Source: Methylocystis heyeri
GTDB taxonomy: Bacteria; Pseudomonadota; Alphaproteobacteria; Rhizobiales; Beijerinckiaceae
Reading direction: 5' to 3'
DNA: 64,000 nucleotides
Assembly: GCF_004802635.2 (NCBI RefSeq)
Contig: NZ_CP046052.1
Coordinates: 2,294,001-2,358,000 of the forward strand
Part shown: in pieces, positions 1 through 64,000 of the stretch
How positions within the stretch are numbered: the first letter of the stretch is position 1
How the letters are laid out: each line of letters begins with the position of its first letter
The notes under the pieces: generated by a model
What the model was told of the DNA's origin: nothing
Database searches by the model: none
Seen by the model: the letters and a program-made list of their open reading frames with translations, nothing else
Made by a program: the position numbers and the translations under genes

Positions 1-2537
1 GAACGGAAGGCTCTTATTTTCCTCGATGGCCTTGATGGCCTCGTCTATTGACGCGGCCGACGTTGGATCGCAGCTCTGGACCAGTGCCGCGATGGTTTCG
101 TCGACCTGCTCTTTCGTGGGGCGCTCTGGCTTGGGGGCGAGGAAGTCGTTTGAGGACCGATTGCGGCCGTTGAACTCGTCCTGTTTCTGTTTCGCAAACG
201 CTCTCGTTTGTTCGATTGCAGCCCTATCGTCTTCGCTGAGCGTCCCGGGATATTCACCTTCCACCTTGAGGAGGCTTTCCCAAAGCGTCGGCCATGCACC
301 GTCCGAATGCTCGGCACGCAGCTTCCAAAGAACTACATCCATAATGTTCTTGCGATCCGTAGGCTCGCACACGCCCAGGAGATCGGAGATGCCTTCGCCG
401 ACTTGCCAATCCCACCAGCCATGATCTTTGCACAGCGTGAGAAGTAGCGCGGCTCGTAAGGGTGACAGCCTGCGCTTTTTCGCGAGGTAGCAAACCAGCT
501 GGGGCAGGCCGTAGGACAGCTCGACCACGTCCTGGTCTTGCCAGCGTACAAGCTTGGCGATGGCGGCGAAGCCAATGGAGTTCGCTGCCGAACGGCCAAA
601 CGATGTCCAGCCGAACTTACTCGGTTCGTCATGGGCAATTGCCTGGCAAAGGTTCATCAGACGCTGCGCGGCCGCAGGTGAGAGGTCGCCGCCCGGCTGA
701 ACCACACCATAGTGAAGCAGCGAGTAGATTTGCTGATAGTCCTCGCCGCCCATCTGGTCGAGCTGAGAGAGGCCTTGGCGGTAATACTCGCGTGCCTCAT
801 CGACGCTCATGGGAACGAGCGCCTCGGCGAGGTCGGCATATCCTTCGGCGCGGGAGCCTGTGTTTCCATCTTTTCGGATTTGCTCAGAGATGTGTCGTGC
901 AAACTCGCCCGCGAGGCTGTGCAAAGGTGGTCTGCGCGCTAGATGCGCCAAGACTCTGAGCTTTTGGTAGGGCGCGAACCGCCCGGCAGAAACAAGATCG
1001 ACAACGGCGCGCGCCTGCTCCGGCGTAACATCAGCCGCGTAGGAGAAGAGCACACCCACATACGCGAGGCCCAGTGTTCGGGACTGCAAATCTACCGAGT
1101 TCTCTGTTCGCCAATGAATGGTGCTGCGGGTCTTCGACTTCCAGACATTAAGGAAGGCGTCGATCGTCGCGGCGCTGATCGGCTGCATTGAAAGGATAGC
1201 GTCTTGAATGGGCTGCGTCAGCATCAATGCCAGCTCTATGGAATCAGCGATCTCGTCACGTTCAATCGAGTTGTATCGAGCCTTCTCCTTGGCGGCCTTT
1301 CGCTTCTTGACGCCTTGCGCCGGTGCGCCGGCAACGGTCTGCTCCGAGATGAACTTCGCCAGCTTCTTCTTATCGCTGATGGCGCTCGCGCGCTTCGTAA
1401 TCTTCAGTTCGCTGGGAAGGAGATCGTGGTAAGCGAGCGGCCTTCCAGCAGACCAGGCACGCACGCAAGCGCCAATGAGAGGCTGCCAGACCTTCGGATA
1501 TCCATAGCGCTCGCTGTAGTCGTAGCCCGAGGGCCGCATCTTTCGGACACTGCGTATCAGCGAGGCGGCAGCCGAACGCGATCCCATCAACAGCGCGCTG
1601 AGTGCGGCTTCGACGATGTCTCCGGCGAAGCTTTTGTCCTCTCCGAAGGAGTAGTCCTGACGGTCTTCTTGATCGTCCGGTGCCGAGAAGGTCTTGAGCG
1701 AGGCGGAAAGAGATTTGGCCTGCGACGGGGTGATGAATTGGGGCCGAGTCAGCAGGCGGATCTTCAGCGCCGCGCACTTGCACCGATCGCTCGCGGCGAA
1801 CTCTACGAACTCAGCGAGTGCGTCATCGCCCGCCGTCAACTTCAGCAGATCCAGCAGGGTGAGAAGCTCATCGCTCGCGGAGAGCGAGAAACGAACGTTC
1901 CAGCGGCTGAGGTTTTGATCGATGCTTTCGAGGTCGCCATGCAAGACGCCGGCGAACAATACCGCTGCAAAGTCGGATGTCTCGGGCCCGGCACGGTCAT
2001 GGGGCGGGTCTTCTTTGGGGAGCTGCGAATGCCAGTTGATCCACCGGATCGTACTCTCACGCTGGATGATTGTTTCTTCAGCATCACCCGCGAAGCTGTA
2101 CGACACCGTGAGGCGCGCACTTCGCGCCCCCCGCCATCCGGACCTATCGGCGAATAGTCGGCGCTGCGCGTCGGGATCACCCAGCTTAACCGCTAGGGCA
2201 GGAGAGCGGCGAATGAACGCGTCGCCGCGCATGTTAGCGGTCGCCACTTGTGCAAGGCGCATCGTGAGGTTGAGGACACGGTCGAAGTTGCCCCCTGCTA
2301 CGGCGAGGCGGAAGGCTGCCCGCAGCCGAGCGAGCGCCAATCGCCGCCTGCCGAACTCTGATTGCACAACAGAGGGAAAGCTAGAAGAGTCAGCCAGGGC
2401 GAAGGCACGGTCACTGTCACTGATGACGACGAGAAAGTACGGGAGCGCCTCGGCGGCGTACGACGATGACGCCTGGCTCGCCATCAGTCTGTCGGCGATC
2501 GCCCGCTGCGCGTCAGCTTCTCTTGAGTAGGTCTCGC
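1..2537 (-). pseudogene. C-terminal part of IS3-interrupted STAND NTPase gene (continues past left edge)
   Basis: This is the downstream portion of the gene whose 5' part lies at 3783-5589. I translated the minus strand from the IS end at 2537 to position 1: it stays open for about 844 codons with no stop, so the true C-terminus is outside the window. If the IS and one copy of its 3-bp duplication are removed, the frame continues exactly from ...PTETYVR into ETYSREADAQRAIADRL. The region is alpha-helical and repeat-like in character, as expected for the sensor part of STAND NTPases, with no enzymatic motif I recognise. It holds a second in-frame 'ETY' close to the junction because GAGACCTAC occurs on both sides. 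The fragment probably is not translated as a useful protein. The coding assignment is strong; the sensor role is inference. Confidence 0.8.
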
Positions 2538-2567
2538 TGAGCTGCTGCCGGTTTGGTGGACAGCTGG

Positions 2568-3434
2568 TTAAGCTAATGCGACCTTCCGCTCGAACTCAAC
2601 CGGGCTGAGATAGCCGATGGTCGAGTGACGGCGGACGGTGTTGTAGAAGCGCTCGATATAATCAAACACATCTGCCCTGGCCTCGTCGCGCGTCCGGTAG
2701 ATTTTCCTGGCGACGCGCTCGGTTTTCATCGACGAGAAGAACGACTCCATCGCCGCATTGTCCCAGACGTTGCCGGATCGGCTCATCGAACAGGTGACGC
2801 CGTTGTCGGCCATCAGGCGCTGGAAGTGGTCGCTGGTGTATTGGCTGCCCTGGTCGGAGTGGTGCAGCAAGGCGTCTGGCCTGCCGCGTCGCCAGATCGC
2901 CATGATCAGGGCGTCCGCCACCAATTGCGCGGTCATCTCGGCCTTCATGGACCAGCCGACAACACGCCGCGAGAACAAGTCGATGACAGCGGCGACATAC
3001 AGCCAGCCCTCTGCCGTCCAGATGTAGGTGAAGTCGGCGATCCACCTCTGGTTCGGCCGCTCGGCGACGAACTGGCGGTCCAGAACATTCGGCGCCACGG
3101 CGTCGGCGAGCCGCTGACCGCCGTCTTTGGGCAAGCCACGCCGGCGAGGCCGCGCCCGCAAGGCGTTTTCCTGCATCAAGCGCTCGATCTTATGCAGTCC
3201 GCAGCAAAAGCCGTCAGCCAGAACATCCCGCCAGACCCGGCGTGCGCCATAGGTTCTGGCGCTGGCGACAAAGCTCGCCCGGATGGAGGCCGTCATCTCC
3301 TCATCAAGCTTGTCGCGAGCGCTCGGTCCGCGCTTGAGCCAGGCGTGAAAACCCGACCGGGAGACATCCAGCGCTTTGCAGAGCCACGCCACCGGCCAGA
3401 TCGAACGGTGCTTTGCGATAAAAGCGAACCTCAT
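2568..3434 (-). CDS. IS3-family transposase OrfB (DDE integrase core)
   Basis: A 288-aa catalytic part of the IS3 transposase. The N-terminal HTH_21-like part (about residues 20-90) is followed by an rve-type integrase core. The acidic triad is visible: D in WIADFTYI, D in HHSDQGSQYTS, and E in NAAMESFFSS, with the usual SGNVWDN block before the last. It overlaps orfA by four bases (ATGA), in the -1 frame relative to orfA. In this family the active transposase is the OrfAB fusion made by -1 frameshifting; the expected A6G slip site is present upstream (3464-3470). The -1 frame is open from the slip site to the OrfB start. Confidence 0.95.
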   Translation of the reverse strand: MRFAFIAKHRSIWPVAWLCKALDVSRSGFHAWLKRGPSARDKLDEEMTASIRASFVASARTYGARRVWRDVLADGFCCGLHKIERLMQENALRARPRRRGLPKDGGQRLADAVAPNVLDRQFVAERPNQRWIADFTYIWTAEGWLYVAAVIDLFSRRVVGWSMKAEMTAQLVADALIMAIWRRGRPDALLHHSDQGSQYTSDHFQRLMADNGVTCSMSRSGNVWDNAAMESFFSSMKTERVARKIYRTRDEARADVFDYIERFYNTVRRHSTIGYLSPVEFERKVALA

Positions 3435-3721
3435 TTCGCTTCCCTCGCAAAGAAGGCCGCGGCCTTTTTTAGGATGTCGCGCTCCGCCCGCAGCTTGGTG
3501 ACTTCGCGCCGCAGGCGCTCGATTTCAAGCTGCTCGGGCTTCATCTGCCCCTGACCAGGAAAGGCGGCGGCCGGATCAGCCGCCAATTCCTTCACCCAAC
3601 GCCGCAGCATGTTCTCGTGCAGTTCCAGATCCCGCGCCGCCTGCGCAACGCTTACGCCGCGCTCGCGCACCAAACGGACCGCTTCGACCTTGAACTCCCG
3701 GCTGAACTGACGCCGTTCCAT
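3431..3721 (-). CDS. IS3-family OrfA (helix-turn-helix DNA-binding subunit)
   Basis: A 96-aa protein with the usual HTH_Tnp_1 organisation: the HTH (about residues 8-45, with VSVAQAARDLELHENMLRRW) binds the IS ends, then a leucine-rich helix (IERLRREVTKLRAERDILKKA) for multimerisation. It ends in the AAAFFAREAK tail typical of the IS51/IS3 subgroups. The slippery heptamer for OrfAB synthesis lies within the KK codons before AAAFF. It starts with ATG 20 bp after a GGAGG-like site. Confidence 0.95.
   Translation of the reverse strand: MERRQFSREFKVEAVRLVRERGVSVAQAARDLELHENMLRRWVKELAADPAAAFPGQGQMKPEQLEIERLRREVTKLRAERDILKKAAAFFAREAK
3464..3470 (-). other. A6G slippery heptamer for -1 frameshift (OrfAB)
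   Basis: On the minus strand the sequence is AAAAAAG inside codons for the lysine pair of OrfA. This is the classical IS3-family -1 slip site. Reading in the -1 frame from here is open into OrfB, so a single OrfAB transposase can be made. Confidence 0.8.
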
Positions 3722-3782
3722 GCTCCACCTCCGGTTCCGTAAAACACCTTATCTCGGTGTCCACCAAACCGGCAGCAGCTCA

Positions 3783-5589
3783 CGCGGACGTAGGTCTCGG
3801 TTGGCTCGTCGCGGAATATGGCTCCATGAGGCGTGAGCTCCAGCATCGGTGCCAAATCCGATGCGGCGGTGTTCACCTGAGATGCTGACCAGCCCAAAGC
3901 TCCCGCTAGGTCGTCAAGAGGAATAGGCGGTGGCAGAAGCGACATCGCTACAAAGAACTCACGAACCTCGTTCTCGCGCCAACCGGCGATGTGCAGGTCG
4001 TTGACGATCTTCGTGCACTGCTGAGCGATAATCTCCCTAACGGTGATCGGCGTGGAGGGTGCCGTTCCGGCGACGTTTGTGTCCCAAGTCGTCAGCAAAT
4101 AGTCGAGCACGCGCGCGTTACGGTCCGACCGGGAGAGCGCAGTCGCAAACTCCACCTCCGAGATGTTCGATCGTCGTGCTTCCAGAAACTCACGCGCTTC
4201 GGGCTCAGTGAAAGGACCCAGCTCAAACGTCTCCACCGTCGCGCGGTCGATCACGGTGTCCTTGCGGTGCGTGCGCGCCGTGAGCACCAACTTCACCCCA
4301 TCGATCGGCTCGTGGTCGAGCATCGACAAGAGCAGCTTGGGAAACGCGTCCTCATGCCGATAGTCAGCCTCAAGCTGGGCGTTGTCGGCAGCGTCAATGA
4401 TGATGACCAGTCCAAGCTTCTTGGACTGAGCGACAATGGCGCTGGCCGCCTGGGTAAACCTCTTTCGAGCTGCTTTCAGAATCGGGCGGTTATTATTTTC
4501 CGAGGGAAGAAGGAGATCGCAAAGTCCTCTTGATGCGAGCTCGTTGACGATCTGAACGATCCCCACGCTCGGCAGATGGCGAGAGTTCTCTTCTGATCGG
4601 TAGGCACCTCCGCCAAAGCAATCAAAGACAATGACCTCGAACTCTGTGCTCAGGCGGGCGGCGAGGCTCTGGACAAAGACGGTCTTCCCCACCCCGCCTT
4701 CAGCATACACGAAGATTGGAACGGACAGCTGCGCGACCTTCGCGCCGACCGTGTCCAGTTCAGTCCGCTCGACCACCGCTCCTACATCGATGAAGCGGGT
4801 GTCAGCGGGGAACAAATCCTCCGGCTCGCAATCGAGCGCGTCGAGAACGTCCTCGCGGCGGATCAGGTTCTTTCCCTGACCGCTGGGGCCGGCCTTCTTC
4901 AGGACGAGGTCTTGCAGATCGTGGAGGCGCAGTTTGGCCTGGGAGTCCGCACCGGCAGACCAATCCGTGAGCGTTCGGCGCAGGGCGTTGCTTTGAGCCA
5001 CAAGGTTCTTCTCGGCCGCGCGGAACTCCACGCGGGAGAACAGGCGCTTTGGATCGGGAACGCCGCTCTTCTCACAGATTGCAATGAGGTATTTTGCCTG
5101 CCGAACTGCGCTGCGGCTTGTCGCAGGAACACCGCTCTGGAGAGCGGCGAGCGCCTCCCACAGATCGGAGTCAAACGAGGCGTTTGTCACGAAGATGAAT
5201 GCAACCTTGGCATCAACGTCCGCAGCCGTAAAGTCCTGCTCATAGCCGACGATAGTCGCGCAGAATTTCTCGATCGTTTTGCGGAGGAAGGAGGCTGTCA
5301 CCTCATCGGGACGCAGCTTGTACTTGAACTGCACCGTCTCAAGCCGATCGCTCGCGGCGAAGTTGTCGCCACGACCGTAGTATAGCACGAGGTCCGCAAC
5401 CTCCTCAGCCTTATCGCCGGGCTTCGCGGTCTCGGTCGAGGAAAGGCCCTCGACGGCTATCGCGAAAAGCTTGTCTTTGGGGAATACGAGTTGGAGTGCC
5501 CTTCGTGCCGCCCAGCGCTCGTGAAAAGTATGGCCGGCCCGCGAAGCCCGAACGGTGTCAATTTCATCGCTGTGCTCAACTGTCGGCAT
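3783..5589 (-). pseudogene. N-terminal part of a nuclease-like STAND NTPase, disrupted by IS3
   Basis: About 602 codons precede the IS. The N-terminal ~160 residues look like a restriction-type nuclease of the Cap4/Mrr kind: the region contains ADLVLYYG and then VQFKYK, a plausible D...QxK active site of the PD-(D/E)xK fold. A P-loop follows (YAEGGVGKTVF, about residues 294-304), then a Walker B (LVIIIDAADN) and a winged-helix-like region. This N-effector plus STAND layout is that of antiphage Avs-type and related NTPases. Together with the fragment at 1-2537 the original protein exceeded about 1445 residues. Translation now runs into the IS and stops after about 43 foreign residues. The defence role is inferred from architecture; the family name is uncertain. 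Confidence 0.75.
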
Positions 5590-5768
5590 GAACCACTTAC
5601 TCTAGAATCAAAATACTTTTGGCGTACCAATGGTAGGCTTGACGGAGACGACTGCAATAGCATTGAGAACACAGCCCACAATCATCGGTTTTGGGTTGAT
5701 AGAGCGCCAGCCGTCCCGTCGTCCGGGCGAGGCAGCGCCAGCCCGCTCCAGGCGTGCCAGGGCGAAGC
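5590..5768. other. Intergenic region upstream of the STAND gene, ending in IS66 target duplication
   Basis: Contains the presumed promoter of the STAND gene; no confident -35/-10 pair is visible. Its last eight bases, GGCGAAGC (5761-5768), are the left copy of the IS66 target duplication. Before IS66 inserted, this region was joined directly to 8280-8465, giving about 365 bp between the STAND gene start and the DUF2285 stop. Confidence 0.5.
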
Positions 5769-5790
5769 GTAAGCGCAAAGCCGAGGCCGT

Positions 5791-7383
5791 TTAGGCGACG
5801 TAATTCCAGGGCATGAGAGCCTCGATGTCGCGGTTTGGCCAGCCGTTGGCGATGCGCTCGAGGGTTTGCTTGAGCCAGGCGAATGGATCGGCGCCGTTCA
5901 TTTTCGCGGTGGTCAGCAGGGTCGCCAAAGTTGCCCACGTCCGGCCACCACCGTCGGAACCGGCGAAGAGCGCATTCTTTCTTGTAATGGTCTGGGGCCG
6001 GATCGCCCGCTCGACTACATTGGAGTCGATCTCGACGTGGCCGTCGGCGAGGAACAGTTCCAAGCTGGCTCGGCGCCCCAAAGCGTAGCGGATGTGTTCG
6101 GCGAGCTTGGATTTGCCCGAGATGAGCGCCAGCTCCCGTTCCCAGCGCGCAAACAATTCGGCGACGATCGGAGCCGAGGATTGGCGGCGCGCCGCCAACC
6201 TATCGTCCGGCATCAGATCGCGAACCTGGTCTTCCACCGACCAGAGATCCTTCATCCGCTCGACCGTAGCGGTGGCCAAGCTGGAGCTGCCGGCGACATG
6301 CAGTTCGTAAAATCTTCGGCGCAGATGCGCCCAGCAGCAGGCCAGGAGCAAAGCCTTCTCGCCGCGATCTGCCCCGGCCAGCCGCTGATAGGCGGCGTAG
6401 CCATCGACTTGCAGAATGCCGTAATACCCCTTCAGATGCCGCAAGGCGCAATCGCCGGAACGGCTGTCCTCGAAGCGGTAGGCGACCATCGGCGGATCGC
6501 CGCCGCCAAAGGGCCGATCGTCTCTCGCGTAGGCCCATAAATAGGCTTTCTTCGCCTTGCCGGCGCCGGGCTCCAGCGTCGGCAACGTCGTCTCGTCGGC
6601 AAAGACGCGCGGGCTCTGCTTGATCCGCCACAGCACATGGTCCGAAAGCGGCTCCAGTTCGAAGCCAAGCCGCCCCATCCATTGCGCCATCAGCGAACGA
6701 TCAAGCTCGACCCCGTCGCGGGCGTAAATGCCTTCCTGCCTATAAAGCGGCAGGCCGTCGGCGTATTTGGAGACGGCGATCATCGCCAACAGGGCCTCGG
6801 TGGGAATGCCGCCCTCGATAATGCGCGCGGGAGCAGGCGCCTGGATGACGCCATCGACGTCGACGTCTTTGAAGGCGTATTTCGGGCGGCGGGTGACGAT
6901 CACCCGGAAGCGCGGCGGCTCGACGTCCAAGCGTTCACAAACGTCCTCGCCGATCTTGATCTTCTCCTTGCCCAGATGTTCGGCGGGTACCTCGGGCTCG
7001 ATCACCACCTCGACCCGTTCAAGATGAGAGGCGAACGCCTTACGCGGACGCGGCGCCCGCTTTTGTTTGGCCGAGCCGCCCGCTTTGTCCAGCCCCGCCT
7101 TGATTTCGGCGATGCCGGTCTGGATCTCCTCAAACACGAAGGCCTGCTGTTCGGCCGCGGCAGCCCCCAGCTTTTCCGAGCGCTTGCCGAAGCGGTTTCG
7201 CTCCAGCGCCTTGAGGATCGAAGTCAGCCGGGCGATGCGTTCGTCAGCTGCCGCATTGAGGACTTTGAGGTCGCGGATTTCGCTTTCGAGCGCCTCTGTG
7301 CGCGCCGCCTTTTCGGCCATGACGCGGACCAGCGCTTTCAGCGCGTCAACATCGTCAGGAAGCGGAAAATCGAGCATTTTCAT
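5791..7383 (-). CDS. tnpC: IS66 transposase TnpC
   Basis: A 530-aa DDE transposase of IS66. The N-terminal coiled coil (about residues 20-70) precedes a central zinc-binding-like and catalytic core. Catalytic candidates: D in VFADETTLPTL, D in LQVDGYAAY, and E in SNVVERAIRP. The C-terminus ends in the common WNYVA form of the IS66 C-terminal element. Length matches the family. It lies 72 bp downstream of tnpB in the same operon. Confidence 0.96.
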   Translation of the reverse strand: MKMLDFPLPDDVDALKALVRVMAEKAARTEALESEIRDLKVLNAAADERIARLTSILKALERNRFGKRSEKLGAAAAEQQAFVFEEIQTGIAEIKAGLDKAGGSAKQKRAPRPRKAFASHLERVEVVIEPEVPAEHLGKEKIKIGEDVCERLDVEPPRFRVIVTRRPKYAFKDVDVDGVIQAPAPARIIEGGIPTEALLAMIAVSKYADGLPLYRQEGIYARDGVELDRSLMAQWMGRLGFELEPLSDHVLWRIKQSPRVFADETTLPTLEPGAGKAKKAYLWAYARDDRPFGGGDPPMVAYRFEDSRSGDCALRHLKGYYGILQVDGYAAYQRLAGADRGEKALLLACCWAHLRRRFYELHVAGSSSLATATVERMKDLWSVEDQVRDLMPDDRLAARRQSSAPIVAELFARWERELALISGKSKLAEHIRYALGRRASLELFLADGHVEIDSNVVERAIRPQTITRKNALFAGSDGGGRTWATLATLLTTAKMNGADPFAWLKQTLERIANGWPNRDIEALMPWNYVA

Positions 7384-7455
7384 TAGGATGATTAAAGCAC
7401 AGATCCAGTGGAAACGCTCGTGTTTTCAACGTAATCATGCCGATTTTCCGACCGT

Positions 7456-7800
7456 TCAGCCGGCGCTGACCGGGCGTTTGAGGTCGACCGGACGCACCCG
7501 TTTCCAATCCAATCCGTCAACCAGCGCCATCAACTGGGCATGATTGAGTTGAACCTGGTTTGGCCCGATCCGCGGCCAGCAAAATTGCGATTCCTCCAAT
7601 CGCTTCGAGAACAGGCACACGCCGGTCCCATCAAACCAAACGATCTTGATTCTATCGGCTCTCTTGGCCCGGAACACATAAAGCGCGCCGTTGAACGGGT
7701 CGGCGCCGACATCGCGCACCAGCGACAGCAAACCGTCCGGGCCTTTGCGAAAATCGACCGGTTGGCTGGCCAGATAGATTTTCACGCCCGACGCGATCAT
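7456..7800 (-). CDS. tnpB: IS66 accessory protein TnpB
   Basis: A 114-aa protein of the IS66 Orf2 family. The start MIASGVKIYLASQPVDFRKG at 7800 is chosen because it overlaps the tnpA stop as ATGA and matches the family N-terminus; a longer upstream frame is a shadow. The conserved core (DPFNGALYVFRAKRADRIKI, then WFDGTGVCLFSKRLE) is intact. Required with TnpA and TnpC for transposition in known IS66 elements; its exact activity is not established. Confidence 0.95.
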   Translation of the reverse strand: MIASGVKIYLASQPVDFRKGPDGLLSLVRDVGADPFNGALYVFRAKRADRIKIVWFDGTGVCLFSKRLEESQFCWPRIGPNQVQLNHAQLMALVDGLDWKRVRPVDLKRPVSAG

Positions 7801-8186
7801 GCCGAGCGCACCGCGCGGATCACGCGACGCAGATCGGCTTCGCCAATGTCGGCGCTGACGCGGATCACTGTGGCGCCGACGGAGATTTCCACCGTTGGCG
7901 CAGACCTGCCCTCGACATCCGGCGGATTCGCGCAAGCGGTAGGCGAGGCCGTCACCGCACCTTCGCGCATCGCTTGCCGGCGCCAGCCAAAAAGCTGAGA
8001 CGGCGAAATGCCCATCTCCCGCGCGGCCGCGGAAATATTCACGTCGGGATCCAGTGTCGCCGCAACAGCTCGTGCCTTGAACTCGTCAGACCACCGGCGA
8101 CGGCGAGAAACCGGAGCGCCATCAAGACGATCAACCACGGCTTCGATCAGTTGGAAACTTCTATCACCAGGCATAGGCGCAGACAT
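7797..8186 (-). CDS. tnpA: IS66 accessory protein TnpA (HTH)
   Basis: A 129-aa protein with a helix-turn-helix at about residues 30-70 (RRWSDEFKARAVAATLDPDVNISAAAREMGISPSQLFGWR), the usual IS66 TnpA DNA-binding part. First gene of the IS66 operon; its stop overlaps the tnpB start by ATGA. Confidence 0.93.
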   Translation of the reverse strand: MSAPMPGDRSFQLIEAVVDRLDGAPVSRRRRWSDEFKARAVAATLDPDVNISAAAREMGISPSQLFGWRRQAMREGAVTASPTACANPPDVEGRSAPTVEISVGATVIRVSADIGEADLRRVIRAVRSA

Positions 8187-8271
8187 AGATGCTCACAGCA
8201 GTACAAATTGTGCTGCTATTGATAGCTGGGCCACCTATGCGCCGCCATCACGGGGCTGCCTTGGCGCTTAC

Positions 8272-8465
8272 GGCGAAGCCGCGTGGAAGGCGAACGAAGA
8301 AGCGGAATGTCAGCGGTCCGCAAATCCGCTGCGTCTTCACGTAAGCGAAAATCGTAAGTGCGAAGGCGCCTTTGCTTGAGGCGGGACCCTTTTGGCGCTT
8401 TGCTGCCCTCAACATCCCGCTGGGTGAGAGCCCAAGACAGGGCTCCAACTGTCAGATTTTCACCA
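8272..8465. other. Residual intergenic DNA right of IS66
   Basis: Starts with the right target duplication GGCGAAGC (8272-8279). No gene is supported here; short frames look like shadows. It is the original 3' flank of the fseA-like operon. Confidence 0.4.
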
Positions 8466-9146
8466 CTAATCGCCGCGAAGGAGCTTCAAATAGCCGCGTT
8501 CGACGAGCGCAGTGGCGTCCTGGATCAGGCGCGTTGCTTTGCGGCGGGCCGCCGAATCCTTCCACTCGACGGAAGGAAGCCTTGCTTGCTCTGAGTGTAA
8601 AACTTCGTGGGCGACTTCCCGCCTGCCCCCGCCGTCGCGAAGAATGTCGAAGGCATGCAAATGCTGGATCAGCCGCGCTTTCTGCAACGGCGTGAGGCGC
8701 AGGCGTATGGGAAGCAAATCGACGCGCTTTCCGCAGAGACGGCGAACGAGGCTCGCGGCGACATCGAGGCGCGGCTCGATCATGTCGTCGAGCGGCAAAA
8801 GGATGGCCGGGCGGTCCTCCGCTTCGGCATGTCTGAGCGAAACGTAAAACGCTCCCGAGGCGTCGCAAATTGCGACCTCGCGGCCTTCGGTGTCGGTGCG
8901 GTCGTCACCCACCGATCCGAGAGACAGCGCTGAAAACGGCGCTACGGCGAAGCCGGACGGCGCTGCCGTCAGGAGCAACACGCCCGGAGAAACTTCGGAT
9001 CGCCAGCAAACGGCGTTGTGCCCAGTCGGAATGTCAGGGTCGCAGGCGAAAGCGCAACCCCCATCGCCGAGCAAGGTCCGCGCTAGCCTCGTCGGCATCG
9101 ACGCGGCGGCGCGCGATACGCCGTTGTGTGCGGGCGTAGTCGTCAC
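8466..9146 (-). CDS. fseA: DUF2285 protein, second half of FseA-like excision activator
   Basis: This frame is open for 226 codons from 9146, but the part encoded before about 9033 only overlaps the DUF6499 gene in another frame and does not look like protein. The conserved product starts near DIPTGHNAVCWRSEVSPGV and contains the DUF2285 HTH region (LRLTPLQKARLIQHLHAFD, about 60 residues from the end). In Mesorhizobium loti ICEMlSymR7A the adjacent msi172 (DUF6499) and msi171 (DUF2285) are joined by +1 programmed frameshifting to make FseA, which activates the excisionase gene. Order, frames and overlap here are the same, with CGA-CCC-TGA at the junction. I expect the working protein to be the fusion, about 260 aa. 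Family assignment is firm; frameshift function is inference from the relative. Confidence 0.85.
   Translation of the reverse strand: MTTTPAHNGVSRAAASMPTRLARTLLGDGGCAFACDPDIPTGHNAVCWRSEVSPGVLLLTAAPSGFAVAPFSALSLGSVGDDRTDTEGREVAICDASGAFYVSLRHAEAEDRPAILLPLDDMIEPRLDVAASLVRRLCGKRVDLLPIRLRLTPLQKARLIQHLHAFDILRDGGGRREVAHEVLHSEQARLPSVEWKDSAARRKATRLIQDATALVERGYLKLLRGD
9034..9042 (-). other. Putative +1 programmed ribosomal frameshift site (CGA CCC TGA)
   Basis: The DUF6499 frame ends ...CTG CGA CCC TGA C. Slipping +1 on CCC (CCC to CCT) and continuing with GAC ATT CCG enters the DUF2285 frame, giving ...RLRP-DIPTGHN. A proline codon that can re-pair one base forward followed by a stop is a classical +1 arrangement. 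Confidence 0.7.
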
Positions 9147-9249
9147 GGTAGGCAGGGTTACGGCGAAGGAATTCGAGAGCGAAACCGGCGCGTTCGAGGT
9201 GGTTCAGCTGCGCGACAGCGTCTGCCGACCGCCAGAAGGATCTGGGCAT
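9034..9249 (-). CDS. DUF6499 protein, first half of FseA-like excision activator
   Basis: A 71-aa protein. MPRSFWRSADAVAQLNHLER and the following RRNPAYRDDYART block are the conserved DUF6499 signature found upstream of DUF2285 genes on rhizobial ICEs. It ends RRWGLRFRLRP then TGA. The stop is part of the proposed +1 shift site, so the ribosome can either release this short form or make the DUF6499-DUF2285 fusion. ATG follows a GGAGGCGCCC leader (SD GGAGG). It lies 145 bp downstream of the QseM-like gene on the same strand, probably in one transcript. Confidence 0.85.
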   Translation of the reverse strand: MPRSFWRSADAVAQLNHLERAGFALEFLRRNPAYRDDYARTQRRIARRRVDADEASADLARRWGLRFRLRP

Positions 9250-9394
9250 GGGCGCCTCCGTTCAATGTGGCCCTTGTTGGGAGGAAGCGTTAACGATCCA
9301 GAAAGCTTGGCTGTCCGCTAGACCTTGAGATTGCATCACGTCCTTCGCTGTGACGCGCAACTTTTGGGTGCCGATTCGGAGACTCCGCCAAGAA

Positions 9395-9658
9395 TTACTG
9401 CATTCTCGGTTCCAGCAAGTGGCGATATCCGCTCTCGGCCATCCAACGCGCGCGCGCCAGGTGGCTGTCATGAACGATCTTCGCGCGCTCGGGCTCTCGC
9501 GCGGAATCGAGACCGAAGACAATCATCACGACTTCGCGCCAGTCGGCGCCCTCCGCCTCGGCGTCGAGCAGGCGCAGATAGGTCACGAGGTGCTGCTCGT
9601 CATAGGCGTTCACGCGCTCGGTCAGGGGTGGCCGATCCTCGAAAGCCTGTATGCCCAT
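9395..9658 (-). CDS. QseM-like small DUF2285 antiactivator (probable)
   Basis: An 87-aa protein (MGIQAFEDRPPLTERV..., then YDEQHLVTYLRLLDAEAEGADWREVVMIVFGLD). The helical core with LDAEAEGADWREVV and the VHDSHLARARWM block are the single-domain DUF2285 type. In ICEMlSymR7A the antiactivator QseM is such a protein; it binds the excision activator FseA and the quorum regulator TraR, and its gene is divergent from the HTH regulator gene qseC. The same arrangement exists here: this gene is upstream of the fseA-like pair and divergent from an XRE gene at 9884. The role is therefore well supported by context, not by direct identity. Confidence 0.7.
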   Translation of the reverse strand: MGIQAFEDRPPLTERVNAYDEQHLVTYLRLLDAEAEGADWREVVMIVFGLDSAREPERAKIVHDSHLARARWMAESGYRHLLEPRMQ

Positions 9659-9883
9659 TTCGAAACCTCATAATTGCGGCGCGGAAGATTTCTCACGCAT
9701 TTAATGCAGATTTTCAGGGGGTTGGGCTGGCGATGCGCCCGATGAGTGATGCGAGCCGCGCATCACGCGCGTCTCCTATATCGCAAACAAGGGTGTTGCG
9801 CGTCGCTGACTTCAGCGCAGCCTCGCACGAATCGGAACGAACGTTCCTGGAACGATTATTCCGGCACAGGCTCCATCATCGCC
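9659..9883. promoter_or_regulatory. Divergent qseM/qseC-like control region
   Basis: 225 bp between two divergent regulator genes. Two clear dyads are visible: GTGATGCG-5-CGCATCAC at 9746-9766 (perfect 8-bp arms) and GGAACG-AA-CGTTCC at 9834-9847, the second followed by a further GGAAC...TTCC repeat. They are candidate operators for the XRE protein at 9884. In the Mesorhizobium system QseC binds such a divergent region and sets a bistable switch; whether these dyads are the sites is inference. Confidence 0.6.
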
Positions 9884-10111
9884 ATGGATCTCAAGGAGGT
9901 CGTGGCGATCAATCTGCGTCGGTTGCGTCATGAGAAGGGATTGACGCAGGAGGTGCTGGCCGACAAGGCAGGCCTGAGCGCCCGCTACATCGGCGCGATC
10001 GAGCGCGCCGATGTCTCAGCGCGCATTACAGTTCTGGGTCAAATCGCCGATGCGCTCGAAGTGGATGCTACAGAGTTGGTTCGCGCTCTTCCGTCGACGG
10101 GAAGAAAGTAG
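9884..10111 (+). CDS. QseC-like XRE-family HTH regulator
   Basis: A 75-aa single-domain XRE repressor: MDLKEVVAINLRRLRHEKGL, then the HTH with LTQEVLADKAGLSARYIGAIER. The ATG at 9884 is chosen because upstream codons in this frame do not resemble protein and the HTH fold is complete from here. No strong SD is seen. It is divergent from the QseM-like gene, as qseC is from qseM in ICEMlSymR7A, and probably autoregulates through dyads at 9746 and 9834. Confidence 0.8.
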   Translation: MDLKEVVAINLRRLRHEKGLTQEVLADKAGLSARYIGAIERADVSARITVLGQIADALEVDATELVRALPSTGRK

Positions 10112-10413
10112 ACGCCGGCGTCGGGGGTGTTATGAACTCACCCCACGATTGCATTGCCGGGCGCCGAGCCATAATCCAGCTTCCCTTCGCGCCCCCTTGC
10201 GGGCTTACAACAAGAAGGTCCACCCGTCGCATCCGCATAATCAGCGGACCTTCCGATTTCGAAACGAATAATCGCGCGGCGCCCGCGCCTGACGAGCTAC
10301 GGCAAGCCTTCTTTGTGAGAAGCGGAAATCCGAGTGGAAGGCTTGCTCAGTGCGATGCACTATCGTCACGATGGACCAAAGGTGTGGGCATCGCCGATTG
10401 CCTCGCCAATGCC
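10112..10413. other. Spacer with inverted repeat between qseC-like gene and GHKL gene
   Basis: No gene supported. It contains an 8-bp inverted repeat GAAGGTCC (10214-10221) and GGACCTTC (10246-10253), a possible weak terminator between convergent genes. Base composition changes here from GC-rich ICE DNA to the more AT-rich cargo that follows. Confidence 0.4.
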
Positions 10414-12729
10414 TCATACACGGCTAGCGAGCAGATCAAATCGAACGAAAAATTCTTTCGCGCCGCCGTCAACATGAAATTCCTCTTCTATTACGTCAGG
10501 TACCGGAACGAAAATTCGACTCTTCGTTATCAACGTAGTTGTCGGAAACATCCCGCCTCCTGTTTTTTTGCTGCCTATTGGGCTCTTGAGCTCGATGTCA
10601 TAATATAAACTAAGCCGTTCCGTGGACTCAGTGAAAATGTAGACTACTCGGTGACCGCCCCAGAGAATCCGCGTGGTATGTGGGACGTGGAAAAAATCTG
10701 CTTCCGTTTTCATGAGTCGGTCAGAAAGTCCGAGCAACATCGTAAACTGGTTCAGGAGAGGATACTTTCCTCCTGTCGTGAGAATTTTCATGTTGGACGA
10801 TATGTCGTCTCGGATAATTGGCGGAGCGGCCACGAATTCTTGTCCACCGTCGATTTCAGGACGTACCGGAGAATCGGTTAGTCCAGGCACTTCCTTTTCA
10901 ATCGCTCCTACCTGCGACGCGGAAACTCGCTGCGTCTGAGAGCGCGATTTGGCTCTAGCCGTTTGCAATACCTTAGAAAGACTTGCAGCACCCGATAAAT
11001 AGTCTCCAAGAATTCCTTCTAGATCACCTCTCTCAGCTTCTTCGACGCGGTACAGTTCACGGCTTCGAAGCAGAATTTTTCGCAACGCCTCGACCCCTCC
11101 CCTCGTGGAAGAGGGCACGAACTCCTGGATACGTGGATAGATGTTGACGCGAACGTAGTCTTTCATGAACTGGGAGAAAAGCTCGTAAGCCTTAGATTGC
11201 ACCTCCAACAGAGGAGCTATCGCTGCGGCTTTACGACCCAAAAAGATCTTGAGGATACTCCCTTTTTTCTCAGGCAGGATACTGACTTGATGGGATATAT
11301 CGGCAAAGACAATTTCTACCTCCGGAATTAGGTAGTCATCACGGAGAATCGCAGCAATTTTGAACAAAATAGATGCCTCGCCTAACTCTAATTCTACTCC
11401 AGAATACTCACGTAAAACATGCGCAGAGTCCGGAATAGCCGGAACGTTTAAAATTGATGTAACATATTGCTGTTGCACCCTTCTCCGAGGCTGGTTTGGG
11501 GATATCTGTAGTATGTAACTCTCGTCGCTGGCGAATGTTCCGATAATAGAGCGATCGTTGCCAGCGTAGTAATACCTCCGCCGCTCCCCAATGTAATCAG
11601 CGATATCTCCGAACGGGATGTTCTCCTCCCTCGGGTGGACAAGAATAGTTATACGCTTAGCGAGGTCATAGCGGCCATTCGCTCCAATCCACGCCAATAA
11701 AGCATTGCTTCTGTCGGCAAGTGTCGTCTCCGCCAGAATTTCTGAAGATGCTCTTTCCGCCAAAGCGATCAATATGGCCGCCTGATCAATGCTCTCGCGG
11801 CTCAATGCGTCTCGTCCTGCAGTGGGCTGGAGGAAAGGGAGATTGGCAAAGCCGCCAAACTGGTAGTTGCCGGCGACAGGCAGAGGTGCCAGACCAAAAA
11901 ATGACCTCAACCCCATCAACTGACCGCCGCCTTGGAGTAGGCCCATTTCCCCATCTATCGATGTGCCCCCGATGTGAATATCGGTAACATTGGCGAAAAT
12001 CTGCCCGTTTGAATCAGCACTGATCGAGAACAGGGCTCCGAAGCCACGTTCCTCAAGCTTCTTGCTTCCCAATGGCGCGAAGGATCGGACCGAGCTTGGT
12101 AGCGCCTCTTTCATTGTGCGAGTGCTAATAAGCTCGCCGTTTAGGTATACTGGAACCGGAAGCAGGCTCACGTACGGCAGGAGATAAGACTGTGCTTGCT
12201 GCGGTAAGATCGAATTGTTGCTATCAAGTGTGGCCGTGAGAATCGTGCCAGCTTCTCTGTCCGGGGGAACTGTCTTGAAGACAATACATTCTTCCCCTAT
12301 TTTGAGGGTATCTCGCTCCGCAATGCTTAGAAGTGCAACGTCGCTTTCTAAAGGGCGGGTAATAATCTCTAGTCTGGTACAAACACCAAAGTTGGCCATT
12401 GCTCCGATACCGAATGTACCAACAACGCCGGCCTTCCGCGCCCGCTCGGAGTGTTTTCCGCTTGAACCCGCATTCCAAAAGTTTTCCTTGAGGACCGACT
12501 CGGTCATACCAATCCCGTTGTCCGAAATGGCGACCTGATTGCTATTGATCTCGATATCAATTCGGCCGCCAGGCTGCAGTGTGCCGGTGGCTGCGAAGCG
12601 TTCTCGAATTGCATCATAAGCATTTTGAAGGTTTTCCCGCAGCATTGCCAGGGGAGAATCATAAATCTCCTTTGCGAGGATTTGTAAAACACGAGATGTT
12701 TCGACTTGAAAAACTATTCCCGCAGTCAT
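10414..12729 (-). CDS. HSP90/HtpG-like GHKL ATPase (cargo gene 2)
   Basis: A 771-aa protein with an N-terminal HATPase domain. Visible GHKL motifs: ENLQNAYDAIRER (N box, about residue 32), DNGIGM (about 73) and GTFGIGAMAN (about 104). The next ~200 residues resemble the HSP90 middle domain, and the C-terminal ~400 residues are not recognised. It is longer and more divergent than housekeeping HtpG. The gene overlaps the upstream phosphoesterase gene by ATGA, so the two are translationally coupled. Both are clearly AT-richer than flanking ICE genes, a sign of separate transfer. An antiphage or stress-defence function is possible from context; no such system with exactly this pair is known to me. 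Confidence 0.8.
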   Translation of the reverse strand: MTAGIVFQVETSRVLQILAKEIYDSPLAMLRENLQNAYDAIRERFAATGTLQPGGRIDIEINSNQVAISDNGIGMTESVLKENFWNAGSSGKHSERARKAGVVGTFGIGAMANFGVCTRLEIITRPLESDVALLSIAERDTLKIGEECIVFKTVPPDREAGTILTATLDSNNSILPQQAQSYLLPYVSLLPVPVYLNGELISTRTMKEALPSSVRSFAPLGSKKLEERGFGALFSISADSNGQIFANVTDIHIGGTSIDGEMGLLQGGGQLMGLRSFFGLAPLPVAGNYQFGGFANLPFLQPTAGRDALSRESIDQAAILIALAERASSEILAETTLADRSNALLAWIGANGRYDLAKRITILVHPREENIPFGDIADYIGERRRYYYAGNDRSIIGTFASDESYILQISPNQPRRRVQQQYVTSILNVPAIPDSAHVLREYSGVELELGEASILFKIAAILRDDYLIPEVEIVFADISHQVSILPEKKGSILKIFLGRKAAAIAPLLEVQSKAYELFSQFMKDYVRVNIYPRIQEFVPSSTRGGVEALRKILLRSRELYRVEEAERGDLEGILGDYLSGAASLSKVLQTARAKSRSQTQRVSASQVGAIEKEVPGLTDSPVRPEIDGGQEFVAAPPIIRDDISSNMKILTTGGKYPLLNQFTMLLGLSDRLMKTEADFFHVPHTTRILWGGHRVVYIFTESTERLSLYYDIELKSPIGSKKTGGGMFPTTTLITKSRIFVPVPDVIEEEFHVDGGAKEFFVRFDLLASRV

Positions 12730-14186
12730 CTCGTCATCCTCAAGGTCAGCTTTTCGACGATCTCTGTTACACTTGCATCCGTATTTCTCGCGATGAACGG
12801 ACTTTCTAGGAAGCGTTTGCGGGATATCGTGTCACCCGCGATGAGCAAAGCAGAACCTAAGATCACGGCTTCTGCCACGTCAGAAGGAGTATCCAGCATG
12901 TTGATCGTGCGCCCAGGGTCATCCAACTCCTCCAATGCCCTGAGCCCCATGCGACGCGCTAGGGGTTCGCTCCAGTATTCGCTTAATGCCGCGAGCGCTT
13001 TCTCCCACTCGCCGCGGCCCAAGTAGCTATCAGCGGCTTCCAGCGCAAGTTTCATGTCTAGGCCAGCAGGCCGAGAGGCCACGGGAGGAGCCAGCTCAAA
13101 GTCGACAAATGACTCATTGGTATCGACAAAACGGCCCGGCCCCCATGCTGGCATACTGAACTGTAGGTTGACCATTTGCCTTTGGTGAAGGCGCCCGACC
13201 CAAGCCTCATTGTCAATTTCCAGGACGTTATATCCTCGCGGAGTTCCGGGACTGAGATTTGTTGGTCCGGCGCATAGCGTTGCCGCGCTGACAATGGTGA
13301 GTTTCCGGGCTTTAGGCCCTAACCGATACCGCTCGTCGAACCAATCTGAACGGTGTTGATGACCATGAAGCCCAAGCGACACCCCGCTTTCTATCAGCAA
13401 TTGAAGAAACTCAGGGTCCAGGTAATCGTCCTGACTTGGCCCACCGACGAGATTGTGATGCCAAGTGGCGGCGAGCAGCCAACCGGCACGCGAAGGTGAT
13501 CGCAGTTGGCGACAAGCATTCGCCAAAGCAGTCGAATTGATCTGTCCAGCTCGACGCCAAGGATCGTTGTTGTGACAACTGTTCAGAGCAACAATGCTGA
13601 GCTTTTCAACCTGAAAGTCAAAAAAGTCGAACTGGCTGTCCGGAGCGACGGGATAGATTCGACTACCCTGGTAAAACTGTTCATATAGGTCGCGGAAGTA
13701 GGAAAATCGCTGCAAATACCCGTCGTGGTCTTCAATTCTATAGAATGCCAAATCAGACCACGACCAACGCAATTGCGTGTTTGCCGAAAAATATTCGCGC
13801 ACTAGGTCAGCCTTTGCAGCCTTGTCCGATGGGAGAGGGACTAAAGCGCTGCTGGACGTGACACGGTTGAACGCGACGTCATGGTTTCCGGGAATTATCA
13901 CCACACGATCGCGGTTGCTACAAAAAAGGCGATCTGCCAGCTCGACTAAAAACTCAAGGGATTGTGAGTTCTGGCGCTTGAGTTCTGCATCGGCGTCGGG
14001 GGAATTGGGCCGCACGCCATAAACCAAGTCCCCGCTTACAACACAAAGCGTGGGGCGCGCGACCGAGCTTTGTTCATTTGCAAGGGTTTCAATATCCCGC
14101 TCTATCGAGTCGATTAGCCAAGCATTTGGTATTTCATCGGTCAGGTCGCGGTGAAGATCGGACAAATGCAGAATCGAAAAGCGCAT
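12726..14186 (-). CDS. Calcineurin-like metallophosphoesterase with extra C-terminal helical domain (cargo gene 1)
   Basis: A 486-aa protein. The metallophosphoesterase core has the full motif set: LSDLH (residues ~8-12), SGDLVYG, IPGNHDVAFN, ATWHHNLVG and LHGHQH. The core should bind two metal ions and hydrolyse phosphoester or cyclic nucleotide bonds. The last ~110 residues (from about LALEAADSYLGRGEWEKAL) form a TPR-like helical region. It is the first gene of the pair; its stop overlaps the GHKL ATPase start. Codon use is AT-rich like its partner. Substrate unknown. Confidence 0.82.
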   Translation of the reverse strand: MRFSILHLSDLHRDLTDEIPNAWLIDSIERDIETLANEQSSVARPTLCVVSGDLVYGVRPNSPDADAELKRQNSQSLEFLVELADRLFCSNRDRVVIIPGNHDVAFNRVTSSSALVPLPSDKAAKADLVREYFSANTQLRWSWSDLAFYRIEDHDGYLQRFSYFRDLYEQFYQGSRIYPVAPDSQFDFFDFQVEKLSIVALNSCHNNDPWRRAGQINSTALANACRQLRSPSRAGWLLAATWHHNLVGGPSQDDYLDPEFLQLLIESGVSLGLHGHQHRSDWFDERYRLGPKARKLTIVSAATLCAGPTNLSPGTPRGYNVLEIDNEAWVGRLHQRQMVNLQFSMPAWGPGRFVDTNESFVDFELAPPVASRPAGLDMKLALEAADSYLGRGEWEKALAALSEYWSEPLARRMGLRALEELDDPGRTINMLDTPSDVAEAVILGSALLIAGDTISRKRFLESPFIARNTDASVTEIVEKLTLRMTR

Positions 14187-14596
14187 TTTTTCTTGTACCC
14201 AATTCGGAGTTGATAGCGTCGAAGACCCTTGGCTTAAAATATGGGGGACCAGATAGAATCTCCCCGACCCATATCATTGGAACTTATGAAGGTGAAGCAC
14301 CCCCGACTTTACTCTGCCTATTTGTCGGTTTCAGAGAGATACTGCGCATGTCCATTAGCCCACCCAAGGGTCCCCGCGCCTTGGCAGCCGTCCGGCTTAT
14401 TCCCGCCGCTCAGCTCACCGGCCGCTATCCGCACAAACCAGACAGTAGGCCCGCCTGCTAACGCAACTTTCGGGCGAGCTTATAACACCCTATGGCGTTA
14501 GAGGCCTAGCTAGCGCAAAGAACGTAGGAGCTTGCGCGCATAGCTCATACGAGCACTGCCCCGCCCGGACTGGCCTGGCGGGGCATGGTGAGCGGG
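14187..14596. other. Intergenic region with strong hairpin near DUF736 stop
   Basis: No convincing gene. The left part would hold the promoter of the phosphoesterase-GHKL operon. At 14557-14585 there is a perfect 9-bp stem, TGCCCCGCC and GGCGGGGCA with an 11-nt loop, a few bases after the DUF736 stop. It may end the DUF736 transcript although it lacks a clear U-run. Confidence 0.45.
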
Positions 14597-14926
14597 TCAG
14601 TCGCCGTTGCGGCGGCCGTTCGGGCGGGACCAGATCAGGCTGTAGCCTTCGCCGTCCTCGTCGTCGAAGAGGTTGGCGAAGATGGGTGCGTTGAAGCTCG
14701 GATCATCGAGCTTGAGGCCCAGATAGTCGCGGCCCTCGTTGGAGCGTTTCGACCAAGCGGCTCCGATATCGACTCGGCCGCAGTAAACCCGGTGGCTGGG
14801 GCTGTTCTCGCCGGAGCGGCTGGTCTCAGGCACGATGCGGACGTTTCTGGCCTGGACCGAGAGGGTGATGATTTCGCCGGCAAACTCGTTCGAGGCGGTC
14901 TTCTTGAAGGTGCCGATGGTCGCCAT
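14597..14926 (-). CDS. DUF736 family protein
   Basis: A 109-aa small protein. MATIGTFKKTASNEFAGEI, then a basic middle with VRIVPE and SGENSPSHRVY, and the YLGLKLDDPSFNAPIFANLF block are the DUF736 signature. The family is very common on rhizobial ICEs and plasmids next to DUF2493, DUF932, toprim and ParB-like genes; its biochemical role is unknown (ssDNA- or maintenance-related in some proposals). Starts at ATG with SD AAGGAGAAC. Preceded by a long leader shared with the DUF2493 gene. Confidence 0.92.
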   Translation of the reverse strand: MATIGTFKKTASNEFAGEIITLSVQARNVRIVPETSRSGENSPSHRVYCGRVDIGAAWSKRSNEGRDYLGLKLDDPSFNAPIFANLFDDEDGEGYSLIWSRPNGRRNGD

Positions 14927-15518
14927 TGTAGTTCTCCTTGATCTCTGTGCTTCCGAGCCCGCACCATTGCGGCCTCGATGGTGATCGAAGAGCCGGAGGC
15001 GACCGACGGCGCACCCCTTGGGGCCGAAGCGGAGCGGAGGATGACGAAGAAGCGACTTTCTTGTTTCGCGCGGAATGACGCCGCAGGCGTCAGGGGAAGA
15101 AAGTTGCGCATTCGCCGTTGCGCCATAGGCGGTCGAGGCTTCAGCCGACCTCCGGCTAGATCAACCCATCGAAGAGGGCGTTCGGTGCGCTCGATCCGAA
15201 CAGAGATCAAATCGAGGAGAGTGGCGACTCTCGTGCTGCCGCCAAGACCGCCGCGACAAATGCCAGCGGCGATGAAACCACCACCGGCCAGACCCGACGT
15301 TCTTTCACTCCCCAGGCCGCTTCGGCGAGGCGCCCCGGATGTCGTCTGCGCCACGAAGGATATCCCCCGCTTGACTTGGCGTCGCTCCCGAGAGGCCTGT
15401 TGATGGGTTGCTACGCAGCGATGATCCGCGGCCGACCCGATCAAGAACGCGCCCCAGCGACGAGAGAATGCCCTGTTGCGAAATGCATGATGCGGCCCGC
15501 CCCCGGCCTGCGATAGGG
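14927..15518. other. Long leader of DUF736 (repeat-related to the leader at 19.8 kb)
   Basis: 592 bp without a supportable gene. The part at about 14960-15090 resembles 19770-19920: both have a GC-rich inverted block around ATTGCGGCCTCGATGG / ATCGCGGCCTTCATGG and then GCGGAGGATG(A/G)CGAAG followed by TTGTTTCGCG. It may be a structured 5' leader or shared promoter. Confidence 0.5.
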
Positions 15519-16091
15519 TTACCCGCGCACCCTGCCCTGCCCGGCGGGTCCGGGCGCTGCCATCCCGGTGAAGCGGATAAAGGTCGTGACGCTAACGGCG
15601 ATGGCGCCGATCACCGAGAAGATCGTCTGCCAGGCTGCGGATGGCATGGCGATCTGAGCGATCCCATGCGTGGCGCTGTAGCCGGCGACGGTTGCGGGCG
15701 CGACGAAGAGCAGGATGATCAGCAGCCGGAGCCAGGCCCAGGGCGCAAAGGCGAGTGCGAATTGGCCGATGCCGAAGGTCGCGCCACCCGCCGCGACGCC
15801 AGTTAAAATGCCGCCGAGGACGCCGGCGCCGGTATGGAAGGCCCACATGCCAATTGTCAGACCGACGAAGAACGGCAGGGCGAAAACAGCAAGGGTGAAC
15901 AGCAACCAGCAAAAGAAGCCAATGCTGGCGATGACGAGCAGCGGTCCAAAGACGAACATGGCGATGGCTCCCGTGAGCAAAAGATCTAACGGTCGCGCCT
16001 TCCACCACCACCACGGCGCGGAGCCGAATATAGCCTCAAACGGCCATGATCGGGAGCCGAAATCCCGAAGGAACGCCGCTATCCCTGACAC
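15519..16091 (-). CDS. Multi-pass inner-membrane protein of unknown function
   Basis: A 190-aa protein with four to five hydrophobic segments (e.g. LLLTGAIAMFVFGPLLVIASI, residues 37-57; LLFTLAVFALPFFVGLTIG; GGILTGVAAGGATFGIGQFAL; LLIILLFVAPATVAG; and a C-terminal one). It starts with GTG at 16091 directly after the stop of the vapC remnant; an internal start is possible. I do not recognise a family by name, but such membrane proteins accompany DUF736 on related elements. No catalytic motif seen. Confidence 0.7.
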   Translation of the reverse strand: MSGIAAFLRDFGSRSWPFEAIFGSAPWWWWKARPLDLLLTGAIAMFVFGPLLVIASIGFFCWLLFTLAVFALPFFVGLTIGMWAFHTGAGVLGGILTGVAAGGATFGIGQFALAFAPWAWLRLLIILLFVAPATVAGYSATHGIAQIAMPSAAWQTIFSVIGAIAVSVTTFIRFTGMAAPGPAGQGRVRG

Positions 16092-16453
16092 TCAGGCGCC
16101 AGCAGTGCAGAGGTCGATCAAAGTGAGGCCGGCGGCTGTGAATGCGCTCGTGTCGCGGGATGCGATGAAGAAATTACGCGACGCAGCGAGCGCGGCGATG
16201 TAGCCGTCGGGCGTGGGGCCCCCCTTCCAGCAGCGTGCGCCTTTACAGCAAGATCGGAATAGCGGCGCGCCGCATTCGTATCGAGGGAGAGGATACGGTC
16301 CGCGAACAGCTCCAGCACGCCCTCACACCCGGCGGCCAGTCGTTCCTTGCGCATGCCCTCGGGAGGCGAATTGAAGCTGAACACCAGCTCGGCGATCGTA
16401 ACGCTCGCCGCCCGTTCGTCGAGCCATCGGCGGACCGCCGGGTCCGGGCAGAG
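16092..16453 (-). pseudogene. VapC-type PIN-domain toxin remnant (truncated and frameshifted)
   Basis: The minus strand encodes PDPAVRRWLDERAASVTIAE, then LVFSFNSPPEGMRKERL and LFADRILSLDTNAARRYSDL, a clear VapC/PIN sequence. At about 16220 in a GGGGGGCCCC run the frame shifts; in the next frame PTPDGYIAALAASRNFFIAS, then RDTSAFTAAGLTLIDL continues the toxin to the stop at 16092. The first ~20 residues with the metal-binding DTN start are missing (in-frame TGA at 16454-16456), and no VapB antitoxin gene fits upstream. So the module is dead. A sequencing error could explain the shift, but not the missing N-terminus. Confidence 0.8.
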
Positions 16454-16551
16454 TCATGGAGATCGCATTGTCCTTCTACTTGGCATAGCCGCCATGCTGG
16501 TCGCGGCGCTGCTCTACGTCGTCTTCGTCGCCACCTATAGATAGGAAAGGA

Positions 16552-17115
16552 TCAGCGCCGTGATTTCCTCTCTGCCCTCTTTCGCAGGAAGGATTCGACC
16601 AGTTCGCGGAGCCCCGCAATTTTTATGGCGGATACGGCCTTATTGGGCTCAAACCAGCGAGCCTCCCTTTGGTGGGCCTCCGGCCAGGAGTCAAATTGCT
16701 GCATGACAAGCAAAGGAAACACGCGCACCTCGCATGGAACGGTGACACCGTCCTCTTCGATCCTTTTCTCATAACAAAAAGCGCCTACGGATTTCCCTCC
16801 GACCTTTCCTCGAATACCTGCCTCTTCGTAGCCTTCGCGTGCCGCGGATTTCGACGGCTTCAGTCCCTTGATCGGCCAGCCCTTCGGGATGATCCAGCGC
16901 CTGCTCTGCCTCGTCGTGACGAGGAGGATTTCCACCTCGCCGGCCTCGGTCAGCCTATAGGGCAACACGCCGTATTGGACTCGAATCGCTCTATCGGTGC
17001 GAGCAGCGGGCTTCTTTGCGCTCCGCGGCGGAACGGTTCCTTTTCCGACGTTTGACGACATGTCCGGATTAACCCGCCTTCCCGGCTCGTTTGTGAAGCA
17101 TGGGCCTAACCGCAT
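16552..17115 (-). CDS. NUDIX hydrolase
   Basis: A 187-aa protein; residues ~43-160 form a NUDIX fold. The Nudix box is PIKGLKPSKSAAREGYEEAG, with the REGYEEAG core intact; the first glutamate of the canonical box is replaced, as in the rhizobial DIPP-like group that hydrolyses diphosphoinositol or dinucleoside polyphosphates. WIIPKGWP before the box supports that group. A start at 17061 (MSSNVGKG) is an alternative to 17115. The gene is followed upstream by two histidine phosphatase genes on the same strand. Confidence 0.88.
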   Translation of the reverse strand: MRLGPCFTNEPGRRVNPDMSSNVGKGTVPPRSAKKPAARTDRAIRVQYGVLPYRLTEAGEVEILLVTTRQSRRWIIPKGWPIKGLKPSKSAAREGYEEAGIRGKVGGKSVGAFCYEKRIEEDGVTVPCEVRVFPLLVMQQFDSWPEAHQREARWFEPNKAVSAIKIAGLRELVESFLRKRAERKSRR

Positions 17116-17375
17116 AACGGCCTGCTGGCTTTTTGCTGTCGTCCAACTGTAGCCTGAGCATGAAACTCCGACAATGAGGTTAACACCTCAGTTCGGGATG
17201 CCGCGACTTGGGCGGCTACGAGTTCTCGCCGAGGCTGCCGAGGCTTGTGAAATTCCAGCGCCTCCTGCGTGGATCACGCAAGGTCCTGGAGGTTCTGGCT
17301 TTGTCGAAATGAGCGAAGCGGCTTCGCAAAGGCTTGCAAATAGAACGGGCTAAAATGACGCTTTACCTGATGCTT

Positions 17376-18074
17376 CTATGAACCGGATTCGAAGACAGAA
17401 TATCCCCACTCCGAGGACACTCGCCCGAACACGCCGGAACCACCGTGATTTTTGGCGCGCCGCCAGCCACTCTGAACTAACGCGCCAGCAATAGCACGAT
17501 TGAACCATCCGTGCCCGATGAGGGCCACAGGCCCTTGTCGCGCTCCTCCCGTAAGAAGCTCCGCCGCAACCTTGGCGCGCTGATGCATTGCTAACCGAGT
17601 ATTGAATTCATTCGGGTGGAAAGAGCCGATCCCTCGCGTCAGCGAGAACCAAGCGAGTAGCGGCAGTCGCCCTGCAATTTCGGGAATAATTTGGGGCTCT
17701 TCGCGAAACACGGCGTCCACAATTGGCGTTCGCTCGGGGTCCAACAGTCGCAAGGATTCTAGCGCCCGTAAACTAGGACTCGTGAAAACGCTGGTCGCCG
17801 CGCGAATGTGCCGGACGAGTTCTGCTGAAGGACGGACACTGATGTTCAAACCGGAGCGCTCGTAGGCTTCGACATAGGTCTCGAATTCCGCCCGCGTCGG
17901 AAACTTTGGCTTCGCGAGCGCGACCTGGCCATGACGTGAAATCAAAATCGGAAACATTAACTCGTCCCGCTCAAATAACCGCGATTTTGCGGCGGTCCTT
18001 TCCAAACCCGCGCTCGTTGATCGGTCAGGCAGGTAGAAACCGTTCTTCGCCATTCTGAAGGCAGAAGAAACCAT
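17376..18074 (-). CDS. Divergent histidine phosphatase superfamily protein
   Basis: About 232 aa, or 193 aa if it starts at 17957 (MFPILISRHGQ), which is the better fold start. The phosphohistidine motif is SRHGQ instead of VRHGE/T, TSPSLRALES carries the second arginine region, and the late histidine is in ALIGHGWFNRA. The usual acid/base residue region reads FREEPQ. The fold is retained, the activity is likely but substrate is unknown. It lies immediately downstream of a second histidine phosphatase and may be a paralogue. Confidence 0.72.
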   Translation of the reverse strand: MVSSAFRMAKNGFYLPDRSTSAGLERTAAKSRLFERDELMFPILISRHGQVALAKPKFPTRAEFETYVEAYERSGLNISVRPSAELVRHIRAATSVFTSPSLRALESLRLLDPERTPIVDAVFREEPQIIPEIAGRLPLLAWFSLTRGIGSFHPNEFNTRLAMHQRAKVAAELLTGGARQGPVALIGHGWFNRAIAGALVQSGWRRAKNHGGSGVFGRVSSEWGYSVFESGS

Positions 18075-18639
18075 CCTGCGGAACCGGCAGTTGAAGCATA
18101 TCAGCGGTCGAAAGTGAGAGGTAAGCGCCCCGGACTAAACGTCCAAAGAGTCCGTGACTCACGGCGATCGTCGGACTGTTGACGCAGGCAAGCCACTTCT
18201 GCGCCCGCCCATAAGCGCGATCAAGACATTCTCCATCTGGCGCGCGAAAAAACCAGTTAAATGGCGAGGCTCCGCGGAGAGCGTCGGGACACTCCATGTC
18301 GATCTCGAAATGGGTCAGCCCATCCCAAGACCCAATGGATACCTCGACCAAAAGGTGATCCTCTTCGATGAAAATGTCTCGCATTTGCTCGGCGATAATC
18401 GTTGCCGTTGTCTTCGCTCGCCCAAGCGGACTGGCCTTCAGAACGTATTCCATTTGGCGCTCGCCGAGCTCATTGGCGAGCGCCATGCCCAAGGCCCGAG
18501 CCTGGTCTCTCCCTTTCGCGGTTAGTTCAGAGTCGAGCCGTCCTTGAAACCGTCCAGCGGCGTTCCAGATCGTTTCCCCGTGCCGCACCAGATAAATTGT
18601 AGGTGACCTTGGAAAAGACATGCCAGTTTGTCCGAGCAA
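18025..18639 (-). CDS. Histidine phosphatase family protein (phosphoglycerate mutase-like)
   Basis: A 204-aa protein with canonical motifs: YLVRHGETIWNAAGRFQGRL (catalytic His near residue 19), ASPLGRAKTTA, the acid region EVSIGSWDGLTHFE, and IAVSHGLFGRLVRG. Typical of cobC/PhoE-like phosphatases. Start may be internal (MSFPRSP at residue 7). First of the two tandem phosphatase genes; with the NUDIX enzyme 260 bp further on they form a small phosphate-ester hydrolase cluster in the ICE cargo. Confidence 0.88.
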   Translation of the reverse strand: MLGQTGMSFPRSPTIYLVRHGETIWNAAGRFQGRLDSELTAKGRDQARALGMALANELGERQMEYVLKASPLGRAKTTATIIAEQMRDIFIEEDHLLVEVSIGSWDGLTHFEIDMECPDALRGASPFNWFFRAPDGECLDRAYGRAQKWLACVNSPTIAVSHGLFGRLVRGAYLSLSTADMLQLPVPQDGFFCLQNGEERFLPA

Positions 18640-18812
18640 ATAGCCGGGTGCCGTCTCCCGGCGTAAGGCCTTCCCGCTAACTTATAATTGGGCGAAAGGC
18701 AGATGGGCTAGCCCCAGGAGAATCCAGTTTTCCTACGGCGCTGTCGAAAGGGTCGGCTCAGGCAAGCCACCCGCGAGCCGCGTTCGCCATGGCAAAAGGC
18801 CGCCGGCGGCGC

Positions 18813-19748
18813 TCACGCGCTGCCTGTGCCGAATTTCCAAACCGGAATGCCGAGCTTCCTGGCCTTGTCGGCGAGGTTGTCCTGGATGCCGGTGCCGGGG
18901 AAGTGAAGGACGCCGATCGGCAGCGTTTCCAGCATCGCGTCGTTGCGCTTGAAGGGCGCCGCCTTGGCGTGCTTGGTCCAATCCGGCTTGAAGGCGATTT
19001 GCGGGACCTTGCGGCTTTCGGCCCATTTGGCGGCGATCAGCTCGGCGCCTTTTGGCGAACCGCCGTGCAGCAACACCATGTCGGGGTGCTTGGCGTGGAC
19101 CTGATCGAGCCTGGCCCAGATTAACCGGTGATCGTTGAAGTCGAGACCGCCGGTCAGGGCGACTTTCGGCCCCGCGGGCAGAAGCACCTCTTTGTCCGCG
19201 CGCTTCTTCGCGGCGAGGAAGTCGCGGCTGTCGATCATCGCGGCGGTGAGATGGCGATGGTTGACCTTCGATCCGCTGCGCGGTCGCCAGGCTGAATGCG
19301 TGTGCCGTTCGAACTGGTCGGCGGCCTGGTCGCGCATCAGCTCGAAAGCGTCGCGCCGCTCGATGAGCGTCTGGCCTTGTGCCGTGAGGCGCTCCAGCTC
19401 GACGGATTTGACCTCGCTGCCATCCTGTTCGCGCTGCAATCGCTGCTGCGCCAGCTCGTTGTCATCGAGTTCGCGCTCGATCCGCTCGACAGCGCGGTGG
19501 AAGACGTTCACCGACGACCAGAGCAGGTTTTCGAGGTCGGGTTCGAGGCGCGTGTCGGACAGTGCGACCACGAGGGCGTCGAAGATATCGGCAATGCTGC
19601 CGGCGAGCACGTGCGCTTCCGGAAGCGGTCGAGGATCGGGCTCGTCGTGGAAAGGCCGGTAGCCATAGAGCTGGAGTTCGTTGAGAACCCGCCCGGTCGG
19701 GGATGAGCTGTGCGGGGGCTCGAAATCGTCGTTGTAGTCGGTGGTCAT
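18813..19748 (-). CDS. DUF2493 domain protein
   Basis: A 311-aa protein. The N-terminal ~180 residues are helical with a coiled coil (RIERELDDNELAQQRLQREQ). The C-terminal DUF2493 domain starts near KVALTGGLDFNDHRLIWARL and has LLHGGSPKGAELIAAKWAES and VPQIAFKPDWTKHAKAA; this is a Rossmann-like SLOG-type fold proposed to bind nucleotides or their derivatives. A standard neighbour of DUF736, toprim and ParB-like genes on alphaproteobacterial mobile elements. SD AAGGAAAG upstream of ATG. Confidence 0.92.
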   Translation of the reverse strand: MTTDYNDDFEPPHSSSPTGRVLNELQLYGYRPFHDEPDPRPLPEAHVLAGSIADIFDALVVALSDTRLEPDLENLLWSSVNVFHRAVERIERELDDNELAQQRLQREQDGSEVKSVELERLTAQGQTLIERRDAFELMRDQAADQFERHTHSAWRPRSGSKVNHRHLTAAMIDSRDFLAAKKRADKEVLLPAGPKVALTGGLDFNDHRLIWARLDQVHAKHPDMVLLHGGSPKGAELIAAKWAESRKVPQIAFKPDWTKHAKAAPFKRNDAMLETLPIGVLHFPGTGIQDNLADKARKLGIPVWKFGTGSA

Positions 19749-20073
19749 AGCGGCTTTCCTTCGCCGGATCGGCCGCGCCCATCGCGGCCTTCATGGCGAC
19801 GAAAGCGGCGGGCGGCGCGGAGCTGCACCCGCAGCGAAGCGAAGGGCCGGAGCCTTGGCGGAGGATGGCGAAGGCCGGCGATTTTGTTTCGCGATGGAAA
19901 GCGGCCTCTGGGCCGCGCCGGAAAATCGTCGGCCGCAGCCATTGCCGGTCCGCGCCGCTTGCCGCCCGATCGCCCTTTAAGAAGGCCGTGGGCGCGGTCC
20001 TCTCCGGCGCCGAGGGGAAGCATGGCCACAGGCCTCTTCGCGACGAAGCTGCGGCGCCCCGCCCCCGATCCGA
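19749..20073. other. Leader of DUF2493 gene, related to the DUF736 leader
   Basis: 325 GC-rich bases with no gene. Shares the GCGGCC...ATGG block and the GCGGAGGATGGCGAAG...TTTGTTTCGCG segment with 14960-15090. An inverted GC-rich arm (GGCCGCGCCCATCGCGGCC) at about 19765-19783 could fold. Confidence 0.45.
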
Positions 20074-21162
20074 CTATGCCGCGAGACCCATGAATCGCGC
20101 GACGTCCTGTGCCGCGATCTGCCCCCGGATTGCCGCTCGAAGCGCATCGACGCCCAGCAGTCTCAGGTCCTCGTTGAAGTCACCGAGCCGAGGCGAAAGC
20201 ACGAGCGCCTCGATCCCGACCGATTGCGCCCGGTCGACGAGTGTCGCCATCGCGCCATAGCCGGCCGGATCGTTGTCGAGGGCGATGTAGAGGCGTCGCA
20301 GCGTGTCCGGGAACAGGATGGCGAAGAGATGCGCCGCCGAAAGAGCTGCGATCATTGGCATGGCAGGCAGAACGCAGCGAAGCGAGAGCATGGTCTCGAT
20401 GCCTTCGCCAGCCGCAATGGCCTCGCCTGCCACGCCGAAGCGCACGGCGTGACCGAGCAGATCGCCCATTGCCCGTCTAGGTGTGTCGATCGGCGCCTTG
20501 CCGAGCGTCGCCTCGCTGAATCCGCCCGGATCAAGCCAGGTGCGATGGGCTCCGGTGATGTGGCCCGAGAGATCGGTGACGGCGGCGATCATGGCCGGCC
20601 AGGTCTCGGTCGGGCTATGCTCGTCGGGCCGGTAGTAGCAGCGCGGGTGAAAACGCAGACTGCCGGTTGCGTGCAAAGCCGTAATGCCGCGTCGGCGCAG
20701 ATACGCTTCCACGAGAGTGCGCTCGATCGGCTGCGACATGGCGAACAGGCGTCGCGCCGCTTCGGATGAACCGGTTGGAGCATCCGGCCTCCGCGACGAA
20801 GGGCGCGGCTCTTGAGATTCTGGCGCCGCACGCGGCAGGCTGAGAAACGCGCGTGCTTCTTCGGCGACATCCTTGAAATCGGAGAGGCCCCGGCATTCGC
20901 GGATGACATCAAGCAGATCCCCGTGCTCGCCCGTCGCTGCATCCAGCCATTTCCCGGCCGGCCCCCTGGCAGTCTCCTTGAGCCGCACGAACATGGACCG
21001 GCCCGGCGTGTTGCGGACATCGCCCACACGCCAGTAGGCGCCTTCGCGGCGCCCGGCCGAAAGGTAATGGCGGCACACCGCCTCGGCATTGCTGGCAAGG
21101 CGATGCGCCAATTCGGATGCGGAACCGGACACGGCGCCCTCCATAGCAAAGGGACCCGCCAT
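20074..21162 (-). CDS. Toprim-domain primase-like protein (DUF7146 type)
   Basis: A 362-aa protein. The N-terminal ~100 residues resemble the CHC2-like/DUF7146 part (CRHYLSAGRREGAYWRVGDV then FVRLKE). The C-terminal toprim core reads AAGEGIETMLSLRCVLP (catalytic E), ALSAAHLFAILFP, and YIALDNDPAGYGAM (DxD). It may act in replication or transfer-strand priming of the element. The N-terminal Zn-binding cysteines are not obvious, so primase activity is uncertain. It is 33 bp downstream of the ParB-like gene and probably co-transcribed. Confidence 0.88.
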   Translation of the reverse strand: MAGPFAMEGAVSGSASELAHRLASNAEAVCRHYLSAGRREGAYWRVGDVRNTPGRSMFVRLKETARGPAGKWLDAATGEHGDLLDVIRECRGLSDFKDVAEEARAFLSLPRAAPESQEPRPSSRRPDAPTGSSEAARRLFAMSQPIERTLVEAYLRRRGITALHATGSLRFHPRCYYRPDEHSPTETWPAMIAAVTDLSGHITGAHRTWLDPGGFSEATLGKAPIDTPRRAMGDLLGHAVRFGVAGEAIAAGEGIETMLSLRCVLPAMPMIAALSAAHLFAILFPDTLRRLYIALDNDPAGYGAMATLVDRAQSVGIEALVLSPRLGDFNEDLRLLGVDALRAAIRGQIAAQDVARFMGLAA

Positions 21163-21195
21163 TGCTGACGGGTCCCGCGGAAAAGTTCGGGGAGG

Positions 21196-23313
21196 TTATT
21201 CGGCGGCGACGTCCTGAGGTTCATCCGCAGAGGCATCCTCAGTATCGTTCCGGGCCGCGATTTCGTCGGCCGGCGTTTCGCTGTCGATCGTCGCCGCTTC
21301 TTCAACAGGCGCTTTGTCCGGCGCTGTCCCCGTCTCCGATGCATGCGGCGCGCGGCGCAGCATTCGCAGCGGCTCCGGCAGCCATCCCGAGCCTGCGAGC
21401 AGATGTTCCGCCTGAGCGGCCATGTCGCCTTTCTTGAACATTTCGATGCGTCGCGCATGATCCTCGCCGCGGGCTTCGCGAACGGCGTCAAGGATGCGAG
21501 CCTTGGTCACTCGGCCGAGGAAATTGTCGACGCTGGGCGCCCAGCCCGTCGCGGCGATGTCTAGCGAGATTGCCTCCGCAAGCCGATCGGCGTGGGCGAC
21601 CGCCCTGGGGCGACGATTATAGGCCTCGTTGACCGCGTTGACGGTGAGCGAGACGCAATGTGCGAACAGCGCCTGCTGCTGCTCCGCGTCAAGCATTGCG
21701 AGTGCATTCCAGAGATCGCCGGGCTCGTTGGGAAGCCGCTCGGACCATTCGCGATGCCGCGCGTCGACTGTCGCGGCAAGCTTTGTGTCGCCGAGGCCGG
21801 GGGCGAGACTGCCGAAGGTCACGGTCTTTGGCTCGACATCGAGACAGGAGTCGGAACCGTAGCGGTAGAACAGCTTCAGGCAGAGGACGTGCAGCGCCGC
21901 CAGTAAGGCGACCTTCGGATTTCTACCGAGCGCCTCGCGCAGCGCCAGCGTACGGTATGCGGTTAACTCGGTCACCAGCCTGTCGGGCAAGGGCCGCAGT
22001 CCTTCGTCGTCTTCCTCTTCGGCGAACGACGAATGAATTGCGGCGTCGATGGGAGCAGCGGACTTGGGAGCTGACGCCAATTGCGACGGCTCCTCGCCGA
22101 CAACTTCGTCCGAAACGATCTCCGCGCCTTCGATCGGCGCCTCGTCCTCAGGGCGGACATAGCCGCGCTCGATGCGAAGGCGGCCCGAACCATCGATGCT
22201 CACGAAGGCGCCCGCCCGCGCGACATCCTCGGGAGCATAGATGACGGGGGGCTGCTCGAAAGCCTCCAACGCCGTCTCGATCTCAGCGAGCCGGGCGTCG
22301 ACCTCCTCCGGGATCTCGTCTGCTCCCGAATAGGCCGCCTCGAGCTCATCGGCTTCGCAGCGAAGCAACTCGCGCGCCGCCACTTCATCCTCGCTCAGAG
22401 GCTGGCGTTCGCCCTGGAGATGGCGAAGCCCGTAAGTGTGGCCGTAAGGAAAATCGGTCGCGATCTCGACCCATTTCCACCCCTCGGCGCGAACGTCTTG
22501 CGCGTCGCGTTCAAGCTTTTCGGCGACGAGTCGATCCAGCAGCCTTGCATCCTGCAACCAGCCGCCATCATCGTTCTGGAAGAGATCGCGCATGACCGCG
22601 CCGCCGGCGGCAGTGTAGTCCTCGCCTACATATTGCGCACGCTTGTCGGAGGCGCGGACCGCGCTCTCGGTGAGCATACGGCGGATTTGATAGGCCTCCT
22701 TGCTGTAGGAGCGCTGGATCGCCTCCCAGATCTGCTCCTGGCGCTCATGATCGGGGCTTACCGCGAAGGCCATCAACTGGTCCAAGGTCATGCCGTCCTC
22801 GGCATAGACGTCGAGAAGCTTCGATGAAACGGAAGCGAGCCGCAGCCGCTGCTTGACGACCGCAACGCTGACAAAGAAGGCCGCCGCGATTTCCTCCTCG
22901 CTCTGCCCCTTCTCGCGAAGCGCCTGAAACGCCCGGAACTGGTCGAGCGGGTGTAGCGGCGCGCGCTGGACGTTTTCGGCGAGGCTATCCTCCTCCGCTG
23001 TCCCCTCGGTGCGCACTACGCAAGGGATGGGCACATTGCGCGCGAGACGCTTCTGCTTCACCAGCAGTTCCAGCGCGCGATAACGTCTGCCGCCAGCCGG
23101 GATTTCGAACATGCCCGTTTCGGCGCCATTTTCGTCGAGAACGGGCCGCACAGTGATGCTCTGCAACAACGTGCGGCGTGCAATGTCCTCGGCGAGTTCC
23201 TCGATGGAGACGCCAGCCTTGATGCGTCGGACATTCGCCTGGGATAACACGAGTTTGTTGAATGGAATGTCGCGCGAGGCGCTCAACTGGATTTTTTGAG
23301 CGGTCTTCCCCAT
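21196..23313 (-). CDS. Long ParB-like (ParB/RepB/Spo0J family) protein
   Basis: A 705-aa protein. The ParB N domain (about residues 15-130) has IPAGGRRYRALELL and the ENVQRAPLHPLDQFRAF box; the following HTH (EEIAAAFFVSVAVVKQRLRL) should bind a centromere-like or operator site. The remainder is acidic and much longer than chromosomal ParB (~300 aa), the form usually found on rhizobial ICEs and plasmids without a ParA neighbour. Likely role: element maintenance or gene regulation. ATG follows a leader sharing a motif with the DUF932 leader. Confidence 0.92.
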   Translation of the reverse strand: MGKTAQKIQLSASRDIPFNKLVLSQANVRRIKAGVSIEELAEDIARRTLLQSITVRPVLDENGAETGMFEIPAGGRRYRALELLVKQKRLARNVPIPCVVRTEGTAEEDSLAENVQRAPLHPLDQFRAFQALREKGQSEEEIAAAFFVSVAVVKQRLRLASVSSKLLDVYAEDGMTLDQLMAFAVSPDHERQEQIWEAIQRSYSKEAYQIRRMLTESAVRASDKRAQYVGEDYTAAGGAVMRDLFQNDDGGWLQDARLLDRLVAEKLERDAQDVRAEGWKWVEIATDFPYGHTYGLRHLQGERQPLSEDEVAARELLRCEADELEAAYSGADEIPEEVDARLAEIETALEAFEQPPVIYAPEDVARAGAFVSIDGSGRLRIERGYVRPEDEAPIEGAEIVSDEVVGEEPSQLASAPKSAAPIDAAIHSSFAEEEDDEGLRPLPDRLVTELTAYRTLALREALGRNPKVALLAALHVLCLKLFYRYGSDSCLDVEPKTVTFGSLAPGLGDTKLAATVDARHREWSERLPNEPGDLWNALAMLDAEQQQALFAHCVSLTVNAVNEAYNRRPRAVAHADRLAEAISLDIAATGWAPSVDNFLGRVTKARILDAVREARGEDHARRIEMFKKGDMAAQAEHLLAGSGWLPEPLRMLRRAPHASETGTAPDKAPVEEAATIDSETPADEIAARNDTEDASADEPQDVAAE

Positions 23314-23598
23314 GGGTCTTCACTCCGCGACGGCCGGCCGAAAGACTTTCTCTCGACCTCCAAGCCGTCACGAAAACCGGCGCAGCCCTCTTCCTCTCGA
23401 TCGTAGGCTCCCGAACCGAAATCGGAGAGCTGTAGCGCCTCGAACGCCTGCGCCTCTGCGGCACCGTCAGCGAAGGAGCCGACTGTGCCCCCATGCCCGC
23501 GAGCAGAGACTATGCACACGTTGCGTCGTTGTAGAACATCGACAAGAAGCGAGTATCGGGCTAAGACCAAAAAGCCGTTCTCTAGCGGGTTTCCGACA
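23314..23598. promoter_or_regulatory. Leader/divergent region between ParB-like gene and secreted-protein gene
   Basis: Contains a segment, CTCTCGACCTCCAAGCCGTC then ACGAAAACC (about 23351-23380), that resembles one in the DUF932 leader (about 25498-25525). It must also hold the promoter of the plus-strand gene at 23599. No clean -35/-10 pair identified. Confidence 0.4.
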
Positions 23599-24090
23599 AT
23601 GACAAAGCGAACTTGGCTGACATTATCCCTCCTGACATTGAGCGCAGGGCAAACCCTGGCGATTGAATACCCTTTCGATCTTTATCGGGTATCCGGGATC
23701 TATAGCGGCAAGGTCCATTACCCGGATTTCGCCGGGCGTGAACGGAAATTCGCGATGTTCCGGACGCGTATTCGGCAGGCAGCCCAACAGGGCATCAATT
23801 TCGCCGGCCACTACGCAATCGTCCAATTCGGATGCGGCACCATGTGCTCGGCGGTTTACATGACCGATATCGCCAACGGGAGGGTTTACACTTTCCCTCT
23901 GGGCGGCGAAGAAACCGGCCGCCTCGAGCTAAAATTCGCCTCGATGAGTTCGCTCATAGTCGCTCACTGGAACGCTGACTTCACCGACGGATGCACCGAA
24001 CAACGATTCGTGTGGCGCAACGAACGCTTTGACGAAATTGCCAATACGAAACTGGATAAAAATGCCGCTTGCTGGACCGATGCGAAATAA
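23599..24090 (+). CDS. Small secreted (periplasmic) protein of unknown function
   Basis: A 163-aa protein. The first ~22 residues (MTKRTWLTLSLLTLSAGQTLA) are a Sec signal peptide with an AxA-like cleavage site. The mature part has four cysteines (FGCGTMCSAVY, TDGCTEQ, AACW), suggesting two disulfides outside the cytoplasm. It contains an INFAGHYAIVQFGCG core. I do not recognise a named family. It is transcribed opposite to all its ICE neighbours. Start chosen at ATG 23599 because the signal peptide begins there. Confidence 0.75.
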   Translation: MTKRTWLTLSLLTLSAGQTLAIEYPFDLYRVSGIYSGKVHYPDFAGRERKFAMFRTRIRQAAQQGINFAGHYAIVQFGCGTMCSAVYMTDIANGRVYTFPLGGEETGRLELKFASMSSLIVAHWNADFTDGCTEQRFVWRNERFDEIANTKLDKNAACWTDAK

Positions 24091-24267
24091 AGGTTGCCTC
24101 GTGAACTGCCTCAATCAGCTTCCCGTCCCTGAGACATTTTGATTGATGGCCGATGACCGCTCCTGGCGGATAGTTGCCGTTTAGGAAAGCGGAAAGCTGG
24201 GCGCACGTTGCCCGATGGATGGCCGCGGCGGCGCAGTGAATAGATCCAACCCCGCGGCCAGCGCCAC

Positions 24268-25464
24268 TCAGGCCGCTCGATCGAGCAGCTTCTTAGCCCG
24301 CGCCTCGAGATCGAGCCGCGCGTCCTGCTGGGTCTTTTCGCGCGCAACGGCGGTGATCCCCTGGACGAAGTCGAACACGCTCTCAGGCTTGCGCCCTTCC
24401 TCGACGAGCACGGTTTCGATGATCTTCGCCGTCTCGGTCTTTGAGAAGCCGCGTTTGCGCAGGAACTCGCTACGGTCCTCGTCGGTGCGGGCGACGATCT
24501 TTTCCCGCGAAGCCTTGATGCCGTTGACGAAAGGCGTGGGTGAGGAATTAGCGAAGCGGGTCAGCGCCGGCGCGGCCTCATGGGCGAAGCGCGAGGCGGC
24601 ATATTTCGAGTGGCGGATGGTGATTTCTTCGAAATCCTCAACGCCCCAAAGATTTCGGTTCTGGCAGACGGCGCGAAGATAGAAGCTGGCCATGCCGAGC
24701 GTCTTCGCTCCAACCTCGGAATTCCAGCAATAGAAGCCACGAAAATATAGGTCGGGAGAGCCGTCTGGCAGCCGGCCGGCTTCAATCGGATTAAGGTCGT
24801 CGACCAGGAAGAGGAAGACGTCGCGATCGGAGGCGTAGAGGGTCGTAGTGTCCTGGGTGATATCGACGTGCGGATTATAGACGCCGCTGGACCAATCGAG
24901 CACGCCCGGCACCTTCCAGCGCGTATCCCCTGTGCCGTCGCCAGCGATACGCCGGACGGCAGCGACCAGCTCCTGGTCGAAGATGCGGCCATAATCGGGT
25001 CCGGTGACCGCGCGCAGTTCGATGCGGCCATCTTCGATCTCGAGCGTCTTCACCTGCTCGGCGCGGTGTGAGGTCAATCCGTATTGGAGATTGATGCCGG
25101 CCAGAGGCGCGGGAAGCTGGCGAAGATAGGCGGCCGGGGCGCCGACCAGGCCGGCGAGCTGTCCAAAACTCCAATGAGTCGGCGCAATCGGCGCCTCGGC
25201 GCCGGGCAGCATCAGGGTGAGACGCTCCGCGTCGTCACGGTTGGCTTCCACCCGGATCGCCGCGCTCTCGACCGTGCGGGTCCGGCTGCGTTCGGACCGG
25301 CCGCGCACGGCGGCATACAGATCCGAGAGGGATAAGTAACGCTCGTCGGCCGGGCGCGAGAACCACTCCGAAGACACGCGGCCGACTCGCTCCCCGCGGC
25401 TCACATCCACCTTGTAGCCGCCGACGCGATCGTGAACGGCGTCCAGAACTTGCTCCTGGGTCAT
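24268..25464 (-). CDS. DUF932 domain protein
   Basis: A 398-aa protein of the phage/plasmid-like DUF932 family: WSFGQLAGLVGAPAAYLRQL, the VYNPHVDITQDTTTLYASDR block, RGFYCWNSEVGAKTLGMASF and WGVEDFEEITIRHSKYA. Commonly found with ParB-like, toprim and DUF2493 genes on such elements; function unknown. The C-terminal ~40 residues are charged and helical. Its leader resembles that of the ParB-like gene. Confidence 0.92.
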   Translation of the reverse strand: MTQEQVLDAVHDRVGGYKVDVSRGERVGRVSSEWFSRPADERYLSLSDLYAAVRGRSERSRTRTVESAAIRVEANRDDAERLTLMLPGAEAPIAPTHWSFGQLAGLVGAPAAYLRQLPAPLAGINLQYGLTSHRAEQVKTLEIEDGRIELRAVTGPDYGRIFDQELVAAVRRIAGDGTGDTRWKVPGVLDWSSGVYNPHVDITQDTTTLYASDRDVFLFLVDDLNPIEAGRLPDGSPDLYFRGFYCWNSEVGAKTLGMASFYLRAVCQNRNLWGVEDFEEITIRHSKYAASRFAHEAAPALTRFANSSPTPFVNGIKASREKIVARTDEDRSEFLRKRGFSKTETAKIIETVLVEEGRKPESVFDFVQGITAVAREKTQQDARLDLEARAKKLLDRAA

Positions 25465-25846
25465 GGGTCATCTCCAAGACGGGCGGCGGAGGCCTCTCCT
25501 CTCGCCCTCACCCCGTCACGGAAATCCTGCTCGCCTCTAACTCGGTGGGGCCTTTTGGGGCAGCCAATCCCCCAGAAGGAGTAGCGGAAACCGCAGAACT
25601 CGGACGCAGGGAAGGCTTTCCCCGCAAACCCGTAGAGCCTCGGATGCGTAGAGGCTGTACAACTTCTGCTCCACTGTCGGAATATAGGGATAACGCTGTC
25701 AACCAACGGATCCGGCGACATTGGATTTAGAGATCACTCCTGACGGCTGAAACGAGACTTATGTTCGCCAGCGGGCACCGTGGCGTTCGTCGCAGTGATT
25801 AATGATAAGGGATACAGGAATCGGGTCGGCGTTTTATCACACGCCG
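25465..25846. promoter_or_regulatory. DUF932 leader and spacer
   Basis: 382 bp with no gene. The first part shows CCTCTCGCCCTCACCCCGTC then ACGGAAATCC, matching the ParB leader pattern CCTCNANNCCGTCACGNAAA. The rest is unremarkable; the SMC-like gene ends at 25847. Confidence 0.4.
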
Positions 25847-28303
25847 CTAGGCCTTCTTCTGCAGGAGATTTAGGTTCAGATCTCCGCACCCGCAGCGCAA
25901 TGCCTCCTTCTTGCCGCGGTCGGGGGCCACGAAGTACATCTCATTGCAAGTGCCGCAGCCGAACGCACCGGTAAACGTCCGAAACGCCGACACCACGGGC
26001 GTGAAGTCTTCTTTCTTAAGGTCCGCCCATTCGTTGAAATGGACGGCCGTGTTGATCTGCCAGTTCTCGTAGCCCGTCTTGGCCTTGGCCTCCGCGAAGG
26101 CGACCTCGATCGCGCCGATACGCTCGACGACATCCTTTTGATTCCAGGAGTTGGCGGCGACCTTGGCCTTTTTCAGCAGATCGCCCAGCGTGCTGGTCGC
26201 GTTCGGAAGCAGATCGCCGAGCATGAATTGGGCGTCGCCCCGGAATTCAACATTGGCGCGCAGGCGATCGCAGGCCTCCTTGGCGAAATGCTCCAGATAG
26301 TGGCGAAGCAGAGCTGCTGCGGCGCGCACGTCGTTTTTGATGAGATAGCCTTCCAGCTCGGCCCAGACATCGCGATCGTCCCACTCGGTCGGACCAAAAT
26401 CCACGGTCCATGTCCGGAAATGGGCGAAGTTACGGCCTTTGATGAGGCCCTCCGATTTCATGTGGCGCAGCCAGATCTCGTCGTGCGTCGTGAAGATGAA
26501 TTGCGTGTTCGGGAACATCTCCTTGAGGAGCGCGCAGACCTGACGACGGTGGCCGGCATCAACGGACATCAGGACGTCGTCGAGGACCGCGAACGTAAAA
26601 TTAGCGCCGAGCAAATGGTTCATGAGCGCGAGGTAGAGGCAGAGACCCATTCCGTCCTGGTGGCCCTCGCTGTGATACGCGCCCGGCGGAAAATGGCCGC
26701 GACCATAGAAGTCCACGTCGAAGCCGAGTTTGCCAATCGAGGGCATCAGCTTCGCCGTGAATGCCTTCTCGTCCTCCTCATTGATCTTTCGATAGTAGCT
26801 CGCGAACGCGGTCTCGACGTCTTTGTAGATTTTTTCGAGCGCGGTCGTAGTCACGATGCCATAGGTAGCGAAGACCTTCGTGGCGCGATCCGCGCGGACC
26901 TTGCCGGCCGTGAACTTCAGCCGCGCGGCTCGGCAGGTCTCCAGTCGCTCCTGCGCGAGCACGAGGAAGTCGCGCGCCGCATCCTGCTTGGTGGGCTCCG
27001 GTATCGCGGCAATCGCAGCGGCGAGCGCGGCCAACGGCGGCTCCATGTCTGGGACGCTGTGAGCCGCGGATAGGACCGCGCGCGTGTCGTCGAGCGGCAG
27101 GAGCTTCTGTAGCTGCTGGTATCGCCCTCGAAGAACAGTCCTGAACTCGGCGAGCGCGCTGGCGTCGATCTTCGGGGAGAACATGCCGGCGTGATCGATC
27201 ACGGTGTTCAGGGCCGTGCCGGCGGCGTGGAGGGCGTCGAGGACCGGCTTCAGTTCAGCTTCGAGCGCAGCGCGCCGTTTGCTCACGTCTTCAAAGTGCG
27301 CCAGCTTTCGGGCGAGGTGCCCCGTGAAGGCATCGGACTCGAAAGGCGTGTCGCACACCGGGCAGGCGGCCCCGTCATACAGTTCTAGCGCCGACTTCAG
27401 GAGGGACTCGCGCGATAGTCCGTTGAGGCTCTCGGCATCCTTACCGAGCTCCGCGGCATTCGTGTCGGCGGTTGAGCATGCTTGCTTGAATGAGTCTGCC
27501 TTGAGCGCGTGGAGCGCCTCTCGTAATGTCGCAAAATCGGCGGCAGCCTGCACTTTTGGCACGCGGCCGGGGACGCTGGCTGTCGTGGTGGTCAGCCCGT
27601 CCTTGACTGAGGTGTTGGCATCGAGATCGGTCAACAGCGTGAGGCCGAGCAAAGTCCGGCGCGGATTGACGGCGTCGAGGACTGATTTTTTGCTGAGCTG
27701 CGCGGCGTCGAGCGCGGCGAGAAGGTTGTTGATGGCGTCCTTCTCCGCGCGCTCCAACCCCGGGAGGTCCCTGGTGCAGGCGTTGGCGATCTTCTGCAGT
27801 ACGCCCCGCAGCTTCTCGATGTCGTCGAGGCGCAGGAGCGATTGGACCTCTTTTGAGCGTTGGCCCGGCTCGGAGAGGACGTATCGGATCAGCTCGCGGC
27901 GCGAAAGGACGAACTCCGGGTGAAGGTTGACGCTCTCGAACGCGGCGATGACGTCCTTGTCGGCGGGCTTGATCTCCGGCGCATTTGTCGATTTCACGGT
28001 GCGGCGGATCCGGGCCTTCTTGCTGCCAAGGGAGGGGATGGTGACGTCGATCGTGACCGACGCCGCCTCGGGCTTGTTACGACTGTCGACATGCGGACCG
28101 TGCGCCCTGACCGAGAGACCTCCGGTCCCGGCGCCGGCCAGGCGCGAGATGTTGCCCGTCAGGGCGAACTCGATCGCATCCACGATACCGCTCTTGCCGG
28201 TCCCATTCGGTCCGCAAGCGGCGAAATTCTGACCCTTGAGCTCAAGGGTCAACTCGCGAATGCCGCGAAATTCCTTAATATGTATCGTGTCGATCCGAAT
28301 CAT
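25847..28303 (-). CDS. Rad50/SMC-like AAA ATPase with zinc-hook-like CxxC
   Basis: An 818-aa ATPase. N-terminus: IKEFRGIRELTLELKGQNFA then the P-loop GPNGTGKSG (about residues 31-39). A coiled-coil middle carries CPVCDTPFE (about residue 315), similar to a zinc hook. The C-terminal half shows a signature-like YHSEGHQDGMGLCLYLALMN, Walker B FAVLDDVLMSVD and switch-like TTHDE. The last ~40 residues have further CxxC pairs (GCGTCN, RCGCGD). It overlaps a 69-aa gene by ATGA. Such standalone SbcC-like ATPases with a small partner occur in defence islands (compare Lamassu, Septu), but no nuclease partner is present here. Role inferred, not shown. Confidence 0.82.
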   Translation of the reverse strand: MIRIDTIHIKEFRGIRELTLELKGQNFAACGPNGTGKSGIVDAIEFALTGNISRLAGAGTGGLSVRAHGPHVDSRNKPEAASVTIDVTIPSLGSKKARIRRTVKSTNAPEIKPADKDVIAAFESVNLHPEFVLSRRELIRYVLSEPGQRSKEVQSLLRLDDIEKLRGVLQKIANACTRDLPGLERAEKDAINNLLAALDAAQLSKKSVLDAVNPRRTLLGLTLLTDLDANTSVKDGLTTTTASVPGRVPKVQAAADFATLREALHALKADSFKQACSTADTNAAELGKDAESLNGLSRESLLKSALELYDGAACPVCDTPFESDAFTGHLARKLAHFEDVSKRRAALEAELKPVLDALHAAGTALNTVIDHAGMFSPKIDASALAEFRTVLRGRYQQLQKLLPLDDTRAVLSAAHSVPDMEPPLAALAAAIAAIPEPTKQDAARDFLVLAQERLETCRAARLKFTAGKVRADRATKVFATYGIVTTTALEKIYKDVETAFASYYRKINEEDEKAFTAKLMPSIGKLGFDVDFYGRGHFPPGAYHSEGHQDGMGLCLYLALMNHLLGANFTFAVLDDVLMSVDAGHRRQVCALLKEMFPNTQFIFTTHDEIWLRHMKSEGLIKGRNFAHFRTWTVDFGPTEWDDRDVWAELEGYLIKNDVRAAAALLRHYLEHFAKEACDRLRANVEFRGDAQFMLGDLLPNATSTLGDLLKKAKVAANSWNQKDVVERIGAIEVAFAEAKAKTGYENWQINTAVHFNEWADLKKEDFTPVVSAFRTFTGAFGCGTCNEMYFVAPDRGKKEALRCGCGDLNLNLLQKKA

Positions 28304-28509
28304 GAAGCGTCCGGAAACAGAGCGGCTCGGACCGAGGATTCGGCGAAGACGCCATCCTCAAGGACGACTTTGCGGAGCCTGGGCGCTATTTCGCCGAAGC
28401 CTTCTTCCTTTTCCAGGGTTTCGAAGAACTCGCCGAGGATGGTGGCGGCGACGGATTTCACCTTCGCTGGCGGCTCGGCCACCTTATCCTTATCTTCTGC
28501 GGTGCCCAA
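28300..28509 (-). CDS. Small protein coupled to the SMC-like ATPase
   Basis: A 69-aa protein: a charged, proline-containing N-terminus and a helical middle (SVAATILGEFFETLEKEEGF) followed by APRLRKVVLEDGVFAESSVR. Its stop overlaps the ATPase start (ATGA), so the two are translated together and likely work as partners. No recognised domain. SD-like AGGATAAGG-type sequence is not evident; the start at ATG 28509 follows CTTGGGC. Confidence 0.6.
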   Translation of the reverse strand: MGTAEDKDKVAEPPAKVKSVAATILGEFFETLEKEEGFGEIAPRLRKVVLEDGVFAESSVRAALFPDAS

Positions 28510-28883
28510 GTTCTTACCCCGCTACAAGAAAAATAACAGGAGACGTTGCCTGCGTCAGGAGCAAATCGCCGCTAGACGAAGAGAGGCGATGGCTCGTTCT
28601 TCACCGCCCTGACTCGGCCATAGGGCCTCGCGACGGGCGAGTCCCAAGGCCGGACGCAAGGCGCCAGCACTTCGGCTAGGCGCGGACCGGGGTGTTGAGG
28701 GATTTACGGGCTGCGCCTTTAAGCTCCGCGTCTCATTGCTGCCATCGGCCCCACAAATGTTTTTTGGCTGTCGAAAAATCTGTGGGTAAGTGCGATCTCC
28801 GCTCTCGGCTTCTAAATGGCTTCTAATTTCAAAAGAGAGCCACTTCAAGCGCTAGAAAGATCACCACAACCCATTGATTTTAT
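28510..28883. other. Region between SMC operon and prophage attachment site
   Basis: 374 bp; presumably holds the promoter of the 69-aa/SMC operon. Short frames are shadows. No structured RNA or repeat recognised. Confidence 0.4.
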
Positions 28884-28928
28884 TGGTGCCGGTTGAGGGA
28901 TTCGAACCCCCGACCTACTGATTACAAA
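28884..28928 (-). other. tRNA-Thr(UGU) 3' half: prophage attachment site (attL)
   Basis: On the minus strand the 45 bp read from the anticodon loop TTTGTAA (anticodon TGT) through the 3' anticodon arm TCAG, variable loop, T-arm GGTCGGGGGTTCGAATCCC to the acceptor ending CACCA. The 5' half of a tRNA is absent: the sequence after the anticodon loop is unrelated. A displaced tRNA 3' end next to an integrase gene is the usual product of site-specific integration. The intact tRNA is expected at the other prophage end, right of the window. Confidence 0.85.
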
Positions 28929-28943
28929 GAACACCATAGATGG

Positions 28944-28983
28944 TTGACATACGTTTGACTACCGTGTAAGGTAACACATACAT
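28944..28983 (+). promoter_or_regulatory. Candidate integrase promoter overlapped by palindrome
   Basis: Two -35-like hexamers, TTGACA (28944-28949) and TTGACT (28955-28960), precede the first palindrome (28960-28975). A weak -10 could be at about 28978-28984. The dyad would then sit between -35 and -10, a repressor-like position. The spacing is plausible but the -10 is poor. Confidence 0.4.
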
Positions 28984-29116
28984 CGTTGTGACGAAAGGGA
29001 TTTCTCGGACGAATGCGACTCTGGATCAATCACTTACGAAACACGCCCGGAGCGCTAATTCTCTGAAAATTCTCTGAAACCCGCCACGGTAACTTGTCTG
29101 TCAGGAGTTCAAAAAT

Positions 29117-30331
29117 ATGGCCCGCATAGCGCCCCCTTTGACCGTGAAACGATGCAAGGAACTTGCGGCGATTGGGAAGACCTCGCGCGTGGAAGCGCGG
29201 GACGGGTCTCTGCCGGGGTTGTCGTTTATTTCGCATCCGGGCGGGTCTAAGTGGTGGTTTATACGGGATGGCTACCCCCGTAGCTTCCTTGGCGATTACC
29301 CGCTTGTAGAGCTTGCACAAGCGCGGGAATTGGGTAGGAAGCTGGCGGCTGAGGTCGCAGGGGAAAAGATGTCTCGTGCGAAGCTCGGGAAGACGCTATT
29401 GCAGTTGTGCGAGCGGTATTATGCAACCCGCGGTCTACGTTCGTCGGACGACGCGCTGCGGGCTATAAAAAATGTATTTAATTCTGAGACGGGGACGCGG
29501 AGCGCGGAGCTTACATCCGCCAAGCTGCAAAAGTGCATCGACAAAAAATATGCGACTGCGCCGCACATGGCGTCGAGCGCGACGCGTTACCTCTTGGCGG
29601 TAATAAACGACGCCATCCTACGGAAAGAGTGCCATCGCGAGGTCGCCGAGCTGGCTATACCCCGCGGGCGGCACAAGCGCGTCAGGGACCGGGTGATTAC
29701 TCACGAGGAGCTTCGCGCGATATGGCCGCACCTTACCGGGGCGTATGGGCTGGCGTGCCGGCTCATGTTCTATGCGATGGCGCGGCGCGAAGAAGTCACA
29801 AACGCGCTCGTGGGTGACTTCAAGGATGGGGTGTGGACCATACCCGCAGATCGCTCAAAAAATGGCGTTGCGCATGTAGTGGCGCTGCCGACGCAGGCTC
29901 GCATGATCGTGGCGGGGCTGAGCGAGGGTAAGAGCGTGCGAGCGCCGCTGTTCGAGAATAGCCATGGGAACTGCATAGGAGGGACGAGCAGCAATTGGGA
30001 TCGGTGGCAGAAACAGATTTTCAAAAAGTCTGGGACGAAGGACTGGCAGCGGCACGATTTGAGGCGCACAGCAGCCACTATGGCAGGCGAGCTTGAGATT
30101 GAGCCCCACATAATCGAGCTGATGCTCAACCATGTTGACGCTCATAGCTCACTGGCAAGCGTGTATAACCGTTCGCGCTATGGGAAGCAGCGAGGGGAGG
30201 CGTTGCAGAGAGTGGCCGACAAGTTGGACGAGATACTTACCCGAGGAGGTAATGGTGAAACGGAAGAAACCACGGGCCAAGCCGTTAACGCCGGAGCAAA
30301 AGAAAGCTGTCTGGAGCAGGCCCAAAACTAA
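29117..30331 (+). CDS. int: Phage tyrosine integrase
   Basis: A 404-aa tyrosine recombinase. The N-terminal DUF4102-like arm-binding domain is at about residues 5-90, a core-binding domain follows, and the catalytic residues are visible: R in MARREEV (~220), H and R in HDLRRTAAT (~313-316), H in LNHVD (~337), and Y in VYNRSRYG (~349-354). Directs integration at the adjacent tRNA-Thr 3' end. The 3' end of the gene contains palindrome 30237, which also carries the SD and start of the next gene. Confidence 0.95.
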   Translation: MARIAPPLTVKRCKELAAIGKTSRVEARDGSLPGLSFISHPGGSKWWFIRDGYPRSFLGDYPLVELAQARELGRKLAAEVAGEKMSRAKLGKTLLQLCERYYATRGLRSSDDALRAIKNVFNSETGTRSAELTSAKLQKCIDKKYATAPHMASSATRYLLAVINDAILRKECHREVAELAIPRGRHKRVRDRVITHEELRAIWPHLTGAYGLACRLMFYAMARREEVTNALVGDFKDGVWTIPADRSKNGVAHVVALPTQARMIVAGLSEGKSVRAPLFENSHGNCIGGTSSNWDRWQKQIFKKSGTKDWQRHDLRRTAATMAGELEIEPHIIELMLNHVDAHSSLASVYNRSRYGKQRGEALQRVADKLDEILTRGGNGETEETTGQAVNAGAKESCLEQAQN

Positions 30332-30419
30332 CGCAGGAGTGGGCTGGAGCCGGGACAAGCCCGTGGACCCGCGCGAGTATGAGACTGGATTTACCGTAGG
30401 AGGTAACAATGGCGAGTGA
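30252..30419 (+). CDS. Small basic phage protein
   Basis: A 55-aa protein, lysine-rich at the N-terminus (MVKRKKPRAKPLTPEQKKAV). The start ATG at 30252 overlaps the last base of palindrome 30237 and is preceded by GGAGG inside it. It overlaps the integrase 3' end. Its last residues (FTVGGNNGE) are encoded by the next palindrome, 30391. No family recognised. Confidence 0.6.
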   Translation: MVKRKKPRAKPLTPEQKKAVWSRPKTNAGVGWSRDKPVDPREYETGFTVGGNNGE

Positions 30420-30603
30420 CGATCCCAACGCGGCGTTTGATGCGACCATGGGTATCTTGACAACGATACAAGACGTTTTGCGCGATCGGCTGCATGCAGA
30501 GAAAGACAGAGAGGCTAAGCAAGCAACGAAGAAGGGGCTCGCTGCGGTCGAAGACATAGTAGATGCTATGACGCAGCTACAAGGCGGCAATCATGGCGAG
30601 TGA
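30409..30603 (+). CDS. Small helical phage protein A
   Basis: A 64-aa protein (MASDDPNAAFDATMGILTTI...) predicted to be helical. The ATG is two bases after palindrome 30391, whose right arm contains GGAGG. It overlaps the next gene by 11 bases; both genes start with the same ATGGCGAGTGACG, suggesting a duplicated translation start. Function unknown. Confidence 0.6.
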   Translation: MASDDPNAAFDATMGILTTIQDVLRDRLHAEKDREAKQATKKGLAAVEDIVDAMTQLQGGNHGE

Positions 30604-30841
30604 CGCTCTTAAAGCGCGAGTGGCCGCAGAGCTGCAAGCAAATATCGAGATGATGGACGAGGCCGTGTATAGGCTGACTGCGCTACTGAGCGCAGAGACG
30701 GACGTGACCGGACAGAGCATGCTGGCGAACGCGATTGCTACATTTCAAGTAGTGAAGGAGAACACGTTGGGACTTCACGACATCGCAGTGAACGCACTGG
30801 AAATGGTCGATAGAGTAACGAAGAACAGGAGCGCTCATTAA
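30593..30841 (+). CDS. Small helical phage protein B
   Basis: An 82-aa helical protein (AAELQANIEMMDEAVYRLTALL). Starts inside the end of the previous gene; its TAA stop shares a base with the ATG of the deaminase gene. Likely co-translated with its neighbours. Function unknown. Confidence 0.62.
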   Translation: MASDALKARVAAELQANIEMMDEAVYRLTALLSAETDVTGQSMLANAIATFQVVKENTLGLHDIAVNALEMVDRVTKNRSAH

Positions 30842-31368
30842 TGTTTGCGCTATCCGATCGCTGGATTGAGTATTTCTTTGACGTTGCGCAGCGCACGGCG
30901 CGCATGAGCAAAGACCCGTCAACGCAAGTCGGCGCTGTGATCGTGCGGCCCGACAAGACGATTGCAAGCACCGGGTTCAACGGGTTCCCGCGCGGCGTGC
31001 CGGATTATTATGACCACTACGAACGGCGGGAGCACAAATACCCGCGCATAATACACGCCGAGGCAAACGCCATACTCTCGTCACATGAGCCGGTGCGAGG
31101 GTATAAGATGTTCGTCACGCACTGCCCCTGCGCCAGATGCGCAGGGACGATAATACAGGCAGGGATAGAACAGGTCGCATATCCCGAGCCGAGCCCGGAG
31201 GTCGAAGAACGATGGGGAGACGAGTTCACGATAGCACGTAGCATGTTCGGGCACGCGGGCGTGTATATGCACCGATTACCCGCTGCGGTAATGCCTATGT
31301 CCACGCCTTCGGAGAAATCCGTTCGCGTCTGGGATGACTTCGCTTGCTCATTAGCTTCCCTGATATGA
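30841..31368 (+). CDS. Deoxycytidylate (dCMP) deaminase-like protein
   Basis: A 175-aa zinc deaminase: MSKDPSTQVGAVIVRPDKTI, GFNGFPRGVPD, the HAEANAI motif (~residue 71) and PCARCA (~96) for Zn binding. The substrate is probably dCMP, supplying dUMP for phage DNA synthesis. The C-terminal ~25 residues include palindrome 31276 (RLPAAVMPM). The gene overlaps the convergent terminase gene by 74 bp. Confidence 0.88.
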   Translation: MFALSDRWIEYFFDVAQRTARMSKDPSTQVGAVIVRPDKTIASTGFNGFPRGVPDYYDHYERREHKYPRIIHAEANAILSSHEPVRGYKMFVTHCPCARCAGTIIQAGIEQVAYPEPSPEVEERWGDEFTIARSMFGHAGVYMHRLPAAVMPMSTPSEKSVRVWDDFACSLASLI

Positions 31369-32725
31369 AGCCGTGCAAGCCGCCGTGGTAGGCTAGGCAA
31401 CCATACTGGAGGGCGTCTTGCGGGTGCGATGCGTCGCCTTTCTTGGACGGTGTGGGCTTTCTCACGCCGTCCTTTGTGCGTTCAAATTTATATTCGCCCG
31501 CGAGCCCTCGTATGAGCATGGGGCAGCGCGAGGCGTCCACCCTGAATTTGGCGCTTAACAGGAAATGTTCCACAGCGCCAAGTCTTGGGGCAATGTCATT
31601 TGTTGGAGCAGCGAATGCCGCGAACCCCATATTCGTGAGCATGTCGAACGAGGTCAATTCATAGAGGTTGTTTTTCGCGACGCCCGCAGGATCGCCAACA
31701 ACCGCAACCGGGCATCCTGCATAGCGCGCGCTGTAGATAGCCGGGCGCAAGCTCTGGGCGATATGCTGTTCAAGACCAATATCGAGCGCGGATACTTCTT
31801 CGAGGATGTTGACATTTCCAAGATGGTCCATTTGCATGATGATCGACCACGGGTCGCGCCCGAAGTCCTGCCCCACAATGATTAGCCTGCCGGACTGGAC
31901 TTCAATCTTCGGAACGACGTGCAGCGCCTTGTTGAAGCTCTGCGCGAATACGGCGGTTCCAGACGGATCGTTGCCGTAGATCGCGTGAACGTATCTGTTG
32001 AGCCAGTCTTGGTTTCGACCCGACTCCATAAGATCGGTGTAGTAGGTGCGGCCTAGCGCGAGTCGCTTTACGTCGTCCTCTGGCAGCTTCAAGCTCTCTT
32101 CGGTCTGGCGCAGCCATTGGAGGTTCTCGGCTTCCGGGTGCATGCCGCCGGGCTGTTTGAACACTTCCATTTTCGCTGGCGGGCGCTCCATAATGTCCCA
32201 CCAGTCCGAATGCTCTGTCGGAAAGTTTGTATCCATGACGATACCGCGCCATGTGCAAACCGGCACAGGGTATCGGCCGCAACGTCCGAAAATGCCCGAT
32301 ATAACGTCGGCGCTCATTTCGATGCACTCGGACATCCATGCGCCCGTAAGCTGCGAAGACAGAAGCCGCCGCGCGTCGTCCGGGTTCTCCATGGGGAGCA
32401 AAATCCATTCGGTGTCAACGTCGCCAATGCGAATGTAGATCGTGCTCTCACTCACGCGGTAGTCCGCCACTTCGCGGAACCAGAACATAATGTCCTTGAG
32501 AACGGTATCCTTGAGCTGCTTCAAGGTCTGGCGCACGATTGCAAAGCGCGTGCGGCGCATGCCGTCAACCGGATCGGGCGCTTGCTCGCACGCCTTCCGA
32601 AACAGCTCAAAGATACAAGCCGTCGTTTTGCCAGAGCCGACTGGACCAGCAATGAGACGGAGAAGCGCCGTGCTGCGCATGAACTCTGCGCATGTTCTGG
32701 GCGGGGTATAAACGTGGTGGGTCAC
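31295..32725 (-). CDS. terL: Terminase large subunit
   Basis: A 476-aa packaging motor. ATPase: IAGPVGSGKTTACIFELF is a P-loop near residue 28, with adenine-binding and Walker B-like regions (WILLPMENPDD, LTGAWMSECIEM). Nuclease part: IIVGQDFGRDPWSI has the first catalytic aspartate. Length fits podoviral terminases. It is on the minus strand, opposite to the structural genes, in an operon with the small subunit (ATGA overlap 32722-32725). Confidence 0.88.
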   Translation of the reverse strand: MTHHVYTPPRTCAEFMRSTALLRLIAGPVGSGKTTACIFELFRKACEQAPDPVDGMRRTRFAIVRQTLKQLKDTVLKDIMFWFREVADYRVSESTIYIRIGDVDTEWILLPMENPDDARRLLSSQLTGAWMSECIEMSADVISGIFGRCGRYPVPVCTWRGIVMDTNFPTEHSDWWDIMERPPAKMEVFKQPGGMHPEAENLQWLRQTEESLKLPEDDVKRLALGRTYYTDLMESGRNQDWLNRYVHAIYGNDPSGTAVFAQSFNKALHVVPKIEVQSGRLIIVGQDFGRDPWSIIMQMDHLGNVNILEEVSALDIGLEQHIAQSLRPAIYSARYAGCPVAVVGDPAGVAKNNLYELTSFDMLTNMGFAAFAAPTNDIAPRLGAVEHFLLSAKFRVDASRCPMLIRGLAGEYKFERTKDGVRKPTPSKKGDASHPQDALQYGCLAYHGGLHGFISGKLMSKRSHPRRERISPKAWT

Positions 32726-33249
32726 AGCGCTTCGCCTTCAATGGTGGGGGCTTCGATTGTTACGGGCGGCTTCGTGGTATCGCCGAGGTTGATCGTCACC
32801 TTGAACCCGCCGCCCGTGTTCTGTTGCTCGGGTTGCTTCTCTAGCCCCGCGATCTTACCCATGGCGGTAACTAGCGCAGCCCGCGCGGCAAGCGGGGTCT
32901 CGCGATTGTGAACTTGCGTCACCATTTCGGCGATGCACGTTTCGAGCGCCAGCGCCGCTTTCATGCGAATGCGCTTCGGCGTGTTGTCAACGCTCTCCCA
33001 TTCCGTCTTGAATTGCGCCATCAAAGTCGCAAATCGGCGGTGCTTGGTTATCAGGACATATTCTTCGTCCGATATCTCAAGGCTCTTCAGAACGTCGGAA
33101 ATCTCACCAACGCCAGTCGAGAGTTCTTTCGCAAGCGCCGTCATTTTCTCTTCGAGCGTAGCGGGTTCCGAGAAAGGGAGTCCACGCGTCGCGACGAGCG
33201 GAAGCTTTGTCGGGAGCGGATATTTTGGGGAGAACGGGTTTAACGCCAT
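32722..33249 (-). CDS. terS: Putative terminase small subunit
   Basis: A 175-aa mostly helical protein directly upstream of and overlapping terL. An HTH-like segment and a helical oligomerisation region (RIRMKAALALETCIAEMV) fit a DNA-recognition subunit; no clear sequence signature. The C-terminal region is beta-like (FKVTINLGDTTKPPVTIEAP). Contains palindrome 32855, reading LVTAMGKI. The assignment rests mainly on position. Confidence 0.65.
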   Translation of the reverse strand: MALNPFSPKYPLPTKLPLVATRGLPFSEPATLEEKMTALAKELSTGVGEISDVLKSLEISDEEYVLITKHRRFATLMAQFKTEWESVDNTPKRIRMKAALALETCIAEMVTQVHNRETPLAARAALVTAMGKIAGLEKQPEQQNTGGGFKVTINLGDTTKPPVTIEAPTIEGEAL

Positions 33250-33296
33250 TTTGGGCCTCTATTGACTTTGAGCGCATATTACCTTACACGGTAACA
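33250..33296. promoter_or_regulatory. Divergent terS/portal promoter region with palindrome
   Basis: 47 bp between divergent genes. TTGACT at 33262-33267 with a 17-nt spacer leads to TACACG, which is the spacer part of palindrome 33279-33294. The palindrome would cover the -10 of a rightward promoter and the SD region of the portal gene, whose ATG is at 33297. Its 15-bp core is the reverse complement of the core at 28960. Confidence 0.5.
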
Positions 33297-35420
33297 ATGG
33301 TCCAGACGCCCTTGCAAGCAATACCTTTGAGCGGCCCCGGTGGCGGATTACTTCGCGCTGCCGGGCCGAACGATCTGTCGGCTGCGCAATCGCAGGCTGA
33401 TGAAGCGCAGGCGCAGGCGCAAGATACGAGCGCGTCCGGCTGGGGCCAATACACGGGGCTTGCAGGCTATGTGAAGTCGCAATACGACATCATGCGCAGG
33501 CATCGTAACGACGCCGCGGCAGGATGGGCCGAGCGGCTCATGAATGCGCTCAGAGTCTTCAATGGTCGCTACAGTGCAGAGGTTATTGCGCAGATACGGA
33601 GATTTGGCGGTAGCGAGGTCTATGCGCGCACGACCGCAGTAAAATGTCGTGGGGCGACATCCCTGTTGGCGGACGTTTATCTCTCAAATGATCGCCCATG
33701 GGGGCTCGAAGCCCCGAACGATCCGCAGTTACCCGCAGAGGTATTGTCCGCGATTGCCTCGCTGATACAGCTTGAAGTGCAGTCGCATTCGCAGGCGAGC
33801 GGGCAATCGCCGGACGAACAGGCGATAATGGATCGCTACAGGTCGCTTATGGAGGCTGCGCGGCGCGCAGCGGTGAAGCGTTCGAACGATCAAGCGAAGA
33901 TCGCCGAAGACAAGATTGACGAGATTCTCGCCGAGGGCGGGTTCTATCAGGCGCTCGCTGAATTTCTCGCCGACCTCACGTTGTTCCCCTACGCCGTAAT
34001 CAAGGGGCCGGTTGTACGCATCAAGCCCCTCGTCGAATGGGAAGGGAACAAAGCGTATGTGGTCGAGGCCCCCAAGCTCACATGGGAACGCGTATCGCCG
34101 TTCGACGTGTATTGGACGCCGGGGGTCTCGCGCATCGAAGACGGAAATGTCATCGAGCGCTTGAGGGTCACACGCAAAGACCTAAACGACCTCCTCGACT
34201 TGCCGGGGTATGACCACGACGCTGTGCGTGCTGCGCTCGAAGCATATGGGCGCGGCGGTCTGGTTGATGATTGGGACCAGATGGACGCCGAGCGCGCGGT
34301 AAACGAGAACCGCGAGAACCCGCACCTTAATAGGTCGGGCATGATTTCGGCGATGGAGTTTAATGGATATGTGCAGGGTTCGTTGCTGCTCGAACAGGGA
34401 ATGGACCCGGCGTTAATCGAAGACCCGTTGCGCGATTACTTTGTGCAAGTATGGATCGTCGGGCGGTTCGTGCTCAAGGTCCAACTCTCCCCGTCCCCAC
34501 GAAAACGTCACCAATATTATGTGACTTCGTTCGAGAAAGTACCCGGAACTCCAGTTGGCAACGCCCTGCCCGACATTCTTGACGATTTGCAGAACGTGAC
34601 CAACGCGACCCTGCGTTCGCTTGTGAACAACATGAGCATCGCATCCGGGCCGCAAGTGGTAGTGAACGATGACCTTCTAGCGAGGGACGAAGACGGCGAA
34701 GACCTGTACCCGTGGAAGCGTTGGCATGTGACGCGTGATCCGTTTGGGTCGAATGCGGTGAAGCCAATTGATTTCTTCCAGCCCACGTCGAACGCGAGCG
34801 AGTTGCTCAATGTGTTCCAAACACTCGGCGGCATTGCGGACGAGCTGTCGGCAATCCCGAGATACTTGACGGGCTCGCCAAATCTTGGCGGCGGCCTAGG
34901 GCGCACGGCGTCTGGACTGTCCATGCTCATGAGCAATAGCTCTAAAATTCTCCAGACAGTGGCGGCGAATATCGACCGCGACGTTCTGGAGCCGATGCTT
35001 CAAAATCTGTTCGATCTGCTCATGCTAACAGACACGTCGGAGCTTCTCTCCGGCGAGGAACGGATTACCGTCCTCGGGACGAAGGTGGCTGCGCAGCGCG
35101 AGACGAACCGACAGCGCCAGACCGAGTTCTTGCAGATGACGGCGAACCCGGTGGACATGGGTATCATCGGGCCGAAGGGCCGAGCGGAGATACTGCGTCA
35201 AGTCGCAAAGGGCCTCGGCCTGCCGGGTGACGAGATTGTCCCCAGCGACGACGACCTTATGGCGCAGCAGGCGGCAGCGCAGCAGGCAGCGCAGCAGCAG
35301 GGTGCGGTTGGACATACCCAAGGAGGTAATGGCCAGCCGGGAGTCCAAGGGGGTAAACCCGGCCCCTCTGGCGAACAGGGGCCGCGGGTAAACCTTCAAC
35401 AGCAAACGCCCCAACATTGA
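33297..35420 (+). CDS. Portal protein
   Basis: A 707-aa portal protein of the large podoviral type. Start ATG 33297 (MVQTPLQAIPLSGPGG) lies two bases after a palindrome; a longer frame upstream overlaps the promoter region and is rejected. The core has a wing and stem pattern, with RYLTGSPNLGGGLGRTASGL then SMLMSNSSKILQ near residues 530-560, typical of this family. The C-terminus is Q/A-rich, then TQGGNG (palindrome 35314) and a Gly/Pro tail. The dodecameric portal is the entry for DNA and attaches the tail. Confidence 0.87.
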   Translation: MVQTPLQAIPLSGPGGGLLRAAGPNDLSAAQSQADEAQAQAQDTSASGWGQYTGLAGYVKSQYDIMRRHRNDAAAGWAERLMNALRVFNGRYSAEVIAQIRRFGGSEVYARTTAVKCRGATSLLADVYLSNDRPWGLEAPNDPQLPAEVLSAIASLIQLEVQSHSQASGQSPDEQAIMDRYRSLMEAARRAAVKRSNDQAKIAEDKIDEILAEGGFYQALAEFLADLTLFPYAVIKGPVVRIKPLVEWEGNKAYVVEAPKLTWERVSPFDVYWTPGVSRIEDGNVIERLRVTRKDLNDLLDLPGYDHDAVRAALEAYGRGGLVDDWDQMDAERAVNENRENPHLNRSGMISAMEFNGYVQGSLLLEQGMDPALIEDPLRDYFVQVWIVGRFVLKVQLSPSPRKRHQYYVTSFEKVPGTPVGNALPDILDDLQNVTNATLRSLVNNMSIASGPQVVVNDDLLARDEDGEDLYPWKRWHVTRDPFGSNAVKPIDFFQPTSNASELLNVFQTLGGIADELSAIPRYLTGSPNLGGGLGRTASGLSMLMSNSSKILQTVAANIDRDVLEPMLQNLFDLLMLTDTSELLSGEERITVLGTKVAAQRETNRQRQTEFLQMTANPVDMGIIGPKGRAEILRQVAKGLGLPGDEIVPSDDDLMAQQAAAQQAAQQQGAVGHTQGGNGQPGVQGGKPGPSGEQGPRVNLQQQTPQH

Positions 35421-35428
35421 GAGGATAC

Positions 35429-35764
35429 ATGAGAGGATACATTAGATACCCTTACGTAAGCGCCAGCGTTATTTACACCCCGAACAGCTACGATCGTGGC
35501 GATATGGGCATCGTCGGCAACCAGAAACTTGCCGCCATCATCACGCACGTTTGGGGCACGAACATGGTCAATCTCGCCGTGTTAGACGCCAACGGAAAGG
35601 CGTTCTCGCGAACGAGCGTAATCTTTTCGCACAGCAGCGACGACGAGCTGAAAAGCGACATCGCCTACTGCGAATGGCTGGAGCGCGGCGAACCGAAGTG
35701 GTCGGACAGCGCGCCTATCAACGCCGCTATCCATGGCGATGCGCCAGACGACCTCGATTTTTAG
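35429..35764 (+). CDS. Conserved small phage protein after portal
   Basis: A 111-aa protein. The sequence SYDRGDMGIVGNQKLAAIIT... and LDANGKAFSRTSVIFSH is of a kind common next to phage structural genes, apparently of unknown role. A direct repeat AGAGGATACAT spans the possible starts (35417 TTG and 35429 ATG); I prefer 35429 because AGAGGA provides the SD. Confidence 0.65.
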   Translation: MRGYIRYPYVSASVIYTPNSYDRGDMGIVGNQKLAAIITHVWGTNMVNLAVLDANGKAFSRTSVIFSHSSDDELKSDIAYCEWLERGEPKWSDSAPINAAIHGDAPDDLDF

Positions 35765-35773
35765 GAGGGACCA

Positions 35774-35995
35774 ATGGGAGTGAAACGTGGAAACAAGATC
35801 GCTGGCTCTGGCCCCGGAGCAGCGTCGATGGGGGGTCCGGGCAGGAAACTCCCCATGCCGAAATCCGATACGCCAATGCCCGGCGGCGCGGCATCTGGCG
35901 GCCAGTCTGGGGCCGGAGCGCCAGCAGCAACGCCGGCTTTCAAGCGTGGCGGCGCTGTGAAAGGCGTCGGAAAAGCTTCCAAAGGCAAGTGCTAA
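35774..35995 (+). CDS. Gly/Ala/Pro-rich small basic protein
   Basis: A 73-aa low-complexity protein with a basic C-terminus (FKRGGAVKGVGKASKGKC). SD AGGAGG precedes the ATG. Similar short GGA-rich proteins with RGGxVKG tails occur as minor virion proteins in podoviruses. No fold predicted. Confidence 0.6.
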   Translation: MGVKRGNKIAGSGPGAASMGGPGRKLPMPKSDTPMPGGAASGGQSGAGAPAATPAFKRGGAVKGVGKASKGKC

Positions 35996-36002
35996 AAATC
36001 GC

Positions 36003-36059
36003 TTGCAATTAGTTACCCGCTGGGGTAATCTTGCTCCAATCCACGCTAGGATTGGAGCA
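36003..36059 (+). terminator. Palindrome plus perfect 11-bp hairpin and U-rich tail
   Basis: Palindrome 36013-36028 is followed after three bases by TGCTCCAATCC-6-GGATTGGAGCA (36032-36059), then TTTATT. This looks like a rho-independent terminator or leader hairpin just before the gene at 36066. A possible promoter (TTGCAA 36003-36008, TAATCT 36026-36031, spacing 17) overlaps the palindrome. Confidence 0.6.
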
Positions 36060-36065
36060 TTTATT

Positions 36066-36296
36066 ATGGCCAAAGTCGAAAGCACGAGCGCTGGCGAGAA
36101 GTTTTTCGCCAAGGGCGGCTCCGGGCATATGTTCGGGAAGCAGCACGCCGGAACTCAGGAAGAGGGCGTCACGAGCCACGAAACTGCTGGAGGCGGTGGC
36201 GAGGGCAAATATTTCGCCAAGGGCGGCTCCAAGCATATGTTTGGCAAGCAGCACGCAAACACGATGACGCCGGGTCAGACCGGAAAGAACGGCTGA
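36066..36296 (+). CDS. Small phage protein with a tandem MFGKQHA motif
   Basis: A 76-aa protein with two copies of FAKGGSxHMFGKQHAxT (about residues 14-31 and 49-66) separated by an acidic Gly-rich linker. The repeat suggests two identical binding modules. ATG at 36066 is chosen because the upstream part of the frame crosses a hairpin and has no SD; even for 36066 the SD is weak. Function unknown; position suggests a minor virion or assembly protein. Confidence 0.65.
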   Translation: MAKVESTSAGEKFFAKGGSGHMFGKQHAGTQEEGVTSHETAGGGGEGKYFAKGGSKHMFGKQHANTMTPGQTGKNG

Positions 36297-36320
36297 CAGC
36301 TCTCGTATTCGGAGGCTATA

Positions 36321-36563
36321 ATGGTCCGCGTCGTTGATACGTCGAAGCGTGATGGCAAGGGCTACGGGGAGGAAATTCTCCCGAGCCAAGACTCACACCC
36401 GACCATTATCGGCGGGTCGGCGGCCATGTCCCGCATGAACAACTACGGCAAGAAGGCTCACAAAGAGCACGAAGACCGTATGAAAGCCATGATGGACGCC
36501 CGCGCCGACCAGCAGCCGAGCATCCCCAACATTGTCATGTCGATCCACGACGATATGATTTGA
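36321..36563 (+). CDS. Small hydrophilic phage protein
   Basis: An 80-aa protein (MVRVVDTSKRDGKGYGEEIL...), with a charged helical segment (KKAHKEHEDRMKAMMDARAD). SD GGAGG upstream. It ends two bases before palindrome 36565. No family recognised. Confidence 0.6.
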   Translation: MVRVVDTSKRDGKGYGEEILPSQDSHPTIIGGSAAMSRMNNYGKKAHKEHEDRMKAMMDARADQQPSIPNIVMSIHDDMI

Positions 36564-36591
36564 CTTACCCGTTTGGGTATCAGGGGCTACA

Positions 36592-37050
36592 ATGGCGACA
36601 AGCACAAAAGAACTCGACCGCGAGGCTACATACGTAGGGCCTCCCTTCGACACGTTTTCGGATGTTGACACGCAGTCGGTAACGCTCGCGCTCAACATCG
36701 TCATCGACTACATAAACCAGCTCGCTACCCCTGCCGGAGTGGCGGCTCTCACGCAGGCACAGGCAACGAACCCGGCGGATAACACCATCGGCACGGTGTC
36801 CGGGTTCCTGCTAGCCAAAGCCATCGCGCAGGCGGTTGCTCCGAGGGTGTTGTCGTTCACGACAGTCGGGCAGACGACGTTCTCTCTCCCTGCCACTCCG
36901 ACGCAGCCCACTAGCGTTGTGATGGTCGTGAACAGCATCGCATACGATTACTACTCCGGCGCGTTCACGCTCGCCGGGTCAACGTTGACGTGGACGGGAG
37001 ATTTCGTTCTGAACCCGTCAACAGACTCCGTATTCGTCCGGTTCATATAA
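36592..37050 (+). CDS. Putative virion structural protein (152 aa)
   Basis: A 152-aa protein; the C-terminal half (VLSFTTVGQTTFSLPATPTQ..., then VVMVVNSIAYDYYSGAFTLA) is a beta-rich module like those found in phage fibre and baseplate proteins. Follows palindrome 36565 (12 bp). No catalytic motifs. Role by position and beta composition. Confidence 0.6.
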   Translation: MATSTKELDREATYVGPPFDTFSDVDTQSVTLALNIVIDYINQLATPAGVAALTQAQATNPADNTIGTVSGFLLAKAIAQAVAPRVLSFTTVGQTTFSLPATPTQPTSVVMVVNSIAYDYYSGAFTLAGSTLTWTGDFVLNPSTDSVFVRFI

Positions 37051-37086
37051 AGCTTACCCGGACGGATAAACTGGGCGAGGCACAAG

Positions 37087-37824
37087 ATGGCAAACACGAA
37101 TATCCAGTCCAAACAGATCGACAAGACGTTGCTGGCGGCGGTCGGCATCGCCGGTTTCAACACTTCGGCTGCGAACAGCGACAATATCTCGGCAGCTCTG
37201 GGCACGGCCCTCGCCACGGCTGGTTTCGCTGGCGGGGCGGTTCCGTTGCAGGCAGGCGCGGCACCCACGGCGGTTTCTCAGAAGGGCACCGAAGGCGTCG
37301 AGGTCGGGGCAGACAACATCGTTCCGGTGTTCCTCAACGGTCCGTCTCGCGTTCGCGCCACGGACCGTTTAGGAAACGACATCTACGGCAAGGTGACGAA
37401 GGTTGGCGCGGTCTACACGCTGTCCTATTTCAGCGCGCCGGGGGGAGTCGAGGCGGCGTATACGTGGGCCGCAGCGACGGCGGTGGACCTCGAAATCCCG
37501 TATTGGTTCTACTTCGCCGACATTCCGGCGGACGCGCTCATGGCGATCACCGAGCGTCATGTCAACCCGGCCGGCGGCGTAACCGCAACTCCGTTCTCGG
37601 AGGCGCTCGCCGTCACTGCGCTGAACACCGTTGCGAGCCTCACCAATACTCCGAGGGCCGGCTACCCGTTGTGGTTCACGGTCAACGGCGTCGTCGTCGA
37701 GAACGGCAACGGTCTCAGCGTCACCCCGCCGGCCAATGCCGTCACGGTTGACGCCACGGCGACCGGGCTCAACTACAACATTCAGTCCGGCGTGGACGTG
37801 GTTTACGCTCACTATTCCTACTGA
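37087..37824 (+). CDS. Putative virion surface/structural protein (245 aa)
   Basis: A 245-aa protein, beta-rich with an alternating hydrophobic pattern (FFLNGPS-like VPVFLNGPSRVRATDRLGND; WFTVNGVVVENGNGL). No named domain recognised. Preceded by a degenerate palindrome copy (37054) and SD GAGGC. It ends before a long perfect hairpin (37834-37861). Confidence 0.55.
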   Translation: MANTNIQSKQIDKTLLAAVGIAGFNTSAANSDNISAALGTALATAGFAGGAVPLQAGAAPTAVSQKGTEGVEVGADNIVPVFLNGPSRVRATDRLGNDIYGKVTKVGAVYTLSYFSAPGGVEAAYTWAAATAVDLEIPYWFYFADIPADALMAITERHVNPAGGVTATPFSEALAVTALNTVASLTNTPRAGYPLWFTVNGVVVENGNGLSVTPPANAVTVDATATGLNYNIQSGVDVVYAHYSY

Positions 37825-37833
37825 CGGCATAAC

Positions 37834-37861
37834 GCAGTGTTACCCCTGCGGGTAACACTGC
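37834..37861. terminator. Perfect 12-bp hairpin built on a palindrome copy
   Basis: GCAGTGTTACCC-CTGC-GGGTAACACTGC: the family palindrome extended to a 12-bp perfect stem with a 4-nt loop, ten bases after the stop of the preceding gene and followed by ATTTTGG. It can act as a terminator in RNA or as the best operator in DNA. Confidence 0.6.
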
Positions 37862-37880
37862 AACATTTTGGGTAGGACGG

Positions 37881-39152
37881 ATGTATATGATAGCGCCAAA
37901 GCAGATAGGCAACACAGCCACGTTCGCGGACATAACGGCGAATGGCGCGCTGGCGGTTATGGGAACGGTAGAGCAATATCGCGCTCTCGTGTTCACGCAG
38001 GCAACGCCGGGCGTGAGCGTCACCCTGCCAAGTCCGCAGAGCGCATCAATCATCTTCTCCCTGCCGGCTTCGAACAAAGGCAGTGTAGCTATTACCGTAG
38101 AGGGTGTTGTTCTTCCGCCGGGGCAGACTATGCTGCTCGCGTGGGATGGCGCTTCATGGGATGTGCTCGGAAATGTCGTCCCCACTGGCGGAACTACCGG
38201 ACAGGTTTACACAAAGAACTCTAACGCCAATTTCGATGCGAGCTGGAAAACGCTGGCTGTAGCGCCGACGCAGATCGGATCGGCGGCGACCATCGCTGAT
38301 ATAGCGGCAAGTGGCGCAATTACTGTAACGGGTGCTATAGAGCAGTATCGAGGTCTCGTGTTCACACAGACCACGGCAAACATAGCCGTAACGCTGCCAA
38401 GCCCTCAGAATACCGCCTTGGTATTCTGGCTTCCGATTGCCCATAAGGGAACGGCGGCTATTGCAGTTCAAGGCGTCGTGATCTACCCCGGCCATACGAT
38501 GCTGGTGGGGTGGGATGGCGCTTCGTGGGACGTGCTAGGAAATGTCGTCCCGCCCGGAGGGACATCTGGGCAAGTTCTCGCCAAGAACTCAAACTCAGAT
38601 TTCGACGTTAGCTGGAAAACTCCGACGAGCGGCCCCGGTGTTCTTAACACAATCGACTGCACCGGGATTTCGCCCGTAACTGACCAGACCAGTTTCCTCA
38701 CTGGATACACGATATATGAGATTGACCTCATTAACGTGGTTCCATCGGATAGCGGCCCGTCAATGCGTATGCAGTGGTTCACGACCGATGGCTTGGGGGC
38801 AGGGTCCACGAACGGATATGTTACCCATCTGTTTTGGGGCGATGGCATGAACAGCGCCTCTGGAAGCTATGGGTGGGTGAACACAAACGATTTCTTTCTC
38901 CCTGATAATCTCAGCAACGTAGCGGGCTCTGGCGTGCATGGGAAGATCACGATTTACAATCCGGCTTCCACCACCACATACAAGAAGTGGACTGGTGAGT
39001 TCGCATCTTCGAACGCTTCTGGCGATTTAATTCAGCATAGGACGGTAGGCATTTCCACGCGCAACACGTTAGCTGTAACAGGGTTCAAGCTCGCAACTAC
39101 GAGCGGGCAAGCTTTCTCATCTGGCAAGGTCATCGTCCGCGCGGTCGCTTGA
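37881..39152 (+). CDS. Tail-fibre-like protein with internal duplication
   Basis: A 423-aa protein. Residues ~4-121 and ~127-243 are two copies of the same ~118-aa beta module (e.g. MLLAWDGASWDVLGNVVPTG versus MLVGWDGASWDVLGNVVPPG). Such modules are typical of phage fibre stalks. The C-terminal ~170 residues have a different, ligand-binding-like domain (MRMQWFTTDGLGAG, YGWVNTNDFFLPDN). Likely host-recognition or decoration function. Confidence 0.68.
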   Translation: MYMIAPKQIGNTATFADITANGALAVMGTVEQYRALVFTQATPGVSVTLPSPQSASIIFSLPASNKGSVAITVEGVVLPPGQTMLLAWDGASWDVLGNVVPTGGTTGQVYTKNSNANFDASWKTLAVAPTQIGSAATIADIAASGAITVTGAIEQYRGLVFTQTTANIAVTLPSPQNTALVFWLPIAHKGTAAIAVQGVVIYPGHTMLVGWDGASWDVLGNVVPPGGTSGQVLAKNSNSDFDVSWKTPTSGPGVLNTIDCTGISPVTDQTSFLTGYTIYEIDLINVVPSDSGPSMRMQWFTTDGLGAGSTNGYVTHLFWGDGMNSASGSYGWVNTNDFFLPDNLSNVAGSGVHGKITIYNPASTTTYKKWTGEFASSNASGDLIQHRTVGISTRNTLAVTGFKLATTSGQAFSSGKVIVRAVA

Positions 39153-39171
39153 TCTAATAACGAGGTCTATA

Positions 39172-39282
39172 ATGCTTTCGGAACCGGAACGATCACGGTC
39201 AAATGCCGGCGCGACTCTCGCGAAGAACGGCTTAGCGATAACGAACACCATCGTCAATAATGGCGGCACGGTGACAGCCTAA
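39172..39282 (+). CDS. Very small phage protein (36 aa)
   Basis: Reads MLSEPERSRSNAGATLAKNG then LAITNTIVNNGGTVTA and stop at 39282. ATG is preceded by CGAGG at a good distance. It fills the gap between two genes. Its C-terminal part resembles beta-stalk repeats and it could instead be a decayed fragment of a longer fibre gene. Confidence 0.4.
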   Translation: MLSEPERSRSNAGATLAKNGLAITNTIVNNGGTVTA

Positions 39283-39306
39283 CAGGCTTACCACAGGAGG
39301 TAACGT

Positions 39307-39819
39307 ATGCAATTCGTGAATTATACTCCCAACTGGAGCGTGGGGGCGTCCGTTTCGGACATCCTGTCCGTGTCCGGCGCGACTGGCTCGGTGGCGTATT
39401 CCGTGAGCGGCGGGACCATCCCCGACGGGCTCACCCTCAGTCCCTCGGGACTCATCGCCGGCGTTCCTGCCACGGCTGGACAGATTGACTTCACCGTCAC
39501 TGCCCGCGACAGCATCGGCGATACGTCGGTCCTGCGTATTCAGGGAAGCGTCGTCGATCCGAACGCCCCGGCTCCGGCGCAGCCCGTGACGATCTTCAAT
39601 CACATCGCGGACATCGTGGATACGGTCGCCGCCGACATCAGCGCCGTCGAGGCGAAGATCGTTCCGGCGGAACAGATCGCTTCCATGGTGGCCAGCGCCG
39701 TCGCGAACGTGGCGTCCAGCGCCGTCGCGAACGTGGCGTCCAGCGGAAACCCTCTGCCGGCGCTTCTCTGGACTGGCGAGAACTTGGTCGAGCGGTATCT
39801 CGCGAAGCGCGGAAACTAA
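39307..39819 (+). CDS. Ig-like (He_PIG) domain protein
   Basis: A 170-aa protein. Residues ~5-95 are a putative Ig domain of the He_PIG type (YSVSGGTIPDGLTLSPSGLI then AGVPATAGQIDFTVTARDS). A helical linker follows with a short exact tandem repeat (SAVANVAS twice, from a 24-bp DNA repeat at about 39697-39744). ATG is just after palindrome 39288, whose right part gives the SD GGAGG. A capsid or tail decoration role is likely. Confidence 0.7.
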   Translation: MQFVNYTPNWSVGASVSDILSVSGATGSVAYSVSGGTIPDGLTLSPSGLIAGVPATAGQIDFTVTARDSIGDTSVLRIQGSVVDPNAPAPAQPVTIFNHIADIVDTVAADISAVEAKIVPAEQIASMVASAVANVASSAVANVASSGNPLPALLWTGENLVERYLAKRGN

Positions 39820-39913
39820 GCTTCATCGAGAAACCAGTTATGCAAGTTATCGGGGCGGTGGCTGGATCAGCCGCCGCCTACTTTCTTACCTCTATGGGTA
39901 AAGGTATAATCCA

Positions 39914-40216
39914 TTGAAACGCCAGCCCCAAGCCCCCAACGTCCAAACGCCAGTAGAAATGCTGGTCGATGCTGCGTTCGATTTGTCCATGGCGCACCCC
40001 GCGCTATGGCGAAGATTCATCGAAGCTTATAACTCATACACGATAAAAACTGCGCTCGATATGGCGTCGGCAGCGCCCGACAAATTGGAGTTCGCCCAAG
40101 GCGGCCTGTTCTTCCTCAAGCAACAGGCGGAAGTGTTTTCCGACATTCACAACGAAAAGCGCAAGCAGGAGGCCGACAGGCAGCGTAGGCTTGCAAATAA
40201 CGGCAATCGGGTATAG
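39914..40216 (+). CDS. Phage protein of unknown function (100 aa)
   Basis: A 100-aa protein with helical character (MLVDAAFDLSMAHPALWRRF). A TTG start at 39914 is favoured by the AAAGG SD formed at the end of palindrome 39886; a perfect TATAAT at 39905-39910 overlaps this leader and is probably fortuitous unless the real start is the ATG at 39959. Confidence 0.58.
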   Translation: MKRQPQAPNVQTPVEMLVDAAFDLSMAHPALWRRFIEAYNSYTIKTALDMASAAPDKLEFAQGGLFFLKQQAEVFSDIHNEKRKQEADRQRRLANNGNRV

Positions 40217-40251
40217 ACTGTTACCCACCACGGTAACTTAGAGGTTAAAGA

Positions 40252-40482
40252 ATGGCTGACTCCCTAAGCAAACCACTGCCCCCGTCAGCGGGTTTTCAGA
40301 TGCCAGCATCCAGAGACTTCGCGACAGCAGAAGCGATGGCTGCTCAGGAAAACGCCGAGACGTTCGCGATGAACGCAATCAGCAAGGCCACTGTCGCTGC
40401 TAACACATACACCGATACGAAGCTTGCAGCCCTCGCTGCGCGCGTCGCGTCTCTCGAAGCCGCAATCGCCGCCAAGAAGTAA
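40252..40482 (+). CDS. Small coiled-coil phage protein (76 aa)
   Basis: A 76-aa Ala-rich helical protein (LAALAARVASLEAAIAAKK at the end). Preceded by palindrome 40221 and SD AGAGG. Located directly upstream of the scaffold gene, so a capsid-assembly role is possible. Confidence 0.6.
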   Translation: MADSLSKPLPPSAGFQMPASRDFATAEAMAAQENAETFAMNAISKATVAANTYTDTKLAALAARVASLEAAIAAKK

Positions 40483-40512
40483 TTTACCCGCTCGGGTAAT
40501 TGAGAGGACAAC

Positions 40513-41562
40513 ATGGCGTACGCCCCCAAGCAAATGCACTCCCCCATTGACGATGCTGTAAACATCCCGAGCGCTGTTCGTGCCGCCGCAGCAAGGTCGG
40601 AACAATTGGTCGCCACGCAGGGCGCCCCCGAGGCTCCGACCAATCCTGCGACCGAAGTAGCTCCAATACCGATCGAGCCCGAGGTCACTGCGCCAGCAGC
40701 CACCACTCCAACTCCCACTCCCGCTACCGCTCCCGCCGCGCCAACCCCCGCCGCGCCAACCCCTGCCGCGCAGCAGTTCTCGGCAGAAGAGTTCGAAACC
40801 ATGCGGCAGCGTGCGATGGCTGCGGAAGGCCGCGCCAAGGCCGAAGCACAGTCGAACAACAACTTGCGACAGCTTCTAGCTGCGACGAGCATGCAGACAC
40901 CGGTGGTTCCAGCGACGCCGCCGCAAGATATGACCGGCCTTATAACGAAGGCAGACGAAGAAGCCTACGGAACCGATTTCTTGGACACGGTGAAGAGAGC
41001 CGCGCGGGAGTCGCTGGGGCAGGAAATCGCAGACATTCGCCAGCAACTCGGCAGCGTCAACCAGAAGTTCAGCGGCCTGGGTCAAATAACGCAAGATCAG
41101 GCGCGCGCGAATATGTTCGCGAACATGGACAATCGCCTGCCGGAGTGGAGGCAACTCAACGAAGACAAGAAATTTCTTGAGTGGTTGCAGTTGACGGACC
41201 CGTTTTCTGGTGCTACAAGGATGCAGTTACTCTCGAATGCTGTGCAACAGGCCGACGCAAACCGCGCCCTTGCCTTCTTCCAGAGCTACATTGCAGAGGC
41301 AGGCATAGCCGCCGCGCCTGCGAGCGCCGAGACAAGACGGGAAGTTCCGCCGGTCTCTCTCAGCACTCTAGCAGCCCCCGGACGAGCCCCAGCCCACACT
41401 CCTTCGCAGGGTGGCGGCGACAAGCCGATCATCTCTCGCGCCCAAATCTCAAAATTCTACGCCGACGTTGCATCCGGCAAATACGCCGGTCGCGACAAAG
41501 AGCGAACCGCAACCGAGAACGCGATTTTCGCCGCGCAGCGGGAGAACCGCATTCGAAGCTAA
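40513..41562 (+). CDS. Putative scaffolding protein
   Basis: A 349-aa protein directly before the major capsid gene. Composition fits a scaffold: an acidic, P/A/T-rich N-terminal part (with PTPAAPTPAA repeats), a long helical middle (EEFETMRQRAMAAEGRAKAE; DFLDTVKRAARESLGQEIAD) and a basic C-terminus (GRDKERTATENAIFAAQREN), which in such proteins contacts the coat. Preceded by palindrome 40484 and SD GAGAGG. Confidence 0.72.
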   Translation: MAYAPKQMHSPIDDAVNIPSAVRAAAARSEQLVATQGAPEAPTNPATEVAPIPIEPEVTAPAATTPTPTPATAPAAPTPAAPTPAAQQFSAEEFETMRQRAMAAEGRAKAEAQSNNNLRQLLAATSMQTPVVPATPPQDMTGLITKADEEAYGTDFLDTVKRAARESLGQEIADIRQQLGSVNQKFSGLGQITQDQARANMFANMDNRLPEWRQLNEDKKFLEWLQLTDPFSGATRMQLLSNAVQQADANRALAFFQSYIAEAGIAAAPASAETRREVPPVSLSTLAAPGRAPAHTPSQGGGDKPIISRAQISKFYADVASGKYAGRDKERTATENAIFAAQRENRIRS

Positions 41563-41596
41563 CCCGGCTTACCTCGCCGGGTAATAGGAGCCTGTT

Positions 41597-42616
41597 ATGG
41601 CAATCTTTCCGATTGCGTCGGCCACTTCCACGCCGCCGCTTTACCCGGCGGGTTCCGCCAACCCCGACTATCAGGCCGCAGGGTTTATCCCCGAAATCTG
41701 GTCGGGCAAGCTTATCGAGAAGTTCTACGCGGCGACCGTGCTGGCGGCTATCTCGAACACCGACTACGAAGGCGAAATCAAGTCGTTCGGCGACAAGGTG
41801 AACATACGCACGAAGCCGACCGTGCAGATTTTCGACTACGCCATCGACGGCGATTTGTCCGTTGATCGTCCGGTCGGTGGCATGACCACCCTCCAGATCG
41901 ACAAGGGCAAATACTTCCAGACCATCCTCGACGACATCATCGAGGTACAATCGGACATCAACCAACTGAATATGTGGTCGGACGACGCTGCCGAGCAGAT
42001 GAAAATCACGATTGACCGACTGGTGCTCCAGAGCATCCTCGGTCAAGCGCAGGCGGCGAACCGCGGCACGAGCGCCGGTCGCATTTCTGGCAACATCAAT
42101 CTCGGCGTCACTGGAACCCCGCTCGGCACCGTCGGTCGCAACCCCGGCGTTGGTCAGGTCGAAATTCTCGACGTGATCCTGCGTCTAGGGCAGGCGCTCG
42201 ACGAACAGAACATCCCCGAGCAGGGCCGCTGGATCATCATGCCGACGTGGGCCGCAGCGCAGATCAAGCGTTCGGAACTGCGTCAGGTCTATCTGTCCGG
42301 CGACAACGTGACCATGCTCCGCAACGGGCGACTCGGCAGCATCGACCGTTTCACGATCTATGCTTCCAATCTGCTTCCGAGCGGAACCGCGGGCTCCCAG
42401 ATTTTGGGGCAGCCGCTCGCCCTCGCTGCCGGCGAGTTCGCGATCTACGCCGGGCATTCGCACGCACTCACCTTTGCGTCGCAGTTCACGAAGGTCGAGA
42501 CGCTGCGGTCGGAGCGCACCTTCGGCACCCTCTTCCGAGGGCTACAGGTGTTCGGCTTCAATGTGCTCGACGGGATCGCGCTTGCGCAGGCCATCGTCAC
42601 GCAGGCCGGCGCCTGA
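41597..42616 (+). CDS. Major capsid protein
   Basis: A 339-aa protein of the HK97-fold coat type found in podovirus-like phages: N-terminal arm, then KSFGDKVNIRTKPTVQIFDY and VGGMTTLQIDKGKYFQTILD (E-loop region), and a P-domain with RWIIMPTWAAAQIKRSELRQ. Position between scaffold and adaptor supports it. Preceded by palindrome 41569 and AGGAG. A palindrome and a strong terminator follow the gene, suitable for ending a high-level transcript. Confidence 0.85.
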   Translation: MAIFPIASATSTPPLYPAGSANPDYQAAGFIPEIWSGKLIEKFYAATVLAAISNTDYEGEIKSFGDKVNIRTKPTVQIFDYAIDGDLSVDRPVGGMTTLQIDKGKYFQTILDDIIEVQSDINQLNMWSDDAAEQMKITIDRLVLQSILGQAQAANRGTSAGRISGNINLGVTGTPLGTVGRNPGVGQVEILDVILRLGQALDEQNIPEQGRWIIMPTWAAAQIKRSELRQVYLSGDNVTMLRNGRLGSIDRFTIYASNLLPSGTAGSQILGQPLALAAGEFAIYAGHSHALTFASQFTKVETLRSERTFGTLFRGLQVFGFNVLDGIALAQAIVTQAGA

Positions 42617-42686
42617 TTACCCTTGCGGGTAACTTGCAAGTGTAGTATAATGACCCCGCTGTGCTTCGCATGGCGGGGTTGTCTTT
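42617..42686 (+). terminator. Palindrome, TATAAT and strong terminator hairpin after the capsid gene
   Basis: Palindrome 42617-42632 starts one base after the capsid stop. TATAAT lies at 42646-42651, 17 nt from a TTGCGG (42623-42628). A stem ACCCCGC... to ...GCGGGGT (42653-42679, about 12 bp including wobble pairs, TTC loop) with TTGTCTTT follows. I read the hairpin as a rho-independent terminator; the promoter-like elements just before it are puzzling. Confidence 0.75.
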
Positions 42687-42698
42687 AGGAACAGGCCA

Positions 42699-43205
42699 AT
42701 GCAAATCTCCGCCACGCTAAACACAGTGTCCGATTGCTTGGCGACGGCGAGGACGCTCCTACAGGATTTCATCGCCCCGTATCGCTACCCGGACACGGAT
42801 GTTGTCTCGGCAATGAATTTCGCGCTCCTCGACATGAAGCGGGTTCGTCCAGATATTTTCGTGGGTATTAGATACGAGAACCGTCACGGGTTCTCCCCCG
42901 GAGGCGACACGACCGGAGGCGATCCGACGCAGACTGTCCCTAGCGGGGTAGCAACCATCCCCACCATGACCGCCCAGCAGACGAGCCGACCACGCAGACA
43001 CGGAGTATTCGTTGTGCCTTCGTTCGACACAACCACTCCCGCGAACTGGCCAACAACACTCGTGCCGGTCCCGCCAGAGTATCGCATGGCGCTGGTCTAC
43101 TACGCCGCCGGACACGTCCAACTGCGCGACGACGAAGTTACGCAGGACAGCCGCGCTGCTTCGTTCATAGGCTCCTACAAGCAAATAATGGAGGTAGGCC
43201 AGTGA
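42699..43205 (+). CDS. Head-tail adaptor (head completion) protein
   Basis: A 168-aa protein. The helical N-terminal part with LTR-like TARTLLQDFIAPYRYPDTDV and SAMNFALLDMKRVRPDIFVG is of the phage adaptor (gp6-like) type that plugs below the portal in short-tailed phages. Position after the capsid gene fits. Its end overlaps the next gene start (GTGA). Confidence 0.7.
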   Translation: MQISATLNTVSDCLATARTLLQDFIAPYRYPDTDVVSAMNFALLDMKRVRPDIFVGIRYENRHGFSPGGDTTGGDPTQTVPSGVATIPTMTAQQTSRPRRHGVFVVPSFDTTTPANWPTTLVPVPPEYRMALVYYAAGHVQLRDDEVTQDSRAASFIGSYKQIMEVGQ

Positions 43206-43870
43206 GCGACGACTATCCGACATTTGAGCGCACGCTAGACAGCGCGCGTATGCAGCTCAACGGCGCACTGGATGGCGTGCTCAAACTTGAACTGTATTGG
43301 GTGCTAAAAGAGTTCTTCGACCGCACATGGGTATGGCGCACACGGATCACGAAGCCCGTGTATCAGCAGAACTGCGGCCCTCATTACAAGCCAATTGAGC
43401 TGATACCGGACCAGTATCCGGCGCAGATCATTTCGCTCATATCCGCGCGCATCGTCGGCGCAGATAAATCGCGCCTCGTCCACATACCGGCGACGCTGGA
43501 GTTACCCGACCGGGTATATGTCCACGAGTGGGCTCCAATCGCAAGTTGGTCGCAGCCCCTCGGGTCGCCCGTGAACATAGAGTTCGAGGTCATCCTTAGC
43601 GTCACCGACCCGACCGCAGATGACGGGATTACGTATTGCCCGCATTGGGTCGAGCAACGCCACGGCGACACGATCATGCACGGACTCCTGTATCGGATGA
43701 TGGCGCAAGTCCAAAAGCCATACTCAAATTTGGCAGGCGCGCAGTTCCACGGCACTAAATTCCGTGCCGGATGCGCCTATGCCAAGAACGAAAAGCAACA
43801 CGGCAACATTCGTGGCGGGCAAGCGTGGGCGTTCCCGCAGACGTTCCGCACGCGCCGTAGGGGATTTTGA
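43202..43870 (+). CDS. Putative tail/neck protein (222 aa)
   Basis: A 222-aa protein beginning with GTG (43202), overlapping the previous gene. Beta-rich, with YWVLKEFFDRTWVWRTRITK and an RLVHIPATLELPDRVYVHEW segment, the latter encoded over a palindrome-like copy (43502). Position between adaptor and fibre-adaptor genes suggests a tail-tube or neck component. No named family recognised with confidence. Confidence 0.55.
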   Translation: MSDDYPTFERTLDSARMQLNGALDGVLKLELYWVLKEFFDRTWVWRTRITKPVYQQNCGPHYKPIELIPDQYPAQIISLISARIVGADKSRLVHIPATLELPDRVYVHEWAPIASWSQPLGSPVNIEFEVILSVTDPTADDGITYCPHWVEQRHGDTIMHGLLYRMMAQVQKPYSNLAGAQFHGTKFRAGCAYAKNEKQHGNIRGGQAWAFPQTFRTRRRGF

Positions 43871-45327
43871 GCATGACCGCTAACCCGTCCACCAGAAATT
43901 ATATGTTCGTTGACGACGCCGCGCGAGTGCTCGGGCGCTTCCGCCAATCGTTTCAGGACGCCATAGCGTTCACGCTGGACTACACGGACTGGCTCTCTAC
44001 CGGAGATACCGTATTCAGCGCGACTTATACAGTGACGCCAGCGACCACCGAGCCGCTCGGCGTGACGAGCAGTGTTCCGTCCGGCAGCACGTTGAGCTTC
44101 GTCCTGTCTGGCGGCGTGCCGGAGACGACTTACAAACTACAAGTCACAGTCACGACCTCGAACAACCAGACCAAGACGAGCACAATCGTCGTGGACATAG
44201 ACACGTTCGTAGAAGGTGCGACGGCCTCTGGCATCAACCCGACAGACTCAAGCGTGCTGGCGCAGCTTCTTGCCGCGGCTACCTCTGCAGGTAACTCAGC
44301 CACGACGGCTAAGTTGTTCGCCGACGACATCGCGCAGATACTCATAATCGTGCAGCAGGCCGAGACTGACTCCGCGCAGGCGCTCACACAAGCTGCGGCG
44401 GCAGTCCTAGTCGCCAACCAAGCGAAAACGACTGCCAACGCGACGGAGGCAAACCTAACTGCGTTCGAAGCGCAAGACGCCATCGACGATCAGAACCTCA
44501 TAACAACCATCATAAATGATTTGCAAACGCTCGTGCTGCCGGGCTCCGGGCTTATCGCTTCGGTTGACGCAACATCCAAGGCTGTGACGTTGGCGTTGGG
44601 CTTGTCGAATGGGTCGCTTTCCTCTGCGACGGCGGTTGACGCTGCAAACGACAAAATCGAGATATATTCAGCGGCAGACAACAAGATCGAGAAGACGACG
44701 CCGACGGCCCTTGTATCGTCGGTTCTTACCGCGCTGGGTATTTCTGGCGCGGTCATATACACCGCGGGAACTGGCATCGCCATTTCTTCGAGCAATGTTA
44801 TTTCGCTAGACTCGACATACGCCAACGCCAACTATGGCGACGGAAACCTTATCGTAGGAGATTCCGCTGGGGCGGCTCCGGCAGCAACCATAGGGCGGAA
44901 CGGCGACTATTTCGAGGACACTACGAACGGATACCAGTATGGACCGAAGGCATCAGGCGCGTGGCCTGCAACGCCCGTCTACAAGCCGACTGCTACAGGG
45001 TCGTTCATTCCGAAGGCGTGGGGTGTCGTCGGTAGCGATGGAACCCTTGTCGCCAGCTCAGGAGTTACGAGCGTTTCCCTCAGCGGAGACGCATACACAG
45101 TTACCCTAGCGTCTGCCATGGGATCAGCGAACTATGCAGTGCTCACTACGATCATAGAGGGCGCTTACGTGAGCAACGGGTTCATGTCGTCTGGCGGCGC
45201 TGGAGCGTATGCGTCCATAAAGGCGGGCCAGACAACAACACAATTCGTCGTCGAGACGTGGAGCTTGTCGCTAGGCAACCCTGCACAGACGAATGCAAAT
45301 TTCTCGTTCGCCGTATTCGGCAACTAA
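43867..45327 (+). CDS. Fibre-tail adaptor with C-terminal fibre region
   Basis: A 486-aa protein. Residues ~10-115 form a domain common at the N-terminus of phage fibre-tail adaptors (FRQSFQDAIAFTLDYTDWLS...VLSGGVPETTYKLQVTV). Then a coiled-coil stalk (LAQLLAAATSAGNSATTAKL; TSAGNS is encoded by palindrome 44279), and a C-terminal fibre-like beta region. Start may be TTG 43867 or ATG 43873. Probably connects receptor-binding parts to the tail. Confidence 0.68.
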   Translation: MSMTANPSTRNYMFVDDAARVLGRFRQSFQDAIAFTLDYTDWLSTGDTVFSATYTVTPATTEPLGVTSSVPSGSTLSFVLSGGVPETTYKLQVTVTTSNNQTKTSTIVVDIDTFVEGATASGINPTDSSVLAQLLAAATSAGNSATTAKLFADDIAQILIIVQQAETDSAQALTQAAAAVLVANQAKTTANATEANLTAFEAQDAIDDQNLITTIINDLQTLVLPGSGLIASVDATSKAVTLALGLSNGSLSSATAVDAANDKIEIYSAADNKIEKTTPTALVSSVLTALGISGAVIYTAGTGIAISSSNVISLDSTYANANYGDGNLIVGDSAGAAPAATIGRNGDYFEDTTNGYQYGPKASGAWPATPVYKPTATGSFIPKAWGVVGSDGTLVASSGVTSVSLSGDAYTVTLASAMGSANYAVLTTIIEGAYVSNGFMSSGGAGAYASIKAGQTTTQFVVETWSLSLGNPAQTNANFSFAVFGN

Positions 45328-45338
45328 GGAGAACTGCC

Positions 45339-45650
45339 ATGGCGGAACGAACGGAGCTTGTAGACTTCACCATGCCCGGAAATAAAGAGTCCCAACTGTT
45401 TATGCTCGTAGGCTCTCTGGTGGAGCAAGTAAAGGTCTTGCAAGAGGCCGTCAAAGAATTGACATCCGAGCAAGAAAAGTCTAATGTAAAGATGGCTCAG
45501 ATTGAAGCTATACTTAATCAGGGCCGAGGCATCTGGTGGACACTTGCGGTCCTCGGGTCGCTAAGTCTTCCGGTCATCGGCGCGGCGTCGTGGGTCTACA
45601 CGAAGGTCTACCTGCCGGTTGCGCACGCCACGAGTTACCCGGAGCGGTAA
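45339..45650 (+). CDS. Holin-like membrane protein
   Basis: A 103-aa protein: charged coiled-coil N-terminal half (LVEQVKVLQEAVKELTSEQEKSNVK) and one hydrophobic segment near residues 63-92 (GIWWTLAVLGSLSLPVIGAA). This layout and its place directly before the lysozyme gene fit a small phage holin or holin-like protein. The stop TAA (45648-45650) is part of palindrome 45635, which also contains the lysozyme SD. Confidence 0.65.
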   Translation: MAERTELVDFTMPGNKESQLFMLVGSLVEQVKVLQEAVKELTSEQEKSNVKMAQIEAILNQGRGIWWTLAVLGSLSLPVIGAASWVYTKVYLPVAHATSYPER

Positions 45651-45651
45651 A

Positions 45652-46467
45652 ATGTTGTCGATAAGCCCCAAAGGCGAAGCCTTCATCAAGTCGTTCGAGC
45701 AGTGCAGGCTGGTTGCTTACGCAGACTCCGGTGGCGTCCCCACGATCGGATGGGGACACACGGCGAAGGTGGGAGGCCCTGCGGTCAGGGTCGGACAGCG
45801 CATAACGCAGGAACAGGCTGACACGCTATTCAATCTCGACGTAGCCCGGTTCGAGCGCGACGTGAACAAGGTTGTCGCCATGGGCGTCGCCCTCGCCCAG
45901 CATCAGTTCGATGCGCTCGTGTCGTTTCACTACAACACCGGCAAGTTGCTATCCCCAAAGTGCAGCATTGTGCGTTTGCTCAAGAAGGGCAAGCATAGCA
46001 TGGTCCCGGCGGTCATGCTCCAGTATGTCAACGTGAACGGCAAGCCGCTCGTTGGATTGAAGCGCCGCAGGCTGGGGGAAGTCGGGTTGTGGAATATGCC
46101 CGACGACGGATACGACGCGCCAGAGCCGGAATACGCGGGTACTGGCGCTATCGTCGATGACGTAACCGGTAAGGGGATATTCAAATCCAAGATCGGCAAC
46201 AGCGCCATCGGCGGCGCGGTGCTCACGGGAACCGACGCTGCGAACCAGTGGATTACCGACGCGGGTAACACGCTGACGAATTTCGAGGCGACGATTTCCA
46301 GCGCCACGCTGGGGAATTCGTCACTCGGAGAAATCCTCGCCAGTGCCGGCGGTCTGGTCGCGACCACGCTGTCCGACCCGAAGGCGCTCAGTCTTACCGT
46401 AGTTGCGTTGCTCTGCATCGCCATCTGGTGGTGGCGTTATGAGCATATGGAGGAGAGTCTGATATGA
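45652..46467 (+). CDS. GH24 endolysin with C-terminal membrane anchor
   Basis: A 271-aa T4-lysozyme-type muramidase. Catalytic triad E16, D25, T31 (FEQCRLVAYADSGGVPTIGW, spacing E-8-D-5-T), then VGQRITQEQADTLFNLDVAR and the common helical lobe. Residues ~150-240 are a linker, and ~244-262 (ALSLTVVALLCIAIWWW) a C-terminal TM helix. Phage GH24 enzymes usually have an N-terminal SAR or none; a C-terminal anchor is less usual. ATG 45652 is set by GGAG in palindrome 45635. Confidence 0.9.
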   Translation: MLSISPKGEAFIKSFEQCRLVAYADSGGVPTIGWGHTAKVGGPAVRVGQRITQEQADTLFNLDVARFERDVNKVVAMGVALAQHQFDALVSFHYNTGKLLSPKCSIVRLLKKGKHSMVPAVMLQYVNVNGKPLVGLKRRRLGEVGLWNMPDDGYDAPEPEYAGTGAIVDDVTGKGIFKSKIGNSAIGGAVLTGTDAANQWITDAGNTLTNFEATISSATLGNSSLGEILASAGGLVATTLSDPKALSLTVVALLCIAIWWWRYEHMEESLI

Positions 46468-46889
46468 AGAAGGGACTGTATGTCCTCTTTGTTGCCGCCA
46501 TGGCGGCAACCATATTTGCAGTCGGATGGGTCAAGGGTCTGTCCGAGGGCATGGCTGACAGCCCCGCCAAGGTGGCTGCGAAGCTCGCGGAGGATGCTTC
46601 AAAGGAACAGGCGGCATTCGTTACCTCCGAGGTAACGAAGCTGGAGAAGTCTTTGGCGACCTGCACTGCGGAGCTGTCCGCAAAGAACGTCAACGGCCTG
46701 TTGCTTCCGCCAATGCCGCAGGAGCCGCTTGCCCCCATGAAGTTCCTCATTCCCGAGGAACGCAGCGAGTCGTCCATGCGCCCGGAACACAAGCAGAAGC
46801 TCAGGCCGGCGCATCGGGCGAAGCCCAAGCCGAAGAGGCCAGCAGCGCAACCGGCGGACTTGCCCGCCATCGAAGGAGGACTACCTTGA
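46464..46889 (+). CDS. Spanin-like (Rz-like) membrane protein
   Basis: A 141-aa protein overlapping the lysozyme stop (ATGA). One N-terminal TM segment (LYVLFVAAMAATIFAVGWVK), a helical periplasmic part (VAAKLAEDASKEQAAFVTSE) and a Pro/Lys-rich tail with several charged clusters. This agrees with an inner-membrane spanin; no separate outer-membrane lipoprotein was found nested in it. Palindrome 46621 encodes FVTSEVTKLE. Confidence 0.65.
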   Translation: MKKGLYVLFVAAMAATIFAVGWVKGLSEGMADSPAKVAAKLAEDASKEQAAFVTSEVTKLEKSLATCTAELSAKNVNGLLLPPMPQEPLAPMKFLIPEERSESSMRPEHKQKLRPAHRAKPKPKRPAAQPADLPAIEGGLP

Positions 46890-47458
46890 GCAAACGCCCC
46901 AGAGCCGCCAACATTTTCAGCCCTCGCCAGCCCGAGGCCCCGCCGGAAGATGCGAACGATGGCGTTCCGGTCGAAGAGGAGGCGACCGAGGAAACAACCG
47001 GAGAAGCGCCCACCGAGTTCGTCGGCGAAATCGAATACCTCGCCCCGGAGCGCATCGTCCACGAAGACGCCGAAGTGCTCGACTACCAGCCGAGCGCAGA
47101 AGAACTGGCGGCGATGCAGGCTGCGGAGCTGGAGAGCCTGCCGCCGGACGCATCGGACGACGAAGCGCCGGAGAGCCCCCACGAACGGACGCGACGGCTC
47201 GGCGCGGGGTATTTCGAAGACGATGGGCACGAGGAAGCCCCCGACATTCGCCCGGACGACGAACTGCCTGAAATGGCGTTCAAGGCCCCCTCGGACCTCA
47301 ACGAGCAGCGTCTCGCGGAGTTCCACGCCGGGCGAAAGGCGCGAGACTTCCACAAGACGCGTCATGAGAACGAAGTGGCCCTTGGCGGTCGCATGACGCG
47401 CCGAAACACCGACATTCGCGAGCAGTTACCCGACAAGGGTAACGACAGGCATTTCTGA
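46886..47458 (+). CDS. Acidic phage protein of unknown function (190 aa)
   Basis: A 190-aa, strongly acidic protein, with runs of E and D (VPVEEEATEETTGEAPTEFV). Probably intrinsically disordered; the C-terminal ~40 residues are basic (RKARDFHKTRHENEV). It overlaps the previous gene (TTGA). Could be an internal head protein or scaffold-like. Ends with LPDKGNDR over palindrome 47426. Confidence 0.55.
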   Translation: MSKRPRAANIFSPRQPEAPPEDANDGVPVEEEATEETTGEAPTEFVGEIEYLAPERIVHEDAEVLDYQPSAEELAAMQAAELESLPPDASDDEAPESPHERTRRLGAGYFEDDGHEEAPDIRPDDELPEMAFKAPSDLNEQRLAEFHAGRKARDFHKTRHENEVALGGRMTRRNTDIREQLPDKGNDRHF

Positions 47459-47476
47459 AATACGTGGTAGGCCGGC

Positions 47477-50008
47477 ATGACTGTAACGAACTTCGCAGCC
47501 TTCGGCGGTATGATACCGCTAGAGGATATAGCCGACCTACCGCAATCCGCTGCCGGCTTCGCCCGCAATGCGTATCTATATTCGCAAGGCATTGAGGGGT
47601 TTCGCGCCCCGACGCTCGTTCATACGCTCAAGTCAACTACCCGCAGCTTCTACCGCATACCGCCCTCTATCGTTGACGGGTCTACGCCCAGCGACGACTA
47701 CACCGGATCGGTATGGATGGAGTTCCTAAATGACGTTGTGGACGTTATCCCGTCTCCGGTCATTGAGGACAGTTATAAGCGGTATTACATCTTCACGCCC
47801 GGCAGCGCCCCGGCATATTCGACGCTCGCGGATATAGTCGCCGGAAATGCGACCCTTACGCTTGGCATTCCGCAGCCCAGCGCCGCGCCAAGCGTATCGA
47901 CGGGCGGAGTCGGGCCTTACACATTTGCGGTCACTGGCGGCTCCCTTCCGCCCGGACTGGCGCTCAACACGGCAACCGGCGTCATATCGGGAACGCCGAC
48001 TTCCGCGGGCTCTTACAGCTTCACGGTGACGGCAACGAGCGCCGACGGCTTCGTAGGCTCGCACACATATACGCCGAAGTTCATAGCGGGAGCGTCTGGC
48101 ACGCTCACAATGTCTCCGACGTATCTACCTGACGGGCAGATAGGGACGATCTACAATCAGTTCGTGAGCGTAGCGAATGGCACATCGCCATACACCTACG
48201 CAGTAACGTCCGGCGCATTACCTCCGGGGGTAACACTGGACGCCACGCTCGGCATTCTATATGGCGTCCCGACCACGGCAGGAGCCACGAGCTTCACGAT
48301 AACGGCGACCGACTCTACAGGGCTCACGGGCTCGCAGACCTACACGCCGAAGATAGTCCCCCTTATGAACGTGACGCTCACGCCAACATCTCTCCCGGAC
48401 GGAGCGCTCACCGTTGCATATTCGCAATACATCGGCGGCATTGGCGGCACGACGCCCTACACGTATGCTGTAATGTCCGGCACACTACCGGCAGGTCTCA
48501 CGCTAGATGCTTCGTCCGGCAATCTATCCGGCACGCCGACGGCGACTGGAACATTCCAGTTCACAGTAACCGCGTCGGACTCCGCGGGTCATTCCGGGTC
48601 GCAGGCTTACACAATGAATGTGGAGGCCGCCGTATCAGTCGCGCTCACGCCGTTGGCCATACCAAACGGCCAAGTTGGCGTCATCTACAGCCAAACGCTC
48701 AGCGCCACTGTCGGGACGCTGACCTATGTCCGCTCGTATCTCTACACCTATGTTTCGAAGTATGGTGAAGAGGGGCAGCCTTCGTCCCCAACGACCGTCA
48801 CGGGAACTAGCGATGGGTCGTGGACGATCACGGTGACGCCGCCGACATCGGCACAGCTCGCCGGGCGCGCGCTCCAGAACATAAACATTTATCGCACGAT
48901 CACAGCTTCGGATGGAACGTCAACCTACTATCTGGTGACGACGATCCCCTATTCGCAGACCAGCTACACGGATACAAAACTCGACACGGATATATCAGGC
49001 GGGACAATTCTCCCGTCGCTCTATTGGAGCGGACCTCCCAGCGACCTTCAAGGTGCTGTGCTGCTACCGAATGGCATCCTCGCCGGCTGGCGCAACAAAT
49101 ACGAGATTTGGTTTTCGGAAGCGTATCGACCGCATGCGTGGCCCGCAAGCTACTCGATCAACATACCGTATGAGATTGTCGGGCTCGGCGTGACCGGCAA
49201 CACGATTGTCGTCGTGACGAGAGGTTACCCGTATGCGGTAACTGGCCTTACGCCGGACACTATGACGCCCTCTATGATAACGTCGCTGGAACCGGGCGCA
49301 TCGAGACTGGCGATTGCGAGCGGCGAGAGCGCGGTGTTCTTCGCGTCCGAAACTGGCATCGTCATGGCGACCGCCGGCGGGACGCAGAACCTCACTCTCG
49401 GGTCAATGGGCGCGCATCAGTGGACGGCGCTTAACCCACCAAGCTTCATGATGGTGGGACGAAATACAGCGCTCACTGTTATGCAGCGCGACGCAGCCGC
49501 CGCCGACAACGGCATGTTCTACGAGACCAACATAGCCAATGTCGGATGGTCGAGCATTCAGACTGACGCGGCTGTTACGTTCATGCGCTCCGACGCCTAC
49601 ACGTCAGACATTCTCATGGCGTATGGCGGTGGCGTCTATGTTTGGGATGATCGCAGGCATAAAAACTACATGCCGTGGGTTTGGAGGTCGAAGGACATAC
49701 TCCTGCCGTGGGCGCAGGAATACTACGGCGGTAAGGTTTTCTTCCGGGTTCCGACGTGGCAGGCTTTGACGCTCGGAACGCGCAATACAGACCAGTCGCA
49801 GACGTTCGACCCGACCAAACAATACTTACTTCTCCGGGTATGGGGCGACGGAAAACAAATCCTTGTGCGAGAAATACAGGCGACGGGCGAGCTTATCATC
49901 TTCCCTGCCGGCTCGAAGTATGACGTTTATAGGTTCCAGCTAGAAGGGCAAGTTACCGTGTTCAATGCGCAGTTCGCTATGAGCGTCAAGGAGCTTCGGC
50001 AAGTATGA
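47477..50008 (+). CDS. Tail nozzle-like protein with inserted Ig-like domains
   Basis: An 843-aa protein. The outer parts (residues ~1-120 and ~400-843) resemble podoviral tail tubular B/nozzle proteins, e.g. WSGPPSDLQGAVLLPNGILA, FSEAYRPHAWPASYSINIPY and EIVGLGVTGNTIVVVTRGYP. Residues ~130-395 carry three tandem He_PIG Ig-like domains (motifs YTFAVTGGSLPPGLAL, YTYAVTSGALPPGVTL, YTYAVMSGTLPAGLTL) plus a fibronectin-like piece. Surface-exposed Ig domains may bind the cell surface. It overlaps the next gene by ATGA. Confidence 0.75.
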   Translation: MTVTNFAAFGGMIPLEDIADLPQSAAGFARNAYLYSQGIEGFRAPTLVHTLKSTTRSFYRIPPSIVDGSTPSDDYTGSVWMEFLNDVVDVIPSPVIEDSYKRYYIFTPGSAPAYSTLADIVAGNATLTLGIPQPSAAPSVSTGGVGPYTFAVTGGSLPPGLALNTATGVISGTPTSAGSYSFTVTATSADGFVGSHTYTPKFIAGASGTLTMSPTYLPDGQIGTIYNQFVSVANGTSPYTYAVTSGALPPGVTLDATLGILYGVPTTAGATSFTITATDSTGLTGSQTYTPKIVPLMNVTLTPTSLPDGALTVAYSQYIGGIGGTTPYTYAVMSGTLPAGLTLDASSGNLSGTPTATGTFQFTVTASDSAGHSGSQAYTMNVEAAVSVALTPLAIPNGQVGVIYSQTLSATVGTLTYVRSYLYTYVSKYGEEGQPSSPTTVTGTSDGSWTITVTPPTSAQLAGRALQNINIYRTITASDGTSTYYLVTTIPYSQTSYTDTKLDTDISGGTILPSLYWSGPPSDLQGAVLLPNGILAGWRNKYEIWFSEAYRPHAWPASYSINIPYEIVGLGVTGNTIVVVTRGYPYAVTGLTPDTMTPSMITSLEPGASRLAIASGESAVFFASETGIVMATAGGTQNLTLGSMGAHQWTALNPPSFMMVGRNTALTVMQRDAAAADNGMFYETNIANVGWSSIQTDAAVTFMRSDAYTSDILMAYGGGVYVWDDRRHKNYMPWVWRSKDILLPWAQEYYGGKVFFRVPTWQALTLGTRNTDQSQTFDPTKQYLLLRVWGDGKQILVREIQATGELIIFPAGSKYDVYRFQLEGQVTVFNAQFAMSVKELRQV

Positions 50009-50766
50009 GCGCGAGCGCATATCCGTCAATCCCGCAACCGGACGGGACGCCATCCGGCAACGCTGCGACGCTTCTCGCGATGAAGCGCGTTGTAGAGTTG
50101 CTAGTCGTCAACGCAGGAGGCAACGATACGTCGAGCGGCGCTGCGTTCGCCAATGCAGCGACGGTGGACTCTGTGTTGTCGGGCAACAAGGCGCTCAACA
50201 CGAAGCAGACAACGCTATCAGGCCAAGTATCTACGCTCACGACGCAGCAAGCCTCTACCACGACGCAGCTCAGCGCGCTCGTTGCGGCGTTGGGCGCGCT
50301 CTATGAGCTGTCGGTATCGGTGGATGGCTCCGGCAGTCACACGCTAAATGGCGTTACCACCACGGGTAACGTGGCGTCGATATTCCCGCTAATCATCAAC
50401 GCCAATGCGTCGATAAACGGTCTTTTGGTCCAAGCGAGGTCTCTATCGCAGGCGGATGCGGCCAGCGGCGTCGGACCTGTTAGCGTGTCGTTAGTGGCTC
50501 GCACCGGAGCAAAGGTTGTGATCGCAGCGGCGTATGCTGGCGGCCAGACCGTAAGCTCCGGCAACGTCGTGACACTGGACTTGATCGTTGACGGTACCAC
50601 GATCAAGCAACAGCCCGTGCCTGTTGTGTCCGGTTCGTCCCTGCCGGCCATTGCATTCGCCGTGGTTGACGGCCCGACGACGACTGGCGTTTCGGCGAAG
50701 ATAACGCAGACCGGAGCAAACGCGCTCGTCGGGTTGCAGCTTCTTGCGGTCGAGCTGGCGCGATGA
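50005..50766 (+). CDS. Virion-associated protein (253 aa), coiled coil plus beta domain
   Basis: A 253-aa protein. N-terminal ~100 residues are helical with a Q/T-rich coiled coil (TTLSGQVSTLTTQQASTTTQ), the rest a beta domain (GSHTLNGVTTTGNVASIFPL, GNV from palindrome 50354). Fibre-like. Overlaps neighbours on both sides by ATGA. Confidence 0.58.
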   Translation: MSASAYPSIPQPDGTPSGNAATLLAMKRVVELLVVNAGGNDTSSGAAFANAATVDSVLSGNKALNTKQTTLSGQVSTLTTQQASTTTQLSALVAALGALYELSVSVDGSGSHTLNGVTTTGNVASIFPLIINANASINGLLVQARSLSQADAASGVGPVSVSLVARTGAKVVIAAAYAGGQTVSSGNVVTLDLIVDGTTIKQQPVPVVSGSSLPAIAFAVVDGPTTTGVSAKITQTGANALVGLQLLAVELAR

Positions 50767-51173
50767 TCGTTTACAACAATCCCATATTCGATCAAGCCGT
50801 GATCGACGAGAGTCAGGCGCACTTCGCGCGCGAGACAGATATGTCCATGGTTCGCGTTGACCCGGTGCGCGGTGTCACGCTCGGGGGCGCTCTATATACA
50901 GAATACAACGGTCATTCCGTGCAAATGCACGTCGCCGGCCTCGCTCCGAATTGGCTCAACAGGAAGCTTCTCCGACAAGCGTTCGAGTTTCCGTTCGAGC
51001 ATTTAAAAGTCAAAAAGATATTCGGGCTCGTAGAAGCAGCAAACACTATTGCGCTTGACTTTGACTTGCATTTAGGGTTTATTGAAGAGGCGCGTATTGG
51101 CGACGTTTTTACATCTGGCGACATGGTGGTGCTGGCTATGTATCGCCATAACTGCCGGTTCCTGCCGAAATAG
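50763..51173 (+). CDS. Phage GNAT-like acetyltransferase
   Basis: A 136-aa protein with GNAT character: NRKLLRQAFEFPFEHLKVKK, IFGLVEAANTIALDFDLHLG and FIEEA. The AcCoA loop is not canonical (Q/R-x-x-G-x-G/A not visible), as in the small GNAT proteins often found among podoviral virion genes. Function unknown; activity uncertain. Translationally coupled to the gene before it. Confidence 0.65.
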   Translation: MIVYNNPIFDQAVIDESQAHFARETDMSMVRVDPVRGVTLGGALYTEYNGHSVQMHVAGLAPNWLNRKLLRQAFEFPFEHLKVKKIFGLVEAANTIALDFDLHLGFIEEARIGDVFTSGDMVVLAMYRHNCRFLPK

Positions 51174-51188
51174 GACGGAGTTACCCTG

Positions 51189-52292
51189 ATGGGTAAGGGC
51201 GGAAGCGGAGCGGCCACGGGCGGCGATATGATGTCCGCCTTTGCGAGCATGCAGGCGGCGCAGGAGCAATATGCGCTCGGCATGCAGCAGCTCGATTGGG
51301 CGAAGGGCGTTTACAACGACCAGAAGCCATATATGCAGCAGGAAGCGCAAAACCAAATCGACGCGCAAACGCAGTCGAACAACTTCGCGCAGCAGCAGCA
51401 GCAGTTCTACACGAACACGTATCAGCCCATGGAGCAGCAGTTCGCCCAGACTGCGCAGAATTGGGACACGAACGCGCGCGAGCAGCAGAACGCCGGAGCC
51501 GCCGAGGCTACCACGTCGAGCCAGTTCGATCAGGCGCGCACTGCGGCGCAGAGCCAATTGGAGTCATTCGGCGTCGATCCGAGTTCCACCCGATATGCGG
51601 CCCTTGACGTAGGATCGCGTGCGCAGCAGGCCGCAGCGAGCGCCTCTGCGGGCAATACTGCGATCCAGAATACGAAGATGCAGGGGCTCGCGCTCCAGTC
51701 GCAGGCGATCAACACCGGGCGCGGCTACCCGTCCGCCATCAACCAGACGACAGGAACCGGGTCCGCTGCCGGCTCGGCTGGCGCGAACACGCTCAATTCG
51801 TCGTTCTCGACTGGCGCGAACGCCATGAACGGGGCGTCTACGTGGTTCAACGCCGGCAACAGCGCCATGGCGAACGTCAACAATGCGTGGGGCAACTACA
51901 ACACCGCGTATCAGGCGGGCCAGAACAGCTCGTCCGGCATCGGTGGCATTCTGGGAACCGTCCTCGGAAGCGTCGCCGGGAAACTCACCTTCGCCGAAGG
52001 TGGCGAGGTCCCAGACCAGCCACAAGAGCAGGCCCCGGCGCAGGCTATCGACCGCGGCAGCTTTGCAGGGCACCACGTCCCGGCGGCGGCTTCTCCCACT
52101 GGTGGCCGCGCCATTGACGACGTTCCGGCGCGTCTCAATGTAGACGAGTTCGTCATCCCGAGGGACGTTGTGCACTGGGAAGGCGAGAAGGCCATGTATG
52201 GGCTTATCGAGAAGGCCCAGAAAGAGCGCGCCCACAAGGAGTCCACCACGCACATTCGCCCCGGAACGATGGCGATACCGCAGGCGGCGTAA
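51189..52292 (+). CDS. Putative internal virion protein (367 aa)
   Basis: A 367-aa Q/A-rich helical protein (QQQQFYTNTYQPMEQQFAQT; SQFDQARTAAQSQLESFGVD). C-terminal ~80 residues include VPARLNVDEFVIPRDVVHWE, a motif found in proteins that precede the internal transglycosylase protein in T7-like phages. The start ATG lies inside palindrome 51181 (spacer CTGATG). Probably part of the ejected core. Confidence 0.65.
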   Translation: MGKGGSGAATGGDMMSAFASMQAAQEQYALGMQQLDWAKGVYNDQKPYMQQEAQNQIDAQTQSNNFAQQQQQFYTNTYQPMEQQFAQTAQNWDTNAREQQNAGAAEATTSSQFDQARTAAQSQLESFGVDPSSTRYAALDVGSRAQQAAASASAGNTAIQNTKMQGLALQSQAINTGRGYPSAINQTTGTGSAAGSAGANTLNSSFSTGANAMNGASTWFNAGNSAMANVNNAWGNYNTAYQAGQNSSSGIGGILGTVLGSVAGKLTFAEGGEVPDQPQEQAPAQAIDRGSFAGHHVPAAASPTGGRAIDDVPARLNVDEFVIPRDVVHWEGEKAMYGLIEKAQKERAHKESTTHIRPGTMAIPQAA

Positions 52293-52322
52293 TTACCCTC
52301 TCGGGTAAACAAGGAGGGCAGT

Positions 52323-55262
52323 ATGTCACGTCTCGGGAATGACGTTAAGGACTTTATCGCAGCGTTCACTGCCATGCAGAAGAATGCGCGCGATGACCGC
52401 CATCAGCAGATGATGGAGCGTTACTACGCCGCGCTCATAAACAACGCCAATGCCAAGGGCATAAAGCCGGCGCAGGACGCTTACAACGCAGGCTTCAACG
52501 GAGCCATACCGCAGGGCAGCTCATCCGGCGGCACGAGCGCGGGCGGCGGCTCCGGTGCGGCCCCCGCAGCACCATCGGCCCCCGCTGGCGGCGGCTCCGG
52601 TGCGGCCCCCGCAGCACACGCATCCGGCGGTGGATACAACCCTGCGAATGCCCCGGCGTTCCTTGACGATACGGCGCGTTCGCACGGCATTGACCCTGAC
52701 TATCTCAAGCGAACGGCGTGGATCGAGAGCAAGTTCAATCCGACCGCGCACGCAGGCAGTTCGTCCGCTGGAGGCATGTTCCAATTCACGAACGACACTG
52801 CGCGACAGTATGGGTTGGCAAATAAGAATGACCCACGCGCGAGCGCCGATGCGGCGGCTCGGCTCGCGCACGACAATTCGCTAGTTTTAAGCCGCGACCT
52901 CGGCAGAACGCCGACCAATGCGGAGCTTTACCTAGCGCACCAGCAGGGCGCGGGCTCGGCGGCGAGGTTGCTGAACAACCCTAACGCTTCTGCCGTGAGC
53001 ATTGTCGGTCATGACGCTGTAGTCAACAACGGCGGCAATGCGAACATGACCGCAGGGCAGTTCGCGAACCTCTGGCTTAACAAATACAACTCGCTCGGGG
53101 GCGCATCCTCGCCAGCGCAGCAACAGAGGCAGCAGGCCATTGCGACCCCCGATGGCAGCCAACTCGCATCGCCCGCTGCTCCTGCGCCAGCGCAATCTGG
53201 GGCAGATTTTAGCGCCGACCCTGCACAGAAACAAAAACAGCGCGAGTTCGACGCTGCACACGGACGCGCGCAGGCTGCGGACGCAGCTCCGACACCGCCG
53301 GAGAAGCCGGACGATCTTGCGCAGACAAACGCACCCGACACGCCAACCCCTCCGGCTCGCCCTAACGACCTCTCCCAGAATACCTCTTCGGGTAACTCGC
53401 AGCCTGCCCCCGCCCCTGCGCAGCCCCAGCCCCAGCAAGTCGCGTCGAGCGACGACAGCGAAGACCAGATCGCGGACGACGAGGCGGCCATAGACGGCGG
53501 CGAATACGCGCGCGGCGGGAAGGTTCAGGCCATCCGCACATTCGCGTCCGGCGGCCCTGTATTCGCCGACGATGACGAGAGCGATGACGAGGAGACCGAG
53601 ACGCCCGGAGAGCCTGACGAGCCGGAAGGCGTAGAGGCGCAGGAAGCACGTTCTCCGGGCTCGACGATGCGAGCTATCGACACGACGCCAACGCTACCCG
53701 TTGGCGCTGCGCAGGGAGCCGCGACGCAGGGCGGTGAATGGAAACCCGCCTCCCTGCCGGACATATTGCAGAGCGTTGGAAGCTGGCTTTCCGAGAAGCT
53801 CGGCGGTTTCGGCAAGGGTGCGATTGGCCAGCCGTCGCCGGAAGCCCATGCGATGCTGTCCGGCAAAGACGCAATGCACCCACAGGATATGGCGACCATT
53901 GCGCAGATGGTCGATCCGCACAACGAGCTTGAGCACAGCATCCGCATGACGCGCGGGTTGCAGGCGATGTATAACTACTATGCCGCCAACGGCGACCTCA
54001 ATCATGCGCAGCAGGCGGCGGCGTCCATGCTCAATGGAGCGCGTCTTTCCGCGGCAAAGCTCGGATCGCAGGCCGCCGCCGACATGCAGCACGGGGATAC
54101 GAGCGGCGCGGTGGACAAGCTTCTCGCCGCAGACAACAGCATTCCAAACGGGCGCGTGACGAAGGCGCAGCCCATGCAGGATGGCACGTATGGCGTCATC
54201 CAGACAGACGAACACGGGCATGTGACTTATCAGGGGCGCGTCACCCCGGATATGATCCTTGCTGCCGCCAACGGCCTCGCCAACGGCTCCGAGTTCTGGA
54301 AGCAGATGGAGGCCGCAGCAGGCAAGAAATACAGCGCTCCTTCCGGCCCGTCGCAGGCTTATCAAGCCTACATGGGCGGACAGGGGGGAGGAGGGGGCTC
54401 CCCGGCTGGGGGCGTGCCGGGTGGAGCCCCCTCCCAACCCTCACAGGCGATTGATACCCAAGGAGGTAACGGCGCGAGCCCAATGGCTATGCCAACTGCC
54501 GAGCAGTGGTCCCAGATGACGCCGCATGAACAGAAAGCAATCCTGCAACGCAATCAGATGAACCAATCGCAGATGCAGTATCAGCGACAAGTCCAGCGCG
54601 ACCAAGCGATTGACACGCGCAATGCGAATGCGGACGCAAGGCAGGCGAGGCAAGACGAACGCCAGAGCCGGCTCGATGCGCAGCACGATGAAGACCGGCA
54701 GGCGAAGCTTAACGCCCCGCCGAAGCCCATGAGCGTTGGCGACCGTGGGAAGCTAGGCGAGCAGATACATGCGCACGCAGACGAGCTGGGCACGCAGCTT
54801 CCGACCTCGGCGCCATCGGAGTCTCCGGGTGCGCTCACAAAGCCGCAGTTCGACAAGTTGCGGCCACATTTGAGCAGCGTCGCCGGGCAGTTCGCTATGC
54901 ACAACGAAATGTCTCCAGCGGAGGCCATGGACGCAGCCAATCGGATTTCGTCCGTCAATCCGCACGCCCCTGACCAAAAGCCATATTCAGTCAAGCCCGG
55001 AGCCAAGGGCGCAGTCGCTCTCACCATGCAGGACGGGACTGAATACGCCCTGTCCAGACAAGGCTACGCCAGCTTGGAAGCCCTGCGAGCCGAGCGGCTG
55101 AAGGTGCTACAGGGAGAGGAACTCGCCCGCCAGAATAGTCCGGGGGCAAAGGCCGGCGCAGCCGTGGAAAGGATCGGCGGGGCCGTCGGAAAGGCCGTTG
55201 ACGAGACCGTTCACAACCGAGAGGGGCTCGGTCCGACGAACTTCTCTTTCGAACCGATGTGA
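52323..55262 (+). CDS. Internal virion protein with lytic transglycosylase domain
   Basis: A 979-aa protein. Residues ~110-240 form an SLT-type transglycosylase (ARSHGIDPDYLKRTAWIESK with catalytic E ~137; SSAGGMFQFTNDTARQYGLA). T7 gp16-like proteins use this to open peptidoglycan during DNA ejection. Then long low-complexity P/A/Q and acidic regions, and helical parts (MNQSQMQYQRQVQRDQAIDT). Two palindromes (53380, 54454) fall in frame in the linkers. SD AAGGAGGG upstream. Confidence 0.82.
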   Translation: MSRLGNDVKDFIAAFTAMQKNARDDRHQQMMERYYAALINNANAKGIKPAQDAYNAGFNGAIPQGSSSGGTSAGGGSGAAPAAPSAPAGGGSGAAPAAHASGGGYNPANAPAFLDDTARSHGIDPDYLKRTAWIESKFNPTAHAGSSSAGGMFQFTNDTARQYGLANKNDPRASADAAARLAHDNSLVLSRDLGRTPTNAELYLAHQQGAGSAARLLNNPNASAVSIVGHDAVVNNGGNANMTAGQFANLWLNKYNSLGGASSPAQQQRQQAIATPDGSQLASPAAPAPAQSGADFSADPAQKQKQREFDAAHGRAQAADAAPTPPEKPDDLAQTNAPDTPTPPARPNDLSQNTSSGNSQPAPAPAQPQPQQVASSDDSEDQIADDEAAIDGGEYARGGKVQAIRTFASGGPVFADDDESDDEETETPGEPDEPEGVEAQEARSPGSTMRAIDTTPTLPVGAAQGAATQGGEWKPASLPDILQSVGSWLSEKLGGFGKGAIGQPSPEAHAMLSGKDAMHPQDMATIAQMVDPHNELEHSIRMTRGLQAMYNYYAANGDLNHAQQAAASMLNGARLSAAKLGSQAAADMQHGDTSGAVDKLLAADNSIPNGRVTKAQPMQDGTYGVIQTDEHGHVTYQGRVTPDMILAAANGLANGSEFWKQMEAAAGKKYSAPSGPSQAYQAYMGGQGGGGGSPAGGVPGGAPSQPSQAIDTQGGNGASPMAMPTAEQWSQMTPHEQKAILQRNQMNQSQMQYQRQVQRDQAIDTRNANADARQARQDERQSRLDAQHDEDRQAKLNAPPKPMSVGDRGKLGEQIHAHADELGTQLPTSAPSESPGALTKPQFDKLRPHLSSVAGQFAMHNEMSPAEAMDAANRISSVNPHAPDQKPYSVKPGAKGAVALTMQDGTEYALSRQGYASLEALRAERLKVLQGEELARQNSPGAKAGAAVERIGGAVGKAVDETVHNREGLGPTNFSFEPM

Positions 55263-55271
55263 TGCGAAGCC

Positions 55272-58200
55272 ATGGCTGACGATAAGAACACAGATTTCGA
55301 CCCGAGATGGATGGCTCCTTCGCTTCTCACCACGCCGGAGAAGACAGAGACCGGGGCTAGCCTTCTAGACATTCCGAAAGCCGTTGGCGTTGGAGCCGGC
55401 GAGCTGGCGCAACAGGCCATATCCACGGGGCGTTATGGGCTCGCAAAGGCGGGCTTCAACAATGCTGCCGAGGCCGCCCGTGGCGTTGGCGAGCTGGCCG
55501 GAGCCGGGACGGAGGCGCTTCGCGGGAGCATTACCCCCGGAGGTAGGCGGGCCATGGACGCCCAGCTTATCCCCGATGCGGACCACGCGAGCGTGTTCGA
55601 GTCCCCTGTCTCGACCATGGCGATGAAGGCCGCTGGAGCCGCAGCCCCCGTGGCAGCGTCAATGGCTCTGCCGGAGGCGCGCGCTGCACAGGCCATCGGT
55701 GGCGCTGCGTTGCAGACCGGGCAGAACATTGACAGCACATATCGCGCAGCAGACGCAGCGACACAGAACTCTGACCAGAGCCAGCAAGTTGTCGATCAGG
55801 CGCTAACCCCCAAGAGCCTTGCGGCGGGAGCTGCGGCTGGCGCGCTTGCTGGCGGCGTGCTCGGTCCCATGTTCCACGGCTCCGGCGGGGCTAATGGCGT
55901 TGCGGACACCGCCAAACGTGTCGGCACTGGCGCGCTCGAAGGCGGCGCTGCCATGGGCGTTGCTGGCGCGCAGGGTGACGTTTCGCAGCAGAACGTCGAA
56001 CAGGCAATCGACCCGTCCCTACCCTATAATTTGAAGCGCACGCTCAAGGCCGGCGTGAATGCGGGGTTTGAGGGTGCTGCGCTTGGCGGCGCGGCAGCAG
56101 GCGTGACGGGCAACTCCGGGCGATCCGCAACGAAATACGACAAAGGGGCGACGCCGGACGCGGTGGCCGGAGCCACTCCGGCGCAGGCAAAGCCGCTCAT
56201 GCTGCCGAGCCCCCTATCCCCCGACGTAGCTCAAGAGGCTGCGCTTGCGTCCGGCAGGGATGCGCCCAGCGTAATCAACCAAGGCGCAGGACAGCAGCCT
56301 CTAGGACTTCCCGGCCCAGCCCCAAAACAGGCGATCCCTCTGCCGGAGGGCTTCGCTGGCCGCATGGACCGTCCGCCGGACTACAACGACCCGACGATAC
56401 TCGACGCCATGGCGCAGCGCCAGAACGGCGAGCAAGCGCCCACGCCAAACCCTGCGTCTTCGGACCAGCCCCTTCCGCCGGATATGGCGCAACGGTTTCA
56501 GCGTTCGAACATCGAGAATACGCAGCGTCCGCCGTTGCAGGCACTACCTGCCCCGGAGGCCAAGCGATCCGTTCCGTTTCCCGACAACTACACGGGAAGC
56601 ACGGAGCGCGCGCCGGAATACAACGATCCGGCCATTCTCGACACGTTGAAACAGAACCAGCGTCCGCCGCTGGAGCCCTTACCCGAACCGGGTAACGAGG
56701 CCCCTGCCGGCGTGTCGTCCGACACTCCACTTCCGGCGGGCGTCAACCCGGATGTTATGGCCACGATCCAGAAGGCCGCGAAGCCGGGCGTCGGGTCGAA
56801 GGGCGAAGAGGCCATCGCCAAATCCAAGAGCCGCAAGGAGCCCACCCCGGAGCCAGTCAAAGAGGCAACCACCGAGGCATCCCAAGAGCCCGTGCGCGAG
56901 TCCCGCGTTCTGCGTGACGTTTCGGACGAGGCGGTTGCACGCGATCAGTCCATTCAGGAAGAGAACAACGCCACCGTTCGCGAGAACTTGCAGGGTATGG
57001 AGCCCAAGCCCGAGGCGGGTTCCGGTGCCGGCCACAGGACCAAAGCCGAGAAAGAGGCGCGCGCGAACAATAACGCCGTCGCTGATAAGGTTGTGGAGAA
57101 GTTCAAGCCGAAGGAAAACGAGACCGCTGGCCAGCGTAAAGACCGCGCTGCGCAGATGGTCAAGACCGCACTAGAAGAGGGTTGGAAGAAGCCGGGCACG
57201 GTCAAGGATACGAACCTTGCCGATCACGGGCACAGCCCCGCGTCCATGTTGCTGACAGAGGCGCAGCGGCTCATAAGCAAGAGCAAAAACGCCTCTGACA
57301 CGCACTTCGATATGTCGGAACGCCTTCTCCGCGCCGGCACGCCGGAGGACATAAAGTCGTATTTAGACATGCGCCGGCAGCAGGGACAGGATGTCATGGC
57401 TGCGCGGAACGGCGTGAAGACGCAAGCCGAGCGCGAGGCTTCGCTGGGGCATTCGGAAGAGGTCGCCGACAGGCCACAAACCACAGAGTCCGAGTTTCAC
57501 GAGACGCCCGAGCCAGAGACCGTATCCGAGCGCCGGGCAGCGGAGGCCCAGCATGAAGCCGAGGCAAAAGCCCAGCGCGAAAAAACGGCGCAAGACCGGG
57601 CGGCACTCCCTCCTACCGAGGGAGGTATTGCTGGCGAGAGCAAAGCTGGCACGTTCAAAGTTGAGACCGTGAAACGTCGCAGCGTTACCCCTCCGGGTAA
57701 GGCAAAGGTGCTCGACGCGATCAAAGCCAAGACGGAACCCAAGCTCGAAGGGAAGGAAGGCGTAGCGAGAGCGCGCCTCGACGTTAACACAAACCCTACC
57801 GAGGCCCAGAAGCGGGCCGGAAACTACGCGAAGGGACACGTCAAGTTCGAAGAACACCCCGTAGCGATTGAGAACCCGAAGGGCTCCGAGCGTTCCGGCG
57901 TAGACACGAACGGCGAGCCATGGTCGCACACCATGCCGACGGACTACGGCTATATCAAAGGGACGAAGGGTCACGACAAGGACGCGGTGGATGCGTTTAT
58001 CGGGCCGCACGGTGAGACCGGCAAGGCGTATGTCATCAACCAACGCGACCTCTCGACGGGCGCACTTGACGAACATAAGGTTGTGTTCGGCACGCGATCC
58101 GTTGCGGAGGCAAAGGCGCTCTATGACAAGTCGTTTGGCGATGGCACTGGCCGGGCTCGCAGGCACTCTATAGCCGAGGTAACGCCGGACCAGCTAAAGC

Positions 58201-61200
58201 ATTGGCTTCGTCATGGCGACATGAACAAGCCGTATGCGCCGCACGGAAGCATATGGTCTGCCGCAGGCACACATACGTTCGTACCGACGCACTCAACGAC
58301 GCTTAGAGAAATGCTGCCGAAGCTTGCGCTACAGCGCCGCAAAGATGGCAGCATACAATCGTATATAGCGAGGCAGTTGCGGCATATCGTCGGCGATACT
58401 CCCGTGCATATCGTGGACGAGTCTGCAATCAGCGCCATGCGTTATGACACCGTGGGGCATTACGATCCCATGCACGGCCATATAGTGGTGAGGGCGACTG
58501 GCGACGCGGCCAAGTTGACGCATCGTGTTTTACACGAGGCTGTCCACGCCGCTACATGGCTTAAAATATACAAATCGAAGCGCCTGCAAGATACGCTGCG
58601 CAGCATAATGGACGACATACGCGAAGAGACGCCAAACCACTACGGCATGACGAACCCCCATGAGTTTATCGCAGAGGCGTTCGGAAACGAAGAGTTTCAG
58701 AATATGCTGGCTGCGTCGCCAATATCCGACGCACTGGCTGCGAAGCTCGGGCTGGGGGCTGACGCGAAACGGACAATGTGGCAGGCCGTAACGGATTTTG
58801 TCCGCAGGATCGTCGGGCTACAACCGCATGTGCATACGGCGCTAGACGCCATAATGCGCGTTTCAGAACGTATGAAGCAAGGCGATTTCGACGCCGAGCA
58901 TCCGCACGTTGAGAGCTTGCGCGATAGATTTGTGGCGCACCTAAAGGACGTTGAAGAAGTTCGAGACACCGCGCACGCCCAGCGCACGGCGCGACAAGTC
59001 GTGGATGATCTTGTCAACCGGATCGACGCTGCCGGGCGGGGCAAAGACCTCTCGCACTTCATGAAGACGCAGGCCGCGCAGCTCATGACCGGCCGTCAGC
59101 TCTACCAGATGACCCGGCACAAGACGGGGGAAGTGTTCTCAAGGGCGCATGAGGCCCTCAACGATGCTGCGGCGCGCATGGACACGCGCATGAAGCATCT
59201 GTTCGCCCCCGCATATGACATGGCGCGCGACGTTGCGGCCATGAGCAAGAAATACATGGGCGAGGACTGGCAGAATTATCTGGACCTTACCGACCGAGCG
59301 CAGCGCTACAACGTGCATCCAGACGTTGGGCTCGGCGACGCAAAGAACCGACACCTTGATTTGAGCCGCGAGAACACGAAGAAGGGCGACGAAGCCGCTG
59401 GCGCATTCATAAACTGGCAGGGTCGGTCCAAGCACGCTGAACTCGCGGCGCAATACAAGGCCCTGCCGGAAGAGCTGCAGAAGTTCTGGAATAGAACGCA
59501 GGACTTCTACGCAGAGCAGGCCAAGGGCGCAAAGGACGCAACGCTGTCCAAGATGCTCAACGGGACCGACTTACCGCCGGAGGTAAAGGCGAGCGCCAAG
59601 GCCGGTAAGGTGATGCTCGACGACACGAACGAGAAATACCACGGCGTCTTAAAAGCCACGAACAACGTCCACACAGCGTTCAAGCAGACAGGCCCCTATG
59701 CGCCGTCCTATCGCCGTGGTGACTGGATCACGCACGGCGAGCTGAAATACGCCAAGCCGACGGATGGCAAGCTCATAGACAAGCACACCTACGAGTTTGA
59801 CACTCGTGAGGCGGCGCACAAATACGCTACGAGTTTGGACCTTCCGACCTCGCACAAGACGGCATACTATGACTCGCTCACTGGCGAGCGATCCACCTAT
59901 GAGGGGGCAATCTCACGCGAGGGTGAGCCCATCGGGAAGTATCACGTCAAGGTAAATCCGCGCGTTTTCGAGGCCCATGAGACGCAACGCGCTGCCGGCG
60001 CACACCGGCAGGAAATGCTGGACAGCGGCAAGTTCGCCGACGTGCAGGAGGTCCAGAAACGCAACGATACCGTTGACGCCGGGCTTGAAATCTCAACGCC
60101 GCAGATGCAGGCCCTCATAGACAATGTGAGAAACTATGGCAGCCTCGGCGATAATGATCGCGCCGAGATATCGAAAGCTATTTCAGAAGCGGCTGTTACC
60201 ATGTATCCCGGCAATCGCTTCGCCAAGCGCATGTTGGGTAAGGGCCACACTCTCGGGCGTGACGAGGACATGGCGCGAGACTTCCTTGACTATGGGCGGT
60301 CGCTTTCATCGTATAGGGCTAAGGGAGAGTTCGCGCCGGAGATAAACCAGCACCTAGAGACCATGCGGAAGGATATAGACGCCAGCCGTTACCACGACAG
60401 CGTTACCGACAAGCAGGAAGTCTTCAAGAGCATCAAAGAGCGCCTTGGCCACATTGACACAGGCGCGCTCGGCGGCGACCTCAACCCGATCGTGCGCGAC
60501 GCCATGCTCTTGACGGGGCTCAAGCGCATGGCCAGCATTGGCCACGTCCTCATTCATATGGCGCACCCGTTCCAGATGTCGCTGCCCGTCCTTGCGTCGC
60601 GTCATGGCATGCGCGCTGCGGGCGAGATTGGCCGCGTCTACAAAGACGTATCAGCGCTGGACATTCTCAAGGAAGGCGGCGCAGGGTTCAAGCGCCTCAT
60701 ATCTGACCCGAACGCGCGGGCGACGAACTTCCTCACGACTGTAAGAGAGAGGCTCAGCAACCAGAAAGACGGGCGCGATCTAAACCGCATGCTCGACGCG
60801 CTCGTTGAGTCGGGGCACATCCACCCCGACAACATGTTTGACTTCACGAAATCTACCCCAGAGGGTAACGCTGCGCAGCGCGCTCTATACAGGGTGGACA
60901 ACGCATTCCGTGAAATCTCTGGCGCGGCTGAAATGGTCAACCGCATGGTTGACGCGATTGCAGCGTATCGCCTAGAGCGCTCTGCCGGTCATTCGCACGC
61001 CGAGGCTGTGAAGTATGCACAGGATACGGTAGCGTCTACACAGGGGCTTTATTCGGCGGCTAACCGCATACCGCTCGCCAAGAGCCAACTCGGTCGCATG
61101 GCGTTCCAGTTCAAGGGCTATGCACAGAACGTCATGGCATTGCTCGCCGAGAGCATGAACACGGCGCTGCACGACGTTGACCCTGCCACGCGCAAGGAAG

Positions 61201-62048
61201 CGTGGAAGCGCCTCGCCTATGTAACGGCGACCTCTGGCGTGCTCGGCGGCGTCGTCGGGCTTCCGCTCGCAATGGACATGGCGAAGGTCGCCTTGATAAT
61301 GGCGAACGCTGTAGGCGTGACCAACTACACATACGGCACGTTCGAGGACGATCTACAACAAAAGATCGCGAGCATGGTTGGCGGCGAAGGCGCGAACGTC
61401 ATCATGCACGGCGCGGGCGAGGCCGTCGGACTAAACGTCGGACACAGACTCGGCGCGGGAGGTCTACTGTTCGGCGAGCCGAGCGGATATGGCGCTGGCG
61501 ACCTCATGCAATATTTCGCCGGGAACATCTTCGGCGCTCCGACGCAAGCCATGTTCGAAACCGCCGAGGGCGCAAAGAACGTCATGGAGGGCAAGATCTA
61601 TGACGGGCTCGCGAAGATATCGCCAATCAAACAGGTCGAGGACACGTTCAAGGCTATCGGGCTCTACGCAGAAGGGAAGCAGACGAAGCGCGGAAATCAA
61701 GTGGCCCCGCCCGCATCCCTGCCGGCTGCAACGCTACAGGCCATCGGGCTCCAGCCATCAAGCATCGCAAATGCGCAGGCGGCAACCGCTCACATGCGCG
61801 AACGGCAGCTCCGCGACAGCAAGAGGCGGCAGGAGCTTATTGAACGGCTTGCGCATCCCAAGGGCGATCTGGCTAGAACAATTCAGGAGCGGGTTGAATG
61901 GAACAGGCTGCACCCAGACAACCGAATCACGGATGCGCATGTTGCAAATGCGCGCAAGACCAAGGAGACGACGCTCGGCCAGCAAGTGAACAAGCGCAAC
62001 AAGTCCGAGATAGAGACCTACAAGCGCGCCTACGGGATAACTCCATAG
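55272..62048 (+). CDS. Giant (2258-aa) polyvalent-type internal virion protein
   Basis: Residues ~1-300: Gly/Ala-rich with hydrophobic stretches. ~300-700: disordered Pro/Glu-rich linkers with internal repeats (PLPDNYTGSTERAPEYNDPA-type). ~836-976: a phage inorganic-pyrophosphatase-like domain (HPVAIENPKGSERSGVDTNG, MPTDYGYIKGTKGHDKDAVD). ~1040-1150: a zincin domain with LHEAVHAAT (HExxH at 1088-1092) and a third ligand candidate E1131 (HEFIAEAF). Remaining ~1000 residues: helical, with a hydrophobic segment near 1983-2017. These two domains are known from 'polyvalent' proteins injected with phage or conjugative DNA to protect it. Role inferred. Confidence 0.82.
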   Translation: MADDKNTDFDPRWMAPSLLTTPEKTETGASLLDIPKAVGVGAGELAQQAISTGRYGLAKAGFNNAAEAARGVGELAGAGTEALRGSITPGGRRAMDAQLIPDADHASVFESPVSTMAMKAAGAAAPVAASMALPEARAAQAIGGAALQTGQNIDSTYRAADAATQNSDQSQQVVDQALTPKSLAAGAAAGALAGGVLGPMFHGSGGANGVADTAKRVGTGALEGGAAMGVAGAQGDVSQQNVEQAIDPSLPYNLKRTLKAGVNAGFEGAALGGAAAGVTGNSGRSATKYDKGATPDAVAGATPAQAKPLMLPSPLSPDVAQEAALASGRDAPSVINQGAGQQPLGLPGPAPKQAIPLPEGFAGRMDRPPDYNDPTILDAMAQRQNGEQAPTPNPASSDQPLPPDMAQRFQRSNIENTQRPPLQALPAPEAKRSVPFPDNYTGSTERAPEYNDPAILDTLKQNQRPPLEPLPEPGNEAPAGVSSDTPLPAGVNPDVMATIQKAAKPGVGSKGEEAIAKSKSRKEPTPEPVKEATTEASQEPVRESRVLRDVSDEAVARDQSIQEENNATVRENLQGMEPKPEAGSGAGHRTKAEKEARANNNAVADKVVEKFKPKENETAGQRKDRAAQMVKTALEEGWKKPGTVKDTNLADHGHSPASMLLTEAQRLISKSKNASDTHFDMSERLLRAGTPEDIKSYLDMRRQQGQDVMAARNGVKTQAEREASLGHSEEVADRPQTTESEFHETPEPETVSERRAAEAQHEAEAKAQREKTAQDRAALPPTEGGIAGESKAGTFKVETVKRRSVTPPGKAKVLDAIKAKTEPKLEGKEGVARARLDVNTNPTEAQKRAGNYAKGHVKFEEHPVAIENPKGSERSGVDTNGEPWSHTMPTDYGYIKGTKGHDKDAVDAFIGPHGETGKAYVINQRDLSTGALDEHKVVFGTRSVAEAKALYDKSFGDGTGRARRHSIAEVTPDQLKHWLRHGDMNKPYAPHGSIWSAAGTHTFVPTHSTTLREMLPKLALQRRKDGSIQSYIARQLRHIVGDTPVHIVDESAISAMRYDTVGHYDPMHGHIVVRATGDAAKLTHRVLHEAVHAATWLKIYKSKRLQDTLRSIMDDIREETPNHYGMTNPHEFIAEAFGNEEFQNMLAASPISDALAAKLGLGADAKRTMWQAVTDFVRRIVGLQPHVHTALDAIMRVSERMKQGDFDAEHPHVESLRDRFVAHLKDVEEVRDTAHAQRTARQVVDDLVNRIDAAGRGKDLSHFMKTQAAQLMTGRQLYQMTRHKTGEVFSRAHEALNDAAARMDTRMKHLFAPAYDMARDVAAMSKKYMGEDWQNYLDLTDRAQRYNVHPDVGLGDAKNRHLDLSRENTKKGDEAAGAFINWQGRSKHAELAAQYKALPEELQKFWNRTQDFYAEQAKGAKDATLSKMLNGTDLPPEVKASAKAGKVMLDDTNEKYHGVLKATNNVHTAFKQTGPYAPSYRRGDWITHGELKYAKPTDGKLIDKHTYEFDTREAAHKYATSLDLPTSHKTAYYDSLTGERSTYEGAISREGEPIGKYHVKVNPRVFEAHETQRAAGAHRQEMLDSGKFADVQEVQKRNDTVDAGLEISTPQMQALIDNVRNYGSLGDNDRAEISKAISEAAVTMYPGNRFAKRMLGKGHTLGRDEDMARDFLDYGRSLSSYRAKGEFAPEINQHLETMRKDIDASRYHDSVTDKQEVFKSIKERLGHIDTGALGGDLNPIVRDAMLLTGLKRMASIGHVLIHMAHPFQMSLPVLASRHGMRAAGEIGRVYKDVSALDILKEGGAGFKRLISDPNARATNFLTTVRERLSNQKDGRDLNRMLDALVESGHIHPDNMFDFTKSTPEGNAAQRALYRVDNAFREISGAAEMVNRMVDAIAAYRLERSAGHSHAEAVKYAQDTVASTQGLYSAANRIPLAKSQLGRMAFQFKGYAQNVMALLAESMNTALHDVDPATRKEAWKRLAYVTATSGVLGGVVGLPLAMDMAKVALIMANAVGVTNYTYGTFEDDLQQKIASMVGGEGANVIMHGAGEAVGLNVGHRLGAGGLLFGEPSGYGAGDLMQYFAGNIFGAPTQAMFETAEGAKNVMEGKIYDGLAKISPIKQVEDTFKAIGLYAEGKQTKRGNQVAPPASLPAATLQAIGLQPSSIANAQAATAHMRERQLRDSKRRQELIERLAHPKGDLARTIQERVEWNRLHPDNRITDAHVANARKTKETTLGQQVNKRNKSEIETYKRAYGITP

Positions 62049-62080
62049 ACGAAGCGGCACTCGATACCGCAGACAAAATA

Positions 62081-62188
62081 ATGTGGGCACTCATCAGCCT
62101 TCCGTTCGATGCAGCATACAGCCGCAAGAAAGCCACGGTGCAAGTCATCGTGAGAGATACGATGAAGCAGCTATTTGGGAGTTTGTGA
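62081..62188 (+). CDS. Very small phage protein (35 aa)
   Basis: Reads MWALISLPFDAAYSRKKATV then QVIVRDTMKQLFGSL. It lies between the giant gene and the HNH-like gene and stops two bases before the latter's ATG, so coupling is possible. No obvious SD. The N-terminus is weakly hydrophobic. Confidence 0.4.
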   Translation: MWALISLPFDAAYSRKKATVQVIVRDTMKQLFGSL

Positions 62189-62189
62189 C

Positions 62190-62450
62190 ATGGCCAGAGA
62201 CTACGCAAAAGAATATCGGGACTATCAGGGCACTCCCGCCCAGATAAAGAAACGCTCAGAGCGCAACCACGCCCGCCTTGAGGCTGAAAAGAAACTCGGA
62301 AAGGCCGCCATCAAGGGCAAGGACATTGGGCACAAAAAAGCTCTGGACAATGGCGGCTCGAACTCTGCGAGCAATACCAAAGTCCAGAGCGTCAAATCAA
62401 ACCGCGGCTGGCGTGCCGGTCGCAAGGGATACTCTGTCCCTAACGTCTGA
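62190..62450 (+). CDS. Small HNH-like protein
   Basis: An 86-aa basic protein: MARDYAKEYRDYQGTPAQIK, RSERNHARLEAEKKLGKAAI, then GKDIGHKKALDNGGSNSASN. The D-x-x-H...GGSN...N pattern matches small phage HNH-type proteins found at the end of structural operons; here the usual DH dipeptide reads DIGH, so catalysis is uncertain. It ends one base before palindrome 62451. Confidence 0.65.
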   Translation: MARDYAKEYRDYQGTPAQIKKRSERNHARLEAEKKLGKAAIKGKDIGHKKALDNGGSNSASNTKVQSVKSNRGWRAGRKGYSVPNV

Positions 62451-62567
62451 TTACCCTTCGAGGTAATGCCGAAAAATGACGTGCATTACAAGGAACCCTA
62501 GACCGGCAGCCGCCCCCACTATGGCTGCCGCTACCGTAAACAGAATGTCTGCTATTATTGATCGCAT
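62451..62567 (-). CDS. Small single-TM membrane protein (38 aa)
   Basis: Minus strand: MRSIIADILFTVAAAIVGAA then AGLGFLVMHVIFRHYLEG. One hydrophobic helix (LFTVAAAIVGAAAGLGFLVM) with a short charged tail. SD AAAGG lies 11 bases upstream. It overlaps the end of the HTH gene at 62555 and ends inside palindrome 62451, which holds its stop codon. Candidate for a superinfection or regulatory membrane peptide. Confidence 0.5.
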   Translation of the reverse strand: MRSIIADILFTVAAAIVGAAAGLGFLVMHVIFRHYLEG

Positions 62568-62815
62568 GGCGGCGACACCTTTCTTCTCACGATGATTTCA
62601 TAACCGAGCACGTCTAGGACTGCTTCCAGCGTTATTATCGACGGCCCGCGCTTTCCGACTGCCCACCGGCGCAGCATATCACGGTTCACGCCGGCCTTCT
62701 CGCATATGACTTCCAAGCTCATAGGGCTTGTTCTGGCCGCGTCTACGGCGAGCGCTACGAACCTATGAACGCTTACGCCCGGAGCTACTCGTATGCTTGT
62801 GCGCAACCTACACAT
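62555..62815 (-). CDS. Small HTH (XRE-like) protein 1
   Basis: An 86-aa protein with an HTH-like segment (SLEVICEKAGVNRDMLRRWA, residues ~33-52) and the C-terminal signature TLEAVLDVLGYEIIVRRKVS. The second half closely matches its neighbour at 62815, so the two are tandem paralogues. Starts on the base where the upstream gene ends (62815). A phage regulator; candidate reader of the palindromes. Confidence 0.68.
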   Translation of the reverse strand: MCRLRTSIRVAPGVSVHRFVALAVDAARTSPMSLEVICEKAGVNRDMLRRWAVGKRGPSIITLEAVLDVLGYEIIVRRKVSPPCDQ

Positions 62816-63069
62816 TACTTCGCGACCTTACGTAGTATAAGTTCGTAACCGAGCGCATTTAGAACGGCCTCTATGTTGGCCAACGTCGGGCTGCACGATC
62901 CGCGCTTCCAATGGCTAATGAGACTGGCGTCGATCCCAGCCATCTTGGCTACGGAAACAACAGTTTTTGATTTCTTGCGCGCCTCTCCTAGCGCGAAGCG
63001 AATGAATGGGTGCACTGCGGGGTGGGGTGATTTCTCTGGCACAATCAGTCCTCCCGAAACCCAAGCCAC
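62815..63069 (-). CDS. Small HTH (XRE-like) protein 2
   Basis: An 84-aa protein with an HTH segment (VSVAKMAGIDASLISHWKRG, residues ~38-57) and the C-terminal signature NIEAVLNALGYELILRKVAK shared with protein 1. It overlaps the ligase end by 25 bp and precedes protein 1, all on the minus strand. Together they may act as a heterodimer or as two operator readers; inferred. Confidence 0.68.
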   Translation of the reverse strand: MAWVSGGLIVPEKSPHPAVHPFIRFALGEARKKSKTVVSVAKMAGIDASLISHWKRGSCSPTLANIEAVLNALGYELILRKVAK

Positions 63070-63905
63070 ACCGGAAAGCGTGGGACGCCCTTTTTAGAAA
63101 GCTCCTGATATTTGAACGTGATTACCCTGCCGGGTAACTGGTCACGAGAGGACCAATATTCGGCGCGCTGGTCATCAGTAAACCCCGACCCTACTTCGAA
63201 CGTGACGCCGAAGAACTGCACTTTGAGAGCGCCGAGGGTTCCTCCCGGCACGAGGCCCTCTTTCTTTTTGGATCGCTTGGTGTGTCCGATGGCGTCTTTG
63301 GTCGCTTCGTTCTCATTCAGCATAAGCTCTACTGACCCAACGATGGTAGCCTCTGCGTCATACCAGCGTTTGTATTTCATCAGCGCACCCTCTTTGAGAG
63401 TGCTCCTGCCTAGCTTGTATCCTGCTTCTGGATTGCGCAGCATAATACCCTCATAGCCTGCCTGCGCGCAGTATTCCTCTGCGGCGATAAGCTCCATAAG
63501 GTTTGCAATCTCCCACTGGTCAACAATCTTTACCCATGGCGGTAGCTTGTAAGATTGTAGCTCTGTGAGGCGCTCGCGAAACGGTATGTTGGCGTAGGCT
63601 AGGTCGAACACATGATGCTCAAAGTTCGACACAGCGTCGCGCGACATGACGATTGATTGCACGCCGTTAAAGTCCTTACCCGGAACCATCAGCTCGCCAT
63701 CAAGCAAAGTCAGAGGAAACACCCTATGAGCTTCTCTGAATATGTTGTATATGTGGCGGTTTGGAATTTCCTCAAACTTTCTGGACATAGGAGCCCCATC
63801 GTCGGCTGCGGCGATGCACCTTATTCCGTCCAGCTTGGGCGAAGCGATAAGAGGATATGTGAGGTCGTCGAAATTGTCGAGCGTTGCGGCGAGCATGGGT
63901 TTCAT
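63045..63905 (-). CDS. ATP-dependent DNA ligase (phage type)
   Basis: A 286-aa ligase with the minimal nucleotidyltransferase and OB domains. Motif I: SPKLDGIR (K24, adenylated), motif III: LLDGELMV, motif IV: EGIMLRNPEAG, motif V: LMKYKRW. T7-like phages use such enzymes to seal Okazaki fragments and repair nicks. SD AGGAGC precedes ATG 63905. It is the first gene of the minus-strand set leading to the two HTH proteins and overlaps the first. Palindromes 63122 and weak 63530 lie within it. Confidence 0.92.
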   Translation of the reverse strand: MKPMLAATLDNFDDLTYPLIASPKLDGIRCIAAADDGAPMSRKFEEIPNRHIYNIFREAHRVFPLTLLDGELMVPGKDFNGVQSIVMSRDAVSNFEHHVFDLAYANIPFRERLTELQSYKLPPWVKIVDQWEIANLMELIAAEEYCAQAGYEGIMLRNPEAGYKLGRSTLKEGALMKYKRWYDAEATIVGSVELMLNENEATKDAIGHTKRSKKKEGLVPGGTLGALKVQFFGVTFEVGSGFTDDQRAEYWSSRDQLPGRVITFKYQELSKKGVPRFPVWLGFRED

Positions 63906-63913
63906 GGGGGCTC

Positions 63914-64000
63914 CTAGATCGGTTTTTCAGGGTCGCGACAGAATTTGCGGAAGGGCTCGGCGGACATTTCCGCCGTGTCGATTTTGAATACGCGCACGTT
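63914..64000 (-). CDS. Partial phage gene at right edge (C-terminal 28 aa)
   Basis: The minus strand is open from the edge to TAG at 63914-63916: NVRVFKIDTAEMSAEPFRKF then CRDPEKPI. It precedes the ligase gene by 8 bp and must be co-transcribed. Too little to name. Confidence 0.5.
   Translation of the reverse strand, partial: NVRVFKIDTAEMSAEPFRKFCRDPEKPI

Follow-up and report, generated by a model that had tools for sequence, protein, structure and literature searches.

The window, the whole stretch of 64,000 nt analyzed here, comes from Methylocystis heyeri (GCF_004802635.2, NZ_CP046052.1, positions 2,294,001-2,358,000, forward strand) and contains part of a prophage of about 59.6 kb. An exact direct repeat of 45 bp, belonging to a tRNA-Thr gene, marks the prophage edges at 28884-28928 and 88516-88560 (window numbering continued past its end). 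The prophage continues 24.6 kb beyond the window end, which brings its length to about 1.7 times that of the part inside the window. Its genes and palindromic sites in the window are listed below; sites carry no strand, and an exact site reads TTACC-N6-GGTAA.

28884..28928, no strand, attL: 45-bp repeat, 3' part of tRNA-Thr(TGT), left prophage edge, exact repeat with 88516-88560
29117..30331, plus strand, tyrosine integrase gene (phrog_1, E 1e-38; PF00589)
41597-42616, major capsid gene
62555..63069, minus strand, two small HTH_3 genes, 86 and 84 aa (Pfam HTH_3, E ~1e-5)
28959..28974, site CTACCGTGTAAGGTAA, one mismatch
29587..29603, site, spacer 7, exact arms
30237..30252, exact site
30391..30406, exact site
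31276..31291, exact site
32855..32870, exact site
33279..33294, exact site
33729..33744, site, one mismatch
35314..35329, site, one mismatch
36013..36028, exact site
36565..36580, site, one mismatch
37054..37069, site, one mismatch
37840..37855, exact site
39288..39303, exact site, ends 3 nt 5' of the ATG at 39307
39886..39901, exact site
40221..40236, exact site
40484..40499, exact site
41569..41584, exact site, 5' of the major capsid gene
42617..42632, exact site, directly 3' of the major capsid gene
43502..43517, site, one mismatch
44279..44294, site, one mismatch
44726..44741, site, one mismatch
45635..45650, exact site
46253..46268, exact site
46621..46635, site, spacer 5, exact arms
47426..47442, site, spacer 7, exact arms
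48218..48233, exact site, intragenic
49225..49241, site, spacer 7, exact arms
50354..50369, exact site, intragenic
51181..51196, exact site, overlaps the start of gene 51189-52292
52293..52308, exact site, intergenic
53380..53395, site, one mismatch
54454..54469, site, one mismatch
55531..55546, site, one mismatch
56679..56695, site, spacer 7, exact arms
57685..57700, exact site within a 2258-aa gene
59571..59586, exact site within the 2258-aa gene
60853..60868, site, one mismatch
62451..62466, exact site
63122..63137, exact site
63530..63545, site, one mismatch, last in the window

A prophage-confined palindrome array

Exact copies of TTACC-N6-GGTAA numbered 23 in the window, all within 30237-63137, where 100 dinucleotide shuffles gave an expectation of 0.01. 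Allowing at most one mismatch raised the count to 36 (range 28959-63545, 0.51 expected). A scan with spacers N5-N7 gave 41 sites, the total reported by the initial annotation, divided into 28 with exact arms (23 N6, 4 N7, and 1 N5) and 13 with one mismatch instead of the earlier 33 and 8. The form TTACCC-N4-GGGTAA, previously ascribed to most copies, was found at 8 sites in the window and 12 in the whole prophage. The matrix scan of the whole prophage located 77 sites, one per 0.78 kb, with 36 further sites beyond the window, reaching 87578 and including the strong site TTACCCGACAGGGTAA at 83100 (both in continued numbering). This confirmed the array as real and larger than first reported.

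Across the 4.73-Mb genome, exact TTACC-N6-GGTAA was found 43 times, always inside the prophage (genome positions 2324237-2381593), and the host DNA, the other 4.67 Mb, has no copy. The site pattern read backwards, used as a control, has 4 copies in the whole genome. The dyad family thus exceeds chance and is restricted to the prophage, as had been proposed, and the motif density is not shared by host DNA. Spacing of the sites was even, with a coefficient of variation (CV) of 0.54 compared to 1.15 under a null keeping the coding and intergenic numbers and 0.95 under a null allowing at most one site per gap; the largest gap was 1957 bp, with 4646 bp expected.

Arrays, placement, and conservation in related phages

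Arrays were found in 18 related phage contigs, which together with the M. heyeri prophage make 19, with 27-98 sites each against 0-3 in Markov shuffles and a density in the relatives of about one site per kb. The carriers make up one family of podovirus-like alphaproteobacterial phages. In the Bradyrhizobium SA-3 genome, 5 of 6 exact sites are on its phage contig, and in Bradyrhizobium strain 139 all 9 are on two contigs bearing phage genes. The half-site varies by lineage (TTACC, TTACT, or TNACTC), falling into the consensus classes (G)TTACC/T with spacer 5-7 and TNACTC with spacer 4-6; the spacer thus ranges from 4 to 7 across the family and differs by a base or two within one phage. Tyrosine integrase was present in G064, G066, and G073 and was not found in the other 15 of the 18 array-bearing viral records searched. 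Of these 15, most are possibly fragments; the TM29 genome is complete, and terminal repeats are present in G065, G069, and G074.

Even spacing with P < 0.05 was observed in 16/19 contigs under the coding/intergenic null and in 11/19 under the one-per-gap null. It was not seen in G066, G073, and G078, the latter two leaning to clustering, or in the Bradyrhizobium SA-3 phage (CV 1.05, P = 0.78).

Site positions are conserved, as the initial annotation suggested checking. In aligned DNA from 17 overlapping contig pairs, 224 of 333 sites had a counterpart at the corresponding position of the relative, compared to about 1% expected by chance (0.1-1.3%), and in some homologous sites both arms had changed, as in TTACCCTGCCGGGTAA versus TTACTCTGCCGAGTAA. 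Third codon positions, compared with arm position 2 omitted and the relative not required to keep the site, were conserved in 485/675 cases (72%) in the arms, 304/508 (60%) in the spacer, and 4757/8344 (57%) in the far flank. The elevated conservation of the arms shows that codon use does not explain the array, as does the occurrence of sites both within and between genes. An origin in a host factor is opposed by the lack of exact sites elsewhere in the M. heyeri genome, and spread of a MITE- or REP-like repeat by spacer sequences that vary between copies. With repetition itself the one point in their favor, these three origins together are barely credible.

Among 438 exact-arm sites, 183 are intergenic (70 expected) and 255 (58%) lie inside called genes, where they are uniformly distributed from start to end of longer genes; sites occur across early and late genes, and no promoter box was found at a fixed distance from them. 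In 54 of the 438, the site end lies 0-9 nt ahead of a start codon, a 12-fold excess (12.3% versus 1.0% for random positions). At gene starts, the right arm is often also the Shine-Dalgarno sequence, and the right arm was perfect in 239/283 and the left arm in 168/283. The gene-start excess may partly arise because GGAGGTAA is alike as Shine-Dalgarno sequence and as half-site.

This placement, together with the stem-loop geometry, would suit RNA hairpins with a TTACC stem and a 4-7-nt loop, acting on translation or on the stability of the mRNA and in many cases covering the Shine-Dalgarno sequence. Such hairpins are very unlikely given the site variants. Among 532 one-mismatch sites, with the strand known for 469, G.U-forming mismatches in the transcript sense (93) did not exceed their mirror-image A.C mismatches (88, P = 0.77), and the commonest departure, T2 to A (197/532), disrupts a pair. 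The inner and outer neighbors of the arms paired no more than under independence, giving no covariation, more than half of the sites lie within genes, and Rfam had no match in the window from 28800 to 64000. Of the two readings offered earlier, a dimeric protein or an RNA hairpin, a DNA-binding dimer is the one favored.

Bipartite palindromes with a variable spacer resemble type I targets, and genes for a PD-(D/E)XK nuclease and an SNF2 helicase occur in the phages; the sites might accordingly be bipartite, Chi-like, or restriction-like self-marks, recognized by a methylase, nuclease, or recombination system of the phage, rather than operators. We regard this as improbable, as the word varies by lineage though nuclease and helicase are shared, and neither the gene-start excess nor the conservation of position is expected for such marks.

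Candidate binding proteins

The two HTH_3 genes at 62555-63069 had been named as candidates for the binder. Their Pfam matches are slightly above the cut-off, and sites at 63122 and 62451 lie on either side of them, as would fit a dimeric XRE-type repressor of the array. HTH_3 was detected at E ≤ 0.01 in 7/18 array-bearing relatives, 5 of them above the Pfam cut-off, and clustering added G065 and G068, so that homologs or other HTH_3 proteins are present in 9/18, two of these nine by sub-cut-off matches only. A search with the 84-aa protein as query gave matches in 4/22 records. In the other nine relatives, including TM29, G071, and G074 with 62-98 sites each, no HTH_3 protein was found, for which reason the pair is unsupported as the common binder of the family and unlikely to be the repressor of the array.

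The more probable binder is an all-helical, unannotated protein family with two paralogs encoded near each other at the prophage's right end (L008:463-999 and L008:1674-2858, both minus strand) and represented in TM29 by QIG67038.1 (EVB31_028). The genes sit at the upstream end of a leftward non-structural gene block and may therefore be expressed early. The family is present in 18/19 array contigs, the exception being a 47.9-kb contig without end repeats, and all 13 additional loci retrieved by the candidate gene bear the array, some of them near contigs already used. Among 68 genomes with distant capsid relatives, no match to the family was found in the 31 searched, with a profile without positive control, and no array in their capsid-side stretches.

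The family's correlation with the motif (r = 0.68) was the highest but tied, with primase at 0.68 and a 393-aa protein at 0.67 among the other early genes. A site lies ≤80 bp upstream of 9/20 candidate-gene copies, fewer than for several other genes. Pfam and NCBIfam returned no match for the candidate, and PHROG and PDB none that was convincing; it has no recognizable HTH, its core is neutral to acidic in many members, and fold searches with its models returned no convincing match of any kind.

Possible function and comparison with known systems

The chances are about even that the palindromes serve as operators for a protein encoded by the phage, probably a dimer and most likely of the helical family, that silences the whole phage genome. 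A sequence-specific phage protein, probably a dimer, would bind operators tiling the entire phage genome, reading each palindrome arm separately. The bound protein would block RNA polymerase at gene starts and within genes, and a single regulator would thereby shut phage transcription genome-wide, as stoperators do in Cluster A mycobacteriophages. Against this stand the weak link of the candidate gene to the sites, the nearly equal motif correlations of the primase and the 393-aa protein, the candidate's lack of a convincing database match or a recognizable HTH and its often neutral to acidic core, the many intragenic sites, the missing promoter box at a fixed distance, and the integrase undetected in most array-bearing records.

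Road-block silencing is favored, and its main rival, possible but distinctly less probable, is a genome-organizing role, in which the same kind of binder would use the array to fold, protect, segregate, or package DNA, with effects on transcription being secondary. The even spacing in most contigs, the uniform run of sites through coding DNA of early and late genes, the arrays in phages without detected integrase, and the possibly early candidate gene at the head of its block agree with this role. The site excess directly before start codons and the missing evenness in G066, G073, G078, and the SA-3 phage argue against it, as does ParB_N (PF02195), found in 0/18 relatives in a search that covered the relatives alone and leaves room for more distant binders.

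The initial annotation drew a parallel to mycobacteriophage stoperators. Dispersed dyads are indeed comparable to them, while prophage silencing by itself may be too restricted a description given the 15/18 records in which integrase was undetected. As described in the passages cited, Cluster A stoperators (L5, Bxb1, and TipsytheTRex) are 13-bp, asymmetric, and oriented with transcription, and are bound by a monomeric repressor that has another DNA-binding domain beside its HTH (PMC9283540, PMC6550527). Dispersal of more than 20 sites over the phage genome is shared (77 here, 27-98 in the family). The stoperator consensus differs among subclusters along with the repressor, and some stoperators lie in short intergenic gaps; here the consensus differs by lineage, with the candidate's motif correlation nearly equaled by other early genes, and intergenic sites are enriched (183/438) but 58% lie in called genes. 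In contrast, the sites here are dyads with mirrored arms and a spacer of 4-7, about half are intragenic, and no HTH protein common to the phage family was found.

Closest in form, judging from the cited parts of the source, is the 17-bp TGTTCGG-N3-CCGAACA of Cluster O (Corndog and kin), with more than 30 copies and both role and binder open (PMC4351075). It is likewise a dyad with fixed arms and variable center, in and between genes, of phages not obviously temperate, but it differs in sequence, host phylum, and its spacer fixed at 3. In SPbeta of Bacillus subtilis, SPBRE, a 15-bp motif with 9 ChAP-seq peaks described as intergenic in the text cited, is bound by MrpR, a master repressor with a tyrosine recombinase fold (PMC10516654). 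A repeated element in one prophage and a single phage repressor of unusual fold are parallels, although the candidate here is not recognizably of that fold. T1-type repeats (TLS, Stevie, and T1; 21-22 nt, 16-21 dispersed copies), which their authors compare with stoperators (PMC11447400, PMC4319613), are in the cited sections asymmetric, oriented, and predominantly intergenic, lying in TLS some 76 bases 5' of gene starts, unlike the sites here.

More speculatively, the array may represent phage-encoded chromatin, in which a new helical family, anchored at fairly regular intervals of ~0.8-1 kb in both coding and noncoding DNA, silences and/or organizes the whole phage chromosome. If so, the anchor sequence would have changed jointly at dozens of sites from one lineage to another.

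Genome-wide operator arrays have so far been known from a few phages (of mycobacteria, and SPbeta). In the alphaproteobacterial phage family described here, 19 arrays were measured; their consensus is specific to the lineage, many sites are conserved in position, the candidate binder is compact, and the symmetry of the sites removes the question of orientation. With this combination, the binding code, the simultaneous change of specificity at ~70 sites, and the choice between silencing and compaction become directly testable, and the site word is a cheap marker for finding the phage family in genomes.

The prophage, its palindromes and its neighbourhood

Exact copies of TTACC-N6-GGTAA numbered 23 in the window against 0.01 expected, and copies with at most one mismatch 36 against 0.51 expected, every copy lying from 28959 onward; with spacers of 5 and 7 added, the total was 41 sites, 28 of them with both arms exact. 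Across the entire 4.73-Mb genome, all 43 exact copies fell within 57 kb (NZ_CP046052.1:2324237-2381593; the window is 2294001-2358000). Equal motif density in host DNA, named in the initial annotation as one of several possible refutations, was not observed, the rest of the genome holding no exact site.

The prophage beyond the window was examined using the next 36 kb of the contig (segments L007 and L008, also numbered onward from 64000). The element resembles a temperate podovirus-like phage, with the first site 30 bp inside attL and the last beginning at 87578.

Features of the prophage (continued numbering)
28884-28928, attL, 45-bp direct repeat, part of tRNA-Thr gene
29117-30331, integrase
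31295-32725, terminase
33207-35420, portal-like head-tail gene
41597-42616, major capsid
47477-50008, internal virion protein
55272-62048, 2258-aa gene
63045-63905, ATP-dependent ligase
88516-88560, attR, the same repeat

Past the window, genes for an SNF2 helicase, PD-(D/E)XK nuclease, DNA polymerase A, and a DUF2201 protein were present. The DUF2201 metallopeptidase/VWA protein and a neighbouring ATPase (L007:12792-14162 and 14582-15679), each found in 16 of the 22 contigs compared below, are a conserved phage pair. A dCMP deaminase-like gene adjoining the integrase (30841-31368; phrog_174, E 2e-46), a stretch of which fits the PADLOC dCTPase model (E 3e-25), may act in nucleotide metabolism or in defence. 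Three sites of identical sequence, TTACCTCCAGTGGTAA, lie about 240 bp apart at L007:12114, 12354, and 12590 (76114, 76354, and 76590), two of them immediately preceding minus-strand 71-aa genes; the site was probably copied in a local duplication. At the right end, a 497-aa ORF (L008:4599-6092, plus strand; 86599-88092), found only in this phage by protein clustering, showed by eye a GIY-YIG-like N terminus and three HTH-like repeats; its only Pfam hits, HTH_24 (E 0.025) and Ntox34 (E 0.029), were below cut-off. Left of the prophage, a DUF932 gene (24268-25464) shares 92-93% identity with its best relatives in many alphaproteobacteria, the named ones including Methylocella and Bradyrhizobium, and one relative (89%) is named as plasmid-borne; the window's left part may represent an integrative element or a plasmid-derived island.

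Arrays in related phages

A phage-collection search with one 8-kb stretch (37010-45000) matched four Rhizobium phages, and RHph_TM29 (60,940 bp) carried 25 exact copies. Scanning IMG/VR with the capsid protein returned 196 relatives, and the analysis continued with the best 80. Whole records were taken for 20 of these (G079 minus its last 482 bases), namely every record longer than 40 kb (17) plus L026, L042, and L068, which were chosen after palindromes had already been seen in them; TM29 and this prophage completed the set of 22 contigs. TTAC-N7/8-GTAA showed a sharp peak at those spacings in 18 of them, with control words flat. TCACTC/TAACTC palindromes took its place in G061, G075, and G080, and G079 had neither type. 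The consensus varied by lineage: TTACCC or GTTACC with a spacer of mainly 6 or mainly 5, TTACTC, GTTACT (spacer mainly 5), and TNACTC in G061, G080, and the further locus L239; in G075 the spacer is 4. Weight matrices detected 27-98 sites in 19 contigs (77 in this prophage, 62 in TM29) and 0-3 in five Markov controls per contig; matrix counts are biased toward the contigs from which the matrices were built, and exact-word counts are free of this bias. A GTDB capsid scan (70 relatives) yielded two Bradyrhizobium genomes carrying the same kind of phage, with 5 of 6 exact sites on a 60.6-kb phage contig with an integrase at its end (8.7-Mb genome) and 9 of 9 on two phage-bearing contigs (7.9-Mb genome). 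A separate repeat family was seen near a distant capsid relative in Candidatus Magnetomicrobium (L167, 499-17846), where 18 GTGCG-N4-CGCAC palindromes lie partly in tandem with 24-bp steps.

By our own simple gene caller, 183 of 438 exact-arm sites in 18 contigs were intergenic (70 expected), and 54 ended 0-9 nt before a start (12.3% versus 1.0%). Of the spacer-6 matrix sites, 283 lay no more than 150 nt from a start; 239 of these had a perfect right arm and 168 a perfect left arm, the spacer side reading GGAG. Often the right half is the Shine-Dalgarno sequence, and such sequences may themselves attract sites to starts. Genes over 600 bp carried sites evenly along their length, and the surroundings of the sites showed no additional conserved box. 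Sites were spaced more regularly than expected by chance in 16 of 19 contigs (P < 0.05) under a null keeping coding and intergenic site numbers; under a null that allowed no more than a single site in each gap, the count was 11 of 19. Evenness is thus common and not general, since G066 and the phage of Bradyrhizobium SA-3 (35 sites) were random and G073 and G078 lean to clustering.

Positional conservation, a check proposed in the initial annotation, was borne out: in 17 contig pairs (aligned over 15 kb or more at 71-83% identity), which have contigs in common so that retained sites are non-independent events, 224 of 333 sites had a same-place site in the relative (0.1-1.3% expected). Retained pairs with equal spacers were identical at 94% of arm positions (1806/1920), a value inflated in part by the selection, since only pairs in which both members scored as sites counted, and at 69% of spacer positions (479/696); spacer length was unequal in 32 retained pairs. 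Between lineages, both arms switched jointly at homologous sites; one-way counting gives five exact cases, G067 and G068 being near relatives. Third codon positions provide an unbiased test of selection on the arms: for in-gene sites, with retention in the relative not required (273 comparisons, 187 distinct sites), 72% were identical in arms (without arm position 2), 60% in spacers, and 57% in far flanks (P = 2e-14, ignoring shared pairs).

Probable DNA-level recognition and the candidate binder

An RNA hairpin was evaluated on 419 exact and 532 one-mismatch sites from 18 contigs. In the 469 with known reading direction, G.U-forming changes in the transcript (93) and mirror-image A.C changes (88) were equally frequent. 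The most frequent substitution, from T to A at the second arm position (197/532), breaks the pair, and this position is often C or A in G061, G075, G080, and L239. Bases adjoining the arms, inner and outer, were no more complementary than independence predicts, and no Rfam family matched in 28800-64000. The half-sites thus act as separate samples of a single matrix, as with a protein dimer on DNA.

A phage-encoded binder is expected, since the rest of the host genome has no exact site. The two HTH_3 genes at 62555-63069, proposed initially, do not generalize: 9 of 18 array-bearing relatives lack such a protein by protein clustering and HTH_3 search combined. When 1352 called proteins were clustered, the most widespread nonstructural family was unannotated and occurred in 18 of 22 contigs and in 18 of the 19 with measured arrays, the exception being G076 (47.9 kb, without end repeats). 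This prophage has two paralogues:

L008:463-999, minus strand, unannotated helical protein
L008:1674-2858, minus strand, unannotated helical protein

All 13 loci recruited by this gene alone (11 IMG/VR, 2 Bradyrhizobium) have an array, TTACC or TTACT in 12 and TNACTC in L239; eight returned loci inside contigs already used were excluded, and several of the 13 are themselves close to such contigs or had come up in the capsid scan. Capsid-side stretches of at least 8 kb from distant capsid relatives lacked a TTAC-type array, three TTAACC-N2-GGTTAA in L159 being the nearest thing, and the family was unmatched in the 31 searched genomes (of 68 such relatives), an absence that weighs little because the profile search had no positive control. 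Correlation with motif distance was highest for this family (r 0.68) and equally so for primase (0.68), with 0.67 for a 393-aa protein and 0.41-0.56 for structural and packaging proteins. Pfam and NCBIfam gave no match, PHROG nothing better than E 0.027, and PDB no convincing match; AlphaFold models were confident and all-helical (pLDDT 92.6 and 89.9), with no convincing known fold. The core is often neutral or acidic, which argues against a simple reading, and the family's assignment to the sites is put forward tentatively.

Proposed action and relation to known arrays

Dispersed operator arrays are already known from Cluster A stoperators (PMC9283540, PMC6550527) and SPBRE/MrpR (PMC10516654); Cluster O phages are known to carry scattered dyads with no assigned role (PMC4351075). 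As far as our searches reached, the phage group, a site that is both symmetric and spacer-tolerant, the density and spacing within coding DNA, the paired consensus change over the family, and the candidate binder from an unannotated family are new. In the favoured reading, a dimer would occupy about 70 sites and block RNA polymerase across the genome as a road-block, the way stoperators act, here free of orientation because the site is symmetric. A genome-organizing protein also fits the even spacing, the sites deep in genes, and the arrays of phages in which no integrase was detected; road-block and genome organization need not exclude each other.
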